Below are positions 1 through 64,000 of a stretch of 64,000 nucleotides of DNA, in pieces. Below the pieces are notes generated by a model. The model was not told where the DNA came from, made no database searches, and was given only the letters and a program-made list of their open reading frames with translations. How positions within the stretch are numbered: the stretch's first letter is position 1; each line of letters opens with the position of its first letter. Both the position numbers and the translations under genes were made by a program. Origin of the DNA: Acytostelium subglobosum LB1 (taxonomy: Eukaryota; Evosea; Eumycetozoa; Acytosteliales; Acytosteliaceae); assembly GCF_000787575.1 (NCBI RefSeq), contig NW_012236499.1:186001-250000 (forward strand), given 5' to 3'.

Positions 1-1
1 T

Positions 2-487
2 GAGGCTGGTGGCTGCAAGCAGATCCCCAAGCCATGTGACGATGGTGATGCATGCACTGAGGACTTCTGCCAGGTAACCCTCTTTGGCGCCAAGTGTATG
101 CACAAGCCCAAGGACTGCGGCGACTGCAGTGACAAGTGTATGAGCTCCAGCTGCAAGAACGGAACGTGCTCCAACCAGCCAGTGAACTGTGATGACAACA
201 ACCCCAGCACATGCGACACTTGTGACAAGAACTTTGGTTGCCGCCACCGCAACTGTGACGACAATGACAAGTGCACGATCGACCGCTGCAAGGACAATGG
301 CAAGTGTCTCCACACCCCAGTCAACTGTAACGACAACGACCCCAAGACCTACGACTACTGCTGTCCCTTCACCGGTGTCTGCAAGCACAACATAATCGAC
401 TGCAAGGGCAAGTCATGCTCCAAGCCAGACACTCCAGGTGGTGGTAGTGGCAACGAGAGTGGAAATGATTCTCAGTCCGACGACTAA
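2..487 (+). CDS. CTDC-repeat extracellular matrix protein, 3' part
   Basis: The frame is open from the left edge to a stop at 485-487, so the 5' part lies outside the window. The protein is built of cysteine-rich units of about 24 residues of the type CDDGDACTEDFC and CDDNDKCTIDRC, the dictyostelid CTDC repeat found in the prestalk and stalk matrix proteins EcmA and EcmB. It ends in a Gly/Ser/Asp/Asn-rich tail without cysteine (GGGSGNESGNDSQSDD). Its last units resemble the last units of the complete CTDC gene at 7538-10238 (CTIDRC against CTIDTC, CNDNDPKTYDYC against CDDGNPKTQDSC), so the two are paralogues on the same strand, now separated by unrelated genes. Known role of the family: secreted structural protein of the slime sheath and stalk tube. 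Assignment to one Ecm protein is not possible from the repeats. Confidence 0.85.
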   Translation, partial: EAGGCKQIPKPCDDGDACTEDFCQVTLFGAKCMHKPKDCGDCSDKCMSSSCKNGTCSNQPVNCDDNNPSTCDTCDKNFGCRHRNCDDNDKCTIDRCKDNGKCLHTPVNCNDNDPKTYDYCCPFTGVCKHNIIDCKGKSCSKPDTPGGGSGNESGNDSQSDD

Positions 488-891
488 ACCTCCAACATCC
501 AACTTCCAACATCCAAACTTTTTGGATCAATCAATCAAACTCTCTAAACCAGCCAACCAGGTATATGTTTGGCAGGACAACATCCTTTATCGTACTTTTT
601 AATTTAACTATTTAAACCAAATATTATATTCATTCGCTTCCCTGTTGTTGTTAGTGTACAGTCTTGATGGACTTGGTGATGGATGGCTCCCTCCACATCA
701 TCATAAATTGTCCTTGTGAAAGGGAGAATTATAATCAATTAAAATAATTTATATTGATTTGAAGAATCACTCAATCATTGGACTTCCAACTTCCATTATC
801 CAACAACTCTGTATCAATAAATTAAACTCCCTCTACACCAGTGAACTATTCATTGGCAACTAAATACTATTTAATGATAATATATAAACTC
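488..891. other. Convergent intergenic stretch
   Basis: AT-rich spacer between the 3' ends of the CTDC gene (+) and the ankyrin-family gene (-). It contains possible polyadenylation signals such as AATAAA near 814-819. I see no coding or RNA gene in it. Confidence 0.5.
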
Positions 892-3035
892 CTACTTATA
901 TATAATAGTTTGATTGATCACTTTCTTGAAGAACAGAGGGTTTCCGACTTGGAAGTCCGACGATCTTTTTGATGCATGTTCTTCATCTTCATCAGTATCG
1001 GCAGGCTCATTGGTCCTTTTTCTCTTCTGGGTATTCTCTGTATATTGTTTAATTACCAATTGAGTTGTTGGATTGAGAGCTTGTTTCCTTGGCAATCCCT
1101 TTAGAGATATCTTTACACCAATGTCAATAAGATGTTGTAGCATTAGGGTCCTACCCATAATGATAAGGTCTTTGGAATATAATGGAAGCACCAATGATTT
1201 GATTCTCACAACCACATCTTTGTGGAGGGCATAGAGCAAACTGTTCAACTCTGGAATACTGTTGTCTTCAACAACAATGTCTCTGACCATACTAATGAAT
1301 GTGTTGGACTTTATATACTGGTCTGCCTCTGACTTCATGCCTGTTATGATCAATCCATGTATTCCTCTTATATCATCCCAACAAATAGGGAGGGGAAATA
1401 CTTTGAATAGTACTCTGACCAAATCTTGATTGTAATAACGAATAATCTCCGAGTGATTAATATTATCGTTTTGGTACTCTTTGAGCATGTGTTCATGTAA
1501 GGCTATCCATTGCAATACAGATATTGTAGGTCTCATCATCATTAAGTTTGGCATCAAATCTGTTAAGTATGGGAGTTGATAGTTTTTGGCAATGTGATCC
1601 ATAATGTCAACCCGTCCGATATATGCAGCAATTCTAAAGCTCCAATTAATATTAATCAATTCTCGTTTTAACCTAACGATATAATCAATTTGTCCAATTT
1701 CAAAAACGACCAATGAACTTGGTCTTAATGGCATTGCAGTATCTGTGTCAGACAACATGAGTTCCAGCATCTCATTGCTCCCTCTGAACAAATAAATATT
1801 GCCATTATCAATAAAAGTCCATTTTCTCTCTATGTATCACTTGAGGATCTCTAATTTGTGGTTGCGGATGTTTGTGTTGTTTGCCAAAGTGATAAGATCA
1901 CTCTCCATGAGTGGATAGTAATCTATGTATGGAGCGGAGAGAAGTGTACTTGAGTATTGAAAAAGACAGTGAACTGCTCCAAGTTACCATACTTCACAAT
2001 GCTCTCTCGTTTATAATCTTTATCCAATAGAAAAGGGATAAGACTTGAGTCTCCAGAGGCTATATACTTCTCCACTAAACTAGCTCTACAAAAAATATCA
2101 ATGTGATGGATATGGTAAAAAATGGTAATAAAGTCCAATCTGTCTTGATCACTGAGTAGTGAGTCATCATATCCATCACCGAGTATGTTTGTCGTTGACT
2201 TCTTGGACTTGATCATATCCAATTCCATTTGTTGTAGACGCCATTGTGAAACCAAGTTGTAAACATGTAACATTCTGTCTAGGGTGCTCCAACACTCGTG
2301 TGGGTATTGACCATTGTGGTCAGAGACTAATATATTAAATACGACAAACTTCTCCACCGGCACCAACTCATCAATGAGAGTTTGATCACCAGTTAGATAG
2401 ATGTTGAGAGCTGAATATTGTGCGCATTCTTGAAGGCTCTGGACAAAGTCTACCGGTAGTCTGGAATGATGGAGAATGGAACGAATCATACTGCTGTTTT
2501 TCATTTTGAACAGTTGTGAGGCGATCAATTTGTTATTAAAGTTCGATATAGTTGGTGTACAGTATCCCTCCTCAATTAACCAAGTGATGAGATGGATGTT
2601 TTTTGAGTTGATTATATCAAGATACCAAGTATAGCTTGGTTCTAATTGGATGAGATTCGTATTGAAGACCAAATATTGGAGGATATGAAGATTACCACCT
2701 CTGATTGAACTATGAATTAGTTGAGGGTCTGAAAACTCGGATTGATAACGTTGGAAAACAATGTCGAATGTGTCCCTATCAATGTCACTCTCACAAAGTA
2801 GTCTGAGGGATCCATTATTGATATCAATTCTTAAGTTGAGTTTGATCCTATCTCGTAACAAACCATAGTGTCGATTTTTGATGATTAAGAAAAGGGATGT
2901 CCAATGACAGAATCTAAAGTGACAATTTTCTTTGATATTCTTCCAATATTGGCTTGAATTTCTGGAGAATTGATTTATAAAGTAATTTGAATGAATATGT
3001 TGATGTATATTTCTTATTGATTCCATTATAGACAT
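892..3035 (-). pseudogene. Broken dictyostelid ankyrin-family gene
   Basis: Two long open segments, 1923-3035 (370 codons) and 892-1791 (299 codons), belong to one gene. The translation upstream of the second segment carries on in its frame as YYPLMESDLITLANN and then LEILK, a TGA at 1837-1839, and YIERKWTFIDNGNIYLF. The first segment ends in the other frame with HFSPLHT just before this point, so there is a one-base frame change near 1920-1930 plus one in-frame stop. The product has helical repeats of the divergent dictyostelid ankyrin type (SSIRGGNLHILQYLV, IAAYIGRVDIMDHIA, NSKNIHLITWLIEEG). Such proteins form large lineage-specific families without a known function. The two lesions suggest a recently inactivated copy or sequencing errors. 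An intron is unlikely because the text between the segments translates well. Confidence 0.65.
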
Positions 3036-3465
3036 TCTTAATAACTTGTTAGTTAATACTCTAACGATAAGTCTTTCTCTATGACTTTCATTTTGTTGTT
3101 GATCTTCGATTGTAGAAATAATAATTATTATAGTTATTATTGTATTAAAATTAAGTGGAAGAAAAATAAAGAATATGATGATGAAGGGATGAAAAAGTAC
3201 TAATAATATATATTTTAAATAAAATAAATATTAATTGGAAATTAAATCCAAATCTCTCTCTCTCACACACACTCACTTTCACTTCACTTAACAATCCTAT
3301 TAAATAACTATAAAGATAAATATATATATTATTCATACATGGACAATTTTTCTTCCATCTCAGAGATACCTTGTTCAAAAATGGTATGATCGAACCTAAC
3401 TTTCACAAAACAAACTCCAACTTATTTGTACATCCTCATCATCTCACAATAATCCAGTTTCTAAA
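3036..3465. promoter_or_regulatory. Divergent upstream region
   Basis: 430 bases between the starts of the ankyrin-family gene (-) and the NTPase-like gene (+). AT-rich, with a CT/CA-rich tract at about 3253-3292 (ctctctctctcacacacac). I see no coding region. Confidence 0.4.
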
Positions 3466-4669
3466 TTGTTCCAAGAACAACAAACCTCTTCTTTTAGATT
3501 TATTAGTACTTATGGTGCATCATTTCCTTTGATGGATCGATGTAGTACATTTAAAGAGATATTCAAACATGTACAAATGTATTGGTCCAATACTTTAAAG
3601 AATGAAGTTCAGATTATACAACAACAACATTCATGTATGATAATCACTGGTCCCTTTGGTATAGGAAAGACAAGGATACTCCTTGAGTTTGGAAAACGAA
3701 CTCATGAACACCTCTCAAAAATCAACTTCAACTATGAACAGATGTATCCAGTTGATATCTATACGTCATTTACATATTTCAATCAAATAGAAGAACCAGA
3801 CATCATTCAAGCTTTATCAATTAGAATATTAACAAACTTTTTCAATACACATATTCAATATGAATTGAAAAGAAAAGGAATGCCTGGTCTGGACTTGTCA
3901 ACAGCTTTTACATATTATTCATTATACACTAGTATGTCATAACAAGATCAAACCAGACCAGAAGATAGTTATCTACCTTGGCATTGATCATTCTCATTCA
4001 TTGATCAATCATTATGGTGATCAATCAATCTTACACGAACTGATTTCAAAGATTGGAAACTATCTAGTCAATCAAACGTCTCAATCAAAGATATTCCTTG
4101 TTCCTTTGTTTGCAGGTAGACCATTCCAAGATGCATATCAATCATCTAAATATCCAATTACATCTATTCTACTACCCCTGCTCTCTCCAACATCATATCT
4201 AGACATTATCGATACGTTGCCTCGCATTAAATCATTCATTGATCAATTAGCTGATGATCATCATCAAAAGGCAAAGATGACAAACTCATTGCACCAAGTA
4301 TGTCAATGGCCTCGTCCTTTGGAGATATTCCTCGACTACCTTGACAAAGCGATACAATCTCAAGAGTCTGTGAATACATCAGTCAACATTGATAGAGTTC
4401 TTGACAAGACGAGGGGTGACTTGTACAACAGATATGGATGTATCGATCAGAAGTTGATCGATGCACTGGTCTTGTACATGAATTCAAAGACACCTGTTCC
4501 AAAAGACAAGTGGACTACATCTTCCCCTCTCCAAAGTTCCTCAATGACATTCGAACATCTAGAGAGAAAGGGTTTCGTTGCAAAGAATGAAGATGATGGG
4601 CATCCTAATTCATTCTTGGTGTACACTCCACTTATCTTTGTCTACTGCAAAACAACTACTACTTGGTAA
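3466..4669 (+). pseudogene. P-loop NTPase gene resembling Crinkler-type proteins, broken
   Basis: The left part encodes a Walker A motif GPFGIGKTR after a hydrophobic strand (CMIIT), and the right part holds further strands and helices of the same type of NTPase (IFLVPLFAGRPF) and a C-terminal portion ending near YTPLIFVYC. The motif spacing and the AGRPF and RGFVA-type segments recall the NTPase module of dictyostelid Crinkler-like proteins, but the typical N-terminal Crinkler header is absent. The copy looks broken, with about one break inside the span, so I treat it as a fossil. The family assignment is tentative; a general STAND-like NTPase is the alternative. Confidence 0.5.
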
Positions 4670-4927
4670 TCAATGATCATTGATCTTAGACAACTTACAT
4701 ACAATATTAAGAAGTACTCTTTGTAGTACTATTGTATAATCTACTGATTGGAATGATTCCAAACTCAAACAAGTGATTACCCCTTTTATGGAATTTTTAT
4801 CTAGATTTACAATAAAGGCGCGAAACATTCATCAATCAAACTTTCATTCAAACATTCTTTCACAGATAAAGGGTACAGATACACAGCAGATACAGATATA
4901 TAAATTATTATTTATTACATTTGAGAA

Positions 4928-5188
4928 ATGAACACTGATCATCAGCAAAATGTAGATACCAACAACAATGTTGCAACAACAAAGTTGATGAAGGACTTGA
5001 TGATTGATCCAAACGACTATGAAAGAATTGGAAAGATGAAGGTTGAAGAATACTTGGACTATCAGTTTCAGATACAGGTCAACTCTCTAATGGATCATCT
5101 CGAGCGTAGAATACAAGATGTCAGAGACAATGCTGAGAAGACCAAACAACAGATACGTGCCAATCATCAACAACAACAAGGTCAATGA
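4928..5188 (+). CDS. Small coiled-coil protein, 86 aa
   Basis: Single exon with a clear ATG after an AT-rich leader. Residues 1-20 are Asn/Gln-rich. Residues 20-80 contain a short motif (DLMIDPNDYERIGKM) followed by a long amphipathic helix (LMDHLERRIQDVRDNAEK), and the protein ends in a Gln tract. I do not recognise the family. A subunit of a small coiled-coil complex (BLOC-1 or BORC type) would fit the length and helix but is only a guess. It lies between the broken NTPase gene and the convergent small heat-shock gene. Confidence 0.6.
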   Translation: MNTDHQQNVDTNNNVATTKLMKDLMIDPNDYERIGKMKVEEYLDYQFQIQVNSLMDHLERRIQDVRDNAEKTKQQIRANHQQQQGQ

Positions 5189-5449
5189 ATGAATGAACAG
5201 CAACATAAATCAATCAATAATCAATCAATGTACATGGGAGTCCCACGTAATAGCTATGACTCTCCACCTCCCAACACATAAACATACAGCAACATCAACA
5301 TCAACATCATGCATGATGGCAGGAATAAACAACTGTCAGACAAATGTACATATTATATATATAAGTCAATGAAAGAGAGAGTACTTTATTGGATCGCACC
5401 GAGAACAATACACATATCTACAAAAGAGGAGTCAACTATTGTCTATAGT

Positions 5450-6067
5450 CTACTGGATGTTGACCTTCCATGTCTGAGGCTGGGTCCTCTGGAAGGTGAT
5501 CAACAACACACCATCCTGATGCTTGGCCGTGGCTGACTGTACATCGACATCATCACCAAGTCTAAACTGTCTGGAGAACTTGCCAAATGATATCTCAGAG
5601 TTGATGGTATCTGTCTTTGGTGTAGATGGTGTTGATGGTGTTGTTGAAGATGTCGAGGCACTCTTTGATTGCTCATCAATGCTCTCGTTGTTGTTGTCAT
5701 TCTCACTTGGGATTGATGTGAACTCTCCGAGAACTTCAGACTGAGGCGATGATGGCTGTTGCTGTGACTCTGAGACTGGAACGTGGACTGGAACTTGGAC
5801 TGGATTGACAAAGCGTGACTTCTCACCAGTGATGGTCAAGATGTGCTCCTTGATATCAATGTTGATTTGATCTTTCTTCAGACCAGGGAGCTCTGCATAG
5901 ATTGTAACAGTTGATGGATCTGAATATACATCAATCTTTGGACTCCATGTTGGCTGTTGGCTCTGCTTCTGCTGCTGGCATCTATTATAATTTCCAGCAC
6001 TGGCACACTTCTTCAAGAGCTCATGAGTGAGTGGATAGTAATATGAATATGATGATGGGTATGTCAT
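5450..6067 (-). CDS. Small heat-shock protein (Hsp20, alpha-crystallin domain)
   Basis: 205 residues, single exon. The alpha-crystallin domain starts at about residue 41 (SPKIDVYSDPSTVTIYAELPG) and contains the strand motif LKKDQINIDIKEHILTITGEK. A low-complexity insert of about 70 residues (Ser/Thr/Pro/Gln) splits it before the second half (ISFGKFSRQFRLGDDVD, then the hallmark GVLLITFQ). The insert resembles the D. discoideum HspG family. Role known for the family: ATP-independent holdase that binds unfolding proteins during stress. Upstream lie a TATA-like ATATAAATA (6171-6179 on the minus strand), a perfect palindrome at 6155-6172, and TTC/GAA arrays at 6183-6202 and 6267-6281 that look like heat-shock elements. 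Confidence 0.93.
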   Translation of the reverse strand: MTYPSSYSYYYPLTHELLKKCASAGNYNRCQQQKQSQQPTWSPKIDVYSDPSTVTIYAELPGLKKDQINIDIKEHILTITGEKSRFVNPVQVPVHVPVSESQQQPSSPQSEVLGEFTSIPSENDNNNESIDEQSKSASTSSTTPSTPSTPKTDTINSEISFGKFSRQFRLGDDVDVQSATAKHQDGVLLITFQRTQPQTWKVNIQ

Positions 6068-6154
6068 TGTTATTATTAATTATATGTTTGATTGTTTGAT
6101 TGTTTGGTTAATTGATTGTTAATTGTTTAATTGTTTGAATGAATTGAGATATTG

Positions 6155-6281
6155 ACTCCGACTAGTCGGAGTATTTATATTTGTTTCTTCAACAGAAGAA
6201 ACTCCCTCCTTGATAGATGGAGGAGAAGTGGAAGTCTAAAAAAAAAACCACGAAATCTACGCGAGATTCCAATGAAATTTC
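6155..6281 (-). promoter_or_regulatory. Heat-shock promoter with palindromes
   Basis: Three signals upstream of the small heat-shock gene. An 18-base perfect palindrome ACTCCGACTAGTCGGAGT at 6155-6172 abuts the TATA-like box, on its downstream side. An inverted repeat at 6183-6202 has arms GTTTCTTC and GAAGAAAC with a 4-base loop. TTC-4-GAA-2-TTC lies at 6267-6281. GAA/TTC alternation is the known heat-shock-factor signature; spacing in the first array is not canonical. Confidence 0.55.
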
Positions 6282-7537
6282 AATAAGTTTACAAATTTGA
6301 TCAGATGACTATTCATTCCACGTCTTGATGTTCTTTTCAATACTCATTGACATGTCATCGAGAATACTCAAGATATACTACTAATACATTTGGAACTTGA
6401 TTCCACCAATATTCCAAGTCTCGCCCAATCAAGAACATAGCCTTCGACCTCAACCCTCAGCCCTCAACAACTCTCATTCAATCATAATCAGTCAATCAAT
6501 ATTCAATCATATCCAATCATTTACAGATGTACAATCTTTGAAATGTGAACACACATATAAGTCCAACACCTCATATTGAGGGAATACAACACTGTTTGTT
6601 CAACAGATATAATGCAGCTGGGTTCGCCAAAGACCTCGATCTGAGTGTGTGAAAGAGAGAAACAAGTAGTAATATATGTATTAATTGAGTACAATACATG
6701 TGTTAAAGGTGTTAGGATGTGGATTCATCCATCTTGCCACAACTTACATCATCGTCGATCTAGAAGTTCAACATCTATTGGCCCCACTAATGTGAGGTTA
6801 AAGGCTACTACTCTGAACGAGGACAGGTCATCACATATTTGGACCTGCCTTGGATACATACACACTAACATACATTGATGTCAACAGATATACACACAAA
6901 GTCAGTTAAACTATCCAAACCTTCATTCATCGTCATTTGTTGTTTGTGTGTGTCAACCCGATTGATTGACACACACACTAACACACACATATAATTTGAT
7001 CACATGATCAAGTGAACAGTGTGTGTTGTTTAAATTGAAGCGTCAGATGTAGGAGGTGTAGTGATAAATTTGTATGGGTAGGTATGTGTGAGGGGATGTC
7101 GGCTTGGGATGAGTGACGACAGACAGACAGCCACAAAGTCGTCCCCAACTTGATGAACAGGTAGTTATTGTGTGTGCTTGTTGGTAGGCGCCTCAGCTCA
7201 AGACGAGATTTCCAGGTTGTACATGTAGATGTGAACGACACCCGTTCACCTCCCCAACACCAGCCCCTCCTATCTCTCAATATCCTTTCCTCATTCGGTT
7301 ACCACCTTGGTTTGTTTGGAGTCCCAAATCAATATTTTAATTAAGCCAAGATATATATTTAAGTAGGTTTAAATGATCATTCATTCAATCAACTCAACCC
7401 AATCAATCAATCAATTATTTAAGATCTCCTTTTGATCATTCATTATTAATAACCAAAACATAATTAATTAATTAATATATTATAACACAAACAAATAATT
7501 ATTATATTTAAATATCTGTATTAATATTATTATAACA
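6282..7537. other. Divergent intergenic region
   Basis: About 1.25 kb between the small heat-shock gene (-) and the CTDC gene (+). It holds several non-repetitive islands (about 6600-6870 and 7080-7310) and short AATC-rich tracts. Open frames are short and without recognisable domains. AT-rich from 7320 to 7537, as expected for a dictyostelid promoter. I see no tRNA or other known RNA. Confidence 0.4.
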
Positions 7538-10238
7538 ATGAAGTACCAAACCATATTGGTAATATTTATTATTATTGGATGCTCAATTGAGTTATCCAAA
7601 GGTATGTACCTCATCAATCTTGATCACCCCCACAACAACATCAGGAATCATTCCACTAACAATCAATTAATTAGGACAAGGTAGTGCATGTACATCCAAT
7701 ACTGATTGTGGTCCAGGAAGCAATGCTTGTACAAAGAATGTTTGTTGGAATGGTAGATGTGAGCCACGTGCAATTTCATGTTCCGACAACAATGCTTGTA
7801 CAGCGGATTCCTGTGATCCTAATAGGGGATGTGTCTACACTCCAATCGAATGCAAAGCCCAGAGTGCCTGCTACTTTGCCTCATGTAGCAACACTACCGG
7901 CTGTGTCCAGACCCCCATCTCATGTAACGACGGCAACGCCTGCACCATCGACTCGTGTAGCAACTCCACTGGCTGCGTCAACACCAACGTCAACTGTGAT
8001 GACTACAACGCCTGTACCGTCGACTCTTGCAACCCAACCACTGGATGTAACTACCAGAACATTGTATGTGACGACTACAATGCATGCACCTACGACTACT
8101 GTGACCCACAGGGCGGATGTCGCTTCGTGCCAATCCAATGCACTTCGCAAGATGCCTGCAGCACTGGAACTTGTGACCCAGTCAAGGGATGCTCCACCAC
8201 CAAGATCGATTGTGACGACCATAACATGTGCACACAAGACAGTTGTAGCACCAGCACTGGCTGTGTCCATCAGGCCATCACTTGTAACGACTATGATGCA
8301 TGCACCTATGACAGCTGTGGCAACTCGACTGGCTGCATATTCACCCCAATCTCATGCACCGTCTCTGATGCCTGCCACACCCCCTCTTGCAACCCATCCA
8401 CTGGCTGCACTCAGAATCCAGTAGTGTGCAATGATTACAATGCATGTACTTCCGATGCCTGTGACTCTAATTTGGGATGTATCTACACTCCAATCAGCTG
8501 CACATCCGATGCCTGCCACTACTCATCATGTGACAACTCGACCGGATGCTCTACAACTCCCATCAGCTGTGACGACTTCAACTCCTGCACCGTTGATTCC
8601 TGTGACGCCAATTCTGGATGTGTCCACACTCCAATCAAATGTGCCGGAGAGGACAAGTGTAACTTTGCCACCTGTGACCCATCAACCGGATGCCAGCTCA
8701 CCCCTCTGCGCTGCAATGACAATGACCCATGCACTCAAGATGGCTGTGACCCAGCAATCGGATGCACATTCGTCAACATTCCATGCAACCCATCCGATGC
8801 CTGCCACACTGCATCCTGCAGCAACCGTACTGGATGTGTTCAGACGCCAATCAACTGTGACGACATCAATGCCTGTACAATCGACTCTTGTAGCAACTCC
8901 ACTGGATGCTCACATCAGCCAGTCGACTGCAATGACTACAACGCCTGCACTGATGACTACTGTGACGCCAAGAATGGATGCCAGTTCAGATCCGTCAGCT
9001 GCGATGACCACAATGCCTGCACCATTGACTCGTGTGACAAGATCTACGGATGTGTCTACCAAGCAGTCGCCTGTGATGACTACAATGCCTGCACAATCGA
9101 CTCGTGTGACGCCAATAACGGATGTGTCTACAACAAGGTATCATGTGATGATAACAACCCCTGCACCCTGGACTCTTGTGATGTCAATAGGGGATGTATC
9201 CACACTCCAACATCATGCCCCAACCAAGATGCCTGCCACATTGGTTCGTGCAGCAACAGCTCAACTGGCTGCACTCAAACACCAATCTCTTGTGATGATG
9301 GCAACCCCTGCACCAAGGATAGTTGCAACCCAACTACCGGCTGTGTCCACGACCTTCTCTCATGCCCTCCCAAGGACAAGTGCAGCGTTGGTACATGCAG
9401 CAACTCGTCTAGCACCGGATGTATCCAGACTCCACTGAGCTGTGATGATGGCAACCCCTGCACAGCCGACTCATGTGACTGCGCCACAGGTTGCATCCAC
9501 AAGCCAATTGCCTGTAACGATAACAACTGCTGCACCAACGACAAGTGTGACCCAATCAGCGGATGTGTCTTCACCAACGTTACCTGCACACCAAAGGACA
9601 AGTGTTCTGCCGCCTTCTGTGACCCCAAGATGGGCTGCTCCAACAAGCCAATAAGCTGTGATGATGGCAATGCCTGCACTACCGACTCTTGCGACTGCGC
9701 CACAGGTTGTGTCCACAAGCCAGTAACCTGCAAGCCATGTGATGCCTGTCACGTCGCCACCTGTGACCCAATCAAGGGATGTGTCCAGACCCCAATGTCA
9801 TGTGATGATGGCAACCCTTGCACCGTCGACAGCTGTTCGCTGGGTCTCCTCGGCATTGGCGCCGGCTGTATCCACACTCCAGTCAAGTGCAGCACATGCA
9901 ACACCTGTAACGCCGACAAGTGTCTCGTGCCAACTTGCAACAAATCGACTGGTCTGTGTGGCAACGTCACTCTCAACTGTGACGACGGCAACCCCAACAC
10001 TTGCGACTCTTGTGACAGCAAGATTGGCTGCGTGAACAAGTGCTGTGATGACAACAACAAGTGCACGATCGACACGTGTGGCGCCAATGGCAAGTGTATC
10101 TTCACACCAAAGAACTGTGATGATGGAAATCCCAAGACCCAGGACTCCTGCAACCCATTCACTGGAAAGTGTGTCAACAAGTGCAACTGTGCTGATGACC
10201 TGATCAACATTGACCTTGACATTGGTATCAATCTCTAA
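7538..10238 (+). CDS. Secreted CTDC-repeat extracellular matrix protein, 875 aa
   Basis: Two exons, 7538-7601 and 7675-10238. The intron (GTATGT donor, TTAG acceptor) splits a Gly codon directly after a signal peptide that starts MKYQTILVIFIIIGCS. The rest is about 35 CTDC units of about 24 residues by length (typical unit CDDGNPCTADSCDCATGC), with short units such as CTPKDKCSAAFC between longer ones. The C-terminus leaves the repeat with a short acidic, hydrophobic tail (DDLINIDLDIGINL). Family role: structural protein of the extracellular matrix, disulfide-rich, made in prestalk or stalk cells. It is a paralogue of the partial gene at the left edge. The intron contains GGAATCATTCC at 7644-7654. 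The start is chosen because it gives the only signal peptide and the frame runs on across the splice. Confidence 0.93.
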
Positions 10239-10523
10239 ATTAAGTCTTCTTCTCGATGATATTGTAATAAAATATAGTTATAACTTGTTCCAAACAAGTA
10301 CAAATACACATTCCAAAAATTGTTTTGTATTATTGAAACTGATCAGGTGATTGAATAATGTCAGCTGACTTTGATCACGTGACTGGAATTGGTCAGCTGA
10401 TATTTGATAAAATATTTTGAATTCCAAATCAAGTCCCCTGGATTAATTCCAAGCCCTCCCCACCCACCCATACTATTAATTAAGAGATAGAGATAAATTA
10501 TACAAATAGTGATTGGCTTTTAC
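10239..10523. promoter_or_regulatory. Convergent spacer with a palindrome triplet
   Basis: 285 bases between the ends of the CTDC gene and the membrane protein gene. It holds TCAGCTGA at 10361-10368, TCACGTGA at 10375-10382 and TCAGCTGA at 10393-10400: two identical palindromes on either side of a third, all of the E-box type CANNTG. Confidence 0.4.
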
Positions 10524-11893
10524 TCATTCACTGCTTGTGCCATGTTGGCTTCCATCGGAATGATGAAGGGGACCACCTATGTTGATGTCGATTATAGTCG
10601 CCTGAAGATGTTGATGACATTGAATATTGACTGTTGGCTGTTCAGAACACTCTGACAGCTCTTGCAGTTGACATTGAGGTTTTTGTTCTTGTTGTTGTTG
10701 TTGACATTGTTGCTGTAGTTGTTGTTGCTGATGATGTAACTCTTGTAGACCTTCGCCACCACCGCCACACGTTGCAACGATGGATGGAGGAGGAGCTTCG
10801 ACATCGGATGATTCACTCTTTGGAGAATTACTCAGTTCTTGCATCATGATTGAATTGCTTGATGTCGCCTCGCCCATTGACACTGAGATACAGGCCGGGT
10901 TATTAGAGTTGCCAACGCCACTCGTGTACTGGTCGTCGCCGCCAGACTTTGACATATTGCTACTGCTGTAGCTGGGATAGGAATCCTCATTCACTCGCTT
11001 GAAATGCAGGTAGTTGATTGGTGTGTCGCCGCTCAGCGCCTTCATGACGATGACCAGCTGAGAGATCTCAATGATGGAGATCAGCAACCTGGAGACGTAG
11101 ATGTAGTCAGACCACTTGGGCACGTTGGCCACGGCAAAGCCAATCATAATCGAGAGCATGCAGATGACAATGACGATGAGTGTGGCGGCCAGACGAGATG
11201 TGTTGCGTATCGTGTGCTCCAGTTTGGGAATGCGCTTCTCCTGGCGCTTCATGAATCGTACCAGGGCCATGCCATTGAATGCGATTGACACGCCCACCAG
11301 GACAATCCAGGCGATCATGCCAAATGTCTCCCAGCTGGCCAACACCGATGGATTGACATAATAGAATATTGACGTGACGATCGTGTATATGAGCAGGGCT
11401 ATTGCCAATGCGCATGAGCTATACCATACACGTTGTGAATTCTTCATAATCACAGAGTTGGATACAAAGAATGTGTACAACAATTGCATCCAGAAGCAAC
11501 CAATGAATATCCATTCAGTGAATTCAAAGTAAGTTCCATAAGCTCCAAGGAATAGTGACACTGATCCATACCCAACCCTAGGGTATACCAATAAATATGT
11601 AAGTTGTTCCAGTCCTCTAACTATATTATCATTATGATCAAGAATGTTAGTGATTGATTGGGATGGTTCCAGAGTTGATTGATTGAATGATAGTTACACA
11701 GAGGAAATAGTGAAATCGACAGGAATGTCATTAGACGTGGATTGATTGATCGGTTGTGCTTTTTGAGGTAGCGCCATTCGAGTATGGTCTGCGTGCCATT
11801 GAGTATGAATAGTATAAACAGGATGGTGAATCTGATCGAGAGGAAAACTATCACCAGGTAATCTCCAGTGGTTGATGATGAGTATGTTGGCAT
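10524..11893 (-). CDS. Seven-helix membrane protein, 430 aa
   Basis: Two exons, 11698-11893 and 10524-11620. The intron at 11621-11697 (GTAACT donor, ATAG acceptor) splits a Phe codon. Joining gives LFPLFRGLEQLTYLL without a gap. Seven hydrophobic segments are visible at roughly residues 12-35, 54-75, 85-115, 130-155, 165-190, 210-230 and 240-262. A basic loop (KRQEKRIPKLEHTIRNTSR) precedes helix six. The C-terminal 165 residues are low complexity (Ser, Gln) and probably cytoplasmic. The topology fits a seven-transmembrane receptor or a TOM1/THH1-like protein, but I see no decisive motif for either. The intron carries the sense sequence GGAACCATCCC, a variant of the shared intron palindrome. 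The gene is convergent with the CTDC gene. Confidence 0.8.
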
Positions 11894-13722
11894 TGTTTGT
11901 TGTATAGTGTGTTTGTTCGTTCGTTCGTTTCGTTTCGTTTGGATTGATGGTGAAGTGATTGTTGCAATGTTGAGTTGAGATTACATCAATATTGACAACA
12001 TTTAGTTTGATTGATAGTTATTGTAGTATACAGTGCACTCTTATCATATATCTTTAAAACTAGATGAAGATTTAAAGATTAAGATGATGAGTGTTTGTGA
12101 ATAAAGAAGAAGAAATGATGGAGAAGGAGAGGCTGGCGGACTGGACTGGAATAGACTGGACTGGCTGCTGGCTACCTGGCTAACTGGGACTCAGACTCGG
12201 TTGACAATGGTCTTCACCTACTACTCGTTGGTGATTGGTGGTGATTGGTTGGAGAGTGTGTGTATGTGTGCGTGGGGAAGGGGTGATGTGGTGTGGCGCT
12301 TGGGTGGTAGGTGTCGTGGCGTGGCGTGGCGTGGAGTGGAGTAGAGTAGAGCGGAGGGCGTAGCGTAGCAATGTTGATAGCAGGCGTTATCAATCAACAA
12401 CCACTCTGATATAAGTTGTAGGTTGAATTGTTGGAGGGTACACAGATGTGTGCGTGTTTGTGTGTTTGTGAATCGATCGATCACCTCCTCTATCGTAATA
12501 TTTATGTGTATGTATGAATGTATGTATGATGTATGTATTATGAATTATGAATTGAATGATCACTGTAACTGTCTCTCTCTCTTTATCTTTGAGTCTTAAC
12601 GTCTGATGGTATGAATGAATGTATACAAATTTGGAAGTTCGTCGGATAAGTGTCAGTTGATTGATGGACCGACGTTAAGTAAGTAAGTATATATAATATA
12701 TATATTATGTGTATGTGTAAGTGTATTATGTACTTGTATTGAATAGAATTGAAAAGAGAGAAGTAACAACACCAACAATAACAAAGAGACACACATAGAG
12801 TACAATACAAAACTAACAGACAAAGAGACAGACAAAGAGTCTGAAGACATATCGATTGTATGTACATTGAGGTTGGAAAACATCTCCTTGTGCAAGAATA
12901 CACCACACTCATTCTCACCAACACCACCCACAACAGTTGTTGCTATTGTTGGGCATTGTTTTTTTTTGATCGTTGGGGAGGGGTGTGGCATGGGCCAGTC
13001 CACGGGTCACTGGATGCAGTTGATGAACGGATGGATCGTGCGTTTGACCCAAATGGGCGACCACCATGTGATTTGATGGGATGGGTGATAAAGTTGGTGT
13101 GTGGATGAATGTACATCCTTGAATGGTCCATGGTTTGGGGGTGATGGTGAGGTGTGCATGAATGATTGATTGATTGATTGATTGTTTGGATTGATTGATT
13201 GAAGAGGTGATCGTAGATCATGAATCTTCGTTTGTTGACCCACCACCAACAACAATACAACCCTGTCAACGAATTTTAGATATTTCAATCTGGTTATTTT
13301 AAGATCAGCGAGAGATCAATTCTTTACTTATAAAGTTATAAATTATTTAATAAATTTGGTCGATGTGTCTAGTCATCAAACCAAGAGACAATCAATCAAA
13401 GTAAGGTAACATGTTACAAAATTACCCAACTTGGGTCCAAGGTCCAAGACCATCCTTCACCAAACACTAACAAGGAGGTAGGTAGGTGATCGTCATTATA
13501 ATCGTTGTTGGTGTCACTTGAACCAACCCGTCTCGTGTGGCCTTATAACTCTGCCTTTAAAGGGCATGCAAGTACACATCCTTTGGAAGGTTGCAACTTA
13601 CACCGGGGCTGCTTGGACCAAAGGTGGCACAAAAGGTCAAGTCAATCAATTGAATGAGTGAATGGTTGATTGATTGATTGATTGATGTGCAGTGTATGAT
13701 TGTGTTTTGTGTCATTTTATTA
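11894..13722. other. Intergenic region between two minus-strand genes
   Basis: 1.8 kb upstream of the seven-helix protein and downstream of mrfA. Much of it is simple repeat on the sense strand of these genes (CAATC, CACTC and CATAC units), with (GATT)n at about 13164-13185 on the plus strand. A less repetitive island lies at 13430-13630. Open frames are short and biased. I see no gene. Confidence 0.4.
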
Positions 13723-15635
13723 TTATTCCTCCATGGTTGTAGTCGTAGTTGTTGTAGTCGTTGTGAATATCTGCGTCTTGACAATGGTTGGTGTCTTGGT
13801 AAGTCCTACACTAGTAGTAGCAGAGGCCAATGGCTTCATCACTTGCTGCTGCTTGTCCATGTTGTCTTTTGACTTGGCGGAAGCCCCAACCCCAACACCT
13901 TCACCGTAACCCGCCGCGTCACCACCATGGTTTCGCAAAGAAGGCGACTGTTGCTTGTTTTTGTGACCCTTGGAAACAACTCGGAACTCCTTGGCCAAGG
14001 CGTTGAGCGGCGTCTCTTGCATCAACTGTTGGTACTCCTTCTGTTGGTGGATGGTGGTTGCGGTGCGCGCGGGCGCGGGCACGGGCACGGTGCGGTCGTG
14101 ATCGGCGATCAGACCTTGCTCCTCATCGCTATGCTCACACGTGTCGTGGTCGTCGTCATCTGGACAGACACCATCCATGATGGCATAGGTCGGTGAATAC
14201 ATATCCTCGATGGGGGTGCGATCGACCACCTCGGCGGTGCCCTCGACACGCATCTGATCCAGTTGATCGTTGAGGTTGTTGTAGCCGTCCTTCTGGATGA
14301 ACTTCAGGCGCTCGAGCAGGTAGTTGCTCTTGGGCTCCCATGTCCTGTGACGGAAGAAGCCCACAACCACCAGACAGAGCGTGCCAATGGCCGACAGTGA
14401 GGGGAACAGTATCATCCAGGCCATCGTGTTGAGGTAGAGGTACATGATCAACGCTAAAAATGAGAAGGCAATAGTTGTAATAAAGTTGGCGAGGCCACCA
14501 GCCCACTTGACTTTGCTGGGCGAGAAAAGGAAGAAGGATCCAAACAGCCAGAACAGAGGTACGAAGAATCCAAACACAAACCTGATTGGAGGGTTAAGGT
14601 TTGGTCAGTATATCTGATCACGTGGACAAACTATCTGATCACATGATCGATCACATGACAGTGATATCTGACCACGTGACCGCGACCAAAATTCATCAAT
14701 CAAACCAAGTCAACTTACAATGTCCAACAATGACCCATGCCCATCAGACTGCAATATACGACAGAGTTCCTGTTTTGATTGGCATCGCGGTCTTCCTCGG
14801 AGAGCACAAAGTTGACAACATCCTGGATCTTGTTGACCAGGGCATGCTGCTCGCGTCTTCCATCTGCAACAACACGTGATGATCACAATGGTTAGCTTCC
14901 TTGCCACGCTCAACATCCAACATCGCCACGACATTACCCATTGTCGCCTGGTCCACTTTCTTGTCCATCTGGATAATGTAGTCTTGCTCCTTCTTGAGTG
15001 TGCGTCCAATCTGTTGCGTGGCTCCAATGTTCTCCAAGAGTAGCACGCGATCGTTGACCACCAGCAGGTTGGGCACCACGGTGCCGTCCTGCAGCTTGAC
15101 CTCGCCGGCCACGGTAACGGCTGCGGGGATGGCCTGTTGGACCTCCTGCGCCAAAAAGCCAACCTCTGGCACCGTGTTGCTTTGCTGCTGCGTCTGCTTG
15201 CCACCGGACGAGGGCGCGTCGTAGCCGACCATCTTCTTGCGGTCGTAGTCGTAGATGTTGAGCTTGTCGATCTTGGCCCAGTGGTCGGATTGGTTGTGCT
15301 GGATGTTGGACTTGATGCGCTTGTCCGATGGCTTGAGCAGATCACCCGTGATCAGCACGTTGCCATTGACCGACAACGCCTGTGTTGGGTTTGGCGTGTT
15401 GATGCCCACCTTGGAGTATGTATATATGACGTCGTTGACGTTGGGTGGCTTGGACCATGGCTCGGTCTTGAACAGTGGCTCGCCCATGACTGGAGCTGGT
15501 CTTGCCTGTTGCTGTTGTTGTTGTTGCTGTTGTGAAAGTCGAAGTTGGTGCTGCTGTTGTGATTGTCGTAATTGTTGTTGTTGCTGCTGCTGTTGCTGCT
15601 GCTGTGATTGTCTCAGCTGGGATTGGCGGAGTTGA

Positions 15636-15670
<35 letters not shown>

Positions 15671-18600
15671 CTGTTGCCTCAATTGGGATAGGTTATGTAC
15701 ATCTTGGGCGAGCTCGGAAGAGATGAGTGATATCGCGTCACAGTCAATGCTGATTGGTCCACGATACGTTTGAGTGGAGGAAGGAGGAGGAGGTGGAGGG
15801 AATGAGGATGTTGACTGGCTCTGTGATTGAACTTGAGCCTGTTGTTGAGTCTCTGCTACCTGAGGCTTTGGTTCAGACGCTTCGGCTGCGTTGGCAGTGT
15901 CGCTGGGTGGCGTCTGTGGACGCGCCAGTGACCGCTCGGCTGTTGCCGTTGCCTCAGCCACCGTGGTTGGTGGGGGCGAGAGAGGTGTTTTGTGGATGGA
16001 GTCAAAGCTGAAGCTCGAGTCCGAGGGCAGGGAGAGGGGGGGCGAGGACCTGGGCGACTGGGGAAGCCAGTCGTCAAACAGTTCGTCTTGTGGAAGCGAG
16101 GACTCTGAGGATCGCAGCAGCGCTGGCAGATCGTCATCTCCTTCGCCGCTCGTGTTGTTGCTGTCCATGTTCATGGGTTGCGCAAGATCATCATTGCTCA
16201 GCGACTCCTCCAGCAGGAGCATCTCCTCATCCAGGTCGAACGAGTCGTCGTCCAGGCCATCCAAATTGGCGTCCAGGTTGATATCTCCATTGGCATCGCT
16301 GTTTGTGTTGGTGTTGGCGTTTTGGTGTCCAATACTGCCTCCTGTGGCCGAGCCACCGCCGGTACCTGACTTGCCTGAGGATCCGGAGCTGCTCGATCCA
16401 CCAACGCCGCCACTGCTGCTACCTGATCCGCTGCCGCCGCCACCGCTACTGTTGTTGTTATTCTTGCTCGCACCATCCTTCTTATTGGACTTGTCATGGC
16501 TGAGGAATCGGCCGGGGTTCTGGCCGCGAACAATCAGTGGCGGCGAGATCTTGGACTGAAGTGGATAGAACTGGGACGAGGGCGAGGGTGGCGCAGAGAA
16601 CGAGGTCAGTGGGAACGCGGGATTTGGAGTATGAAGGGACGTGTCGATAACGGCGTTCAATGTGACAACGATGCGGAAGAACTGCTGGTTGGGGTTGGGG
16701 TGGTCGGGATGGACGCGCGCATTGTTGGCAGTGGCCGAGCCAAACTGCAGCTTGGCCCAGTTGGCCTTGCCCTTGATCACGGGACAGGGCTCGACGGGCA
16801 GACGGCCGTCCTTCTTGCCGCTCGAGTTGCCCAGCTGATGGATGGGCACGCGCTCGTTCGGGTCGTTGGGGTGCTGCGTCGACTGCGACGTGGAGAACTT
16901 GAGCACGTACAGCGTGAAGTACAGGCCCGACACCTCATTGAGCGTGTTGCTCTCGTTATTTACATATAATAGATTGGAGCGATCGGTGTTGCTCCACGAC
17001 TCCAGGCAGCCAGTGAGGTCGCAGTCGACCTGGAAACGGTTCTGGCGATACAATATCCACGCCGAGTCCAAGTCCGAGTACTGCACGTTCTTGTCCAGTC
17101 GCTTAACCTTGAATCCATACGCGCCAGTCCTAAGTCGTTTGATCAAAGTTGGAAGTTAGTTGACTGATTGATTGTTTGATTGATTTGCGGTGTGCCAGGT
17201 GGCAGGCTACTTACAGGTCATTCTTCTGATCGTACAGAGAGTAGAGCTTGCCAGAGGGCGGGTAGTAGATCTCCCACTCGTCGCGTGGGATGATCTGGTC
17301 ATAATCTCGCTTCAGTCGCTTGTTGGCCATGCTTGGACTGCTGGAATTGATGGCCACTGACACGGGCATGCTGAGGTTGGGGTTGGACAGGTAGTGATGG
17401 TGGTGTGGATGCAGCGGATGGTGTGACGCCGAGCTCAGTGGAGACAGAGGCGAGTGGTGGTGGCTGTGATGGTGATGCAGTGGATGATGGTGTACTGAGG
17501 AGCTCGATGCCGATGGATGCGACGGCGATGTGAGCGGCGAGAATTGCTGCAGCGGTGAGGAGTGATGTGACGCCGAGGACGTGGGTGGCGACGGCGAGGA
17601 GATGTCGCTCGAGGGCGTCACCTGTGAGAGGAATGGACTCACAAACATGTGGCCGCCATGCGACGCGCTGGTAGTGTGTGGAGTCGACGTGGTCGAGGAC
17701 GACGAGCCGCCCGACGTGGTCGAGGTGGACGACGTTGAAGTCGTTGATGTGGATGTCGGTCCGTCCGCGCCATGATGCTGCTGTTGCTGCTGATGGTGCT
17801 GCTGCGCGCTCGCGCCAGAGCCACCAAATGGTTGGAACACCTCGTAGTGTGACGCGGTCGGTTGCGTCGGGATGGGCTGATCATCGTAGTAATGTGTCGA
17901 GCTTGCGTTGATGATTTGCTGGATGTTCATTGTCTGCGAGTGGCTCAACAGGCTGCTCAGCTGGCCATACGACGAGTTGAGGCCGCCGAACTGCTGTGGC
18001 TGTTGCTGATTTGACGAAGTGGCGGAGGAGTTGCCGCTGCCACTGCTGCCGCCACTGCCGCTGGATGATGAGCCGCCCGAGGGCGTTGGTGTGGAGCCAG
18101 AATGTATTGGGATTGGACCCATCGCGCTATTCGTCGTCGTCGTTATATCAAAGTCGTTTATAATCGATGGATGTTGTTGTTGTTGTTGTGAAAGATGATG
18201 ATGTTTGGCCTGTTGCAAATGATGCTGTTGCTGTTGCTGCTGCTGATGTATTTGCTGCTGCTGCTGTTGATGATGGAGATGGAGATGGGGAAGAGGCTGC
18301 TGGTGCAGCTGGTGGTAGAGTGGCGCGGGAGAGGAGCGTCCAGCCGGCTTGGGTACTGCGAAAAAGTGTTGTTGGCTCAGTGGTGGCGCCTGGACGGATG
18401 TCTGGTGCGGCGACTGATGGAAAATATAGTTGTAGTTTTGGTGATTGACCTGTTGTTGCTGTTGCTGTTGCTGATGATGCTGTTGTTGTTGCTGCTGTTG
18501 ATGCTGATAGTATTGTGATGCAGCGGCCTGATCTGGCGAGAGGCTTGGAGGTCGACTGCTGCTCTCAAAATGGTGAGCGGCGGCGGAGGAGGGGGAGGAT

Positions 18601-18737
18601 GATGAGGAGGATTTATTGGTGGCGGCTGCTGCTGCTGCAGTGGCGTCGATGGCCGAGTGAGTATGTGTTGGTGAAGTAGTTGGTGATCCTAAGGTGGAAG
18701 TAGCGTTGCCAATGCTGCCGCTATTGACATGTGGCAA
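13723..18737 (-). CDS. mrfA: MrfA-type transcription factor (Ndt80-like DNA-binding domain, S74 autoprotease, membrane anchor)
   Basis: Four exons: 17215-18737, 14908-17129, 14719-14863 and 13723-14581, about 1582 residues from 18737. The N-terminus is rich in Ser, His and Gln. The Ndt80-like domain spans the first splice (WEIYYPPSGKLYSLYDQKND, then TGAYGFKVKRLDKNVQYSDL). After Gln-rich linkers comes the intramolecular chaperone or S74 peptidase domain with PSDKRIKSNI, in which Ser and Lys are five residues apart as in the catalytic dyad of vertebrate MRF, then VGFLAQEVQQAIP. Then come a helix (REQHALVNKIQDVVNFVLSE) and hydrophobic segments (FGFFVPLFWLFGSFFLF and others). MRF proteins trimerise in the ER membrane, cut themselves and release the DNA-binding part to the nucleus. 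D. discoideum MrfA drives prestalk ecmA. The start is unresolved: 18737 is a TTG, the frame is open back to a TGA at 18876-18878, and the nearest ATG (18877-18879) is in another frame. The 44-base intron at 14864-14907 has the weak donor GTGGCA. Intron 14582-14718 holds CACGTG-type palindromes. Confidence 0.9.
14618..14679. repeat. CACGTG/CACATG palindrome cluster inside mrfA intron 3
   Basis: Four related palindromes: TCACGTGG at 14618, TCACATGA at 14639, TCACATGA at 14651 and CCACGTGA at 14672. Steps are 21, 12 and 21 bases, so the cluster is itself symmetric. Confidence 0.55.
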
Positions 18738-18879
18738 TGACGAAGAAGAAGACTGTTGCTGGATGTTGGGATACTGTCTACTACTAATGCTACTACTACT
18801 ACTTTCGTTGTTTGTTGTATTATTGTTATTTGTTGTTGCTGTTGTTGAGGTTGTTGTTGTTGTGATGGTGATTTTTCAT

Positions 18880-21800
18880 TTTATTAACAAGGGTCGTATG
18901 GAGAGCCTTGTTGGTCCCGCCTGTGATTGATTAGTTTGAGTTAGAGTGATATTGGGGGGGATAGATTGATGGATGGGTGTAGTTGTTGTAGAGTGTGTGA
19001 TGTGTGGGGTGATGCGTCGTTCTTGGGGGTTTGATTGTCCTCGTGAGGTCCAAGGTCAAATATGGCAAACCGTTCGATAAGGCTAGGTGGGGGTGTTGGA
19101 TGGATTGGTCGCGTCTTGTCGTGTTATTGTATGTATGAGATGAATAGATGGATGGGTGGATGATGGTGAGTGTGATTTGCGGGGCGAAGCAAGGTCTGCG
19201 TGTCGTGTGAGCTCTATTCGATTGCACGTAACCCCTTCCAAATATGTGTGTGTTTTATGTTATTGTCCGCTACTCTGATGTAACCCTTTGTTGTTTAGAC
19301 AACTAACAACACGTAATATATAATATATATTATAAATAATAAATAATAATAAATAATAATGTGTGTTGATGTATATATATAAATGGGTTTGAAGATGTTG
19401 ATAAATAGATAGACTAGGTGGTTGTTGTTTAGATGTGGGGCTGGCTGAATGAATGAAGGATGGATGTCAGATGTGATTGAGTTGAGTTTAGAAGAAAGGT
19501 GTAGAGTTGGTGAGAATGAGAATGAGAGAATGAATGTAGAGATGTTAGTTCTAAATTGTCAATGAGTTGGATTATGTACAGAGGTGACAATGAATTATGA
19601 TTGTTTGAATAAATGAATGAATGAGTTTTGATATACTGCAATGAATGAATGATGATGATGTATGATTGAGAAGTGATGTGAGTTGATTGAAAGGATGAGG
19701 TGGATGGGAGGAAGTAGGTAGACAAGGCAGGCTTCAATACTGACGAGAAGAAAGCAAGCAAGCAAGCGGCTACTTTATCTTATGTTGGTAACTTCCTTGA
19801 TAAACTATTAACAAAAACAAACATCAACATATATGTGTGTGTACGTCGGGCGGGCGCATTGATATACCAGACCAGACCAGACTAGACCAGGCCAGTCAGC
19901 CAGTCAGCCAGTCAGCCAATCAATCAATGTAACTGCTGCTCTGCTCTACTCCCTTCTCCAGGTCTTGGCGGGCGGGTGGGTGGGTGGTGCATTCCAATCA
20001 CAAGCCAATCACACAAGTGCACCCGACGCGATGCGACACGACACTACACGACACTACACGCCAAAGGGTCCTTCCCACCGTTCCTTCATTCCTTCCTTCC
20101 TATCACCAGCAGCGATCGTTTCACTTGATCACTCTGATTTATTATTTCCCGAACAAGCGCCGCTATATATTATATATTATAATATATGATTGATTGATTG
20201 TATTTGAGGGCATCGTCGTGGCATGGCATGGCATGGACCACCAATCCAATCGATGTATCATCAACCCCCCACTCACACTCACACTAACACATGACATGAA
20301 TGATTGATTGATTGACACTTGGGTGATTGATTGATTGAATGAATTGCCACTTGTGGTGGGTCGAGTGGTGTGATTCGCGTCACTTAATGGACAGACTGAT
20401 GCCATTAATTAATATATAATTATAATTTGAATGCAGTAGCCTGACCAATGAATGATTGAATGAATGTGGTGTGGCGTGGCGTGGCATGGCAGGTGGATGG
20501 ATATATTTAACCGGATGGTGGTGGATAATGTGTGTTGTTATAACTAGTACCATTGGACCAATTACAACAAACATGTAGAGATAAAGATAGATGATGTGAT
20601 TGCTGTTGTAGTGTCTCATCGATATAATATGGAGTTTCATTGGTTGTCTTTAGTAATAAAGCATTATAAATGATATAAATATGCGGGATATGGGGCGGAC
20701 GATGTATCATGTGTGTGGACATGGATGTGGAGGTATGTGGATGTGGATGTGGATGTCGGGTAATCAATCCAATCCATTGCCAATACAGTGTGAGTGGAGT
20801 AATGTGAGTGTGTGAGTGTGAATGAGTGAGTTGGTTGGTAGACCGTAAGATGTGATGGTGGGTGAGTGGTGGTGAGTGAGTGCGCGGGAGTGTAGTTGAC
20901 AAATAGCCAGTCGTTATGAAATGATCATTGACATGTTGGATGATGGATGGATGATGTGGTATTTTGGTTATAATTGATGTCGTGGCAAGGACAAGATCAT
21001 TGATTGATTAATCGATACATTAATGTGATCGATCGATCGATTGATTGAACATCCATTGCCAAAGGACAAATGGACAAATGGACTATGAATGATGATGAGG
21101 ATAGGACAGATATATGACCTCCTAAGTTGTACAACAATGAACTGTATGTCTGTATGTCTGATGTCAAGTGTGATTGATGGTGATTGGTAGGGATAATCAT
21201 ACCTCTTGTGTGTGTCCAGTGGTTTGGAAATGGAGAAATGAGGTCAGGACCTTTGTCTTTCGGAAATCACTACCTGTTTGGTCAAATGGAACCGCGGTTT
21301 AATGTTCGATTAGTTAGAGTTAGTTAGTCAAGTTGAGTGTTGGAGAGGTCATGTGATGTGATGGTGTGATGTGAGGGTGGTGAATGTATGACTGAATGAA
21401 TGAATGAGTGAGTGAGTGAGTGATAATGAATGAGTGAACGCTTTCGTGAGTGAGTGGAAGAGTTGATTGATTGATTGATTCATTCAAAGTCAACTAGTCA
21501 ATCAAAGGTCCACAATAAAGGGGGAGGGGGCAGGTGAATGGACGGATGGTTGGATGGATGGATGGACAGGTGGACCTGACTGACTGACTGACTGACTGTC
21601 AGACTGGGAGTGGGGGTGGTCGTGAACAGGACTGCGCCGTACTCTCTCTATTGATGTCTAGCAAGCTAAAGGCTTGGCACCTGATTTTTCCTGGTTACAA
21701 CTAACTTCAATAACACATCAATCATTGGTCGAGACAGTTGAATGAAGTGAATAAAGTGAATGAATGATTGTGATCGTAAATAAATGGTACCTGATGTGCG

Positions 21801-24075
21801 TGTGAGATGAGTTGGATTCCAACAACTCTTGCTTTGTGTTGTGTGTTGGTGCTGTTTGATCAAACAAGCTAGACAACAAACAAACAACAATAAATGCTGT
21901 TTGATGTTGCGCTTACTACTATATCGTACATCGCACCCGTGTCCATCTGACAGACTTGGTGACTGATTGATCAGGTGGATGGATGTGTGTGTGTGTGAGT
22001 GTGTGAGTGTATGATAGTATAGTGTGATTGGGGGGTGGGGGATGGTGATCGGTGGGGCCAGGGCTTTGTTGTGGATCAAGGCCCAATCTTGATAGGACTT
22101 GGGAGTCTTGGACCATCCGGCAAGCCACGATGGGGTGAGCCCCCACAACAGGACACCAAATTAAAGAAAAATCCAAAGTTGCAAGTCCAGAAGCTTGTTT
22201 AGGCTTGGCCTCATGTCATCAGGGGCACTTCTGGTTCCAAATTTGTTGTAGTACCTCTTTGCAGGGTTATGTCAAGCAATGCTTACCAAACTTAAACTTT
22301 ACTCTATATTCCCTCTTATTGGATACTTGTTTGATCAAACAAACAAAGATGTATGAATGTGTTTGAGTGTGTATGGTTGCGGTTGTGGTTGTTTGATGTG
22401 TTTTGTGATTGGATTGGAATGATTGATGGATGGATGGGCCAAAGTTGGAACACACAATACTTACTTACTTTACTTTTGGGCCCAAAGATGTCGACTGAGA
22501 GGTTGGAGGTCGGTTCCTCTGAATCACAGACGACACACACTTAAATTACGATCAAAAAGACGATGCGATGTGATGTGTGTTGGTAAGTAGGTTGTCGTGA
22601 ACGTTCTAGTTGTCCTTGTTTGTTGGGTAAGGTTTGGCCGGATGGCTGGTTGGGTGTATCCGTGACGGGTCAACGAGTCTCGGAGCAGTCCTGTGCTTTG
22701 GAGGGTAACAATCAATCAGTAAGTCACACACCCTATTCAATCATTAGATTATGATCTAGGTATATTGTGGCGCGTACTCTTTGCAAATATGGTCTTGTCT
22801 TGGGTAATTCGTATAATGATAAATATAATATTGTGACCTGTGTGATCTACTTTGAGGAGGTCTGGAAACGATGTTTGGTCGACCCTGCTTCTGATTGGTC
22901 AGTGGTGGAAAATTCAGCAATTCAATCTCCGCCGCACAAGTCCAAGGTCTAGTCGCGCTATAGTCCTTTGTTTGTTAGATTGATGGGCTTTGGTATTAAT
23001 TATTGAATAAATAAATAAATATGAATAAATATAATAATAATAATAATAAATGCGAGGTGAAGTGATCGTTCGTCTAAATTTATCGAGTGATTGATTAAGT
23101 GATTGAATGATTGGGTGAGTGTGTGTCTGAAATGATGAAGATTAAAGAATCCTTTTTGTCTATGATTGATGGGATGGAGGAGGGAAGGACTTGGGAATGA
23201 ATGGATGTATTCAGGGAGATACTTTGGTTTAGTTAGGGGTATGTTTGAGACTCTTGTTGGGGACAAATTCCAACAAGTGAGTTATTGAGTTAGTCAGTCT
23301 GAAAGAAATCGTCTTTTCAAAGTAGGTAGTGAAGGAAGGGGAGGAGGAGTAGCAATAATGAGAGTGATTATGATGATGCTGTTACTTCTTATGGATTGGA
23401 GAGACGGCACGGTAACACATCAGGTTATATGAACGAAATTGTAGCTGATAATTCTCCAAACTTTATACACACCATTACTTATCTATGAACCTATGATTCA
23501 TTCATTCCTTCATTCATTCCGATTGGGATGGATGGATGGACCAAAAATAGCAGTGGACCTCAAACATACTATCAAAAACCCCCACATCGTCCACAAACCA
23601 CGCCGACGATCAGTTATTTTTGACACAACTAAAGTGTCAGTTTTGTCCTTGCCCTTTTGCAAAGGTCAATACGAAAGAAATGGGGCATCGTCCACAGTCT
23701 ATGGACTACCAAACATACAAACAAATACTAAAGACCTAGACCGCCAATAGTCATAATTTAGACGGTGATGCCTCATTCGTCAGTCTTGATTGAACACACA
23801 CATCATCAAACTTGATGGATGATTGTGCACTTGGGGTGGATTCATTCATCACCAAGGTTAAGATGGTGACAACTGTTCGACAGGTACTCTTCCGTATTGG
23901 ATACCACTTATATTCCAAGTTATGGACCTACATGTTTATCATAACTATTAATTAATGAACGAATGAATGAATGAATGAATGAACGGATTGATTGATTGTG
24001 TCACCCCATTAAGTGTGTTGACGTGATTGATTGAATGAATGAGTTACTAATTTGGTCCGATGACCAATGGACACA
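18880..24075. other. 5.2 kb gene-poor region upstream of mrfA
   Basis: No convincing protein gene, far longer than other gaps in this window. On the minus strand it is dominated by CAATC, CACTC and CATCC units, the same strand bias as introns of minus-strand genes nearby. Simple repeats include (TGAC)n at about 21576-21599, (GATG)n near 21552-21566 and (GAAT)n at about 23958-23982. Non-repetitive islands lie at about 21630-21700, 22040-22280, 22450-22560, 22770-22960 and 23540-23750. The palindrome GTTTGATCAAAC occurs twice (about 21856-21867 and 22329-22340). It may be a large regulatory region, an untranslated leader with introns, or an unrecognised non-coding RNA gene. Confidence 0.45.
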
Positions 24076-24714
24076 TTAATGTGTCTTTGACTTGCTTCTT
24101 GACTCTGATGATGATGGGTATCTGACAAAGACGTAGGTGAGTGCCACGGCCAAGTCATATGAACAACAGAATAGTGGATACCAGAGTGGAGTGGCAGCGG
24201 CCATATGGATGCTCGAGCTATGGTGGTGAAGATAATCCCAACCTCCATGAAGAATATATCCCAAGATCAATGGTGTCCTATTGATTGAATGGGTGAGTTA
24301 GTGATTGATTGAGTGTGTGAATGGTCATAGTGTGGAAACATACTTTGCATTGTTGTAGAGCGCAATGAGTGTGATGATGAGGAGCAATGAGGCAAATCCA
24401 GAGTCATACAACTGCTCTTGTGTCATGTCTGCAAAGGTATTGGAGACTCCTCCGAATGTAAATCCTTGAGTCAATCCAGCACACACTAAACATATTTGAT
24501 TGATTGATTGATTGATTGATATAGTTAGTGTATGACCCACGTGATCATTGAATAGGTCTGTATACATACCAGCAAGGATTAGACATGAGAATTGGAAGGC
24601 AAGTCTTGGCTTGAGAAAGTGAGTGATGAGGAAGACTACGTATGCCAGTCCTGAGATCTGGAGTCCCAACAAATCTTGTGATGTAAGATTAAGTTGACTA
24701 ATAATTGCATCCAT
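24076..24714 (-). CDS. Small multi-pass membrane protein, tandem copy A, 162 aa
   Basis: Three exons: 24570-24714, 24344-24485 and 24076-24277, introns in phases 1 and 2. Hydrophobic segments lie at about residues 16-35, 38-52, 78-93, 100-120 and 125-145. The C-terminal half has a striking motif HGGWDYLHHHSS followed by PLWYPLFCCSYDLAVALTY, with His, Trp, Asp and two or three further His inside or beside a membrane helix. The pattern HGxWDxxHH...WYPxFC...D resembles bacterial membrane proteins of the DUF6010 kind, a tentative link made from memory. The protein ends in a basic tail (SKSKTH). Its neighbour at 25083-25709 is a close paralogue with the same exon lengths and phases. Function unknown. 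Confidence 0.8.
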
Positions 24715-25082
24715 TTTGAAAGTATTATGTGTATCTATGTTTAATATATATTTGTAAATTTACAAATGAGTGAGATAGATACTCAAATTGAATTGAAGTT
24801 GACACTCTTGAGATTGATTGCACTGATGTTCAAAAAAGGGCAAAGTGATCATCAGTCATGCCTCATTTTTATTCTAGAAGTGTGTGGTTTGATGATCTGG
24901 ACACATATTACATATTGTTTACTTGTCATTGTCCATCTATTGGATTGTAATGGGAAGACATCACGTGATATATGATCACGTGACTTGTGATCACGTGACA
25001 TGCGATCTAGTGATATTTGATTCCAAAAATATTGGGTTGTCCAGGAACATCAAGATTGAAGGAGGATCAGATCATGAGGTTA
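24715..25082. promoter_or_regulatory. Spacer between tandem copies with TCACGTGA array
   Basis: 368 bases upstream of copy A. TCACGTGA occurs three times at 24961-24968, 24976-24983 and 24991-24998, an exact 15-base period. The rest is AT-rich with nothing coding. Confidence 0.6.
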
Positions 25083-25709
25083 CTATTGAGTCTTTCCCTT
25101 GTTTCTTGATGAATCAGATGGGTATTTGGTGAAGATGTAGGTCATAGCCACTGCAATATCATATGAACAACATAATAGTGGATACCATAGTGGAGTGGCA
25201 GCTTCCATATGCACAGACGATGAGTGATGATGTAGATAATCCCAACATCCATGTAGAATGTAGCCCAAGATCAATGGTGTCCTTGTGATAGAGTTGAAGC
25301 ATGTGAGTGAATTGGTCTATTCAATCAAACCTGAGGCGTTTGCATACTTTGCATTGTTGTATAGTGCGACGAGAGAGAGGATAAGGAGCAATGAGGCAAA
25401 TCCAGAATCAATCAGTTGTTCCTGTGTCATGTCTGCAAATGAATTGGAGACACCTCCAAATGTGAAGCCCATAGTCATTCCAGCACAGGCTGAGGCATTC
25501 ATTGGGAATGAGTAAGTAGGCTGGTGGGATGATTGATGTGCAACTAACCTTGAACTTAACTTACAAGCTTGAATAATACAAGAGAATTGGAAAGCCAGAC
25601 TTGGTTTGACAAAGTGAGTGACCAGGAAGACTAGGAAAACAAGTCCAGAGATCAGGAGTCCCAACTTATCCTGTGATGTAAGATTAAGTTGACTGATGAT
25701 GGTATCCAT
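25083..25709 (-). CDS. Small multi-pass membrane protein, tandem copy B, 161 aa
   Basis: Three exons: 25565-25709, 25348-25489 and 25083-25281. Exon 1 (145 bases) and exon 2 (142 bases) have the same lengths as in copy A, and intron 2 is 66 bases in both. The motif HGCWDYLHHHSSSVHM then PLWYPLLCCSYDIAVAMTY is kept. The exon 1 ends differ (IIQAS against LILAV), which may reflect sliding of the splice sites. The start at 25709 is preferred over the longer frame from 25739 because it aligns with copy A (MDTIISQLNLTSQDKLG against MDAIISQLNLTSQDLLG). The two copies are probably a tandem duplication. No function can be given. Confidence 0.82.
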
Positions 25710-25894
25710 TTCAAGATAGTAATAAGTCGTGATATTCAAAAATGGAAAGTGATCATCACCAGTGTCGTTTTTTATTCAGGTGAAGGAAGGGTACATCCTG
25801 GTGACGTCTGTTGGACGTCTATGCGGGTTATGATATTACATATATGGTTATTACATGGCAATGATGAGATGTCGATATCAATGAACTAGTTCAC

Positions 25895-28800
25895 TTAGAA
25901 GCTATCAGAGTTATCACCTTGTTTGACAACTCTTAGTTCGTAGATATCCTTATACATGTTCCTGATCAATGTGTATGGAAGGTACTGCTCGAGCATATCC
26001 TTGTTGAGCAATGGACAGTACTCAGTGAACTGAATGGATTGATGGATTATATGATAAGTTAGTTTTTGTATATGGTAAGTATTCACATGATATCAGATAT
26101 GTCACGTGATCAGATGTCACGTGATCAGATTCCATATAAATATTACCTTGTCCAGGAATACCAATACTGATGCTGGGTCGTTGGGCAAATGTTTTTGATG
26201 CGAGGAGAACATGCGCAAGAGGTGAACGGACGAGATCTCTAGGAAGCGATGCAAGCTGTTGACTATGTCAGCCTCGTTGGCGCTGGCATTGTTGATGGCA
26301 CCAAATGCGATGAGCAGATCACTGATGGTGACGGCCAGCACGTGAATGTTGTTGTTGTAGCCCTCGATCGATGGACGGAATATGGCCTCCTTCCACTGAG
26401 TGCTGTTGAATGCCACGGCAAACATCACGGGCAGCATGTCCCACAGCTTCCTGTCGTTGTCAGTGCCCGCGCATATCTTCTTCAGGAACACCTTGAGATA
26501 CTGATCGGCCACGCCCACGTTGAGGCCGGCGTCGAGCGCCAGAGCGTCCACGCCCAGGAACTCGGGGAACATGAATGTGTTGCGGTTGTACTCTTCGTAG
26601 CCCGTCTCGACGGTCTTTTGGATGTAGGGCACGGCCTCACGGTTGTTCTGATCGACTGAGCGACGCATCATCGACCTCAGACTGAGCGCATTACCAATGA
26701 TCATCGCACGAGTGACAAAGTTATCAATGTCGGCCTGCTTGAATCGCTTGATGTGGTCGACACCCTTGGGCTTGTGGAAGCATGTGGCGTACTCCTCCAA
26801 CAGCGGCAGATTGGCCGTAAGGATATCCTTGATGCTTGAGGCGCTGGCCAGCACGGTGCGAAGTAGCTCACGCTCGATCAGCTTGACTCCATATGCGCCA
26901 ATCGTGTTGGTGAGTGCCATTATCTCTGTGTAGTCGTTGTGATCCTCTGCCTTGTTCTGCATACCTGGACGCGAGAGGAAGCCCTGACGTCCTGGTGAAT
27001 ACACGTGGCCCAACTGCGTGGACTTCTTGACAAAGTCGACGTAGTAGTTGGTGTAGTAGTGGATGGCCGAGTCGCCATACTCAATCTCTCCGTCGGGGAA
27101 CCAGTCGATGCGGCCCACCTTGCCCATCACCTTGGCGTAGAACTCGCCGAGCAGGGTCTCGCGGATCAGATCACCAATGTCAATGTCGACAAAGTTCTCG
27201 ACTATCACCATCACACCCAGGAACACCTGAAGCTGGCTCTCAAATGTGGCCGGCCTGATAGTTGTGGACAGGTCGGTGGGCACGGTGGGAGCCAGCGTCT
27301 GGCGCATGTACTGCTTGAGCATGGCACCAAGACGGTCGCGCAGGAACTCGCGCGGCACGATGATGCGGTCGTAGATCGTGATGTCCAGGAACTCGTTGAG
27401 AGAGTTGCATAGCTGGAAGATGTTCTTCTCGTGCAGACGCAGCTGCTCGATAGTTGCGCGTGAGCGATACTGCGACTCTGAGCCTGGCTCGACTGGCGTG
27501 ATAAAGTCCTTGGGCGGCTTCCAATCCTTGCGCTTCTGCAGCAATGGGAATGCGGCGTTGACGTCTCTGAGCTGCTGCTCGTTGCTCTGGTACTGAGCGT
27601 TCATGGTCGAGTACAGCACCGACACAATACGCGATGACAGCTTGTTGAGGAAGTTGGTGGCCATGTCCACACACTCCTTGCCAATGGCCTCCTTCTCCTC
27701 GGGGTAAAAGGGCGTCGCAACGCCCGATGGGAACTGTGCCAGGAGCTTCAAGAATACCATGGCCTGTGCTGGCTGGTCGGTGGCATCATTGATCACCTGT
27801 TCAAACACCTGGGCCACCTGCTCCTTGTAGGGCCACAGGCTGACCAGTGATGAGTATTCCTCGAGCATCGCGTCCAGCTGATCGACATTCTTTGAGTGGA
27901 TATAGATGAGGTTGAGACGGCTGCTGATCTGTGTTGACTCGGACTCGGGCAGAAGGCACGAGCTGGAGAAGAGGAGGTACTCAGTGCGGCACCAATTGTC
28001 ACGCAGCGAGTTGAAGTTATACTCTGCGCCACTGCCAACCGAGATGTTTTGCAACTCATAAGTGATGTTTGATAATAGATTGGAGATCTGTGGACCAGCT
28101 GACTGCATCATCATTGGTGTGAGCACCCTTGTCAGTCCCAGTGAGTCTGCGCCAGCCATGTATTCTACATAATAGTTCTGGATTGCTGTTGATGTACACG
28201 GTGTCAGGTCATGTCAAGTGATCGCCTGTACATGGAAACACGTCCAACTAACTTACTGCTCTTGTGTATCCTAACGAGGTCTACGAGGTGTGTCATCACA
28301 CTGACGAGAGATGGGATGCGTCTGTCAATGATGTCGTTCTGTTTGTTGTAGTACTTCTTGACTTTCTCGGGTGGAACAGCGTCAAGATGACGGAAGTACC
28401 ACAGTACCTCTTCCTTGGCCATGGAGAGTGCAGCCAGCAACACATTGATCTTGGGCGCTAGCAGACATGGCTTGTCTCTGAACAGGTTCCACATAGCATC
28501 CAACTCCTGTCTAAGATAGATACGCTTCTCATAATGTCTTCTTGGTGCGTCCTGTGTTGAGGCCTGTGCTGCATCCTTTATAATCTTCTTTTGTTTCTGC
28601 AGTTGCACTGTCTTGCTCTTATAGTTCTTGAACAATGCGCTGAACTCATTATGAATAGCATAGCTCTGTAGTTGTTGTTGGGGCAGGGGCAGAGAGGGAT
28701 GGGAGGGTTAGCATGTCACGTGGTTGATTGCCTGTCCCAGGGGCACTTACTATCTCTCTGTAGACGGGTAGGTTGAAGCCTTCGGAAAGGGCTGCCTTGA

Positions 28801-29632
28801 GGAGTTCGATGGTGTTGGGGGTGGTGAGTGCGCCAGGCGCGATGAGGTATCCAAAGATGACCCATTGGTAGACGCGTGAGGCAAAGGTCAGGTCGGTGCG
28901 GTATTGATCCTGGATGGGACGAGCAATGTCCTCTGGCTTGAGAATGAGGTTGAGTGCGCCATCGCGACGCAACTGAGTGATTAGTCTGCGCTTGGAGTAT
29001 GTGGCCTCGACTGAGAGTAGTGTGTGTCCAATGGCGTCGTTTAGACCCTTGAGATCGTCCTGGATGCGCTTGACGGGCAGGTCCGACTCGATGATCCAGC
29101 GTGATAGTCGCGAGTAGTTGGGCTCCACCTGTGATCGCGTGTGCTGGAAGAGACGCGCGTAGACGGCGAGGACAGTGCGGCGGTCGGCCAGATGCGCCAG
29201 CAGCATGTGCAGCTTGGCAAAGAGCACGACCAACTCCATGAACCTGGACGACAGTTGGATGGACGCGGTGAACTTGAGCGCCAGGGTGTTGTTGGCGATC
29301 TCGTGGAGGAGCGCGCATGTGGCCTCCTTCCAATCACAAGCGTCGACCAGTGTCTCGTAGTGCTGCTCCAAGTCCTCCATGTACTGTTTAGCGCGCGATG
29401 TGATCAGGTCCGCGCCCTGGACCCTGTCGAGCTCCGGGAAGTCTGGGAACTTGGACATCAAGTTCTTGATGGCACGGCCCACCTTCTCATCGGAGAGAAA
29501 CAGTGGGCGAGTCTTTGCGCCGCCCAACAGACCCCTGCTAACATAAAGTCGACTCAACAACTGTTCACCATTCTCCAATAAAACATGTAGTCTATCAGGT
29601 AGTTTGTTGACGTTATTGCTATTATTGGACAT
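25895..29632 (-). CDS. napA: Nap1/NCKAP1/HEM subunit of the SCAR/WAVE complex, 1154 aa
   Basis: Four exons: 28751-29632, 28257-28665, 26147-28185 and 25895-26029, all joining in frame. The length (1154 residues) fits the family (about 1120-1130). Recognised by sequence throughout, for example KLPDRLHVLLENGEQLLSRLY at the start, QNYYVEYMAG across the third exon and the conserved helical C-terminus (EYCPLLNKDMLEQYLPYT). Family role: scaffold subunit that with PIR121, Abi, SCAR and HSPC300 forms the complex linking active Rac to Arp2/3-driven actin assembly at the leading edge. In D. discoideum NapA is needed for normal motility. Intron 3 carries two TCACGTGA palindromes 15 bases apart (26102 and 26117). 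A Rac-type GTPase gene lies 19 kb away at 48279. Confidence 0.93.
26102..26124. repeat. TCACGTGA pair, 15-base period, in napA intron 3
   Basis: Two copies at 26102-26109 and 26117-26124, each followed by TCAGAT or similar. Same unit and same 15-base step as the triplet at 24961-24998. Confidence 0.6.
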
Positions 29633-29931
29633 TGTTATAATAGTAATAATAATAATAATAATAAGTAATTAAGTACAATGATGAGCAAGAGTGTAGTGAG
29701 AGTGATCAAATGAGAGAGAGGGGTGGGATCAGAAATGGGATCAGATGCAGCCCATGTGTGATCGGTCATCAAAAAAATAATATCTTCGTTTTTTTTGGTG
29801 TCTGATCACAAAGTTGTCCCAATAGCAATAATCTGGAAGTTATACAAAAGTGATACTAATCACTTTATTTATTTAATATATATGATTGATTGAATTAATG
29901 AAAGAGTGAGGACGAAGGAATGACGGGTTGA

Positions 29932-30232
29932 TTAATGTCCATACTTGGTCATCATGGCAAGGAACTCTGGGAGCTCAATGCTTCCATTCTTATCAGCGTC
30001 AAACTCTCCAATCATTGATGAGATTTGAGCATCAGATGGGTTCTGGCCAAGTGATCTCAAGAATGGTGCCAACTCATCAGCGGTAACACTTCCATTTCCA
30101 TCCTTATCTGCCTGCTTGAAGGCCTCAGTGTATCTTGCGATTTGTGCGTCAGACTATATAAAGTTGGAATCATTCCAAATGTTAATATAATACTCTTGTT
30201 CCAAAGAATATGTGTTGTTGGATACATACCAT
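29932..30232 (-). CDS. Two-EF-hand calcium-binding protein, 74 aa
   Basis: Exon 1 is only the ATG (30230-30232). Intron 30154-30229 has a GTATGT donor and an ATAG acceptor, and exon 2 is 29932-30153. Two complete EF-hand loops are visible: DKDGNGSVTADE and DADKNGSIELPE, with acidic or oxygen-bearing residues at positions 1, 3, 5 and 12. The second half ends FLAMMTKYGH. This is half of a calmodulin-like protein and matches the small CBP proteins of dictyostelids. An intron directly after the start codon is known from dictyostelid calmodulin-type genes. The intron contains the palindrome at 30166-30176. Role inferred: calcium sensor or buffer; partner unknown. Confidence 0.9.
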
Positions 30233-31102
30233 TATTTGTATATTTGTAGATTGTAAGTTGATTGATTATTTGTTTGATTGGATAATTTAATGATTGTTTT
30301 AGTCGACTTGGTATAAATAATGATCAGTTTGGATTAGTGGACGATACACAATCAAGTATTGGAGCTGGAATAGTTTACTAACATTTGTACATGTATACAC
30401 ATCCTCGTGTCCTTTCAAAGATATTATAATTTAACTTGGTATCTAATAATATTATTGTGATTCGCTTCACATCACTTCATCACTTCAATACGCAGGTGAC
30501 CCCAAATGTTTCCAAAGTACCAAAGATGGGCAATATTTACACCAAAGACCTTAATTCAATCATTCATTCTAATATTCATTATGTTCAATCACTCTTTTAC
30601 TTCATGTCATTCAGTCCATTCATTCAGCTTAGTACTATGTTTAGAACCCATTAAGGGATGTTTGCCACTCACTACACTACACTATTGGTGCTTGTGCCGT
30701 TTGACACGACTTTGTACCAAGTCAACACACCACTTACCACTTCGATATTATCAATAATATTGTTGACATCAATCAATTGATTGATTGACATGTGTGGAGG
30801 TTGTCGGACAGACCCAGGAGGACCAAGTTGACAGCACCAGGTGCAGTGTAGTGAGTGGCACTCGGGCCATCCACTCTTTGACACTGGCGTAAATCGTGTC
30901 ATTTATGACATCCTGGTGCGGGGGAGATAGTTTGTGCTTTACACAATCCCGTGATCGATCACCATGTCCTTGCAAACAAACACAAGGAATCTTTCCTTGA
31001 GAAATCAATCAGTGACCTTGTATCAGTGATGAGCGAGTGATTGAGTGCACTGATTGTTGTTGATTGCTAAATAGTAGTACTGCTGTTTTGTTATTTGATC
31101 GA
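30233..31102. other. Intergenic region
   Basis: 870 bases between the EF-hand gene start and the 3' end of the LYR gene, both minus strand. A non-repetitive island at about 30790-31020 has no convincing frame. I see nothing else. Confidence 0.4.
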
Positions 31103-31591
31103 TCATTGCTTTGTAAAGACGACCATCAGACGATCCATGAATCCCCACTTCTTCTTCTTCATTCTGTCTTGTGATGTACTCGATAGCAGTATCTTTGATT
31201 TCTGTACAACCTCTGGTATGATTCTAATTGAGCATGGATACTGAATGATCAACAAAGTGAATAAATGAGTGAGTATGAATGAATGAGCGAATATGAATGA
31301 ATGAGTGAGCGTATATGTATATACCTTTGTAATACTTTGATTCTCGATCAATGACTTCATATGTGAGAACTCCTCGATAGCCTTTTGATAGTGTATCTTC
31401 TTCATTGTGTTGTCCACTACATTCTTGTTGTCTCTGAATCGTTGACGAATCGATCGTCCTGCGAATGTAGACAGTGATCTATCTGCTCTCGATGCATCAA
31501 ACATAAGTAATCTTGCAGCTCTGATCATATCACGATATAATTGTAAACATCCTTTGCTTGAGTATACTGTTGTTGCTGCTGTTGATGCCAT
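31103..31591 (-). CDS. LYR-motif mitochondrial protein, 134 aa
   Basis: Two exons, 31325-31591 and 31103-31240, phase 0 intron with CATTCAG acceptor. Residues 16-30 carry the LYR-type motif (CLQLYRDMIRAARLL), followed by a helix with a conserved pattern (RQRFRDNKNV). The C-terminal exon holds IIPEVVQKSK and a basic tail. LYRM proteins bind acyl carrier protein and act as accessory or assembly factors for respiratory complexes or Fe-S cluster transfer. The shape most resembles the complex III factor MZM1/LYRM7, but the exact member is not certain. No cleavable presequence is obvious; internal targeting is usual in the family. Confidence 0.8.
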   Translation of the reverse strand: MASTAATTVYSSKGCLQLYRDMIRAARLLMFDASRADRSLSTFAGRSIRQRFRDNKNVVDNTMKKIHYQKAIEEFSHMKSLIENQSITKVYTYTLTHSFIFAHSFILTHLFTLLIIQYPCSIRIIPEVVQKSKILLSSTSQDRMKKKKWGFMDRLMVVFTKQ

Positions 31592-31721
31592 ATTATCTCT
31601 TTATCTATCTCTATCTCTTTGACATTAACTTGTAAATGTCATTCATTCGTGTTTCGTCTTGTTTTGAAAACAAACCCTTGCCCTCGCATTCTTTCAAATC
31701 AATTGGACATGTATTATTTAT

Positions 31722-33569
31722 TCATTCCAAGGATGTTGTGAACAGTTGATTGAGCTTGGATGAGTCAATGAAGCCTCCTCCAAGTAACTGCTCATTTAGG
31801 ACGATGAAGCTGTCGTTGCCATGTCGGATATAGGTGGACTGGTTATGTTGTCGCTCATTCTTTACACTTGTAATGTGTGTAAGTGTTGTTGGAAGTTGAT
31901 TGAATTGTATGGACTGGTTGTACTTGCGACCTAACTTGACTCTCTTTAGACTTGTACACGATGCCAACCAATTGGTATCGAGTGTCTGAGAGAAGTTGTC
32001 GCCAAACTCAATGCTGGTGACTGATGCTGGGATGGAGCCGGCCTCAATCGGTTGATTGAATCGTTGGCCAAAGATGATGGTTCGCAGGCCACTGGGCAGG
32101 GCACCGACTGGTATCGGTTGGTTGTAGTTGGCGCCAAGAGACAGGGTCTCAAGGCTGGCGGGCAGACTGCCAGGGGTCAGTGCGCCATCAAAAAGGAAGC
32201 CAAGTTCGAGGTTGGTCACTGAGTCGGGGATTGGCGAAGTGATTGATAATGCTTCGGTGAGTACCAAATGTTTGAGATTTGGAGGTAGACGATGATTGGC
32301 AGCATCGGAAGACAGTTGACTCATTCTAAGGTATCTCACGCCAGACAATGGAGACATGTCAAACAGATTGGCGCAATCCATCACGATGTGCTCCACAGAC
32401 GATGGTACCTCCAACTCATTGAATGGGACCATGTTTCCAAGCGCAAGACGCGTGAGTCCCGTCGGCAGGACACCGCTTGGTAGTGGTTGGCTAAACATCT
32501 CGCCCAGTCTTAGACGCCTTAGTGACTTTGGTAACAAGCCCGCCACGAGTGGCTGGTTGAACTCGCCGCTGAAGCTGAGATGAGTGACGCTCGCTGGGAT
32601 GGATCCAGGCAGCAATGGTTGATTAAACATGTCGCCAAACTTAAGTCGTGTGATTGAGGCGGGCAGGACGTGTGGCGGGAGGGGCTGGTTGAACTCGAGG
32701 CCAAACTCCAGACATGTGACCGAGTTGGGGATGGATCCAGGGATGATTGGCTGGTTGTACGATGAGTAGTGCGATCGATGGCCCAGCAACAGATGTGTGA
32801 CGGTGTTGGGGATGGCACCGACCTGCAACTGTTGATTAAAGTTGTTCTTGAACTGGATCTGGCGCACTGAGCTGGGGATGGTATTGAGCGCGATGGGCTG
32901 ATTGAAGCAATCGCCAAACTCAAGATGTGATACCGTGTTTGGTATGTCACCTTTGAGTATTCTCTGATTGAACAGTTCGCCAAAGAATAGATGTGTTAAT
33001 GTACGTGGAAACAATGATTGAATCCTTGGTATGGCCAATGATTGATCGAATGTATCACTAAACACCACGTATGTTGCAGTTGGTAGGTCTGGGACAGCTG
33101 CTTCATCAGGTGGGCAGTCCATCATATCCTGTTCATCATCTTCCTCATCATCATCTGTTGGATGTGGATTAGTATGTGATTGATTGATTGGAATAGTTCC
33201 AGCGATTGAGTGATGGATTAGACACATACCAATGTTTACCACGTGATCAAAGTAGAGATGGCTGTGTTGGATTGGGTCACTTTTTGTTGTGATACATTGG
33301 ATGATGGGCACTTTGCGCATCATTGACTTGTGGATGGATGATCGGAATGATTGAAAGTTGATGTTGTTTGGCTGTCTATAAGTCAATAGACTTGGCAAAT
33401 GTGTATTGTTTAACTGTAGTATACTATCTGCATTACGGAACCATTCCTTACATGTCAACAACATGCATACTCTATCAATATTTGAGGGTAAGAATGAAAG
33501 TATATGTTTAATTATAATATGAGGAAGTGACATATTATGTTGTTGTTGTTGTAGTTGTAGTTCAGGCAT
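31722..33569 (-). CDS. FNIP-repeat protein, about 590 aa
   Basis: FNIP repeats of about 22 residues fill residues 160-560 (FNQPLLPGSIPASVTHLSFS and similar, about 15 units). They form a leucine-rich solenoid typical of large dictyostelid families. The N-terminus (LPHIIIKHILSFLPSNIDRV...LTCKEWF) is F-box-like, so a substrate-receptor role for an SCF ubiquitin ligase is likely. A 75-base intron (33155-33229) is proposed: GTATGT donor, CAACAG acceptor, CAATCAATC on the sense strand and GGAACTATTCC inside. It contains no stop and is a multiple of three, so the unspliced frame also reads through (615 aa). With splicing, exons are 33230-33569 and 31722-33154. No ligand can be deduced. Confidence 0.85.
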   Translation of the reverse strand: MPELQLQQQQHNMSLPHIIIKHILSFLPSNIDRVCMLLTCKEWFRNADSILQLNNTHLPSLLTYRQPNNINFQSFRSSIHKSMMRKVPIIQCITTKSDPIQHSHLYFDHVVNIGMCLIHHSIAGTIPINQSHTNPHPTDDDEEDDEQDMMDCPPDEAAVPDLPTATYVVFSDTFDQSLAIPRIQSLFPRTLTHLFFGELFNQRILKGDIPNTVSHLEFGDCFNQPIALNTIPSSVRQIQFKNNFNQQLQVGAIPNTVTHLLLGHRSHYSSYNQPIIPGSIPNSVTCLEFGLEFNQPLPPHVLPASITRLKFGDMFNQPLLPGSIPASVTHLSFSGEFNQPLVAGLLPKSLRRLRLGEMFSQPLPSGVLPTGLTRLALGNMVPFNELEVPSSVEHIVMDCANLFDMSPLSGVRYLRMSQLSSDAANHRLPPNLKHLVLTEALSITSPIPDSVTNLELGFLFDGALTPGSLPASLETLSLGANYNQPIPVGALPSGLRTIIFGQRFNQPIEAGSIPASVTSIEFGDNFSQTLDTNWLASCTSLKRVKLGRKYNQSIQFNQLPTTLTHITSVKNERQHNQSTYIRHGNDSFIVLNEQLLGGGFIDSSKLNQLFTTSLE

Positions 33570-34016
33570 GATTATATGTTTGATTGATGGATTGTATAAC
33601 TATGTGATTGATTGATTGAGTCAACCTTTGGGTTTCAGGGACAGACCTACAACACTATGATGTTGTTGTTGTTGATCCTTCCTTGGAACAAGTATTGTGT
33701 CGCATAGCAAAGAAGATGGGAAGTGATGTTTTAATGTGTGGATTGATTACTTTCACCTAGCTCGATTTCTTTTAGTGTTGGGGTGTGTGGGTAAGCGTGG
33801 TTTGATACCCCCACTGTGTGCACTGAATCATGATCACGCACTCACACAATCATAAAAAAAAGAAATCGGTACGTACGTATTGGAACTACGTAATATATGA
33901 TCGATTAAATGATTATAAGTTGTAATTGATTGATGATTGATTGATCAACATATTGTGATGATTTATTAAATTAAATATTTGAAGGATGGATGATGTATAC
34001 ATGAATTGGAGAGGGT
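33570..34016. other. Intergenic region
   Basis: 447 bases upstream of the FNIP gene. It has AT-rich stretches, TTGATTGATTGA units and a GTTGTTGTTGTTG tract. No gene seen. Confidence 0.4.
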
Positions 34017-35027
34017 CTAGAACTCGACGATCACTTTACCAAAGAGGTCGGCAGAGTCAAGGATCATGTGTCCAGCTGGAATCGATTCAATTCCTTTTAG
34101 GACCTGTCCAACAATGGATGGTACCTTGTGGGTGGCGATGAACTTGGTGATGAATTGTTGAGCACGTTCAACTGCTTGTGGGTTCTGATAGAATGATAAA
34201 ACACTATATCCTTTGATGGTCAAGTGATTGCCAATGGTGGCGCCAACAGGCAGTACAGCTGGCTCGCGGGACAATGTACCATAGATGATGAATGATGCTT
34301 CATAGGCTGCGGCAAAGACCAACTTCTCGAGCTGAGCGCCGCCCACGGGGTCCAAGAACAAGTTAGCACCAGCACCCTTGGTCAACTCTCTAATACGTTT
34401 GACCAGGTCCTCCTCGCCAGTCGCGATGAAGTGATCGGCACCCTGGGCAATGATCTGATCTTTCTTTGCATTTGTTCGGCTCGTGGCAATGACAGTCGCT
34501 CCAAATGATTTGACATAGTGGATAAATGCCAGGGCAACTGAGCTGCTGGCCGCGGTGATGACCACAGTGTCGGTGCTCTTGATCGTGATGCCATACTCAT
34601 AGATGGCAAAATATGCTGTGAGGTATGCAGTCCAGGTGGCAGCGGCGTCAGCGAATGATTGATTGGCGGGGATTGGCGCGAGTAGGTTCTCAGGGAAGAC
34701 GATGTGTTCCGAGTTGGTCGTCGAGGATGGTGATATTCTGGCAGTTGGTATTACAACGACACGATCACCAACCTTGAACTTTGTAACACCCTTGCCAATT
34801 GCCTCGACTGTGCCTGCTCCTTCATATCCAATTCCACTTGGCAATGTTGGCTTCTCAAAGAATATACCAGCTCTAATCAATGCCTCTGCTCTGTTCAGAC
34901 CAACTGCTGCGACCTTGACTCTAACCTGACCATCACCAACACTTGGAACAGGTACCTCCTTAACCTTTAGTACATCTGATTGTCCAAATTGTTCAAAGAT
35001 AATTGTTTTTGATGTTGAAGTTGACAT
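34017..35027 (-). CDS. Zinc-less MDR oxidoreductase (quinone oxidoreductase type), 336 aa
   Basis: Single exon. N-terminal GroES-like fold (VLKVKEVPVPSVGDGQVRVKV), the family signature GYEGAGTVEAIG, and a Rossmann domain in which the usual glycine-rich turn reads VVITAASSSVALAF. Ligands of the catalytic zinc seen in alcohol dehydrogenases are absent, which places it with NADPH:quinone oxidoreductase-like enzymes. TSRTNAKKDQI after the second strand suggests NADPH preference. Expected reaction: NAD(P)H-dependent reduction of quinones or enones. Substrate unknown. No close link with its neighbours. Confidence 0.9.
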   Translation of the reverse strand: MSTSTSKTIIFEQFGQSDVLKVKEVPVPSVGDGQVRVKVAAVGLNRAEALIRAGIFFEKPTLPSGIGYEGAGTVEAIGKGVTKFKVGDRVVVIPTARISPSSTTNSEHIVFPENLLAPIPANQSFADAAATWTAYLTAYFAIYEYGITIKSTDTVVITAASSSVALAFIHYVKSFGATVIATSRTNAKKDQIIAQGADHFIATGEEDLVKRIRELTKGAGANLFLDPVGGAQLEKLVFAAAYEASFIIYGTLSREPAVLPVGATIGNHLTIKGYSVLSFYQNPQAVERAQQFITKFIATHKVPSIVGQVLKGIESIPAGHMILDSADLFGKVIVEF

Positions 35028-35490
35028 TATTATTATTGTATTTGATTGAATGATTGATTGAATAATTGTTTGTTTAGATATTTGATTGAATTATTAATTG
35101 TTTGTTTGTTTGATGATTTAAGGATATGATGTTGAATGAATATAAATAATGAATGGTCACTGGATTGATTGGATAGGCTGGAAGTCGATGGAATTCGTGT
35201 TGGACAATGGTGGGGGTTGAAGATCGTTTGGGTGAGTGGGGTGGGTGATTCATGAACAACTTGCAAAAGCATTCTACAAACTTTAGAATGATTTTGAGAA
35301 TGACACGCATTGTGTGGTGCGCGTGGTGGGGTTGAAGACTGTTGGACTTCATAATGGAGACGTTCCAGGCTATTGCCTCTTTTGGAATTGGCATGAAGAA
35401 GGTATCTGGCCCAAGTCAAGACATAATATTGCCACATAGCGAGGATGTGTCGGAATGGAACTGACATGATGAACAAAGTTCCAATGTGTT
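35028..35490. other. Intergenic region
   Basis: 463 bases upstream of the oxidoreductase, AT-rich and with ATTG-rich tracts near the start codon. The open frames here are low complexity. No gene seen. Confidence 0.4.
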
Positions 35491-38400
35491 TTACTGTTTG
35501 ATGATTGATTGATCACGATCACGCTCACGATCATTTGATTGATGTTGATGTTGATGTTGATTATGTGAAGTGTTTGGGTTGGATAGGGTATAGGGATGGA
35601 TTGGATTGGTTGTGAGATAGGCTTTGGTTGGGTCGTGCAGGAGGAAGGAGAGCGAGGAGTGATTGTCGTGACTGATTGATGAGGTGTAGGTCGATCGATT
35701 GGATAATGGAGCACAGTCATAGACCGCTCCGGCAAAGCTAGGGAACTTCAACAATGATATACACTCATTGGCACGTGATATCACCTGTGCATCAAAGTAT
35801 TGATGATAGCTCAGTATCTTGAGCAGGCAGAGTATCACACGACTGGTGGCCTCGTGCCATCGCGACGCGATCTTGGTCAGCGCGCTAGTTAGGATGAGCA
35901 TGATGTTGGCCGACTCCATGGACATGGCCGACGACGTGCCTGTCAGCACGGACGCATCGCGTGTCATCTGTAGCTGGTTGGCCATGCCTGGCGTGAGCGA
36001 CGAGCTGGTTGCGCCCGACAGCGACTCCATCTTGATCAGATTGATCTTCTCGTATGCGATCAATTCCAGCGCCTCGTGATAGTCGTTGAAGATCACCGAG
36101 TTGATCTCGGGGCAGATCGATGTGGACGCGTACTCGCCAATGATCCAGCAGAGCACGGTGACAACGTCGGCGTTAGCGCGGCCCTCTGTGACCATCGAGA
36201 TCAACAGGTCACGCTCGCTGACCACCAGTGACGGGTGTCGATTGAAAACCGACTGCAGCTCGCCAATCAATGTCTCCTTGATCGCCGTTTGATAGGGCTC
36301 GAATGGGAATGTTTGATCGATGCGCTCCAGCAGCACTGGCAGCAGCGCGACAAACACCGATCGGTCGCCATAGCCAAGCAGCACGTCAAAGTAGATGTGT
36401 AGCAGCGAGGGCACGAGCTCGCATGCGCCAATGGTGCGTGGTGTGGTCGGTGTCTTCTTGCTGAACTGGTAAAGCAGGGGCAGGGTGGTGGACGACCAAA
36501 AGTTGATGTTGACGCCACTCTCATTTCGCAACAGATAATTGTACAGTACACGGTATTCGCTCCAGGCCGTGTCATTCACATCGCCAACGTCCACGCCACC
36601 CATCGACGCGTACTTCCTCTGCTCGACCAACACCGACTCCATCGACGAAGTCAACAGAGGCAAGTCCAGCAACAGATGGAACACCTCAATATAAGTTGAT
36701 GGTGATATCAATGATGGTAATAACTCTGAGAACTCACTATGTTTGATTGATTGATTAGTACATGGACTTGTGGGTTGGGTTGATCAGTGAGTACTTACGC
36801 AATGTGGCTGTGAGGGAACCATGCCAGACACTTGAAGATGGGAGGGAAGTACAATCCAAACACATTGGTGTCTTTAAGTAAGTTGTCCTTGTTCTTGATA
36901 CAGAAGTTGAGTGTCTCGAATGCCACGAATGAGTTCATATCTTGATTGATCGATGGTGTGGGGCAAAGTGTTAATTTATGGGAAGGAATAATTCCAATCC
37001 AACACTCAATCAATAACTACTTACATGTTCTTGGAAGGTAGGTCTGGAAGTATGCACGGAACAATGGCTCTGGATCATAGATTAGGGTGTGACTATGATT
37101 GACAAAGAATTGGAGGAGTGCGAGAAGGACGTGACCAGAGTTGGCGTTGGTTGTGCGACTTGATGGTAGATGGAGTTGGTATGCCTTCTGTACAGTGGGG
37201 AAGATCTTTGGAACGAGGTTGATGTCCAGACAGCATAGAAAGTCAAGTATGCGCACAGACTCCAACAGTGCAATCACTGACAAGTTGTCTGTCTCGCCAA
37301 CTACCGGCTTGCCACCTTCGCCCACGGGCTTCAGCTTGGACTGATCAATGATCCTCAGACAATATGATACTATTGTCGATTGGAAGTTGGCACTTAGTTG
37401 GCGTGTTGTGGCAACTCCTGCATCTGAGTCCAAAGAAGTTGAAGTCGACTGTGAAGTGATGACGGGTGATGACGATGATGGAGAATCTGTGAACTTGAGT
37501 GTCTGCTCTGTCGCTGGCTGCTTGTAAAGACTTGTGAGCCATGAATATAACAAACTGAATGAATATATGTTGAATGATTGGTCCTCGGTGTAGACCTGTG
37601 CATTATTCAATACTGTGAAGAACTCAATCGATACTGATCCATCCAGCTCAGTGACTGGTGCGGCTGTTGAGCTGCTTCCAATCTTAAAGACTGTGAGTGT
37701 GTTAGGTTAGTTATGATTGATTGGATTGATTGAGTGAATGAGTGAGTCTTACATCCTGCAGATTGCTTCTGATCAGAGACTAGGGAGGCATGTGATAGAC
37801 ATTGACCAAGTTGTGACTCGATCGATTTGANTTTGGCTGGCAGTGATCGAGTCTGAGAAGTGTCGAGCACATAATAGAAGTGATGGCATGGAAGAAGGTC
37901 TCAAAACAGGGTCCTGCATTGATATTGATTGTACAATCAATGGAATGTTTCCAACAAACAAAGATGATTGTCCACCTGTGTTATTAGCAGTCGATATCAA
38001 TAGTGACAGTAACAATGACAACACCTTGCTTTCGAATGTCTTGAGGCTACATGTGTGTGTGTGGGGAGAGGTTGGGATCATTCCAGTGGGGGAGGGGGAG
38101 GGTGAGGGGTCATCAGTATGGGATCATTCCATCCATTTCCGAATCAATCAAACACTTACTTCTTATAAAGTAGTTGTGGCTCACTCTCTGATATCTTGGC
38201 AATGATGGACAATGAGAGTATCTTGACCTTGTATGGTGTGTTTGGATCAATGATCAATGTAGTCCTGGTCATGTGCCAATGATTGAATGAATGTCAGTAT
38301 GACCATGCTTGGTTTGGTTCGAGTCCACTCACCCGTGCCATCATTGCACTTTGAGCAACAACTTACAACTTCTCAACAAAGCTTGGATTGACCTTGAGTG

Positions 38401-38644
38401 CCTTTTGTTCATTGGTATGATAGTCAGCCATTAGGGAGTTGTAGTTGATGGCAATGCGATAGAGTTGTTTGAGTAGGTCTAGACATTCTCGCACCTTTGT
38501 ATTCTTCAATGCTATTGTTTCAATCTTGTATAACAACTCTTTCAAAGTGTCCTCTGTTGCCAACTGTTGCTGCTGTTGTTGTTGCTGTTGTTGATGTAAC
38601 TGTTGTCCAACAGCCATCGCTGAAGGAGGAATATGCATAGACAT
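35491..38644 (-). CDS. Probable AP-5 complex zeta subunit, about 909 aa
   Basis: Six exons: 38367-38644, 38160-38264, 37753-38046, 37025-37690, 36799-36940 and 35491-36736. All join in frame except that exon 3 contains a net one-base shift. That exon also contains an ambiguous base (N at 37831), so a sequencing error is likely. The protein is an all-helical HEAT-like solenoid (ALKNTKVRECLDLLKQLYRI, KVKILSLSIIAKISESEPQL, HLLLDLPLLTSSMESVLVEQ). The LLLDLPLLT segment and overall layout recall AP5Z1 (SPG48). If so, it works with AP-5 and SPG11/SPG15 in late endosome to Golgi retrieval. Introns 2 and 4 contain the shared palindrome (38074-38084, 38120-38130 and 36985-36995). Other helical trafficking proteins are the alternative. 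Confidence 0.62.
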
Positions 38645-38901
38645 GTCTTATCTATCTATCTTTCTATGTTTGTTATAACTTTATCAATGTACTATTAGTT
38701 TTAATGAATGATTGAACATTGGACCTGAGATGTGACTGATCAAAAATGGAAATGAACTTTCCAAATAGATTTTAATAAACGCAACTCCAATTGATCACAC
38801 ATTAGCCTCTTGACCTCATCACAATATAATATGATGGTTTGTAATTTAATCTTATTTACTTCCCTTGTTATTATTTGTTTGAAAAGCAAATATAAATATA
38901 T

Positions 38902-41317
38902 ATGATGGCGAGAACAAAGGCAACTGCAAGACCATCATATAAACAACTTCCAAAACATGTCAAGGCTGCACTAGATGTGAAGATAGTAGATGCAGTAAAA
39001 GTCGATGAACTTCATTCTACAGTATGTTAATCATTACATCACATCACATCACATCACATCACTTGGTACTTGATTGAGTGAGTGACTAACTCACACCATG
39101 GAACTATCCCACCACCACTCAATCACTCAATCAATCAATCTATCAATTACCCCATGCTCACTCATTTAGGGACAATACATCATGTTGAAACTATATACAA
39201 ATATAATGTTTGTAGTTGACAAGGCTGCACTGGATATGCGAGCCGTGAATGATATTGCAAATGACACATTCTCTTCAAAGTTGTTTGTTGATATCACAAG
39301 TGGCCGCGCTCCAACAATGTGTTGCCACTCTTCGGAACATGTTAGGGAACTCAAGTTCATGGCATCATTGATTCGTCAAATATTGAGAACCTCACCTGGT
39401 GAAGTGATTGAGAAGTTGGCGTTGGATGATGTCGAGGGTGCTGATCCAGACATACACCCAACCAAAGTCTATCCAGTGATGTTCAGCGGGTACATCAATG
39501 GCTACCCAATACTATTCTGCAATCATGGTGATTGGTCAACAAGTTGTCTCGATGGCGCAAAGGTAGTGTCGGTGACGGCCAACGTCACGTACAACATCAC
39601 CAATCCCACGTCTTCTGATGAGGAAGACGAGTCACCAACTCTGGAAAAAGAGGCAGCAAAACTTTTCCAATTCATGTATCCAGCTTCATTGGCGCAGTTT
39701 ATCGAGCCCACTGTCGTCCAATGGCGCGAAATATTCATGGACAACTGGAACAAAGTTTCGAAGGCAAGCGATGCCCAGGCCCCAAAGTCAAAGAAGACGC
39801 CAAAGTCCAACCCCATTTATATCGAGACATTATCTATTGACTCAAGGACCATCACATTGGGCAAGGGACCCATGTATATCAGGAGGCCTGATATGAATTC
39901 CAAGTGGAAGGCTCAGGATGTCAACTATAATGGAGTGTTTGGTACTTTCGTATCCAGTGCTGAGCTGCCACCGCCATTGGCACACCAATGTTCGCCACTG
40001 CCTGACACAATCATGTTTGGTATCATCGTTGGCATGCTGTGTCGGGCGTGTTCCCGAAGCAATTACCTGTGGCGGTGGCGTCTGTCACTCTCGCTCGTCT
40101 CCAAGAAGTGGCACCAATACATCAGCACAAGATTCAATGATCATCTCGTCATCAAGTCGGCCAAATCACTTGTTGACTTTTTGGACCACCACTTTGATCG
40201 GAGTGATGATGGAAGGGTGGAACCATTCCGTCATCATTTCCAATATCATCGATCAAAGATTACATCCTTGGCAGTTAGAGGTGTCGATTATACGATGATA
40301 CTGAAGCTACATAAGCACGAGTTGTCATCTGGACTGCTTGGCAGCTCGTTGCAAACACTGATGGCATGTGCATCATTCATCGAGTACATCACCAGGTTCT
40401 GCACACAGCTGGACTCGTTGACATCACTCACCATCACTTTGGACTCTGACACTGACTTGCCGGCAATGGAGAAGATCGCCACACGTCTTGATGCAGCAAT
40501 GTCCAACCAAAACAATCAGACGCGAATCAAGAAGCTGAGACTGTGCATGGAGTCTGCGGAAACGGATGTGTTTGTAAGATTGCGACCGTTCATCTTCCAC
40601 CCGATCTTTAGTGATCTCCAATCGCTTGGTATCTTCATCCAGTATGGAGAGAAGATAGAGTTTAATGACCTGTTCACTGAGCTTCCCAAGCTCACCAAGT
40701 TGGAGTCACTGGTGTTCAACTTTGACCGGGAGGAACAAGTACTGTTCTCTGAGCCCTGTCTGGCCTATCTCAAGCAGGCCAGTACACTCAAGAAGTTCAA
40801 AATAGACACAGAAGTGAGCGTTGAACTGAGGCAATACCTACTTCAGGCGCCACCATCGACATGCTCAATCAAACATCTAAGTCTTGGGTTTGAAGTGTTT
40901 GACATTCCCATCACTCGACCTCTGGACTCACTCATCATGCACGTGATGAGTCTAAAATCAAGCACTCCACAGGTCATTCAATCACTCAATCAAGTGAGCA
41001 ACATTGTTGTTAGTGAATGGATGCCAAGTATCATTGCATTGAACGTACATACAAGATGTTCATTGACATTGTACATTGATCACTACCACTCTTCATCAAA
41101 AGTTAAACAAATTATTGAAGGGATACAATCAAATACCAGTCTACAATATCTCTACATCATTGGATTGGACAAAGAACATCCAAAGTACGATGACATTGCT
41201 CTGGCCATTAACAAGCATCCAACAATCATCAACAAGTCTATATGGTCACTACATCGTAGTCCGTCTCCAAAACCAAAGTGGGTAGAATGGCATATGGATA
41301 TTGATAGGTATAATTAA
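38902..41317 (+). CDS. F-box-like protein, tandem copy 1, 755 aa
   Basis: Two exons, 38902-39021 and 39170-41317; the 148-base intron has a GTATGT donor and TTTAG acceptor and keeps phase 0. Exon 1 encodes a basic head (RPSYKQLPKHVKAALDVKIV). Residues around 265-330 resemble an F-box (LPDTIMFGIIVGMLC, then LSLVSKKWHQYIS). After this comes a leucine-rich region with repeats (TSLTITLDSD, KLTKLESLVFNF, SIKHLSLGFEVFD). The N-terminal 240 residues, with TSGRAPTMCCHSSEHVRELK and FCNHGDWSTSCLDGA, match nothing I recognise and are highly conserved in copy 2. Likely role: SCF ubiquitin-ligase receptor with an LRR substrate surface. Two start codons are adjacent (38902 and 38905). Confidence 0.82.
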
Positions 41318-41447
41318 ATAAAGATAATGGATATGAAAGGGCTCGTCTTTTTTGGGATATTTTTGTTGATCAAAAAGGACTCAATGATCACATTTTAATC
41401 TAATCTTAATAACTTCCCTTGTTATAATAATATGAATAAATATAGGA

Positions 41448-43761
41448 ATGGTGAGAATAAAAGTAAGGCCAATAAGACAACCTCTAAAACATGTCAAGGC
41501 TGCACTTGATCTGAAGATAGTTGATGCTGTAAAAGTGGATGGACCTCATTTGTCAGTATGTATGATCACATCACATCACATCATATCACTTGGTACTTGA
41601 TTGAGTGACTCACCCACCCCTTTGGAACTATTCCACCACTCACTCACACACTCACTCAATAAATCAATCAAGAGTGATTACTTTGTTCTCAATCTTTATT
41701 CAAAGATAATATTTGTAGTGGATAAGGTAGCACGCAAATGACACATTCTCTTCAAAGTTGTTTGTTGATATCACAAGTGGCCGCGCTCCAACAATGTGTT
41801 GCCACTCTTCGGAACATGTTAGGGAACTCAAGTTCATGGCATCATTGGTTCGTCAGATATTGAGACACTCACCAGCAGGTTCAGCGATTGAGAAGTTGGC
41901 GTTGGATGATGTCGAGGGTGCTGATCCAGACATACACCCAACCAAAGTCTATCCAGTGATGTTCAGCGGATACATCAGCGGCTTCCCAATACTATTCTGC
42001 AATCATGGTGATTGGTCAACAAGTTGTCTCGATGGCGCAGAGGTAGTGTCGGTGACGGCCAACGTCACGTACAGCATCACCTCATCAGGACCTTTGAGCA
42101 ATTTGTCAGCCCCACTGTTCCAATTCATGTATCCAGCTTCATTGGCGCAGTTTATCGAGCCCACTGTCGTCCAATGGCGCGAAACATTCATGGACAAGTG
42201 GAACAAGGTGTCGACGGCGAGCGATGCACAGGCCCAGACACAGTCGCCTAATGCCAGATATCTCAATACATTGACGATTGACACGAAAACAACCATATTG
42301 TACAGTGGACCCACGTACGTTAGGCCTGATGTGAAGGCCATGTTGAAGACTTCAGGTAGGAGTTATAGTCGCGCTCTTGGTACTTTCGCATCGAGCGCTG
42401 AGCTGCCAACGCCATTGGCACACCTATGCTCGCCACTGCCTGACACCATCATGCTAGGCATCATCATTGGCATTCTGTGTGGGGCTTGCTCCCGTAGCGA
42501 GTACCTGTGGCGATGGTGTCAGTCATTGTCGCTGGTCTCCAAGAAGTGGCACCAATACATCAGCAAGAGATTCAACGATCGTCTCGTCATCAAGTCGGCC
42601 ATATCACTAGTTGACTTTATCCACCACCATAAACATATCGATAGGAGTGATGATCAAAGTATGGAATCATTCCAATACTTCCAATATCATCGATCAAAGA
42701 TAACATCCTTGACGATTAGTGGTGTCGCTCATACAATGATGCTGAAGCTATACAAGCACGAGTTGTCATCTGGACTGTTTGGCAGCTCACTGCATACACT
42801 GATGGCCCCTGCACCGTTCATCGAGTACATCACCAGGTTCTGCACACAGCTGGACTCGTTGACATCACTCACCATCATCTTGGAACCTGACACTGACATA
42901 CCAGCAATGGAGAAGATCGTCACACGTATGGCCATGGCCATGTCATGCCCCAAACAAGATCAGCTAGGCATCAAGAAGTTGAGATTATGCATGAAATATG
43001 CGGAACAGGATGTGTTTGATAAACTGCGACCATTCATCTTCCACCCGATCTTTAGTGATCTCCAATCGCTTGGCATCTGTATTAGCAAAGGAGACGAGGA
43101 GATACAGTTCAGTGCCCTATTCACTGAGCTTCCCAAGCTCACAGAGTTGGAGTCACTGGTGTTCAACTTTGACCGGGAGGAACAAGTACTGTTCTCTGAG
43201 CCCTGTCTGGCCTATCTCAAGCAGGCCAGTATCATCAAGAAGTTCAAAGTGGATATACCAGTGAGCCTTGAACTGAGGAAATACCTACTTCAGGCGCCAT
43301 CAACTTGCTCAATCAAACATCTAAGTCTTGGGTTTGAAGTGTTTGACATTCCCATCACTCGACCTCTGGACTCACTCATCATGCACGTGATCAACCTGCA
43401 ATCAAGCACTCAGCAAGCCATTCAATCACTCAATCAAGTGAACAACATAGTTGTTGGTGGATGGATATCAAGTATCATCGAATTGAACATACATACACGA
43501 TGTTCATTGACATTGTACATTGATTTCTACACGCCATCATCAATGGTTGAACAATTTATTGAAGAGATACAATCAAATACCAGTCTACAATATCTTTACA
43601 TCATTGGATTGGACAAAGAATATCCAAAGTATGATGACATTGCCAAAGCGATTAACAAGCATCCAACAATAATCAACAAGTCAATATGGTCATTACATCG
43701 AGTTGGTCGGTATCCAATACCAAAGTGGGTAGAATGGTATAAGGATGTTGGCAGATATTAA
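41448..43761 (+). pseudogene. F-box-like protein, tandem copy 2, with a frame-breaking deletion
   Basis: Copy 2 of the preceding gene, with the same intron position (exon 1 41448-41555; exon 2 from about 41673 after a CAATCAAG acceptor). Compared with copy 1 the segment between VVDK and NDTFSSKLF is missing about 28 bases near 41730-41738. Translation from exon 1 then reaches a TGA at once (VARK, stop). The remaining frame (41758-43761, 667 codons) is intact and about as long as in copy 1, with the F-box-like and LRR parts preserved (LSLVSKKWHQYISKRFNDR). Either this is a young pseudogene, or an unseen downstream start or splice rescues it. Long identical blocks (for example around 41740-41830 and 39280-39365) point to recent duplication or gene conversion. 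Confidence 0.7.
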
Positions 43762-43990
43762 TAACATTAATAAATTATCTCAATCTCTATCTCAATCTCT
43801 TTCTCGAAATTGAATGACTTAGAGATTGCGTGTGTTGTCTTCAAAGTTTTCGAGTTCCTTTGGATTCAATCCATTTCACAAAGATTCAATGTTTACAACA
43901 ACATAGACATAATTAACATATATCATCATATTATTGTATCACTATAACAATAACAACAGCGTTAAATGCTTTGAACATAGAAACAGAAGA

Positions 43991-44391
43991 ATGTCAACAC
44001 AGAAGAACGACTTTCAACCAATTCAGGACACTGTCAAGATCAAGCCTCCAAGAAAGCTCAACTATGAGTATCTACAGCCACTTGCTGCTGCTCCCATCAT
44101 TGGTCTGAGTATGTGTACATTGTCATCACAACATTCATTCGTCATTCATACTTACCCTCGTTTCATCTTTTAGTCAAGTTTGTCGGTAGAGACAGATATC
44201 CAAGAGTAAACGCTGCCCTCTATGGATTAACTGTTGGCGCTGCATTCATTCATGGTGCATACATGCTGTAAGTGATGAAACGTGGACTGACGTTGACTTG
44301 TGTCATATTCATACTCATACTCATACTCAACAAACCATCACAACGAACGATATCTAGCAACAAGAGTTATGGCAACTTGGATGAGCGCTAA
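43991..44391 (+). CDS. Small membrane protein, 81 aa, three exons
   Basis: Exons 43991-44108, 44174-44267 and 44358-44391, with GTATGT and GTAAGT donors and TTTTAG and TCTAG acceptors, phases 1 and 2. The frame closes with a TAA at 44389-44391. The product begins MSTQKNDFQPIQDTVKI, has a motif YEYLQPLAAAPIIGLIKFVG, and one good membrane segment (YGLTVGAAFIHGAYMLL) before the tail NKSYGNLDER. Size and layout fit a small inner-mitochondrial-membrane or respiratory accessory protein, but I do not recognise it. No single open frame shows this gene; it appears only after splicing. Confidence 0.75.
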
Positions 44392-44574
44392 GTCATTCAA
44401 GACTCGCTTCTCTCTCTTTACCAGTGTGCTCGCTCCTCTTTTGACCGACCAGACAGTGTCATTGAGGAATCGGCTATCGACACCATCAAGTTTAAATACA
44501 ATACTATTGTCATTGTGCACTCGACGACATAGCCATAATACCTCGTTCTACATGTTCTTTTATATAATATTTAT

Positions 44575-44982
44575 TTACTTCCTATTCTTTGTAGGATAGC
44601 CCATTGGATTGTTGGTGCAATGATGTTGGAGTAGCTTCATGACATCGGTGTTGAGCTCGTCTGGAACGTCCTCTTTGCTAAGTGCCCAATTGTAAATGTC
44701 GGGGTCTGGCTGCTGAATGAGTATGTCGTAATCGCGCAACTGTTGTTCGGTCAATGTAGCAATGTTCTTTGTGGCGAATGTTCCAAGCAGTAGATCGTTC
44801 TCAAGCATTCCTCTCTCCTTGCTCTGCCACAGCAGTCTCTTTCTCATCTTCTCCACGTCGGTCAGTGGTGCGTCGGGATCAGTCAATGACGAATATCCAG
44901 CCTGAGGCATATACCTCAGTGTCAGTGTACTCGACTGTGTTAACAATGTTCGCGTCGTTGTGCTAATCACTCTTCCTAACAT
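44575..44982 (-). CDS. Succinate dehydrogenase assembly factor 2 (SDHAF2/Sdh5), 135 aa
   Basis: Single exon. The N-terminus is a typical mitochondrial presequence (MLGRVISTTTRTLLTQSS, Arg/Ser/Thr-rich and without acids). The family core is clear: RKRLLWQSKERGMLEND and LRDYDILIQQPDPDIYNW, the signature of the Sdh5/YgfY fold. Role: promotes covalent attachment of FAD to the SDH flavoprotein in the mitochondrial matrix. Divergent from ELP6 with 192 bases between starts. Confidence 0.95.
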   Translation of the reverse strand: MLGRVISTTTRTLLTQSSTLTLRYMPQAGYSSLTDPDAPLTDVEKMRKRLLWQSKERGMLENDLLLGTFATKNIATLTEQQLRDYDILIQQPDPDIYNWALSKEDVPDELNTDVMKLLQHHCTNNPMGYPTKNRK

Positions 44983-45174
44983 CTTGTTTGTTTGTTGTTA
45001 TCTCTATGTTTGAGTGGCAAGTCGAATGTCTTGTGCAATGACTGTCGACGCGACTTTGAAATCGAATCTGAATGTTTGTGAAGTTGAAGTCTCTTCGCCA
45101 CGCATTCATTCAATCATTCATTCACTCTTCATTCATACATATACAATATACAGATACAGATACATATATATACG

Positions 45175-46129
45175 ATGGACTTGTTTAGTCATTTGAATTG
45201 GTATAGAGGAACAAGGGATGATGGCGCACCCCTCAAGTGTATACCGCCAGGCAAGCTTATTGCGGTGACAGATACATTGGAGGCCGAAGGCTCATTCATT
45301 ATACATGATGTATTGCAATCGATTAGTAAGCGTGATGATATGGCAACTTGCTTGCTCGGTCTACATCAGAGTCTGTTTCACTATCATAGTGTTGGCAGGA
45401 AGCTCGGCTACAACCTGACGAACGAGCATCAGAAGGGCCGCTTCTCATTCATCAATGCACTGCACAACTCATACTCGTGGATCGATCGCTTGCAGGCTGA
45501 GGCGTTGGAGGAGGCCGGCATCGACGAGGCCGGTCCACTCGACAACATATCCAAGGGCTTTCAGCCATTCCCCACGAGCACCATATCGAAGCATCAAGGC
45601 TCAGTCAGTCAGTTCCTCAACGATGTGTTCAACGCCTTTGTCAATGATCATCAGGCAAGAGTGGCAAAGATGGCATCAACTGGCAGTGGCGGTAACATGC
45701 AGACATTGTTCATCATTGACAACTTGAACCTTTTGAGCAGCTTTGGTGGCTGTCGCGATCTGGACTTGTTGCACTTCTTGCAGACCCTGCACACATATGT
45801 CGGCGAACAGGGTGATTGCAGTGTACTGTTGCTCTTCCATTCAGACTGCAACGTTGACGACACATTCTTCAAGTTGCTTCAATACGAGGCTGACCTTACG
45901 ATAAACATTGGTGGTCTCAAGTCTGGTTACTCAAAGGATATAGATGGACAGGTAATGTTCTGATTCGTATGACAGGAAGTGTAGTGCTAGTGACTGACTC
46001 AACCATCACATTATATAGATTGAGTTCCTTCAAAAGATGGATGATAATACATTGCATAGATTGAGTCCTATACTCTATCAGGTGTTGGACAACAATATTA
46101 GGTACTTTGCCATGGGTTCTAGGATATAG
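45175..46129 (+). CDS. Elongator subunit ELP6, 295 aa
   Basis: Two exons, 45175-45951 and 46019-46129, phase 0 intron. RecA-like fold without Walker A, as in the family: strands LIAVTDTLEAEGSFIIHDVL, a Walker B-like strand TLFIIDNLNLLSSFG and SVLLLFHSDCNVDD. Exon 2 completes it with HRLSPILYQVLDNNIRYF. ELP4, ELP5 and ELP6 form the hexameric ring of Elongator, needed for modification of wobble uridine in tRNAs. Divergent with SDHAF2. Confidence 0.88.
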
Positions 46130-46657
46130 ATATATACAATTGGAGCAGCGATCAAGAATCAACCGAACAGTCAAGATACCATCCATTGGGTACCATCCAA
46201 ATCAACACAAACATAAATGTAAATAGACATACAATCATTCAATCATTCAATCAATGGACCCATTGAATGGCCTGGCCCTCAAAACACAATCAATCAATCA
46301 TTCAATTATTCAATCATTCAATATGTCGTGATCAATCATGTGAGTAAGTGTGTGTGATGGTGTCGACAAGTGTTATTGCGAATCCTCCAATAGCGTGGAT
46401 CATTGTCCTATTGGTTGTGTGACCACCCAATGTGATCGATCATTTATGTATTCCAGGGTGATCAGTGTGTGTTGATGTGGTAGTGGACCACTGATCTCAA
46501 TAATGAATCCTATTACATTGGGTCTAATTGTCATTATCCATTCATTCTATCTTTGTATTAATAATAATTGGAAAGATATAGATAGAGCAAATGACAATAA
46601 TTAGTATGTACTTCCCCCAATAGAGTTATAATAAAGACTTACTAATATAACTTATGA
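46130..46657. other. Intergenic region
   Basis: 528 bases with ATTCAATC-type repeats (about 46220-46325) and a run of GATCATTTATG-like AT-rich sequence. No gene seen. Confidence 0.4.
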
Positions 46658-46882
46658 ATGTACATTCATTCAGAGGTTTTATCATCTCTTGGTAACATTA
46701 CTACTTCAGCAGTTGGTATTACAACAAACAAGAATACCAAGATAATATCTTCTACGACAAGTTCTCAGACTCTGATCAATTTAGGACAAACTGGAAATAA
46801 TGTTGCCATGACCCAGAATGATTGGGATAACATGTTTGGAGGTGATGAAGATCCATTCACATCATGGTGCTACTACTATTAA
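46658..46882 (+). CDS. Possible small protein, 74 aa
   Basis: Open frame from ATG to TAA with a Ser/Thr/Asn-rich first part and an acidic, aromatic end (NDWDNMFGGDEDPFTSWCYYY). The preceding ATTCATTCAG could be a splice acceptor, so this may be the last exon of a longer gene. No family recognised. Confidence 0.4.
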   Translation: MYIHSEVLSSLGNITTSAVGITTNKNTKIISSTTSSQTLINLGQTGNNVAMTQNDWDNMFGGDEDPFTSWCYYY

Positions 46883-46949
46883 ACATTAACTATCAATCAG
46901 CAGTGCCACGTAGTGACATGCTTTTGATGATTTAATGATCCATCCATGT

Positions 46950-47489
46950 TCAAATATTCTGATAACCTCCATCACCATGGTTCTCATTCAATGTGAAGGT
47001 CAATGAGCAACAGAAACAGCATAGGTAGACAAGGTTGCAGGCAAGTAGTAGGGTGGAGACTACGATTGGAGCAATGTAAATGTCAAGGCCAAGGGAGTAC
47101 TGGTAGAGGGATACATCATTGGGAGTATCGGAATGGTAGTAACACTTGACTGTCCTTGTGGTGGAGCAGTAGTTCTGAGCATAGGACATATTGTTGGTAC
47201 CAATATAAGAGTCCAAATTGTAGTATTGTTCAATGTAGAGTAGTGCGGCTTGGACATGGATCAAATGGCATACCAATCCAGGTTTGTTGGTACTTGGATT
47301 CTCGAGATCTTCTTGGCATTCAGTTGTAGTTGTAGTAGTATTGGCTATTGTACAACTTGTCACTAGACAATCATCACTCCTCTGATTCTCAACAGCATGT
47401 TTATATTGGAGTACACTCAATATCATTGTACCCAAGAATATCAGAGTAAGTATTAATGTAATATAATAACCTCTTCCAACTTTAGGCAT
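46950..47489 (-). CDS. Two-helix membrane protein with cysteine-rich loop, 179 aa
   Basis: Single exon. Membrane helices at residues 9-27 (YITLILTLIFLGTMILSVL) and about 138-160 (IYIAPIVVSTLLLACNLVYL). The loop between them has about seven cysteines and several NxS/T sites (ANTT, NMSY), so it is probably extracytoplasmic and disulfide-bonded. The second helix ends in a Cys cluster (CCFCC) likely to be acylated. The layout recalls auxiliary channel subunits, but no motif confirms this. Confidence 0.75.
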   Translation of the reverse strand: MPKVGRGYYITLILTLIFLGTMILSVLQYKHAVENQRSDDCLVTSCTIANTTTTTTECQEDLENPSTNKPGLVCHLIHVQAALLYIEQYYNLDSYIGTNNMSYAQNYCSTTRTVKCYYHSDTPNDVSLYQYSLGLDIYIAPIVVSTLLLACNLVYLCCFCCSLTFTLNENHGDGGYQNI

Positions 47490-48278
47490 TATTAATCTCC
47501 TCTTCTATTATTTGTTTGTTTTTTTGTTATATTAATGTATGAATGGATGGATGGATGAATGAATTAATGATAAGGAGTGTACACTTACATTACAGGCTCT
47601 ACTCTTTAAAGAGACAGCGGGATCTGTATTACCATTTTAGGTCAACATCCATCAACTTGTCTTTCTTTGGGGTGAATGTGTGTCGACACACAAACACAGC
47701 AACAACGATAACCCAATCATCATTGTTACTTAGGCTTGCTTGCGTTCAAGTGCATAAGTGTGGGAGTATCCATCAACTCGTTAATGATGGATAAAAGTAA
47801 CAATGTTGTTGTTGTTGTCACAACGTTTGGAGCCATGAGAATGAACTTGAGCTCGCCAAACTTTATACATTTAGAACATATTGTTCCAATTGTATATATC
47901 TAGTATTGTATATCTTTCTATCTGTATGTTGTTAATGCAAAAGCATCATAAACTAACTACTAGTTAGTTACTAGTAGTCAATACATCTTTTTATAGAGTC
48001 TGCAGAATGAATCAGAATTAATGTGTTGGTGAAAAACAATTCGCTGAACCTGTTTCAAAGAGTTTGATTTGAGGTCTGATCCAGTGTGAGTAATGGTGGG
48101 TGAACTTGAGAAAGTGGAAAACAAGTAGAGAGCTCCAGATGATATATTTAGATCATCAAACAAATATATATTGATTGATGATTGACAATGAATCAATCAT
48201 CAAATCAAACTATCAATCAATTAAATATATATAGATATATATAATATAATCATATCAATCAAACAAATTAAATTAAAA
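47490..48278. other. Divergent intergenic region
   Basis: 789 bases between the membrane protein (-) and the Rac-type GTPase (+). A GTTGTTGTTG tract near 47801-47817, AT-rich stretches with TATATATAGATATATATAA near 48226-48244 as the likely promoter core of the GTPase. No gene seen. Confidence 0.4.
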
Positions 48279-48944
48279 ATGCAACACATTAAGATCGTAG
48301 TTATTGGAGATGGAGCCGTTGGAAAGACATCAATGTTAATCAGTTATACTACAAATGGACTTCCAAGTGATTATCAACCAACAGTATTCGATAATTATTC
48401 AGCATTGGTCATGTACGACAAGAAGCCATATAATCTTGGATTATGGGATACTGCTGGTCAAGAGGACTTTGATCGTCTGCGACCATTGAGTTATCCACAG
48501 ACCGATGTATTCATCCTTTGCTACAGTGTTATCAATCCAAACTCATACACCAATGTCTGGGACAAGTGGTACAAGGAGATCACCACCTACTGCCCAAACA
48601 CACCAGTGATTCTCGTTGGCGCCCAGAGTGACCTGAGGACCAACACAGTTATTCTAAATAGATTGGCCGAGAGGAAGCAGCAGGCTGTTACAACAGAGAT
48701 GGGCGAGCAAATGGCCAAGAAGATTGGTGCTGCCTTCTTTTGTGAATGCTCAGCTTATACACAGAAAGGTCTACATAGTGTATTCGAACGTGTAATTGAC
48801 TCATATTATGGAAAGACATCTTATGCACCACTTTCAAAGAAGGACAAGAAGAAGTTGGTTCAAAAGAAGTCATCATCACTATCATCAAACATGGGTCCAA
48901 CTGCAAAATTAGAGAAAGAGAAGTCTAAATGCTCGATAATGTAA
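48279..48944 (+). CDS. Rac/Rho-family small GTPase, 221 aa
   Basis: Single exon. G1 GDGAVGKTS at residues 10-18, switch I with [10 protein letters not shown]3 [18 protein letters not shown], and G5 [10 protein letters not shown], all Rac/Cdc42-like. The G4 motif reads VGAQSDLR, a variant of the TKxD or TQxD seen in Rac and Cdc42. The C-terminus is longer than usual, strongly basic ([11 protein letters not shown]) and ends CSIM, a CaaX box; a final Met usually favours farnesyl transfer. Role: membrane-bound switch controlling actin. Napi-type SCAR complex (see napA) is a known Rac effector. Which dictyostelid Rac it matches cannot be settled. Confidence 0.93.
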
Positions 48945-49367
48945 ATAATATATATAATAAATAAATATTTATGTAAATAATAATAATTAATCAACCAGAC
49001 TTGAGTTCCTGAACTTCAAATTAAGATTCAAAAATATCTTCAAAATGGGAAAAACGAGGTTCTTCGTCTTTTTTGGAGTTTTGGGGTCACTTCACTTGAG
49101 TCCAATCACTTGGCCTGTTCTCAACATTACTGTCTATCTATCTCTTTATTCATTCATTCATTCATATACGTGTAGAGTGTGTTCCAACAACAATATTTAT
49201 TCCATTATACCATCACAATCGGTTCGGGTAAATACATCAATTCATTGTTCGGGCCAATCAATCATTCCATTCAATCGTTCAACCAATCATTCAAACATAC
49301 ACCATCAACTTCAATCAACATCAACATCAACATTATATTACATCATAAACATATTATACATAATACT
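48945..49367. other. Spacer and leader of the P450 reductase gene
   Basis: 423 bases. The last 150 are rich in CATCAACATCAAC and AATCATTCA units and are probably untranslated leader. The open frame can be read from 49179, but the protein alignment starts at 49368. Confidence 0.45.
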
Positions 49368-51419
49368 ATGGTAGACTTTAAAAAGTTGGCAACAAGCAAA
49401 TCAGCATGGGCGCTGGCACTTGGAGGTGGCGCAACATACTTCCTTTATCAATTCTTCACGATGCCCAATGTGTCAAATGCTGAAGGTGGTAGTATTGCAT
49501 TCAAGGCTGCACCACAGGGTCAACAAGGACAACAACAACAGCCAGCAAAGAAGAAGGAGAGATACGTGGCGCCGACCGATCCCTCGCGCCCCGTGCTGAT
49601 CCTGGTCGGCACCGAGTACGGTCTGTCACACGAGGTTGCACAGAAGCTCGAGCAGGAGATTGGTCAGCTGACTGGCATCTTTGCACGCATCGTCGATATG
49701 GAGGAGTACGAGATGGTCAACTTTGCCAAGGAGCAGCTGGTCCTGGTCATCACCTCGACATATGGTGACGGTGTGCCTCCCACGACCGCCCGTCCCTTCT
49801 TTGACTACCTCGAGGCCAACTCACTGGACCTCGCTCACTGCCAGTTCTGTGTATTGGCGCTGGGAGATCGCTCATACCCCCTGTTCTGCCAGGCGGGCAA
49901 GACCATGGACGCGCTGTTTGAGAAGTCTGGCGCCAAGCGTCTGCAAAACAGAGTCGAGGTCGACCAGGAGGACTGGAATGTGTTTGATCGCTGGATCGAC
50001 TCGGTCGTCAAGATGCTGCCCTCACTCAATCTGGAGGAGAAGGAGGACTACCTGTACGAGGTGGCCAAGTCCTTTGCTCTTGCCGCTGGCAAGCACAACA
50101 AGAAGGTGCCATACTCATCAAAGCTGTTGGTCAAGCGTCTGCTCACCTCGGGCACTGGCGACAAGGAAGCCTTCCACTTTGAGTTTGTCCTGGGCGAGTC
50201 TGAGCTCAAGTGGCGTCCAGGTGACTCGCTAGCCATCCTCCCACACAACAAGCAGACCGAGGTAGACGCCATCATTGCCCTGCTCAAGGTGTCCGCTTCG
50301 ACCAAGATCAACACACCATCGTCGCACTATCAAGAGAAGCTTGGCTCTGCCAACCCTGCTCAGATCACCCTATCCCACGCTCTAACCAAGTGCTACGATC
50401 TCCACAACCTGAAGCCTGAGCTTCTGACCCTGCTCCGCGACCATTCCAAGAACGACTCTGAGAAGCAACGTCTGGTTCAGTTGCTCAAGGAAGGTGTAAG
50501 TGTAGCCCAGACACGTGCTGTGAGCAAGGACTTAATTAAGTATTAACATGCTGGCCACATCATCATAGACGAGCAAGACCAATGTAGCACTTCACAAGTA
50601 TCTTGAGGAGCATCACCTAGTGGATGTGCTCAAGCAGTTCTCATCAGCTCGTCCACCAATCAATGATGTTATGGGTGCACTCGGAAAGTTGTTGCCACGT
50701 TACTACTCCATTGCCTCGTCTCAATCACATGTATGTCCATCTCTCACACACTCGCTCGCTCATTCAATCAATCAATCAATCACTAACACTCACTTACTTG
50801 ATAGAATGACAAGACAGTCTCATTATGTGTGGCAGTTGTAAGATATCAACTGCATGGCAGCGATAGGATTGGTGTGGCCAGCACACATATGGCCGATCGT
50901 TTGGCTATTGGCGATGAATGCTCGATCTATGTCAACAACAACCCAGACTTCCGTCTGCCAGAGGACCCCAACACACCCATACTGATGATTGGACCAGGCA
51001 CTGGTCTCGCACCATTCATTGCCTTTATTCAGGAGCGAGTCAAGCAGCAGGCGACGGGCGACATGCACCTCTACTTTGGCAGTCGCTCCAGCCAGATCGA
51101 CTTCCTCTACGGCAATGAACTGCAGCAGTACGCGCAAGCCGGCACCATCAAGCTCAACACGGCATTCTCTCGCGAGGGTCCCGCCAAGGTCTACGTGCAG
51201 GATCGTCTGATGGAGAACTCGGAGCAGGTGGCCGAGCTCATCAAGGCTGGCGGACACATCTACGTCTGTGGTGATGCCAAGAACATGGCGCCAGACGTCC
51301 ACAACACACTCAAATCAATCCTAGTCAAGCATCAACACTGTGCCGACGAGCAAGAGGCCGAGGTCCATCTCCATCACATGGAGAAGTCAAAGAGATACCA
51401 GAAGGATACTTGGTTCTAA
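49368..51419 (+). CDS. NADPH-cytochrome P450 reductase, 634 aa
   Basis: Three exons: 49368-50495, 50569-50730 and 50805-51419. N-terminal anchor (WALALGGGATYFLYQFF). FMN domain from about residue 68 with VGTEYGLS, STYGDGVPPTTARPFFD and LGDRSYPLFCQAG. FAD domain with PRYYSIASS (FAD binding). NADPH domain with GPGTGLAPFIAFIQER and YVCGDAKNMAPDVH. The C-terminal aromatic is Trp in DTWF, where the family has Trp near the end. Role: transfers electrons from NADPH to microsomal P450s in the ER membrane. The start at 49368 is chosen because it gives the membrane anchor; an earlier in-frame start would add about 63 low-complexity residues. D. discoideum has related RedA and RedB. Confidence 0.94.
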
Positions 51420-51541
51420 GAATGTCGTCCATACATTATTAAACTACTTTGATTGGTTGATCAAGTCCTGGATATGACCAATCCAATTGATGCGCGCCAA
51501 ACACACATTCAGTCTAGTTTAGTCCATTCCAGTCCAGTACT

Positions 51542-52567
51542 TTATTGTTGTTGCTTCCAGATCTTGACATACTCGACGATGTTCTTCTGAGGGAATACTG
51601 AATTCTTGTCGGGATCACCTGGCCATCCTCCACCGATGGCAGTGTTGAGTATCATGTAGAATGTTACATCATTGGGGAATCTAGTTGTTGGATTATTCTT
51701 CAAATCAAGGATATTGTATGGAATATTATCAACCATGCTACAAGTCATCCGATGGTACATGTTAGTATACATACATACTCATCACTCATTCAATCAATCA
51801 ATTACTTACAATACAATCAGATCAACATCCCAAATTACACTGTAAAGATGGAACTCAGTGTTGAGTGTGGACACATCAGTAGTGTTATAGACACTACCCA
51901 TGTTTGAACAGTTGTTGGTCTCATGGTATGTTCCCCAAATGATCTTATCATCTCCAGTGTTCTCCATGATATCAATCTCGCCTAAAGTGTGTGATTGAGC
52001 GTGTGAGTGAGTTGTGGGCGAGTGATTGGAATCATTCCATCTCATTGATTGAACATACGATAGAAATCACATGTAGACTCCAATGAGTATAACCAGAATG
52101 CTGGCCAATAACCCTTTCCAAGGGGAAGTTGCATCAAAGCTTCGAAACGACCATAGACCACATTGAGACTGCCAGATGTATCCATGCGGCATGACGTGTA
52201 GTTGAATCCCTAGAGTCGACAATCAATCAGTATGAGTGATGACGATGTACACATACATAGAGTGACTACTTACATATAACTTGCTATAGTTACTTAATAG
52301 AACAAGTTTACCATCTTCGATGAAACAGTTCTCTGGTGTGTAGAATTGAAGTTGGGCATCACCAGGGGTGTAGTTGGTGAGTGTCCATACATTGGTATCA
52401 ATGTGAGTGGCATTGAACTCATCCTCCCAGTATAGATTCCAACCGTCATAGTCAACTGGCACACCGATAGCATATGGATGTGCACATGTCAACCAAACAT
52501 TATTGCTAACAGTCAACAATGTTATCAACAATGTCAACAACAATGTTGATGATACCATTGTCCTCAT
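51542..52567 (-). CDS. Secreted GH16 beta-glucanase, 270 aa
   Basis: Four exons: 52274-52567, 52059-52209, 51810-51981 and 51542-51737. Signal peptide (LLLTLLITLLTVSNNVWL). The GH16 fold is shown by YWEDEFNATHIDTNVWT, the strand GRFEALMQLPLGKGYWPAFWL, and the catalytic motif EIDIMEN, in which the two Glu are nucleophile and acid/base. TAIGGGWPGD near the end is also typical. It is closest to laminarinase or lichenase-like members acting on beta-1,3 or mixed beta-glucans of walls; substrate not certain. Intron 2 carries GGAATCATTCC at 52028-52038. Confidence 0.92.
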
Positions 52568-53138
52568 TATTATTACTATTATATATATGTAAGTTGGTAA
52601 ATAGAATAAATGATTGAATGAAGTGATCGAAATTTATAATGACGCAAAGATATTTGTTTACAAAAAACTAAAGGTAGTATCGGGCTTGGGTTCGGCCAGG
52701 TTCCGATCTGCGGAAGTGATCGGGCACGAATTTCCTTTTTTTGAAGTCCAGATATTTCCGGTATTGACAGGTCAGCCAGCCACCTCGCTACCATTATTAT
52801 ATTACGAAGGTGAAGGTCACTCAGGGTAACCAAGGACACTGGGGGGTCAACCCATCATAAAGAGTATTGGAACTGTGAAGGGCGTCACTTAGATCTTGAA
52901 GAGGTGATCGTGGACCGCCCAAATGTATCTCAGTAGTCTGTACTAGTTCGTCTGATCTTCTTCGGGTTTGACTTGAGTAGTGCCCAACAATTCGATACCA
53001 GGGATCGACAGGCAGACAGAGAGTGTTGATCAAACTTGTAGATTATAACCGAGTGTAATACAGGAGGTACTCCAGACTTGTTGTTGTTGTTGTCCCATGT
53101 CTTTGAAGAAGGGGTAGGCACCAACAGATTTCTGACCA
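52568..53138. other. Intergenic region with degraded frames
   Basis: 571 bases upstream of the glucanase. From about 52650 to 53120 the sequence is less AT-rich and shows short open runs on the minus strand, but nothing intact. It may be debris of a larger gene. Divergent with the ankyrin remnant. Confidence 0.35.
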
Positions 53139-54689
53139 GTGAGGAACTCTTCGAGTCGGATGAAGGTCATCTTTGAGCGCGCTTGCATTAAAGGCGATAT
53201 TCAACTGATGCAACATATGATCACATCATCAAGCAGTGTGACAAACATATTATCGCCACTGGAAAACGCTTTGCACTATAGTACTTTGGACACTGTCACT
53301 TGGCTGCGGACAACAATGACATTAATGTTGAGGACAACGAAGGGTTTGTCGAATGGATACCTCCGTCGATTCAATCGTTGGCGCTCATCCAAAGACTCTT
53401 GTCCTTTTCAAACATCAAGTTCAAACAAAGGTCGTTCGAGAGTCTGGCAGTCGCTCACAACTACTTCCTACTTGAGTACCTCGATGTACACTTGGAGCAA
53501 TCACGTCGGGAATACCTATTAGTATTCCAGAAGCAATCTCATCACATCACTCTCAACTATACTGAAATACTCCTTGAATGTCTCAAGGCCAACTTGCCCA
53601 ACTCCTCAATCACTCCATCATTTGTTGCTGGATATCTGGCACGACATCCAGATGTGGTTATTGATTATGAAATGCTCCGTCTCGCCTTCACAGCCAGTGT
53701 CCAAGTTGGTCAACTGGTGCTCAATCATATTCCGCAACCGCTCGATCTCACCGACCTGTCCCTCATATCGTACGGTATGGCCAACCATCTTGATCTCCTC
53801 AAACAGTGGATTGTCAGCGACACCTACGTCTTCAAGCCAGTATACAAGCAGGGACCACGTCAGCCAACCAATCAGTCCACCTATCCACCTCTTGACTACG
53901 TAATCGAGAAGAACTTCGACCTGGCCATGCTGATTATTTCCAAGTATCCAACTGCTTGGTTGTTCTCCGCCTCTGCCATGATCGGTTCAGAACAGGAGGG
54001 AAACGTCGAGGCTCTATCATTCCTTCTTCAGAACAACACTGGCAACTACTCTACCGACCTCCTGATGTACAGTGGAAGGGGACCTGTCCATTGTCCAGCA
54101 TCTCCACTTTACCAACACTCGATCTGATATCGTCAAAACTATGGAAGCTGCCGCCAAAGAAGGTCTGTTTGACACGATCAGATTTCTGTCATCTCATCGA
54201 ACGGAGCCGTTTGGAGTCAAGCCCTTGGAGGCGGCAGCAAAAGGAGGACACATCGAAGTGGTGCACTGTCTCTGCCACAATCCAACTGTATTGCAGTGCA
54301 GCGATTGGGCCTTTGCAGGCTCTGTCAAGCATCCCCAAGTATTCCAATTCCTGGTCTCGCATTTCCCGAGCGACTTTGAACGCATGGACATTCAACGCTT
54401 GATGTATCTGACCAATGCATGCGATCGTGATCCGCAGACCCTCGTTCAGGTTCTGGATATACTTGTTCAGATGAAGGTTCAGCGCCTACAGATCAACGAA
54501 CAACTAGCCATCAATATGAAAGATTTCTTGGCCATAGTCATTCGCCACAACTATCACATATGCCTCATTCGAACATTTGAAACATTCGATCTGACCAACT
54601 TGTTGTTGCCAGCATTGCATCTTTCCATCCAATATGGACAACTCCATCTCGTCCGGTATTTCCTCAACGCGTTTCGCAAAGATCAATAA
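53139..54689 (+). pseudogene. Broken ankyrin-family gene
   Basis: Three overlapping frames continue one protein: 53139-53522 (start), 53300-54127 and 54072-54689. Two frame changes, near 53290 and near 54075, break it. Helical ankyrin-type pairs are visible (KGDIQLMQHMI, YGMANHLDLLKQWI, AAKEGLFDTIRFLSS, AAKGGHIEVVHCL). The family is the divergent dictyostelid ankyrin group also seen at 892-3035. The 5' end is unclear; the frame opens upstream of 53139 with a GTG, so a start codon is missing or in another exon. Confidence 0.7.
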
Positions 54690-54823
54690 ACCAATCAATG
54701 GCCACGGTGGACAGTTGTGATTTGTTCACCTTGCCATCTCTGCACTTCGTCCCATACCTCTTGGCCTTTGCTGTTGAATCTTGGCAGGTGGTTTGGTCAT
54801 GAACGTTGTGATTGAGCAAGGAA

Positions 54824-55300
54824 TTACTCCAATTTGGAGAGGCTGAATCCATGGACCCAAGTAATGCAACCGCATTCTATAACCTTGGACTGACACTGTC
54901 GGCCAAGGGCGACATTGTCACACTTCCTGACCTTCCGTATGCTTCTCTTGAGGGTGATCCAGCTCGACCCAAGCCCAACTCGATACCCTTCAGAGAGCAC
55001 TGTCTCTGTGTGATTGACTCGCCAGTGGCAGGTTGAAGAAGACGCCAAACATCAGAACAGTGAGAGTCGGGAAGTGCACCTGGCATGATGGGCGGGTTTA
55101 GGTTAAAGTCATTGTCGCAGTCGAGGATGAGTTCGAGGAGTGAGCGAGGCAATGCGCCGGGCGAGATCGGTGCGCTGCACGTCTCCAACCTCGTGAGCGA
55201 CGAGGGAGTGCGCACAGGGCGGCGGGCGCCATGTTGCAGGGTTTGTCACGCTCCACCCAGGTGCAGCGCGTGTTTGGTGTTAGTAGTGGGTCGGCGGCGG
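54824..55300 (-). pseudogene. Remnant of an FNIP-family gene
   Basis: On the minus strand short FNIP-like units can be read: ISPGALPRSLLELIL and IMPGALPDS, then in another frame TVLMFGVFFNLPL. These match the FNIP unit (GSIPxSVTHLxFGxxFNQPL) seen in the intact gene at 31722-33569. The frame changes at least once, near 55065, and both ends are lost. GC is higher than in nearby spacers. Confidence 0.5.
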
Positions 55301-55716
55301 GGCTCTAGTGACTGGCCTCTATATAGACCACCCATCGCGACCATTCATAGAGGTGTTGGTAGAATGCCTTGCATGTCAACGCGAATGAAAGCACATCGAT
55401 CACTGCGCAGTCATTGTCCAGGCACTGCACTATCGACCGCAGCAGTAGAGGTGATAGCCTGTCCATCTGTTGTGTTCGAATACATCTTGGATAAAATTAT
55501 GTGTTGGTTTTGAACTCATAACAGGGCAAGGGTTGATGAAACTCAATGATCAAAAAAAAAAACTAAGAAAACAATAAAAAACAAAACAAATCAAATGTTT
55601 TGAATGAACGAACGACAAAACAAACTTAACTTTTGCAATAATACACACAATCATCAACAATATATTAACTAAGAGATAACATATATATATATAAATATAC
55701 ATACACATAGAATACT
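55301..55716. other. Intergenic region upstream of RRS1
   Basis: The left 200 bases are moderately GC-rich and may belong to the FNIP remnant. An A-rich run follows at 55550-55590 and an AT-rich promoter before 55717. Confidence 0.4.
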
Positions 55717-56927
55717 ATGACAACAACAACTACTTCGACAACTGTTGTCAATGCCTCTGATATATTGGATAACAACAAGTTTGGTTCAGGACATTTGGTT
55801 GAGAAGGACGATACACTCATCTACGATCTTAAGAATCTATGTGCATTCGATCACTCCAGTATAAATAGAGCAGAGTTTAAGTATGTTCATTCAATCGCGA
55901 TCATTCACTCAATCAATCGTGATCACTCACTGACATCAATCAATCAATCAATCAAACATATTAAACAGAGAGGATGAAGAGGAGTATTTAAAGAAGTTGT
56001 CAAGAGATAATGTACAGTTGTTGATCACTAGATTGTTCCAATTGCCAATCAAGGTCATCGAAGAGGGTGCCATGGCTCTGTTGCCAAGTGACCTAAAGAT
56101 AACTACACCAATTCCAAGAGAGAAGCCTGTATGTCTACATTTGATGACTTTTAGCATCATCATTCACATACTAACTATTATATGTTCATTTAATTAGTTG
56201 CCAGTCAATCAACAACAGACCAAGTGGGAGGCATTTGCCGCTCTCAAGGGTATCCAGAAGAAAGGAAAGAAGTCAAGAATGGAGTGGGACGAACATTATC
56301 AAGAGTACAGACAATCCTACGGTGCCAACCGTGCCAATAAGGATGAGGACTATATCATTGAAGCTAAAGCAGGTGATAGTATGTTATTGACATTGATATT
56401 GACATTGAATGTATGAATGAATGATGTATACTGACTCGAACTTATTCAAACTTATAACAGAGGTTGGAGATGATCCATTCGATAGAAGAGACGATGATAA
56501 GAAACAACGTGTGGAGAAGCAGAAGAAGAGAGAGTTGAGAAACTTGGAGACTACATCGATGCGTTCGAACGCAGGCATTGGCAAGGTGAAGGACTTTAGC
56601 AAGGATAATAGAATCCAGATGAAGACTGATATCAACAACACATTCAATGTGGCCAAGATCAGCACGGCCAGTTTGGGCAAGTTTGACAAGCAGTTGGACG
56701 GCGAGCGTTCTGCACCATCGCGTAACGTCAAGAAGCTGACTGGTCTGGGCGAGGACGGCAACGTCGAGGCCGAGAGCAAGTCCAACATGAAGCTGTTGGA
56801 CCGTATGCTCAACAAGGAGCCACAGATCAACGTCGACAAGGCCACCAGCCAGTTCATCCAAAAGGAGCAAAAGGAATCCTACAAGAAGAAGTTCGATGGT
56901 AGACCAAACAAGAAGCAGAGGAAATAA
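55717..56927 (+). CDS. Ribosome biogenesis protein RRS1, 323 aa
   Basis: Four exons: 55717-55880, 55969-56128, 56198-56378 and 56461-56927, all in frame. Conserved RRS1 core: [44 protein letters not shown] (across the splice), [18 protein letters not shown], then a basic C-terminus ([14 protein letters not shown]) acting as nucleolar signal. Role: with RPF2 it brings the 5S RNP into the pre-60S particle. Introns show CAATCAATC on the sense strand but no GGAA palindrome. Confidence 0.95.
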
Positions 56928-58058
56928 ACAATTTACCATAATATCTTCTTCCTTCGAATTACGAAATACTAACTAAGTCGATCAATCAATCAATCAATCA
57001 ATATCAAGTCAACAAGTGACATCATTGTCTTCTATCTATCTATATATATCTCATTATGAATGATATACATGTATAAGTATAACAAAGAGATAGATAGAGA
57101 TAGAGATAGAGATAGATAGTGCGAATAAGCAACAACAACAACAACCCGAGATCCAAATTGAAAAGGATACGAGAATTGTTGGTAAAAATCTAATTATCAT
57201 AAAGTTTGTTGTTGTCGACAAACAAACAAACACACACAACACCAACAATCACCCCATTGCATCACAACCAAAGAAAGAGTGCTTTGACAAGTGGCTTCCT
57301 TCTGGGTGGGAACTTAATTAATTGAACTAACTATTGTTGGATGGTTTGTTTGAGGTGGCTGGCTTTAATGCTTGATTGATTGATTGAATGAAAGAATGAA
57401 TGTTTGAATGAATGAATGAATGAGTTAGTGCGCTCCTACTGACTGAATGAATGATGTACTGCTCTCTCTCTCTCTAATACTCACTCCAACTTACACCTGT
57501 TCAAGTACCCTACGAGTTTGATGGGACATACCGTCGTTTTGTTTGTACATCCTCCTCTTGTATATTGATGGTTCTGAACCATTAACAACTATCACTCCAC
57601 ATACTACGTGCGCCATCTCTATCCATCCATCTATCCATCCAACAATCCATCCATCCGTCCCCATCATCAAACACCATCAATTAAATCAACTCTATCAATT
57701 ATCAACAATAATATAGAGATTGATTGTTCATATCATATCATTTATATACATATATATATTATATATTTATTTATTTATTATACATACTTCACTCCAGACG
57801 AGTGGACGACTTGACTGACTGGTTGGACAAACACACACAGGTAGACACACAGTGACAGTCAATCAATCAATCAATCAATCAATCACACTTGGAAAAGACC
57901 TTGACACCAACCACTCAATAAGAGAGACCAATTGTTGGGAACAACAAAGGTCATGTCGATACTTCCTCGCAAGACAACCTCAACCTCAAACAGTGTAGTA
58001 ACAACAACAGGATAATAATAATAATAACAACAAGGCAACAACCAGAAATATATTAATA
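56928..58058. other. Intergenic region upstream of the CELF-like gene
   Basis: 1.1 kb rich in short repeats: (AATC)n at about 57860-57888, CCATCCATCTATCC near 57622-57640 and GATAGAGATAGAGATAG near 57092-57118. Mostly low complexity, AT-rich near 57720-57790. No gene seen; probably promoter and leader. Confidence 0.4.
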
Positions 58059-60758
58059 ATGGAAGGACAAGGAAGTGACTCTGACACTGGCAACAATAAT
58101 AACAACAACATTGGGGAGTATAATTGTGATGACAATAATAACAATGCCAATACCATCAACAACAATACCAACAACAATAATATCAAGAATGTACACCACC
58201 AACAACAACAACAACACCAACAACATCAACAACAATATCATTATCAACAACAAGTCAGGTCAATTACTACATCAACATCATCATTGAGCATGTCAACAGA
58301 CTCGGTGGAATCAGCAGGTAGCACTAGTTCAACGGGTACACGCTCGGGATCACCAGACCATTTGGAAAAGGACAGAACAAATGTCTTTGTAAAGTACTTG
58401 CCAAATGAGTATGGAGACTATGAACTATTCAATCTATTCTCACAGTTTGGCAAGGTAATGAGTGCCAAAGTGATGGTGGACGCCAAGGGCAACTCCTACG
58501 GCTATGGATTCGTACGTTTCTCCTCGCCCGAGGAGTCACGCGTGGCCATCGAACACATGGATGGCTATCCTCTACTACACAAGAAGTTACTCTGTCGTCT
58601 GTCCTACCTTTATTCCAATGGCAACAACAGATTCCCATCAAACAACCTATTTGTAAAGCTACTTCCAGCCGCAATGACTGATGGTAAGTTTATGGATTTA
58701 TTGATTGGAATCATTCCAACACTCACTCATACAATCTGTCCAGATCAATTGAAGGAATTGTTCCAACCATTTGGAGAGGTAGTGGAATGCAAGGTTATGG
58801 TGGACAAGATGGGCCAGAGTAAGTTGGCTGGCTTTGTCCGATTTAGTCACGAGTTGGATGCAACCAGAGCCATCCAAGCACTCAATGGAACCAAACAAGG
58901 TGATTCACCAGCACTTGTTGGTAAGTCATTATTCATTCATCCATCCATCAATCAAAGATATTGACCTCACCAATATCCATCCATCAGTAAAATATGCAGA
59001 GAACGAACATCAGAAGACTCTAAGGAAACAGAGGAAATACTCTCTTAACTATCAACATCAAGTTCAAGTAATTATTCAACTCTGGAAGGTTCATATTGGG
59101 CCAAAACCTTGCTAACTCCATCACCTCCATGTCATGTCATTGTAGCAGAGTCAATATTATAACTATGTTGACCCGTATATATTTATTCCTTACCAACAGT
59201 TTTATGGATATCCATCGCCTCAGGATCCAAACTCAACTCCCCCTCACGCTCCAGTACAGGTAAATATTACCAACAATCCAGTTTCCATTATGAGTTTGCC
59301 ATCAGCCAAACACTAACCCCACCCATGACGCAATCTCAAACATAGATATACCAACAGAATGCTCCTCCACCTCCTATTTATAATTATTACAACATTCCAC
59401 CTCCGCAACACCAACAACATCATCAACAACATCACCAACATCAACATCAGCAACACCATCCCTCTGCGGCAGGTCCACCGCAAGGATACTATGTGGCAGC
59501 GCCTACCAACTTGGAGGAGGCATCGATGCATACGCAGCACATGTACAACCCATCCAATGTAAACGTAGCCACATCAACTCACCTCCCACCCTTATTTATT
59601 AGCCACCAACAGCATCCACATCATCACCAACAACATCATCAACACCCGCCGCCCCAACAATCATCTAGCGCTTCATCCGGCTTGAGTTCAAGCGGTCACA
59701 TGAGACGAACAACCGGGAAGAAATACAAACAACCTCCCGCTTCCTCAGCCCCAGCCTCGGCCCAGTCATCGGCCCCACAATCACACCAACAACATGCTCA
59801 CTCAACTGCGCCCCAAGTACAAGTACAAGCACAGACCCCAACTACTACACCAAACACTACACAACCATTGCCCACACCCTCACCGGCGGCAGCGGCATCA
59901 GCATCGACGAAGGACACAAGCATTGCTTCGTCAGCATCGAATGCCTCACCGCCATACTCACCGACTCTATCAACTTGGTCGTCGAGTTCATCTTCTTCGA
60001 CGCCATCTACACACTCGGCCACGCCACGACGTAACACCATCTCACCGACCAATGTCAATCCATCACCAGTAACATTGTCCCCGGCACCCTCGCCCTCAAG
60101 AGGCTCCACCACCAGCCAACCGACCAGCTCCCGAGGAGTGTCTCCACATCGATCTGCCAATCCTGTGGCGGCACCCTCTCAATCGACTCCCAACACGGCC
60201 GCGTCAGTAGACAACACCTCTGCGCCACCACCATCAACCTCGACCACCTCCACTACCACTTCATCATCTACCTCATCAACCTCTACGACGCCAGCCATTG
60301 TGGCGGCAACAGATTCAACAACAACCACAACAGTAGCAGCCTCCAGCAACGTGCTGAGTAGCAGCAGCAACTCTGTCTCCTCGACGTCGTCCGTGTCGTC
60401 CACTTCGAGCTCGACATCGCAGACACCGTCCAGCGACACCAACCTCTTTGTCTTCCACCTGCCGGCGTTCGTTGACGACAACTACCTCTATCGGCTGTTC
60501 TCACGGTTTGGTCCGTTGCAGAGCGTGCGCGTGATCACCGACAAGGACACCGGCGAGAACAAGGGCTACGGTTTTGTCAACTTCCGTGAGAAGAAGGATG
60601 CCGTCGCCTCACTGAACGAAATGAATGGCATGCAGATCGGGTCCAAGTTCCTCAAGGTCAAGTTCAAAGAGAGCCAGGGTCATCCCACCACCACCGGTGG
60701 CAGCAGCAATACCAAGAGCAACAGCAGCAATGCTAGTCAGCCAACAACATCTACTTGA
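58059..60758 (+). CDS. CELF/Bruno-like RNA-binding protein with three RRMs, 802 aa
   Basis: Five exons: 58059-58683, 58744-58920, 58988-59067, 59146-59259 and 59346-60758, all in frame. RRM1 at about residues 110-185 (RTNVFVKYLPNEYGDYEL, RNP1 YGYGFVRF), RRM2 at about 195-280 (NNLFVKLLP, RNP1 LAGFVRFS), then a 370-residue linker rich in Ser, Thr, Pro, Gln and His, and RRM3 near the C-terminus (TNLFVFHLPAFVDDNYLYRL, RNP1 KGYGFVNF). Two close RRMs, a long linker and a terminal RRM are the CELF layout; members control splicing, mRNA decay and translation. Other three-RRM proteins of the Elav type cannot be ruled out. Intron 1, inside RRM2, carries GGAATCATTCC at 58707-58717. Confidence 0.9.
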
Positions 60759-61091
60759 TCAAGTCCATGAATAAACATCTTGGTGTGATTAGTTAGAAGA
60801 TAGAACATAACAACAAACTAGAAGTAGTGTTCATTCTATCGATCAATGAATGATTGATTAGTGATCTGATATGATTGAGGGATGAGTTGTTGATGCTGTT
60901 GTTGTCAAGGTTTATTGTCTATATATTGACGAAGCTACTCAAACTAGAGTAACTTGGTCGTGACCATCCCACCCCGTTCTGAGTTAGGTTGCTTGAGGAA
61001 GGATGTTCTTAACTTCATTGAGGCTGAGTGAGCGGAGAGGAGTGTAATAAAAAAGGGAGATGCAGACAGAGAGTAGCGCTGTTTGTTAAGT

Positions 61092-61126
<35 letters not shown>

Positions 61127-61248
61127 AGACTGGATGAATGTTTATAATACAAGTATTCGCGAGTTTCTTGTTGTTGGTATAGTAGTATGTGTATCTATCG
61201 ACAACAGAGAAGGGGGAAAGAGGAGTAGTTGCGCGTCGTATTGTTTCT
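60759..61248. other. Convergent intergenic region
   Basis: 490 bases between the CELF-like gene (+) and the G-gamma gene (-). It has a GTTGTTGTTG tract at 61094-61124. No gene seen. Confidence 0.4.
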
Positions 61249-61537
61249 TTACAGCACTGAGCATCCAGTGTTCTTGAGTGGCTTGGTCCACTCGTTCTCT
61301 CCTTGCCAACCCGGCACGAAGGGATCGGCTGTCTTCAAACAGAAGTCCTGGAGACTATACATAGAATGAATGTTATATTAGTACTTGCAACCTAATGGTG
61401 AATGAATGAATGAATGAGATGAAAGAGACGTACGTGGTGCAGGCGTCTGAAACCTTGAGGATTTGAGTTGATCTCTCCAACTGGCTCTTCAGAACCTCAT
61501 TCTCCTTCAAGACCTTTTTCAACTGTGACTCTGACAT
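61249..61537 (-). CDS. gpgA: Heterotrimeric G-protein gamma subunit, 69 aa
   Basis: Two exons, 61434-61537 and 61249-61354, phase 2 intron with a GTACGT donor and ATAG acceptor. The N-terminal half is a coiled coil (LKKVLKENEVLKSQLERS) that pairs with G-beta. The second half has DPFVPGWQGENEWTK, matching the gamma signature, and the end CSVL is a CaaX box for prenylation. It fits the D. discoideum GpgA in length and sequence. Role: with G-beta it couples chemoattractant receptors to PI3K, Ras and actin outputs. The splice is needed to see the gene; neither exon alone is long. Confidence 0.95.
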
Positions 61538-61901
61538 TCTGTTTGTTTAAAATATATTATATATTATATGTATGTATATGATTAATTGTGTGAATGAATG
61601 AGTGGACGGATAAAAGAAGGTAGAGGTGTGTGTGAGAGTGAGTGATCGCAACCCTCCAATCTCAGATACAAATCCTTTGTTTTTTCATTTCATTTTTTTT
61701 ATTATTATTTAAATTAATAAGTTTTTATTCACCCATTGTTTGTGCATTATCCTTCTTGATCATGGTTTCTGATTAGATGGACAAGGTGAGCTCGAATAAG
61801 GTGATCACCAAGCGAATAGAAATGACATTGTGATGTTATTGGTACTTTATGTGATTGATACATTATCGAACAACAACAACAACCATTGAGTTGTTGCTTG
61901 C
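61538..61901. other. Intergenic region
   Basis: 364 bases upstream of G-gamma and downstream of the S28 peptidase. T-rich run at 61679-61720. No gene seen. Confidence 0.4.
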
Positions 61902-63542
61902 TTATGGCAGAATTGACGAGATGAGATCAACTTCCATCTGTCTGGCTTGGACAAGTCCAGGGGGATCGGTGGGCAGAGCTGGATAGAGGTCGGCACAGTG
62001 AGCAGTGCCAGTGATGAGGATGGTCTGGATCTCGGAGCTGGTGGCGTTGAGCACACCCAGTGCGTGCCAGGGGTCAACCAGGCCGTTGGGGAAGATAGTC
62101 TGCGATGTCTGGATGTTGCGGCCACCATAGTCGCTCTCGATGTACTTGGTCTGGGGCAGGTAGGGCAGGCCGTCGTCTCTTGGTCCAAAGATGTCGAGAC
62201 ACTGCTGCAGGAACCAGTCCAGGGTGATGGTTGGCGAGAATGGCTGGTTGGGCGACTGAGCCGTCTGGAAGTATCCGTACTCAATGCATGTCTGCCATGT
62301 CCATGTTCGGCTGGAGGCAAACTCTCCGTTTGGATCAACATCCTGCAGCTGGTTGACCAACGACTTGTAGCTTGACTGTGTGCAGTTGTTGCCACTGAAC
62401 GTGTTGAACTCATTGTTAAAGTTGACGAATGATGTCAAGTCATCTCCTGCCTCAAGCATGGAGCACATCTTGGTTTGATTGATTGATTGATTGATTGGAG
62501 GAGTGAGTGTGAGTGGGGATGGGATCATTCCAAGGTCCGATCGATAACTTACCTTTGATATGTTGAACATAGTGTAACGATTGTTGTCATTGTTGTATTG
62601 AACGATCTCGGCAACAGAGTCGGCGAGGTTCTCAAAGAAGGTGGCAACATCATCGTCGCTGTGGATCTCATCACAGGTGTTGAAGAGTTTCTCAACCTTT
62701 CTGCGATCAGTGTTTAGCATTGCAGTTACAACGTTGGTGACGTTGGCGATACGTGCCGAGCACTGTGGTCCAATCGAAGCGGACACGACCTCAAGGTACT
62801 CCTTAAAGTCAAGCTGTGGCTGTACTGGTGCCGATGTAGCAATGGCAGCATCAATCAGCTGAGGGTACTTAAGTCTGAACCAAGCAGACAATGATCCAGA
62901 GTATGATCCACCGAATGATACCCATTTGCTAGACTGATTGATTGAGGGGTGGGGGTCAGTCTGGGATCATACCATTCGATCAATCAAACATACTCCTGTG
63001 TTGTACTTCTGAGCAATGAAGTTCCTGAACTGGGCATAGTCGGCGAGGGCCTGTTGAGTGGTGAGGTACTTGAGATGCTTGGTGTCGAGGGTTGGCTTGG
63101 GCATCGACTTGCCGTAGAATCTGTGCTCGACACTGACGATCAACGCGTCAAACATCTGTGCGTAGGTGTTGATGATGAAGTGACCGGTGACGCCGGTGTA
63201 GCTGGCGGGACCCTCACCACCCAGCAGCAGGAACACTGGTCCGCCAGGCTTCCAATAAGTGGCATTGACAAAGTATTGCTGTTGGAACGTGTCGGTGTTT
63301 AGCGGGTCGTAGTGGTCGACCTTTTGCGTGTACCACATTGGCTGGGGCAAGTGTCTGTTTGTCATCTTGTTTGAACGATGTTGTTGCAGTTGCTCTCGTC
63401 TAGTATCGATACCATGTGACAGACGCAATCCTCTATTCAAAGAGGACTCTCTTCTCAATATGAAGGCACCAGTATGTTCGGCATACAATGTGATCAGTAA
63501 TATCACAGCCACAAGTGAGCTTATTATTACTTTGTTATACAT
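61902..63542 (-). CDS. Peptidase family S28 serine carboxypeptidase, 498 aa
   Basis: Three exons: 62994-63542, 62553-62933 and 61902-62468, both introns phase 0. Signal peptide (VIISSLVAVILLITLYAEHT). Core motifs: PVFLLLGGEGPAS, VEHRFYGKS, the nucleophile GGSYSGSLSAWFR (Ser in GxSYxG), the Asp in NGLVDPWHALGV and the His in TGTAHCADLYP, a complete Ser-Asp-His triad. The family contains lysosomal Pro-X carboxypeptidase, DPP7 and thymus-specific protease; removal of residues after proline is the expected reaction. Likely acts in lysosomes or outside the cell. Introns hold GGGATCATACC (62963-62973) and GGGATCATTCC (62521-62531). A longer start at 63638 is rejected because it hides the signal peptide. 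Confidence 0.94.
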
Positions 63543-63627
63543 TATTATAAAGTATATATACTTAAGATTGATTATAACAATTATAAGATGAGATTGAATG
63601 AACTTATTAATGCAATTGCATTGTGTG

Positions 63628-63818
63628 TCATGTGACATCCATCAGTTCGTCACGTTGGTCACAATTCATAATTTTTCTTGCCTGGGACTTTGATGTTTCC
63701 AGCCATCCTGGAATTAAGAAGTCTGGAAGGTCTAAGGGTGGGTTGTCATTGTCCAATGGCAACGAGTTGAGTGGTGATGTGTGGTTGGAGGGAATGAATG
63801 TGAGTTGACAATCATACT
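63628..63818 (-). CDS. C-terminal exon of an unidentified gene
   Basis: Open frame on the minus strand from a possible acceptor (GTGTTAG, at about 63819-63825) to a TGA, reading FIPSNHTSPLNSLPLDND then DLPDFLIPGWLETSKSQARK and a short acidic end. The composition looks coding. The rest would lie to the right, beyond an intron and outside the window. Family unknown. Only about 85 bases separate it from the S28 gene start. Confidence 0.45.
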
Positions 63819-64000
63819 CTAACACTTATCCACTCACACAGCGTCACACACACACTCACACAATGATGATGGATGTTGATGTGTCTTGAAAAGGTATTGA
63901 TTATTCTATCTATTTCCAATTACACTTTAATATCCATATCCAATGTTATAACATTTTGTTATTATTATACCTAAGTATAGTAATGATTACTTAATAAAGT

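What the first reader, a model, noticed from the sequence alone, without database searches (positions are those of the whole stretch)
7644..62973. A shared 11-base near-palindrome sits inside introns of many unrelated genes
By eye I find, on the plus strand, GGAATCATTCC at 7644, 30166, 52028 and 58707; GGAATAATTCC at 36985; GGGATCATTCC at 38074, 38120 and 62521; GGGATCATACC at 62963; GGAATAGTTCC at 33190; GGGATGGTTCC at 11660; GGAACTATCCC at 39100; GGAACTATTCC at 41624. All lie in introns (CTDC, EF-hand, GH16, CELF, AP-5 zeta, S28, FNIP, membrane protein, both F-box genes). Read on the sense strand nearly all become GGAAYNATYCC: the left arm GGAA is fixed, the right arm varies (TTCC or TCCC). 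Only a few copies were noticed elsewhere (4750, intergenic; 42663, coding). The chance rate of such a motif in about 4-5 kb of intron is far below one. It could be a splicing enhancer, a hairpin with a three-base loop, a protein site acting on transcription through introns, or a relic of a mobile element.
Basis: seen in the sequence. Interest (0 to 1): 0.8.

Follow-up and report, generated by a model that had tools for sequence, protein, structure and literature searches.

The report
Intron-rich 13-base palindrome in social amoeba
About one in seven introns sampled in this social-amoeba genome carries the same sharply defined 13-letter near-palindrome, hundreds of times more often than chance and far more densely than the rest of the DNA, which suggests an undescribed signal that an unknown protein reads in introns.

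Summary
All 13 coordinates are exact and lie in introns of my gene models. In the 30.7 Mb genome (size and composition fit Acytostelium subglobosum) GGAAYNATYCC occurs 1814/1854 times against 44/40 for the reversed pattern. On 260 kb of contig C23, a gene finder I wrote gives 213 introns; 31 carry the motif (16 of them in one gene family). Unique sites: 34 in 20 kb intron, 4 in 68 kb intergenic, 8 in 172 kb coding. Sense-strand intron copies: 33 against 0.09 in shuffles. The unit is TGGAAYNATYCCA, with sharp edges, an exact 3-base spacer and few near-misses. It sits a median 31 nt after the donor; 28 of the 31 introns are 75 nt or longer. Flanks show no shared sequence, so a mobile relic is unlikely. 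An RNA hairpin is disfavoured: A-C mismatches are common, G-U and swapped pairs nearly absent. Asymmetric copies are mostly sense (26:2 in gene models, 67% expected from composition; 76:25 by regex). Best guess: a protein-read pre-mRNA element aiding recognition of longer introns; main rival: a dimeric DNA-binding site in transcribed genes. The reader protein is unknown.

The parts
7644..7654 (+). GGAATCATTCC in the intron of the CTDC-repeat gene
   Evidence: Dicty_CTDC Pfam hit
11660..11670 (-). GGAACCATCCC (sense) in an intron of a gene for a membrane-like protein
   Evidence: 7TM Pfam hit below its cut-off
30166..30176 (-). GGAATGATTCC (sense) in an intron of an EF-hand gene
33190..33200 (-). 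GGAACTATTCC (sense) in the intron of an FNIP-repeat gene
36985..36995 (-). GGAATTATTCC (sense) in an intron of the AP-5 zeta-like gene; SPG48 profile continues across it
38074..38084 (-). GGAATGATCCC (sense), second copy in one AP-5 zeta intron
38120..38130 (-). GGAATGATCCC (sense), first copy in the same AP-5 zeta intron, 29 nt from the donor
39100..39110 (+).
41624..41634 (+). GGAACTATTCC in the corresponding intron of the second tandem gene; motif kept with a C/T change at position 9
52028..52038 (-). GGAATGATTCC (sense) in a GH16 intron; Pfam profile continues 29-71 / 72-123 across it
58707..58717 (+).
62521..62531 (-). GGAATGATCCC (sense) in an S28 peptidase intron, 21 nt from the donor
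62963..62973 (-). GGTATGATCCC (sense), position-3 T variant, in the other S28 intron, about 20 nt from the donor
4750..4760 (.). GGAATGATTCC between predicted genes (possibly an untranslated-region intron; not resolved)
33437..33447 (+). GGAACCATTCC, antisense to a predicted exon
40219..40229 (+). GGAACCATTCC in predicted coding sequence
42663..42673 (+). GGAATCATTCC in predicted coding sequence
58754..58764 (-). GGAACAATTCC, antisense to a predicted RRM exon

Best explanation
TGGAAYNATYCCA is an intron element of this genome: a fixed recognition site carried by 31 of the 213 introns I could model (15 of 168 outside one gene family; 20 of 67 among introns of 90 nt or more), probably kept by selection. 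Most likely it works in the nascent transcript. A sequence-specific RNA-binding protein, or dimer, binds it, typically 15-40 nt downstream of the 5' splice site, and helps define or fold introns longer than the roughly 70-nt minimum. Shown: the word, its edges, its spacing, its high intron density, donor-proximal position, association with intron length, and a sense bias. Inferred: selection, reading at the RNA level, the protein, and the effect on splicing.
For: Genome-wide excess of about 43-fold over the reversed pattern. Unique sites in 260 kb: 34 in 20.0 kb intron, 4 in 67.9 kb intergenic, 8 in 172 kb coding. First introns 13 of 86, later introns 18 of 127, so not promoter-proximal. Median 31 nt from the donor against 47 under uniform placement, P=0.012. 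GTAWGT lies 5-35 nt upstream of asymmetric copies 363 times and 36-66 nt upstream 110 times. Motif in 3 of 85 introns under 75 nt versus 28 of 128 longer ones. Asymmetric copies in gene-model introns 26 sense: 2 antisense; with the sense share expected from base composition at each site's distance from the donor (mean 67%), P=0.0015. Kept at the same intron position in three of seven paralogs at similar offsets with unalignable flanks (alignment column 599: g28, g29, g30 at 31, 31, 38 nt; g17 also has it but at 164 nt; g24, g25, g27 lack it), and in the tandem gene pair. Few near-misses in motif-less introns.
Against: Near-perfect dyad symmetry with a rigid 3-base spacer is not expected of a single-stranded RNA word. 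Antisense copies exist in intron-like settings: 25 against 76 by the donor+motif+CTAAC regex; 75 of 99 unique rows gives P=0.014 against a 65% expectation but P=0.24 against 72%. Palindromic copies show no sense preference between C and G in the centre (9 and 9, T 2). Coding and intergenic DNA also carry modest excesses: 8 vs 1.4 in synonymous-codon shuffles, 4 vs 0.56 in dinucleotide shuffles. Motif introns do not have weaker donors: 29 of 31 have GTAWGT against 105 of 182 others, though false introns dilute the latter. Of 13 motif introns with [AT]CTAAY, the last such word lies 5' of the motif in 4. Copies turn over between paralogs. 16 of the 31 motif introns are in one gene family, so they are not independent. 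No RNA-seq was available.
Confidence: 0.42

Rival explanations
1. A palindromic DNA site, half-site TGGRAY, bound by a homodimeric DNA-binding protein inside transcribed genes (elongation, chromatin or enhancer role). Introns carry it because they are the non-coding room inside genes, and much of the sense bias follows from the C-rich, G-poor sense strand of introns.
For: GGAA-N3-TTCC 42 sites in 260 kb versus 0-7 at each other spacing from 0 to 12; the reverse order TTCC-N3-GGAA only 2. Antisense copies occur with the same grammar. Centre C and G equal, 9:9. Composition alone predicts about 60-73% sense within 46 nt of the donor and about 80% at 46-80 nt.
Against: Intergenic DNA, where DNA regulators usually sit, has about 29-fold lower density. 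No preference for first introns. Sense bias 26:2 in gene models exceeds the composition expectation, P=0.0015. Position 7 is A in 33 of 34 intron sites while position 5 is C in 14 and T in 20, which a symmetric site under the same composition would not show so strongly.
Confidence: 0.35
2. RNA stem-loop: GGAA/TTCC stem with a YNA three-base loop.
For: The arms are complementary; predicted own-arm pairing probability averages 0.43 over 33 copies, and 15 of the 23 copies with T at position 9 reach 0.58 or more.
Against: 10 of 34 intron copies have an A-C mismatch in the stem (C9) and none has G-U (G3). Of 13 swapped-pair forms searched in introns, 12 are absent and one occurs once. No outward complementarity; native flanks fold less strongly than swapped ones, -6.0 vs -7.1 kcal/mol.
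Confidence: 0.05
3. Relic or footprint of a mobile element, or an introner-like family of introns.
For: Some introns hold two exact copies or exact plus decayed copies. Paralogous introns gain and lose it. Motif-less introns hold a small excess of near-misses (9 vs 2.6 in shuffles at score over 6). It co-occurs with CACTCACTC, 12 of 31 vs 17 of 182, P=0.0001.
Against: No similarity beyond one base on each side; near-misses remain few; transposons are few in the A. subglobosum genome paper, PMC4334915; kept in some paralogs at a similar offset with unalignable flanks.
Confidence: 0.07
4. Pairing site for a spliceosomal or other small RNA; pyrimidines at positions 5 and 9 would pair with G by G-C or G-U.
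For: Degeneracy at these two positions is almost only C/T.
Against: The A positions hardly tolerate G, as U-G pairing would allow. Predicted duplexes of four motif variants with this genome's U1, U2 and U6 do not pass the 5% tail of shuffled words. Other small RNAs not tested.
Confidence: 0.06

Closest known systems
Intronic splicing enhancers of animals (general class; recalled)
   Same: In introns, sequence-specific, near a splice site, sense-biased
   Different: 13 bp and about 19 bits, near-palindromic, usually one exact copy per intron; known enhancers are short, degenerate and clustered (recalled, not from a call)
Plant intron-mediated-enhancement motif TTNGATYTG (PMC6760150, title and abstract start seen in the listing only)
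   Same: Word over-represented in introns that may act independently of splicing
   Different: The plant motif marks promoter-proximal introns; here first and later introns are alike (13/86 vs 18/127), and the sequence is unrelated
Heat-shock element nGAAnnTTCn (recalled)
   Same: GAA/TTC inverted halves
   Different: Spacer must be 2; here GGAA and TTCC are 3 apart, with one GGAA-N2-TTCC site in 260 kb; known from promoters
STAT site TTCnnnGAA (recalled)
   Same: Same letters, 3-base spacer
   Different: Halves in the opposite order; TTCC-N3-GGAA occurs twice in 260 kb
TEAD M-CAT half-site GGAATG (recalled)
   Same: TGGAATG is contained in many copies on one strand or the other
   Different: The common GGAACTATYCC class lacks it; TEA-domain search of the genome gave nothing but its control was also silent
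Introner elements (PMC7789003, listing only)
   Same: Many introns share sequence
   Different: Introns share only 13 bases here

Membership tests
Intronic splicing enhancer | enriched in introns over exons and spacers | tested here: met
   34 sites/20.0 kb intron vs 4/67.9 kb and 8/172 kb
Intronic splicing enhancer | works in the sense orientation only | tested here: inconclusive
   26:2 in gene models (67% sense expected from composition, P=0.0015), but 76:25 by regex
Intronic splicing enhancer | changes splicing when mutated | not testable with these tools
   needs minigene or RNA-seq
Intron-mediated enhancement motif | concentrated in first, promoter-proximal introns | tested here: not met
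   13 of 86 first vs 18 of 127 later introns
Dimeric DNA-binding (palindromic transcription factor) site | two inverted half-sites at a fixed spacing | tested here: met
   spacing 3: 42 sites; other spacings 0-7 each
Dimeric DNA-binding (palindromic transcription factor) site | found mainly in promoters or intergenic regulatory DNA | tested here: not met
   4 intergenic sites in 67.9 kb, 0.56 expected, against 34 in 20.0 kb of intron
RNA hairpin element | compensatory or wobble changes in the stem | tested here: not met
   C9 10, G3 0 among 34 intron sites; 12 of 13 swapped-pair forms absent, one seen once
Introner / mobile element | shared sequence beyond the word, with decaying copies | tested here: not met
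   no shared flank; only a small excess of near-misses
Introner / mobile element | target-site duplications | not tested
   only glanced at in the listings; CAATCA repeats around the sites would hide a duplication
Heat-shock element | 2-bp spacer between GAA and TTC | tested here: not met
   1 GGAA-N2-TTCC site vs 42 at spacing 3
TEAD site | a TEA-domain protein in the genome | tested here: inconclusive
   0 matches, but no control genome rang either

The most novel reading that the evidence does not exclude
A social amoeba marks thousands of its longer introns with a single 13-bp near-palindromic tag that a dedicated, undescribed protein reads in transcribed genes to define or control introns: an intron code word beyond splice sites and branch point, with information content rivalling a transcription-factor site.
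Probability: 0.4. Interest if true: 0.82.

Novelty: new variant of a known kind. Interest (0 to 1): 0.64.

Why it matters
Intron regulatory words are usually short and fuzzy (recalled). A sharply bounded, roughly 19-bit dyad that is either present or absent in an intron, with an estimated 2,600 or so copies in 31 Mb, would give a clean system to find its reader by one pull-down and to test how a single site affects intron recognition. It combines features usually kept apart: the geometry of a DNA-dimer site and the distribution of an RNA-processing signal.

Tried and rejected
Hairpin: disfavoured on pair substitutions, flank folding and outward complementarity. Mobile relic: disfavoured on flanks and scarcity of near-misses. 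Pairing with U1, U2 or U6 of this genome: duplex energies inside the range of shuffled words; I noted that U6 contains TGGAACGATAC, part-like the motif, and could make nothing of it. Branch point: a separate TACTAAC-like word exists; of 13 motif introns with [AT]CTAAY, the last one lies 3' of the motif in 9. First-intron (IME) pattern: rejected. Link to gene GC3: none, P=0.87. Intron length modulo 3: no evident difference by inspection of the counts. TEA-domain search: uninformative. Rfam and tRNA scans of the window: nothing. Literature: one search searched six motif words (18 papers; by their titles none concerns introns or amoebae; I opened none); searches list no title or abstract start that describes such a motif. 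Of one paper, PMC4334915, I saw passages and section 5; of all others only listings.

An early reading of mine, that strand bias alone proves reading at the RNA level, was dropped. Genome-wide antisense regex hits are partly sense introns whose ACTTAC/ACATAC or GTTAG words mimic splice signals (shown for 33190), and composition alone favours the sense form.
Full report
WHAT WAS CHECKED. The window is C23:186001-250000 of a 30.73 Mb, 56-contig genome. Window G+C is 44%.

ENRICHMENT. Genome-wide GGAAYNATYCC gives 1814 forward and 1854 reverse matches against 44 and 40 for the same pattern read backwards. Of the first 100 rows listed, 30 sites are palindromic and listed twice and 40 are listed once (counted by eye), so I estimate about 2,600 distinct sites. 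On 260 kb (C23:1-260000) I wrote and trained a small gene finder (final run): 213 introns, median 79 nt, 19,980 bases. Its splice sites look right (GTAAGT/GTATGT donors, YAG acceptors). In three window genes (S28, GH16, AP-5 zeta) Pfam profiles run on across motif introns. Unique sites: 34 intron, 4 intergenic (67.9 kb), 8 coding (172 kb). In introns, 33 sense hits against a mean of 0.09 in 300 dinucleotide shuffles. Coding sites exceed synonymous-codon shuffles (8 vs 1.4; 0 of 200 reached 8) and intergenic sites exceed dinucleotide shuffles (4 vs 0.56; maximum 3 in 50 shuffles). So the word is not limited to introns; some of these may be missed untranslated-region introns or model errors. The 22 loci from other contigs, which were fetched because they hold the motif and partly overlap, give 14 intron, 7 exon and 3 intergenic unique sites.

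ANATOMY. Across 33 sense intron hits the core is bounded by T (88%) on the left and A (91%) on the right, and beyond that no column is strongly shared. The same T (90%) appears in the 100 of 363 donor-linked sites whose letters were listed. Single-substitution relatives are few. Of 181 motif-less introns scored, 9 hold a sense near-miss with score over 6 (2.6 in shuffles) and 6 an antisense one (3.0). They include TGGTATGATTCCA and TGGTATGATCCCA (the latter is the window's 62963 copy) and TGGAATAGTTCCA, which is an antisense copy. Information is about 19 bits. The arms are GGAA-N3-TTCC with exactly 3 bases between them: 42 sites against 0-7 for any other spacing from 0 to 12; the opposite order is not enriched at 3 (2 sites). 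The middle is T[G/C]A or C[T/C]A in 30 of 33 sense hits, and C[T/C]A in 93 of the 100 listed GGAAC-type sites.

POSITION. Median 31 nt after the donor against 47 under uniform placement (P=0.012). GTAWGT 5-35 nt upstream of asymmetric copies 363 times, 36-66 nt upstream 110 times. 3 of 85 introns shorter than 75 nt carry it against 28 of 128 longer ones. First and later introns are alike (13/86, 18/127). One family of seven paralogous genes (ComC-like by DUF7034 and ComC_SSD Pfam hits in the two members tested) holds 16 of the 31 motif introns in 45 introns, against 15 in 168 elsewhere (P=4e-5). So the local 15% is raised by one family; outside it the share is 9%.

STRAND. Palindromic copies cannot be oriented. 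Asymmetric ones in gene-model introns: 26 sense, 2 antisense. Intron sense strands are C-rich and G-poor (26% vs 12%). The odds for C over G forms are 1.5-2.6 within 46 nt of the donor and 3.9-4.3 at 46-80 nt. Weighted by each site's distance, a strand-blind site would be sense in 67% of the 28 cases, and 26 or more has P=0.0015; paralogous copies make this somewhat optimistic. Genome-wide regexes are weaker. Donor + motif + CTAAC: 76 sense, 25 antisense, reversed-pattern controls 0 and 1; 75 of 99 after removing one double row from each, P=0.014 against 65% and 0.24 against 72%. Motif + CTAAC: 135 vs 50, controls 3 and 6. Donor + motif: 363 vs 127, controls 0 and 2. Antisense regex hits are partly false: at 33190 the gene model is sense, yet a downstream ACATAC reads as GTATGT on the other strand. 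I conclude there is a real but incomplete sense bias, part of it due to composition.

STRUCTURE. The hairpin idea fares badly. In 34 intron sites position 9 is C ten times (A-C mismatch) and position 3 is never G. Of 13 swapped-pair forms searched in introns, 12 are absent and one occurs once. Outward pairs are no more complementary than shuffled, and native flanks fold less strongly than swapped flanks. In its favour, 15 of 23 copies with T at position 9 are predicted to pair with probability 0.58 or more.

EVOLUTION. In the seven paralogs (34-63% protein identity) homologous introns show both retention and turnover. At one position three paralogs keep the dyad 31, 31 and 38 nt from the donor with unalignable surroundings, a fourth has it 164 nt in, and three lack it. 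The tandem gene pair in the window (72% identity) keeps it with one C/T change.

MECHANISM. High intron density, donor proximity, intron-length dependence and sense bias point to pre-mRNA. Dyad symmetry with a rigid spacer and the occurrence of both orientations point to a dimer on double-stranded DNA. I favour the first at 0.42 and the second at 0.35. Either way the likeliest reader is a sequence-specific protein. No candidate protein was found; the only protein family searched for in the genome was TEA, with a silent control.

LIMITS. Gene models are mine, with no RNA evidence; some motif-less introns and several intron ends are probably wrong. Most statistics come from one contig, in which one gene family weighs heavily. 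No other eukaryote genome could be compared.

Noticed in passing
introns of C23:1-260000 (213 models): Introns are strongly strand-asymmetric (C 26%, G 12% on the sense strand), with CACTCA- and GATTGATTG-type words over-represented against a Markov model and CAATCAATC in 66 of 213; the GATTG and CAATC types could pair with each other. CACTCACTC co-occurs with the dyad, 12/31 vs 17/182.
   Followed up: partly
C23:43263-100477 (L027-L033): Seven paralogous genes of about 1,340-1,430 aa, six of them within C23:65871-100477 (Pfam DUF7034 and ComC_SSD in the two tested), with a high share of motif introns, 16 of 45.
   Followed up: partly
window 24960-25007 and 26099-26130: A 15-base unit ATCACGTGACATGTG repeated in tandem, and about 1.1 kb away a tandem repeat of nearly its reverse complement.
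   Followed up: no
L043, L044, L045 (G000:C44): One full U6 gene and two weaker, diverged U6-like copies within about 8 kb, sharing the U6 3' part and downstream sequence.
   Followed up: no
window 38902-41317 and 41448-43761: Tandem gene pair, 72% identical, no Pfam hit for the main exon of the first copy; corresponding introns both keep the dyad.
   Followed up: partly
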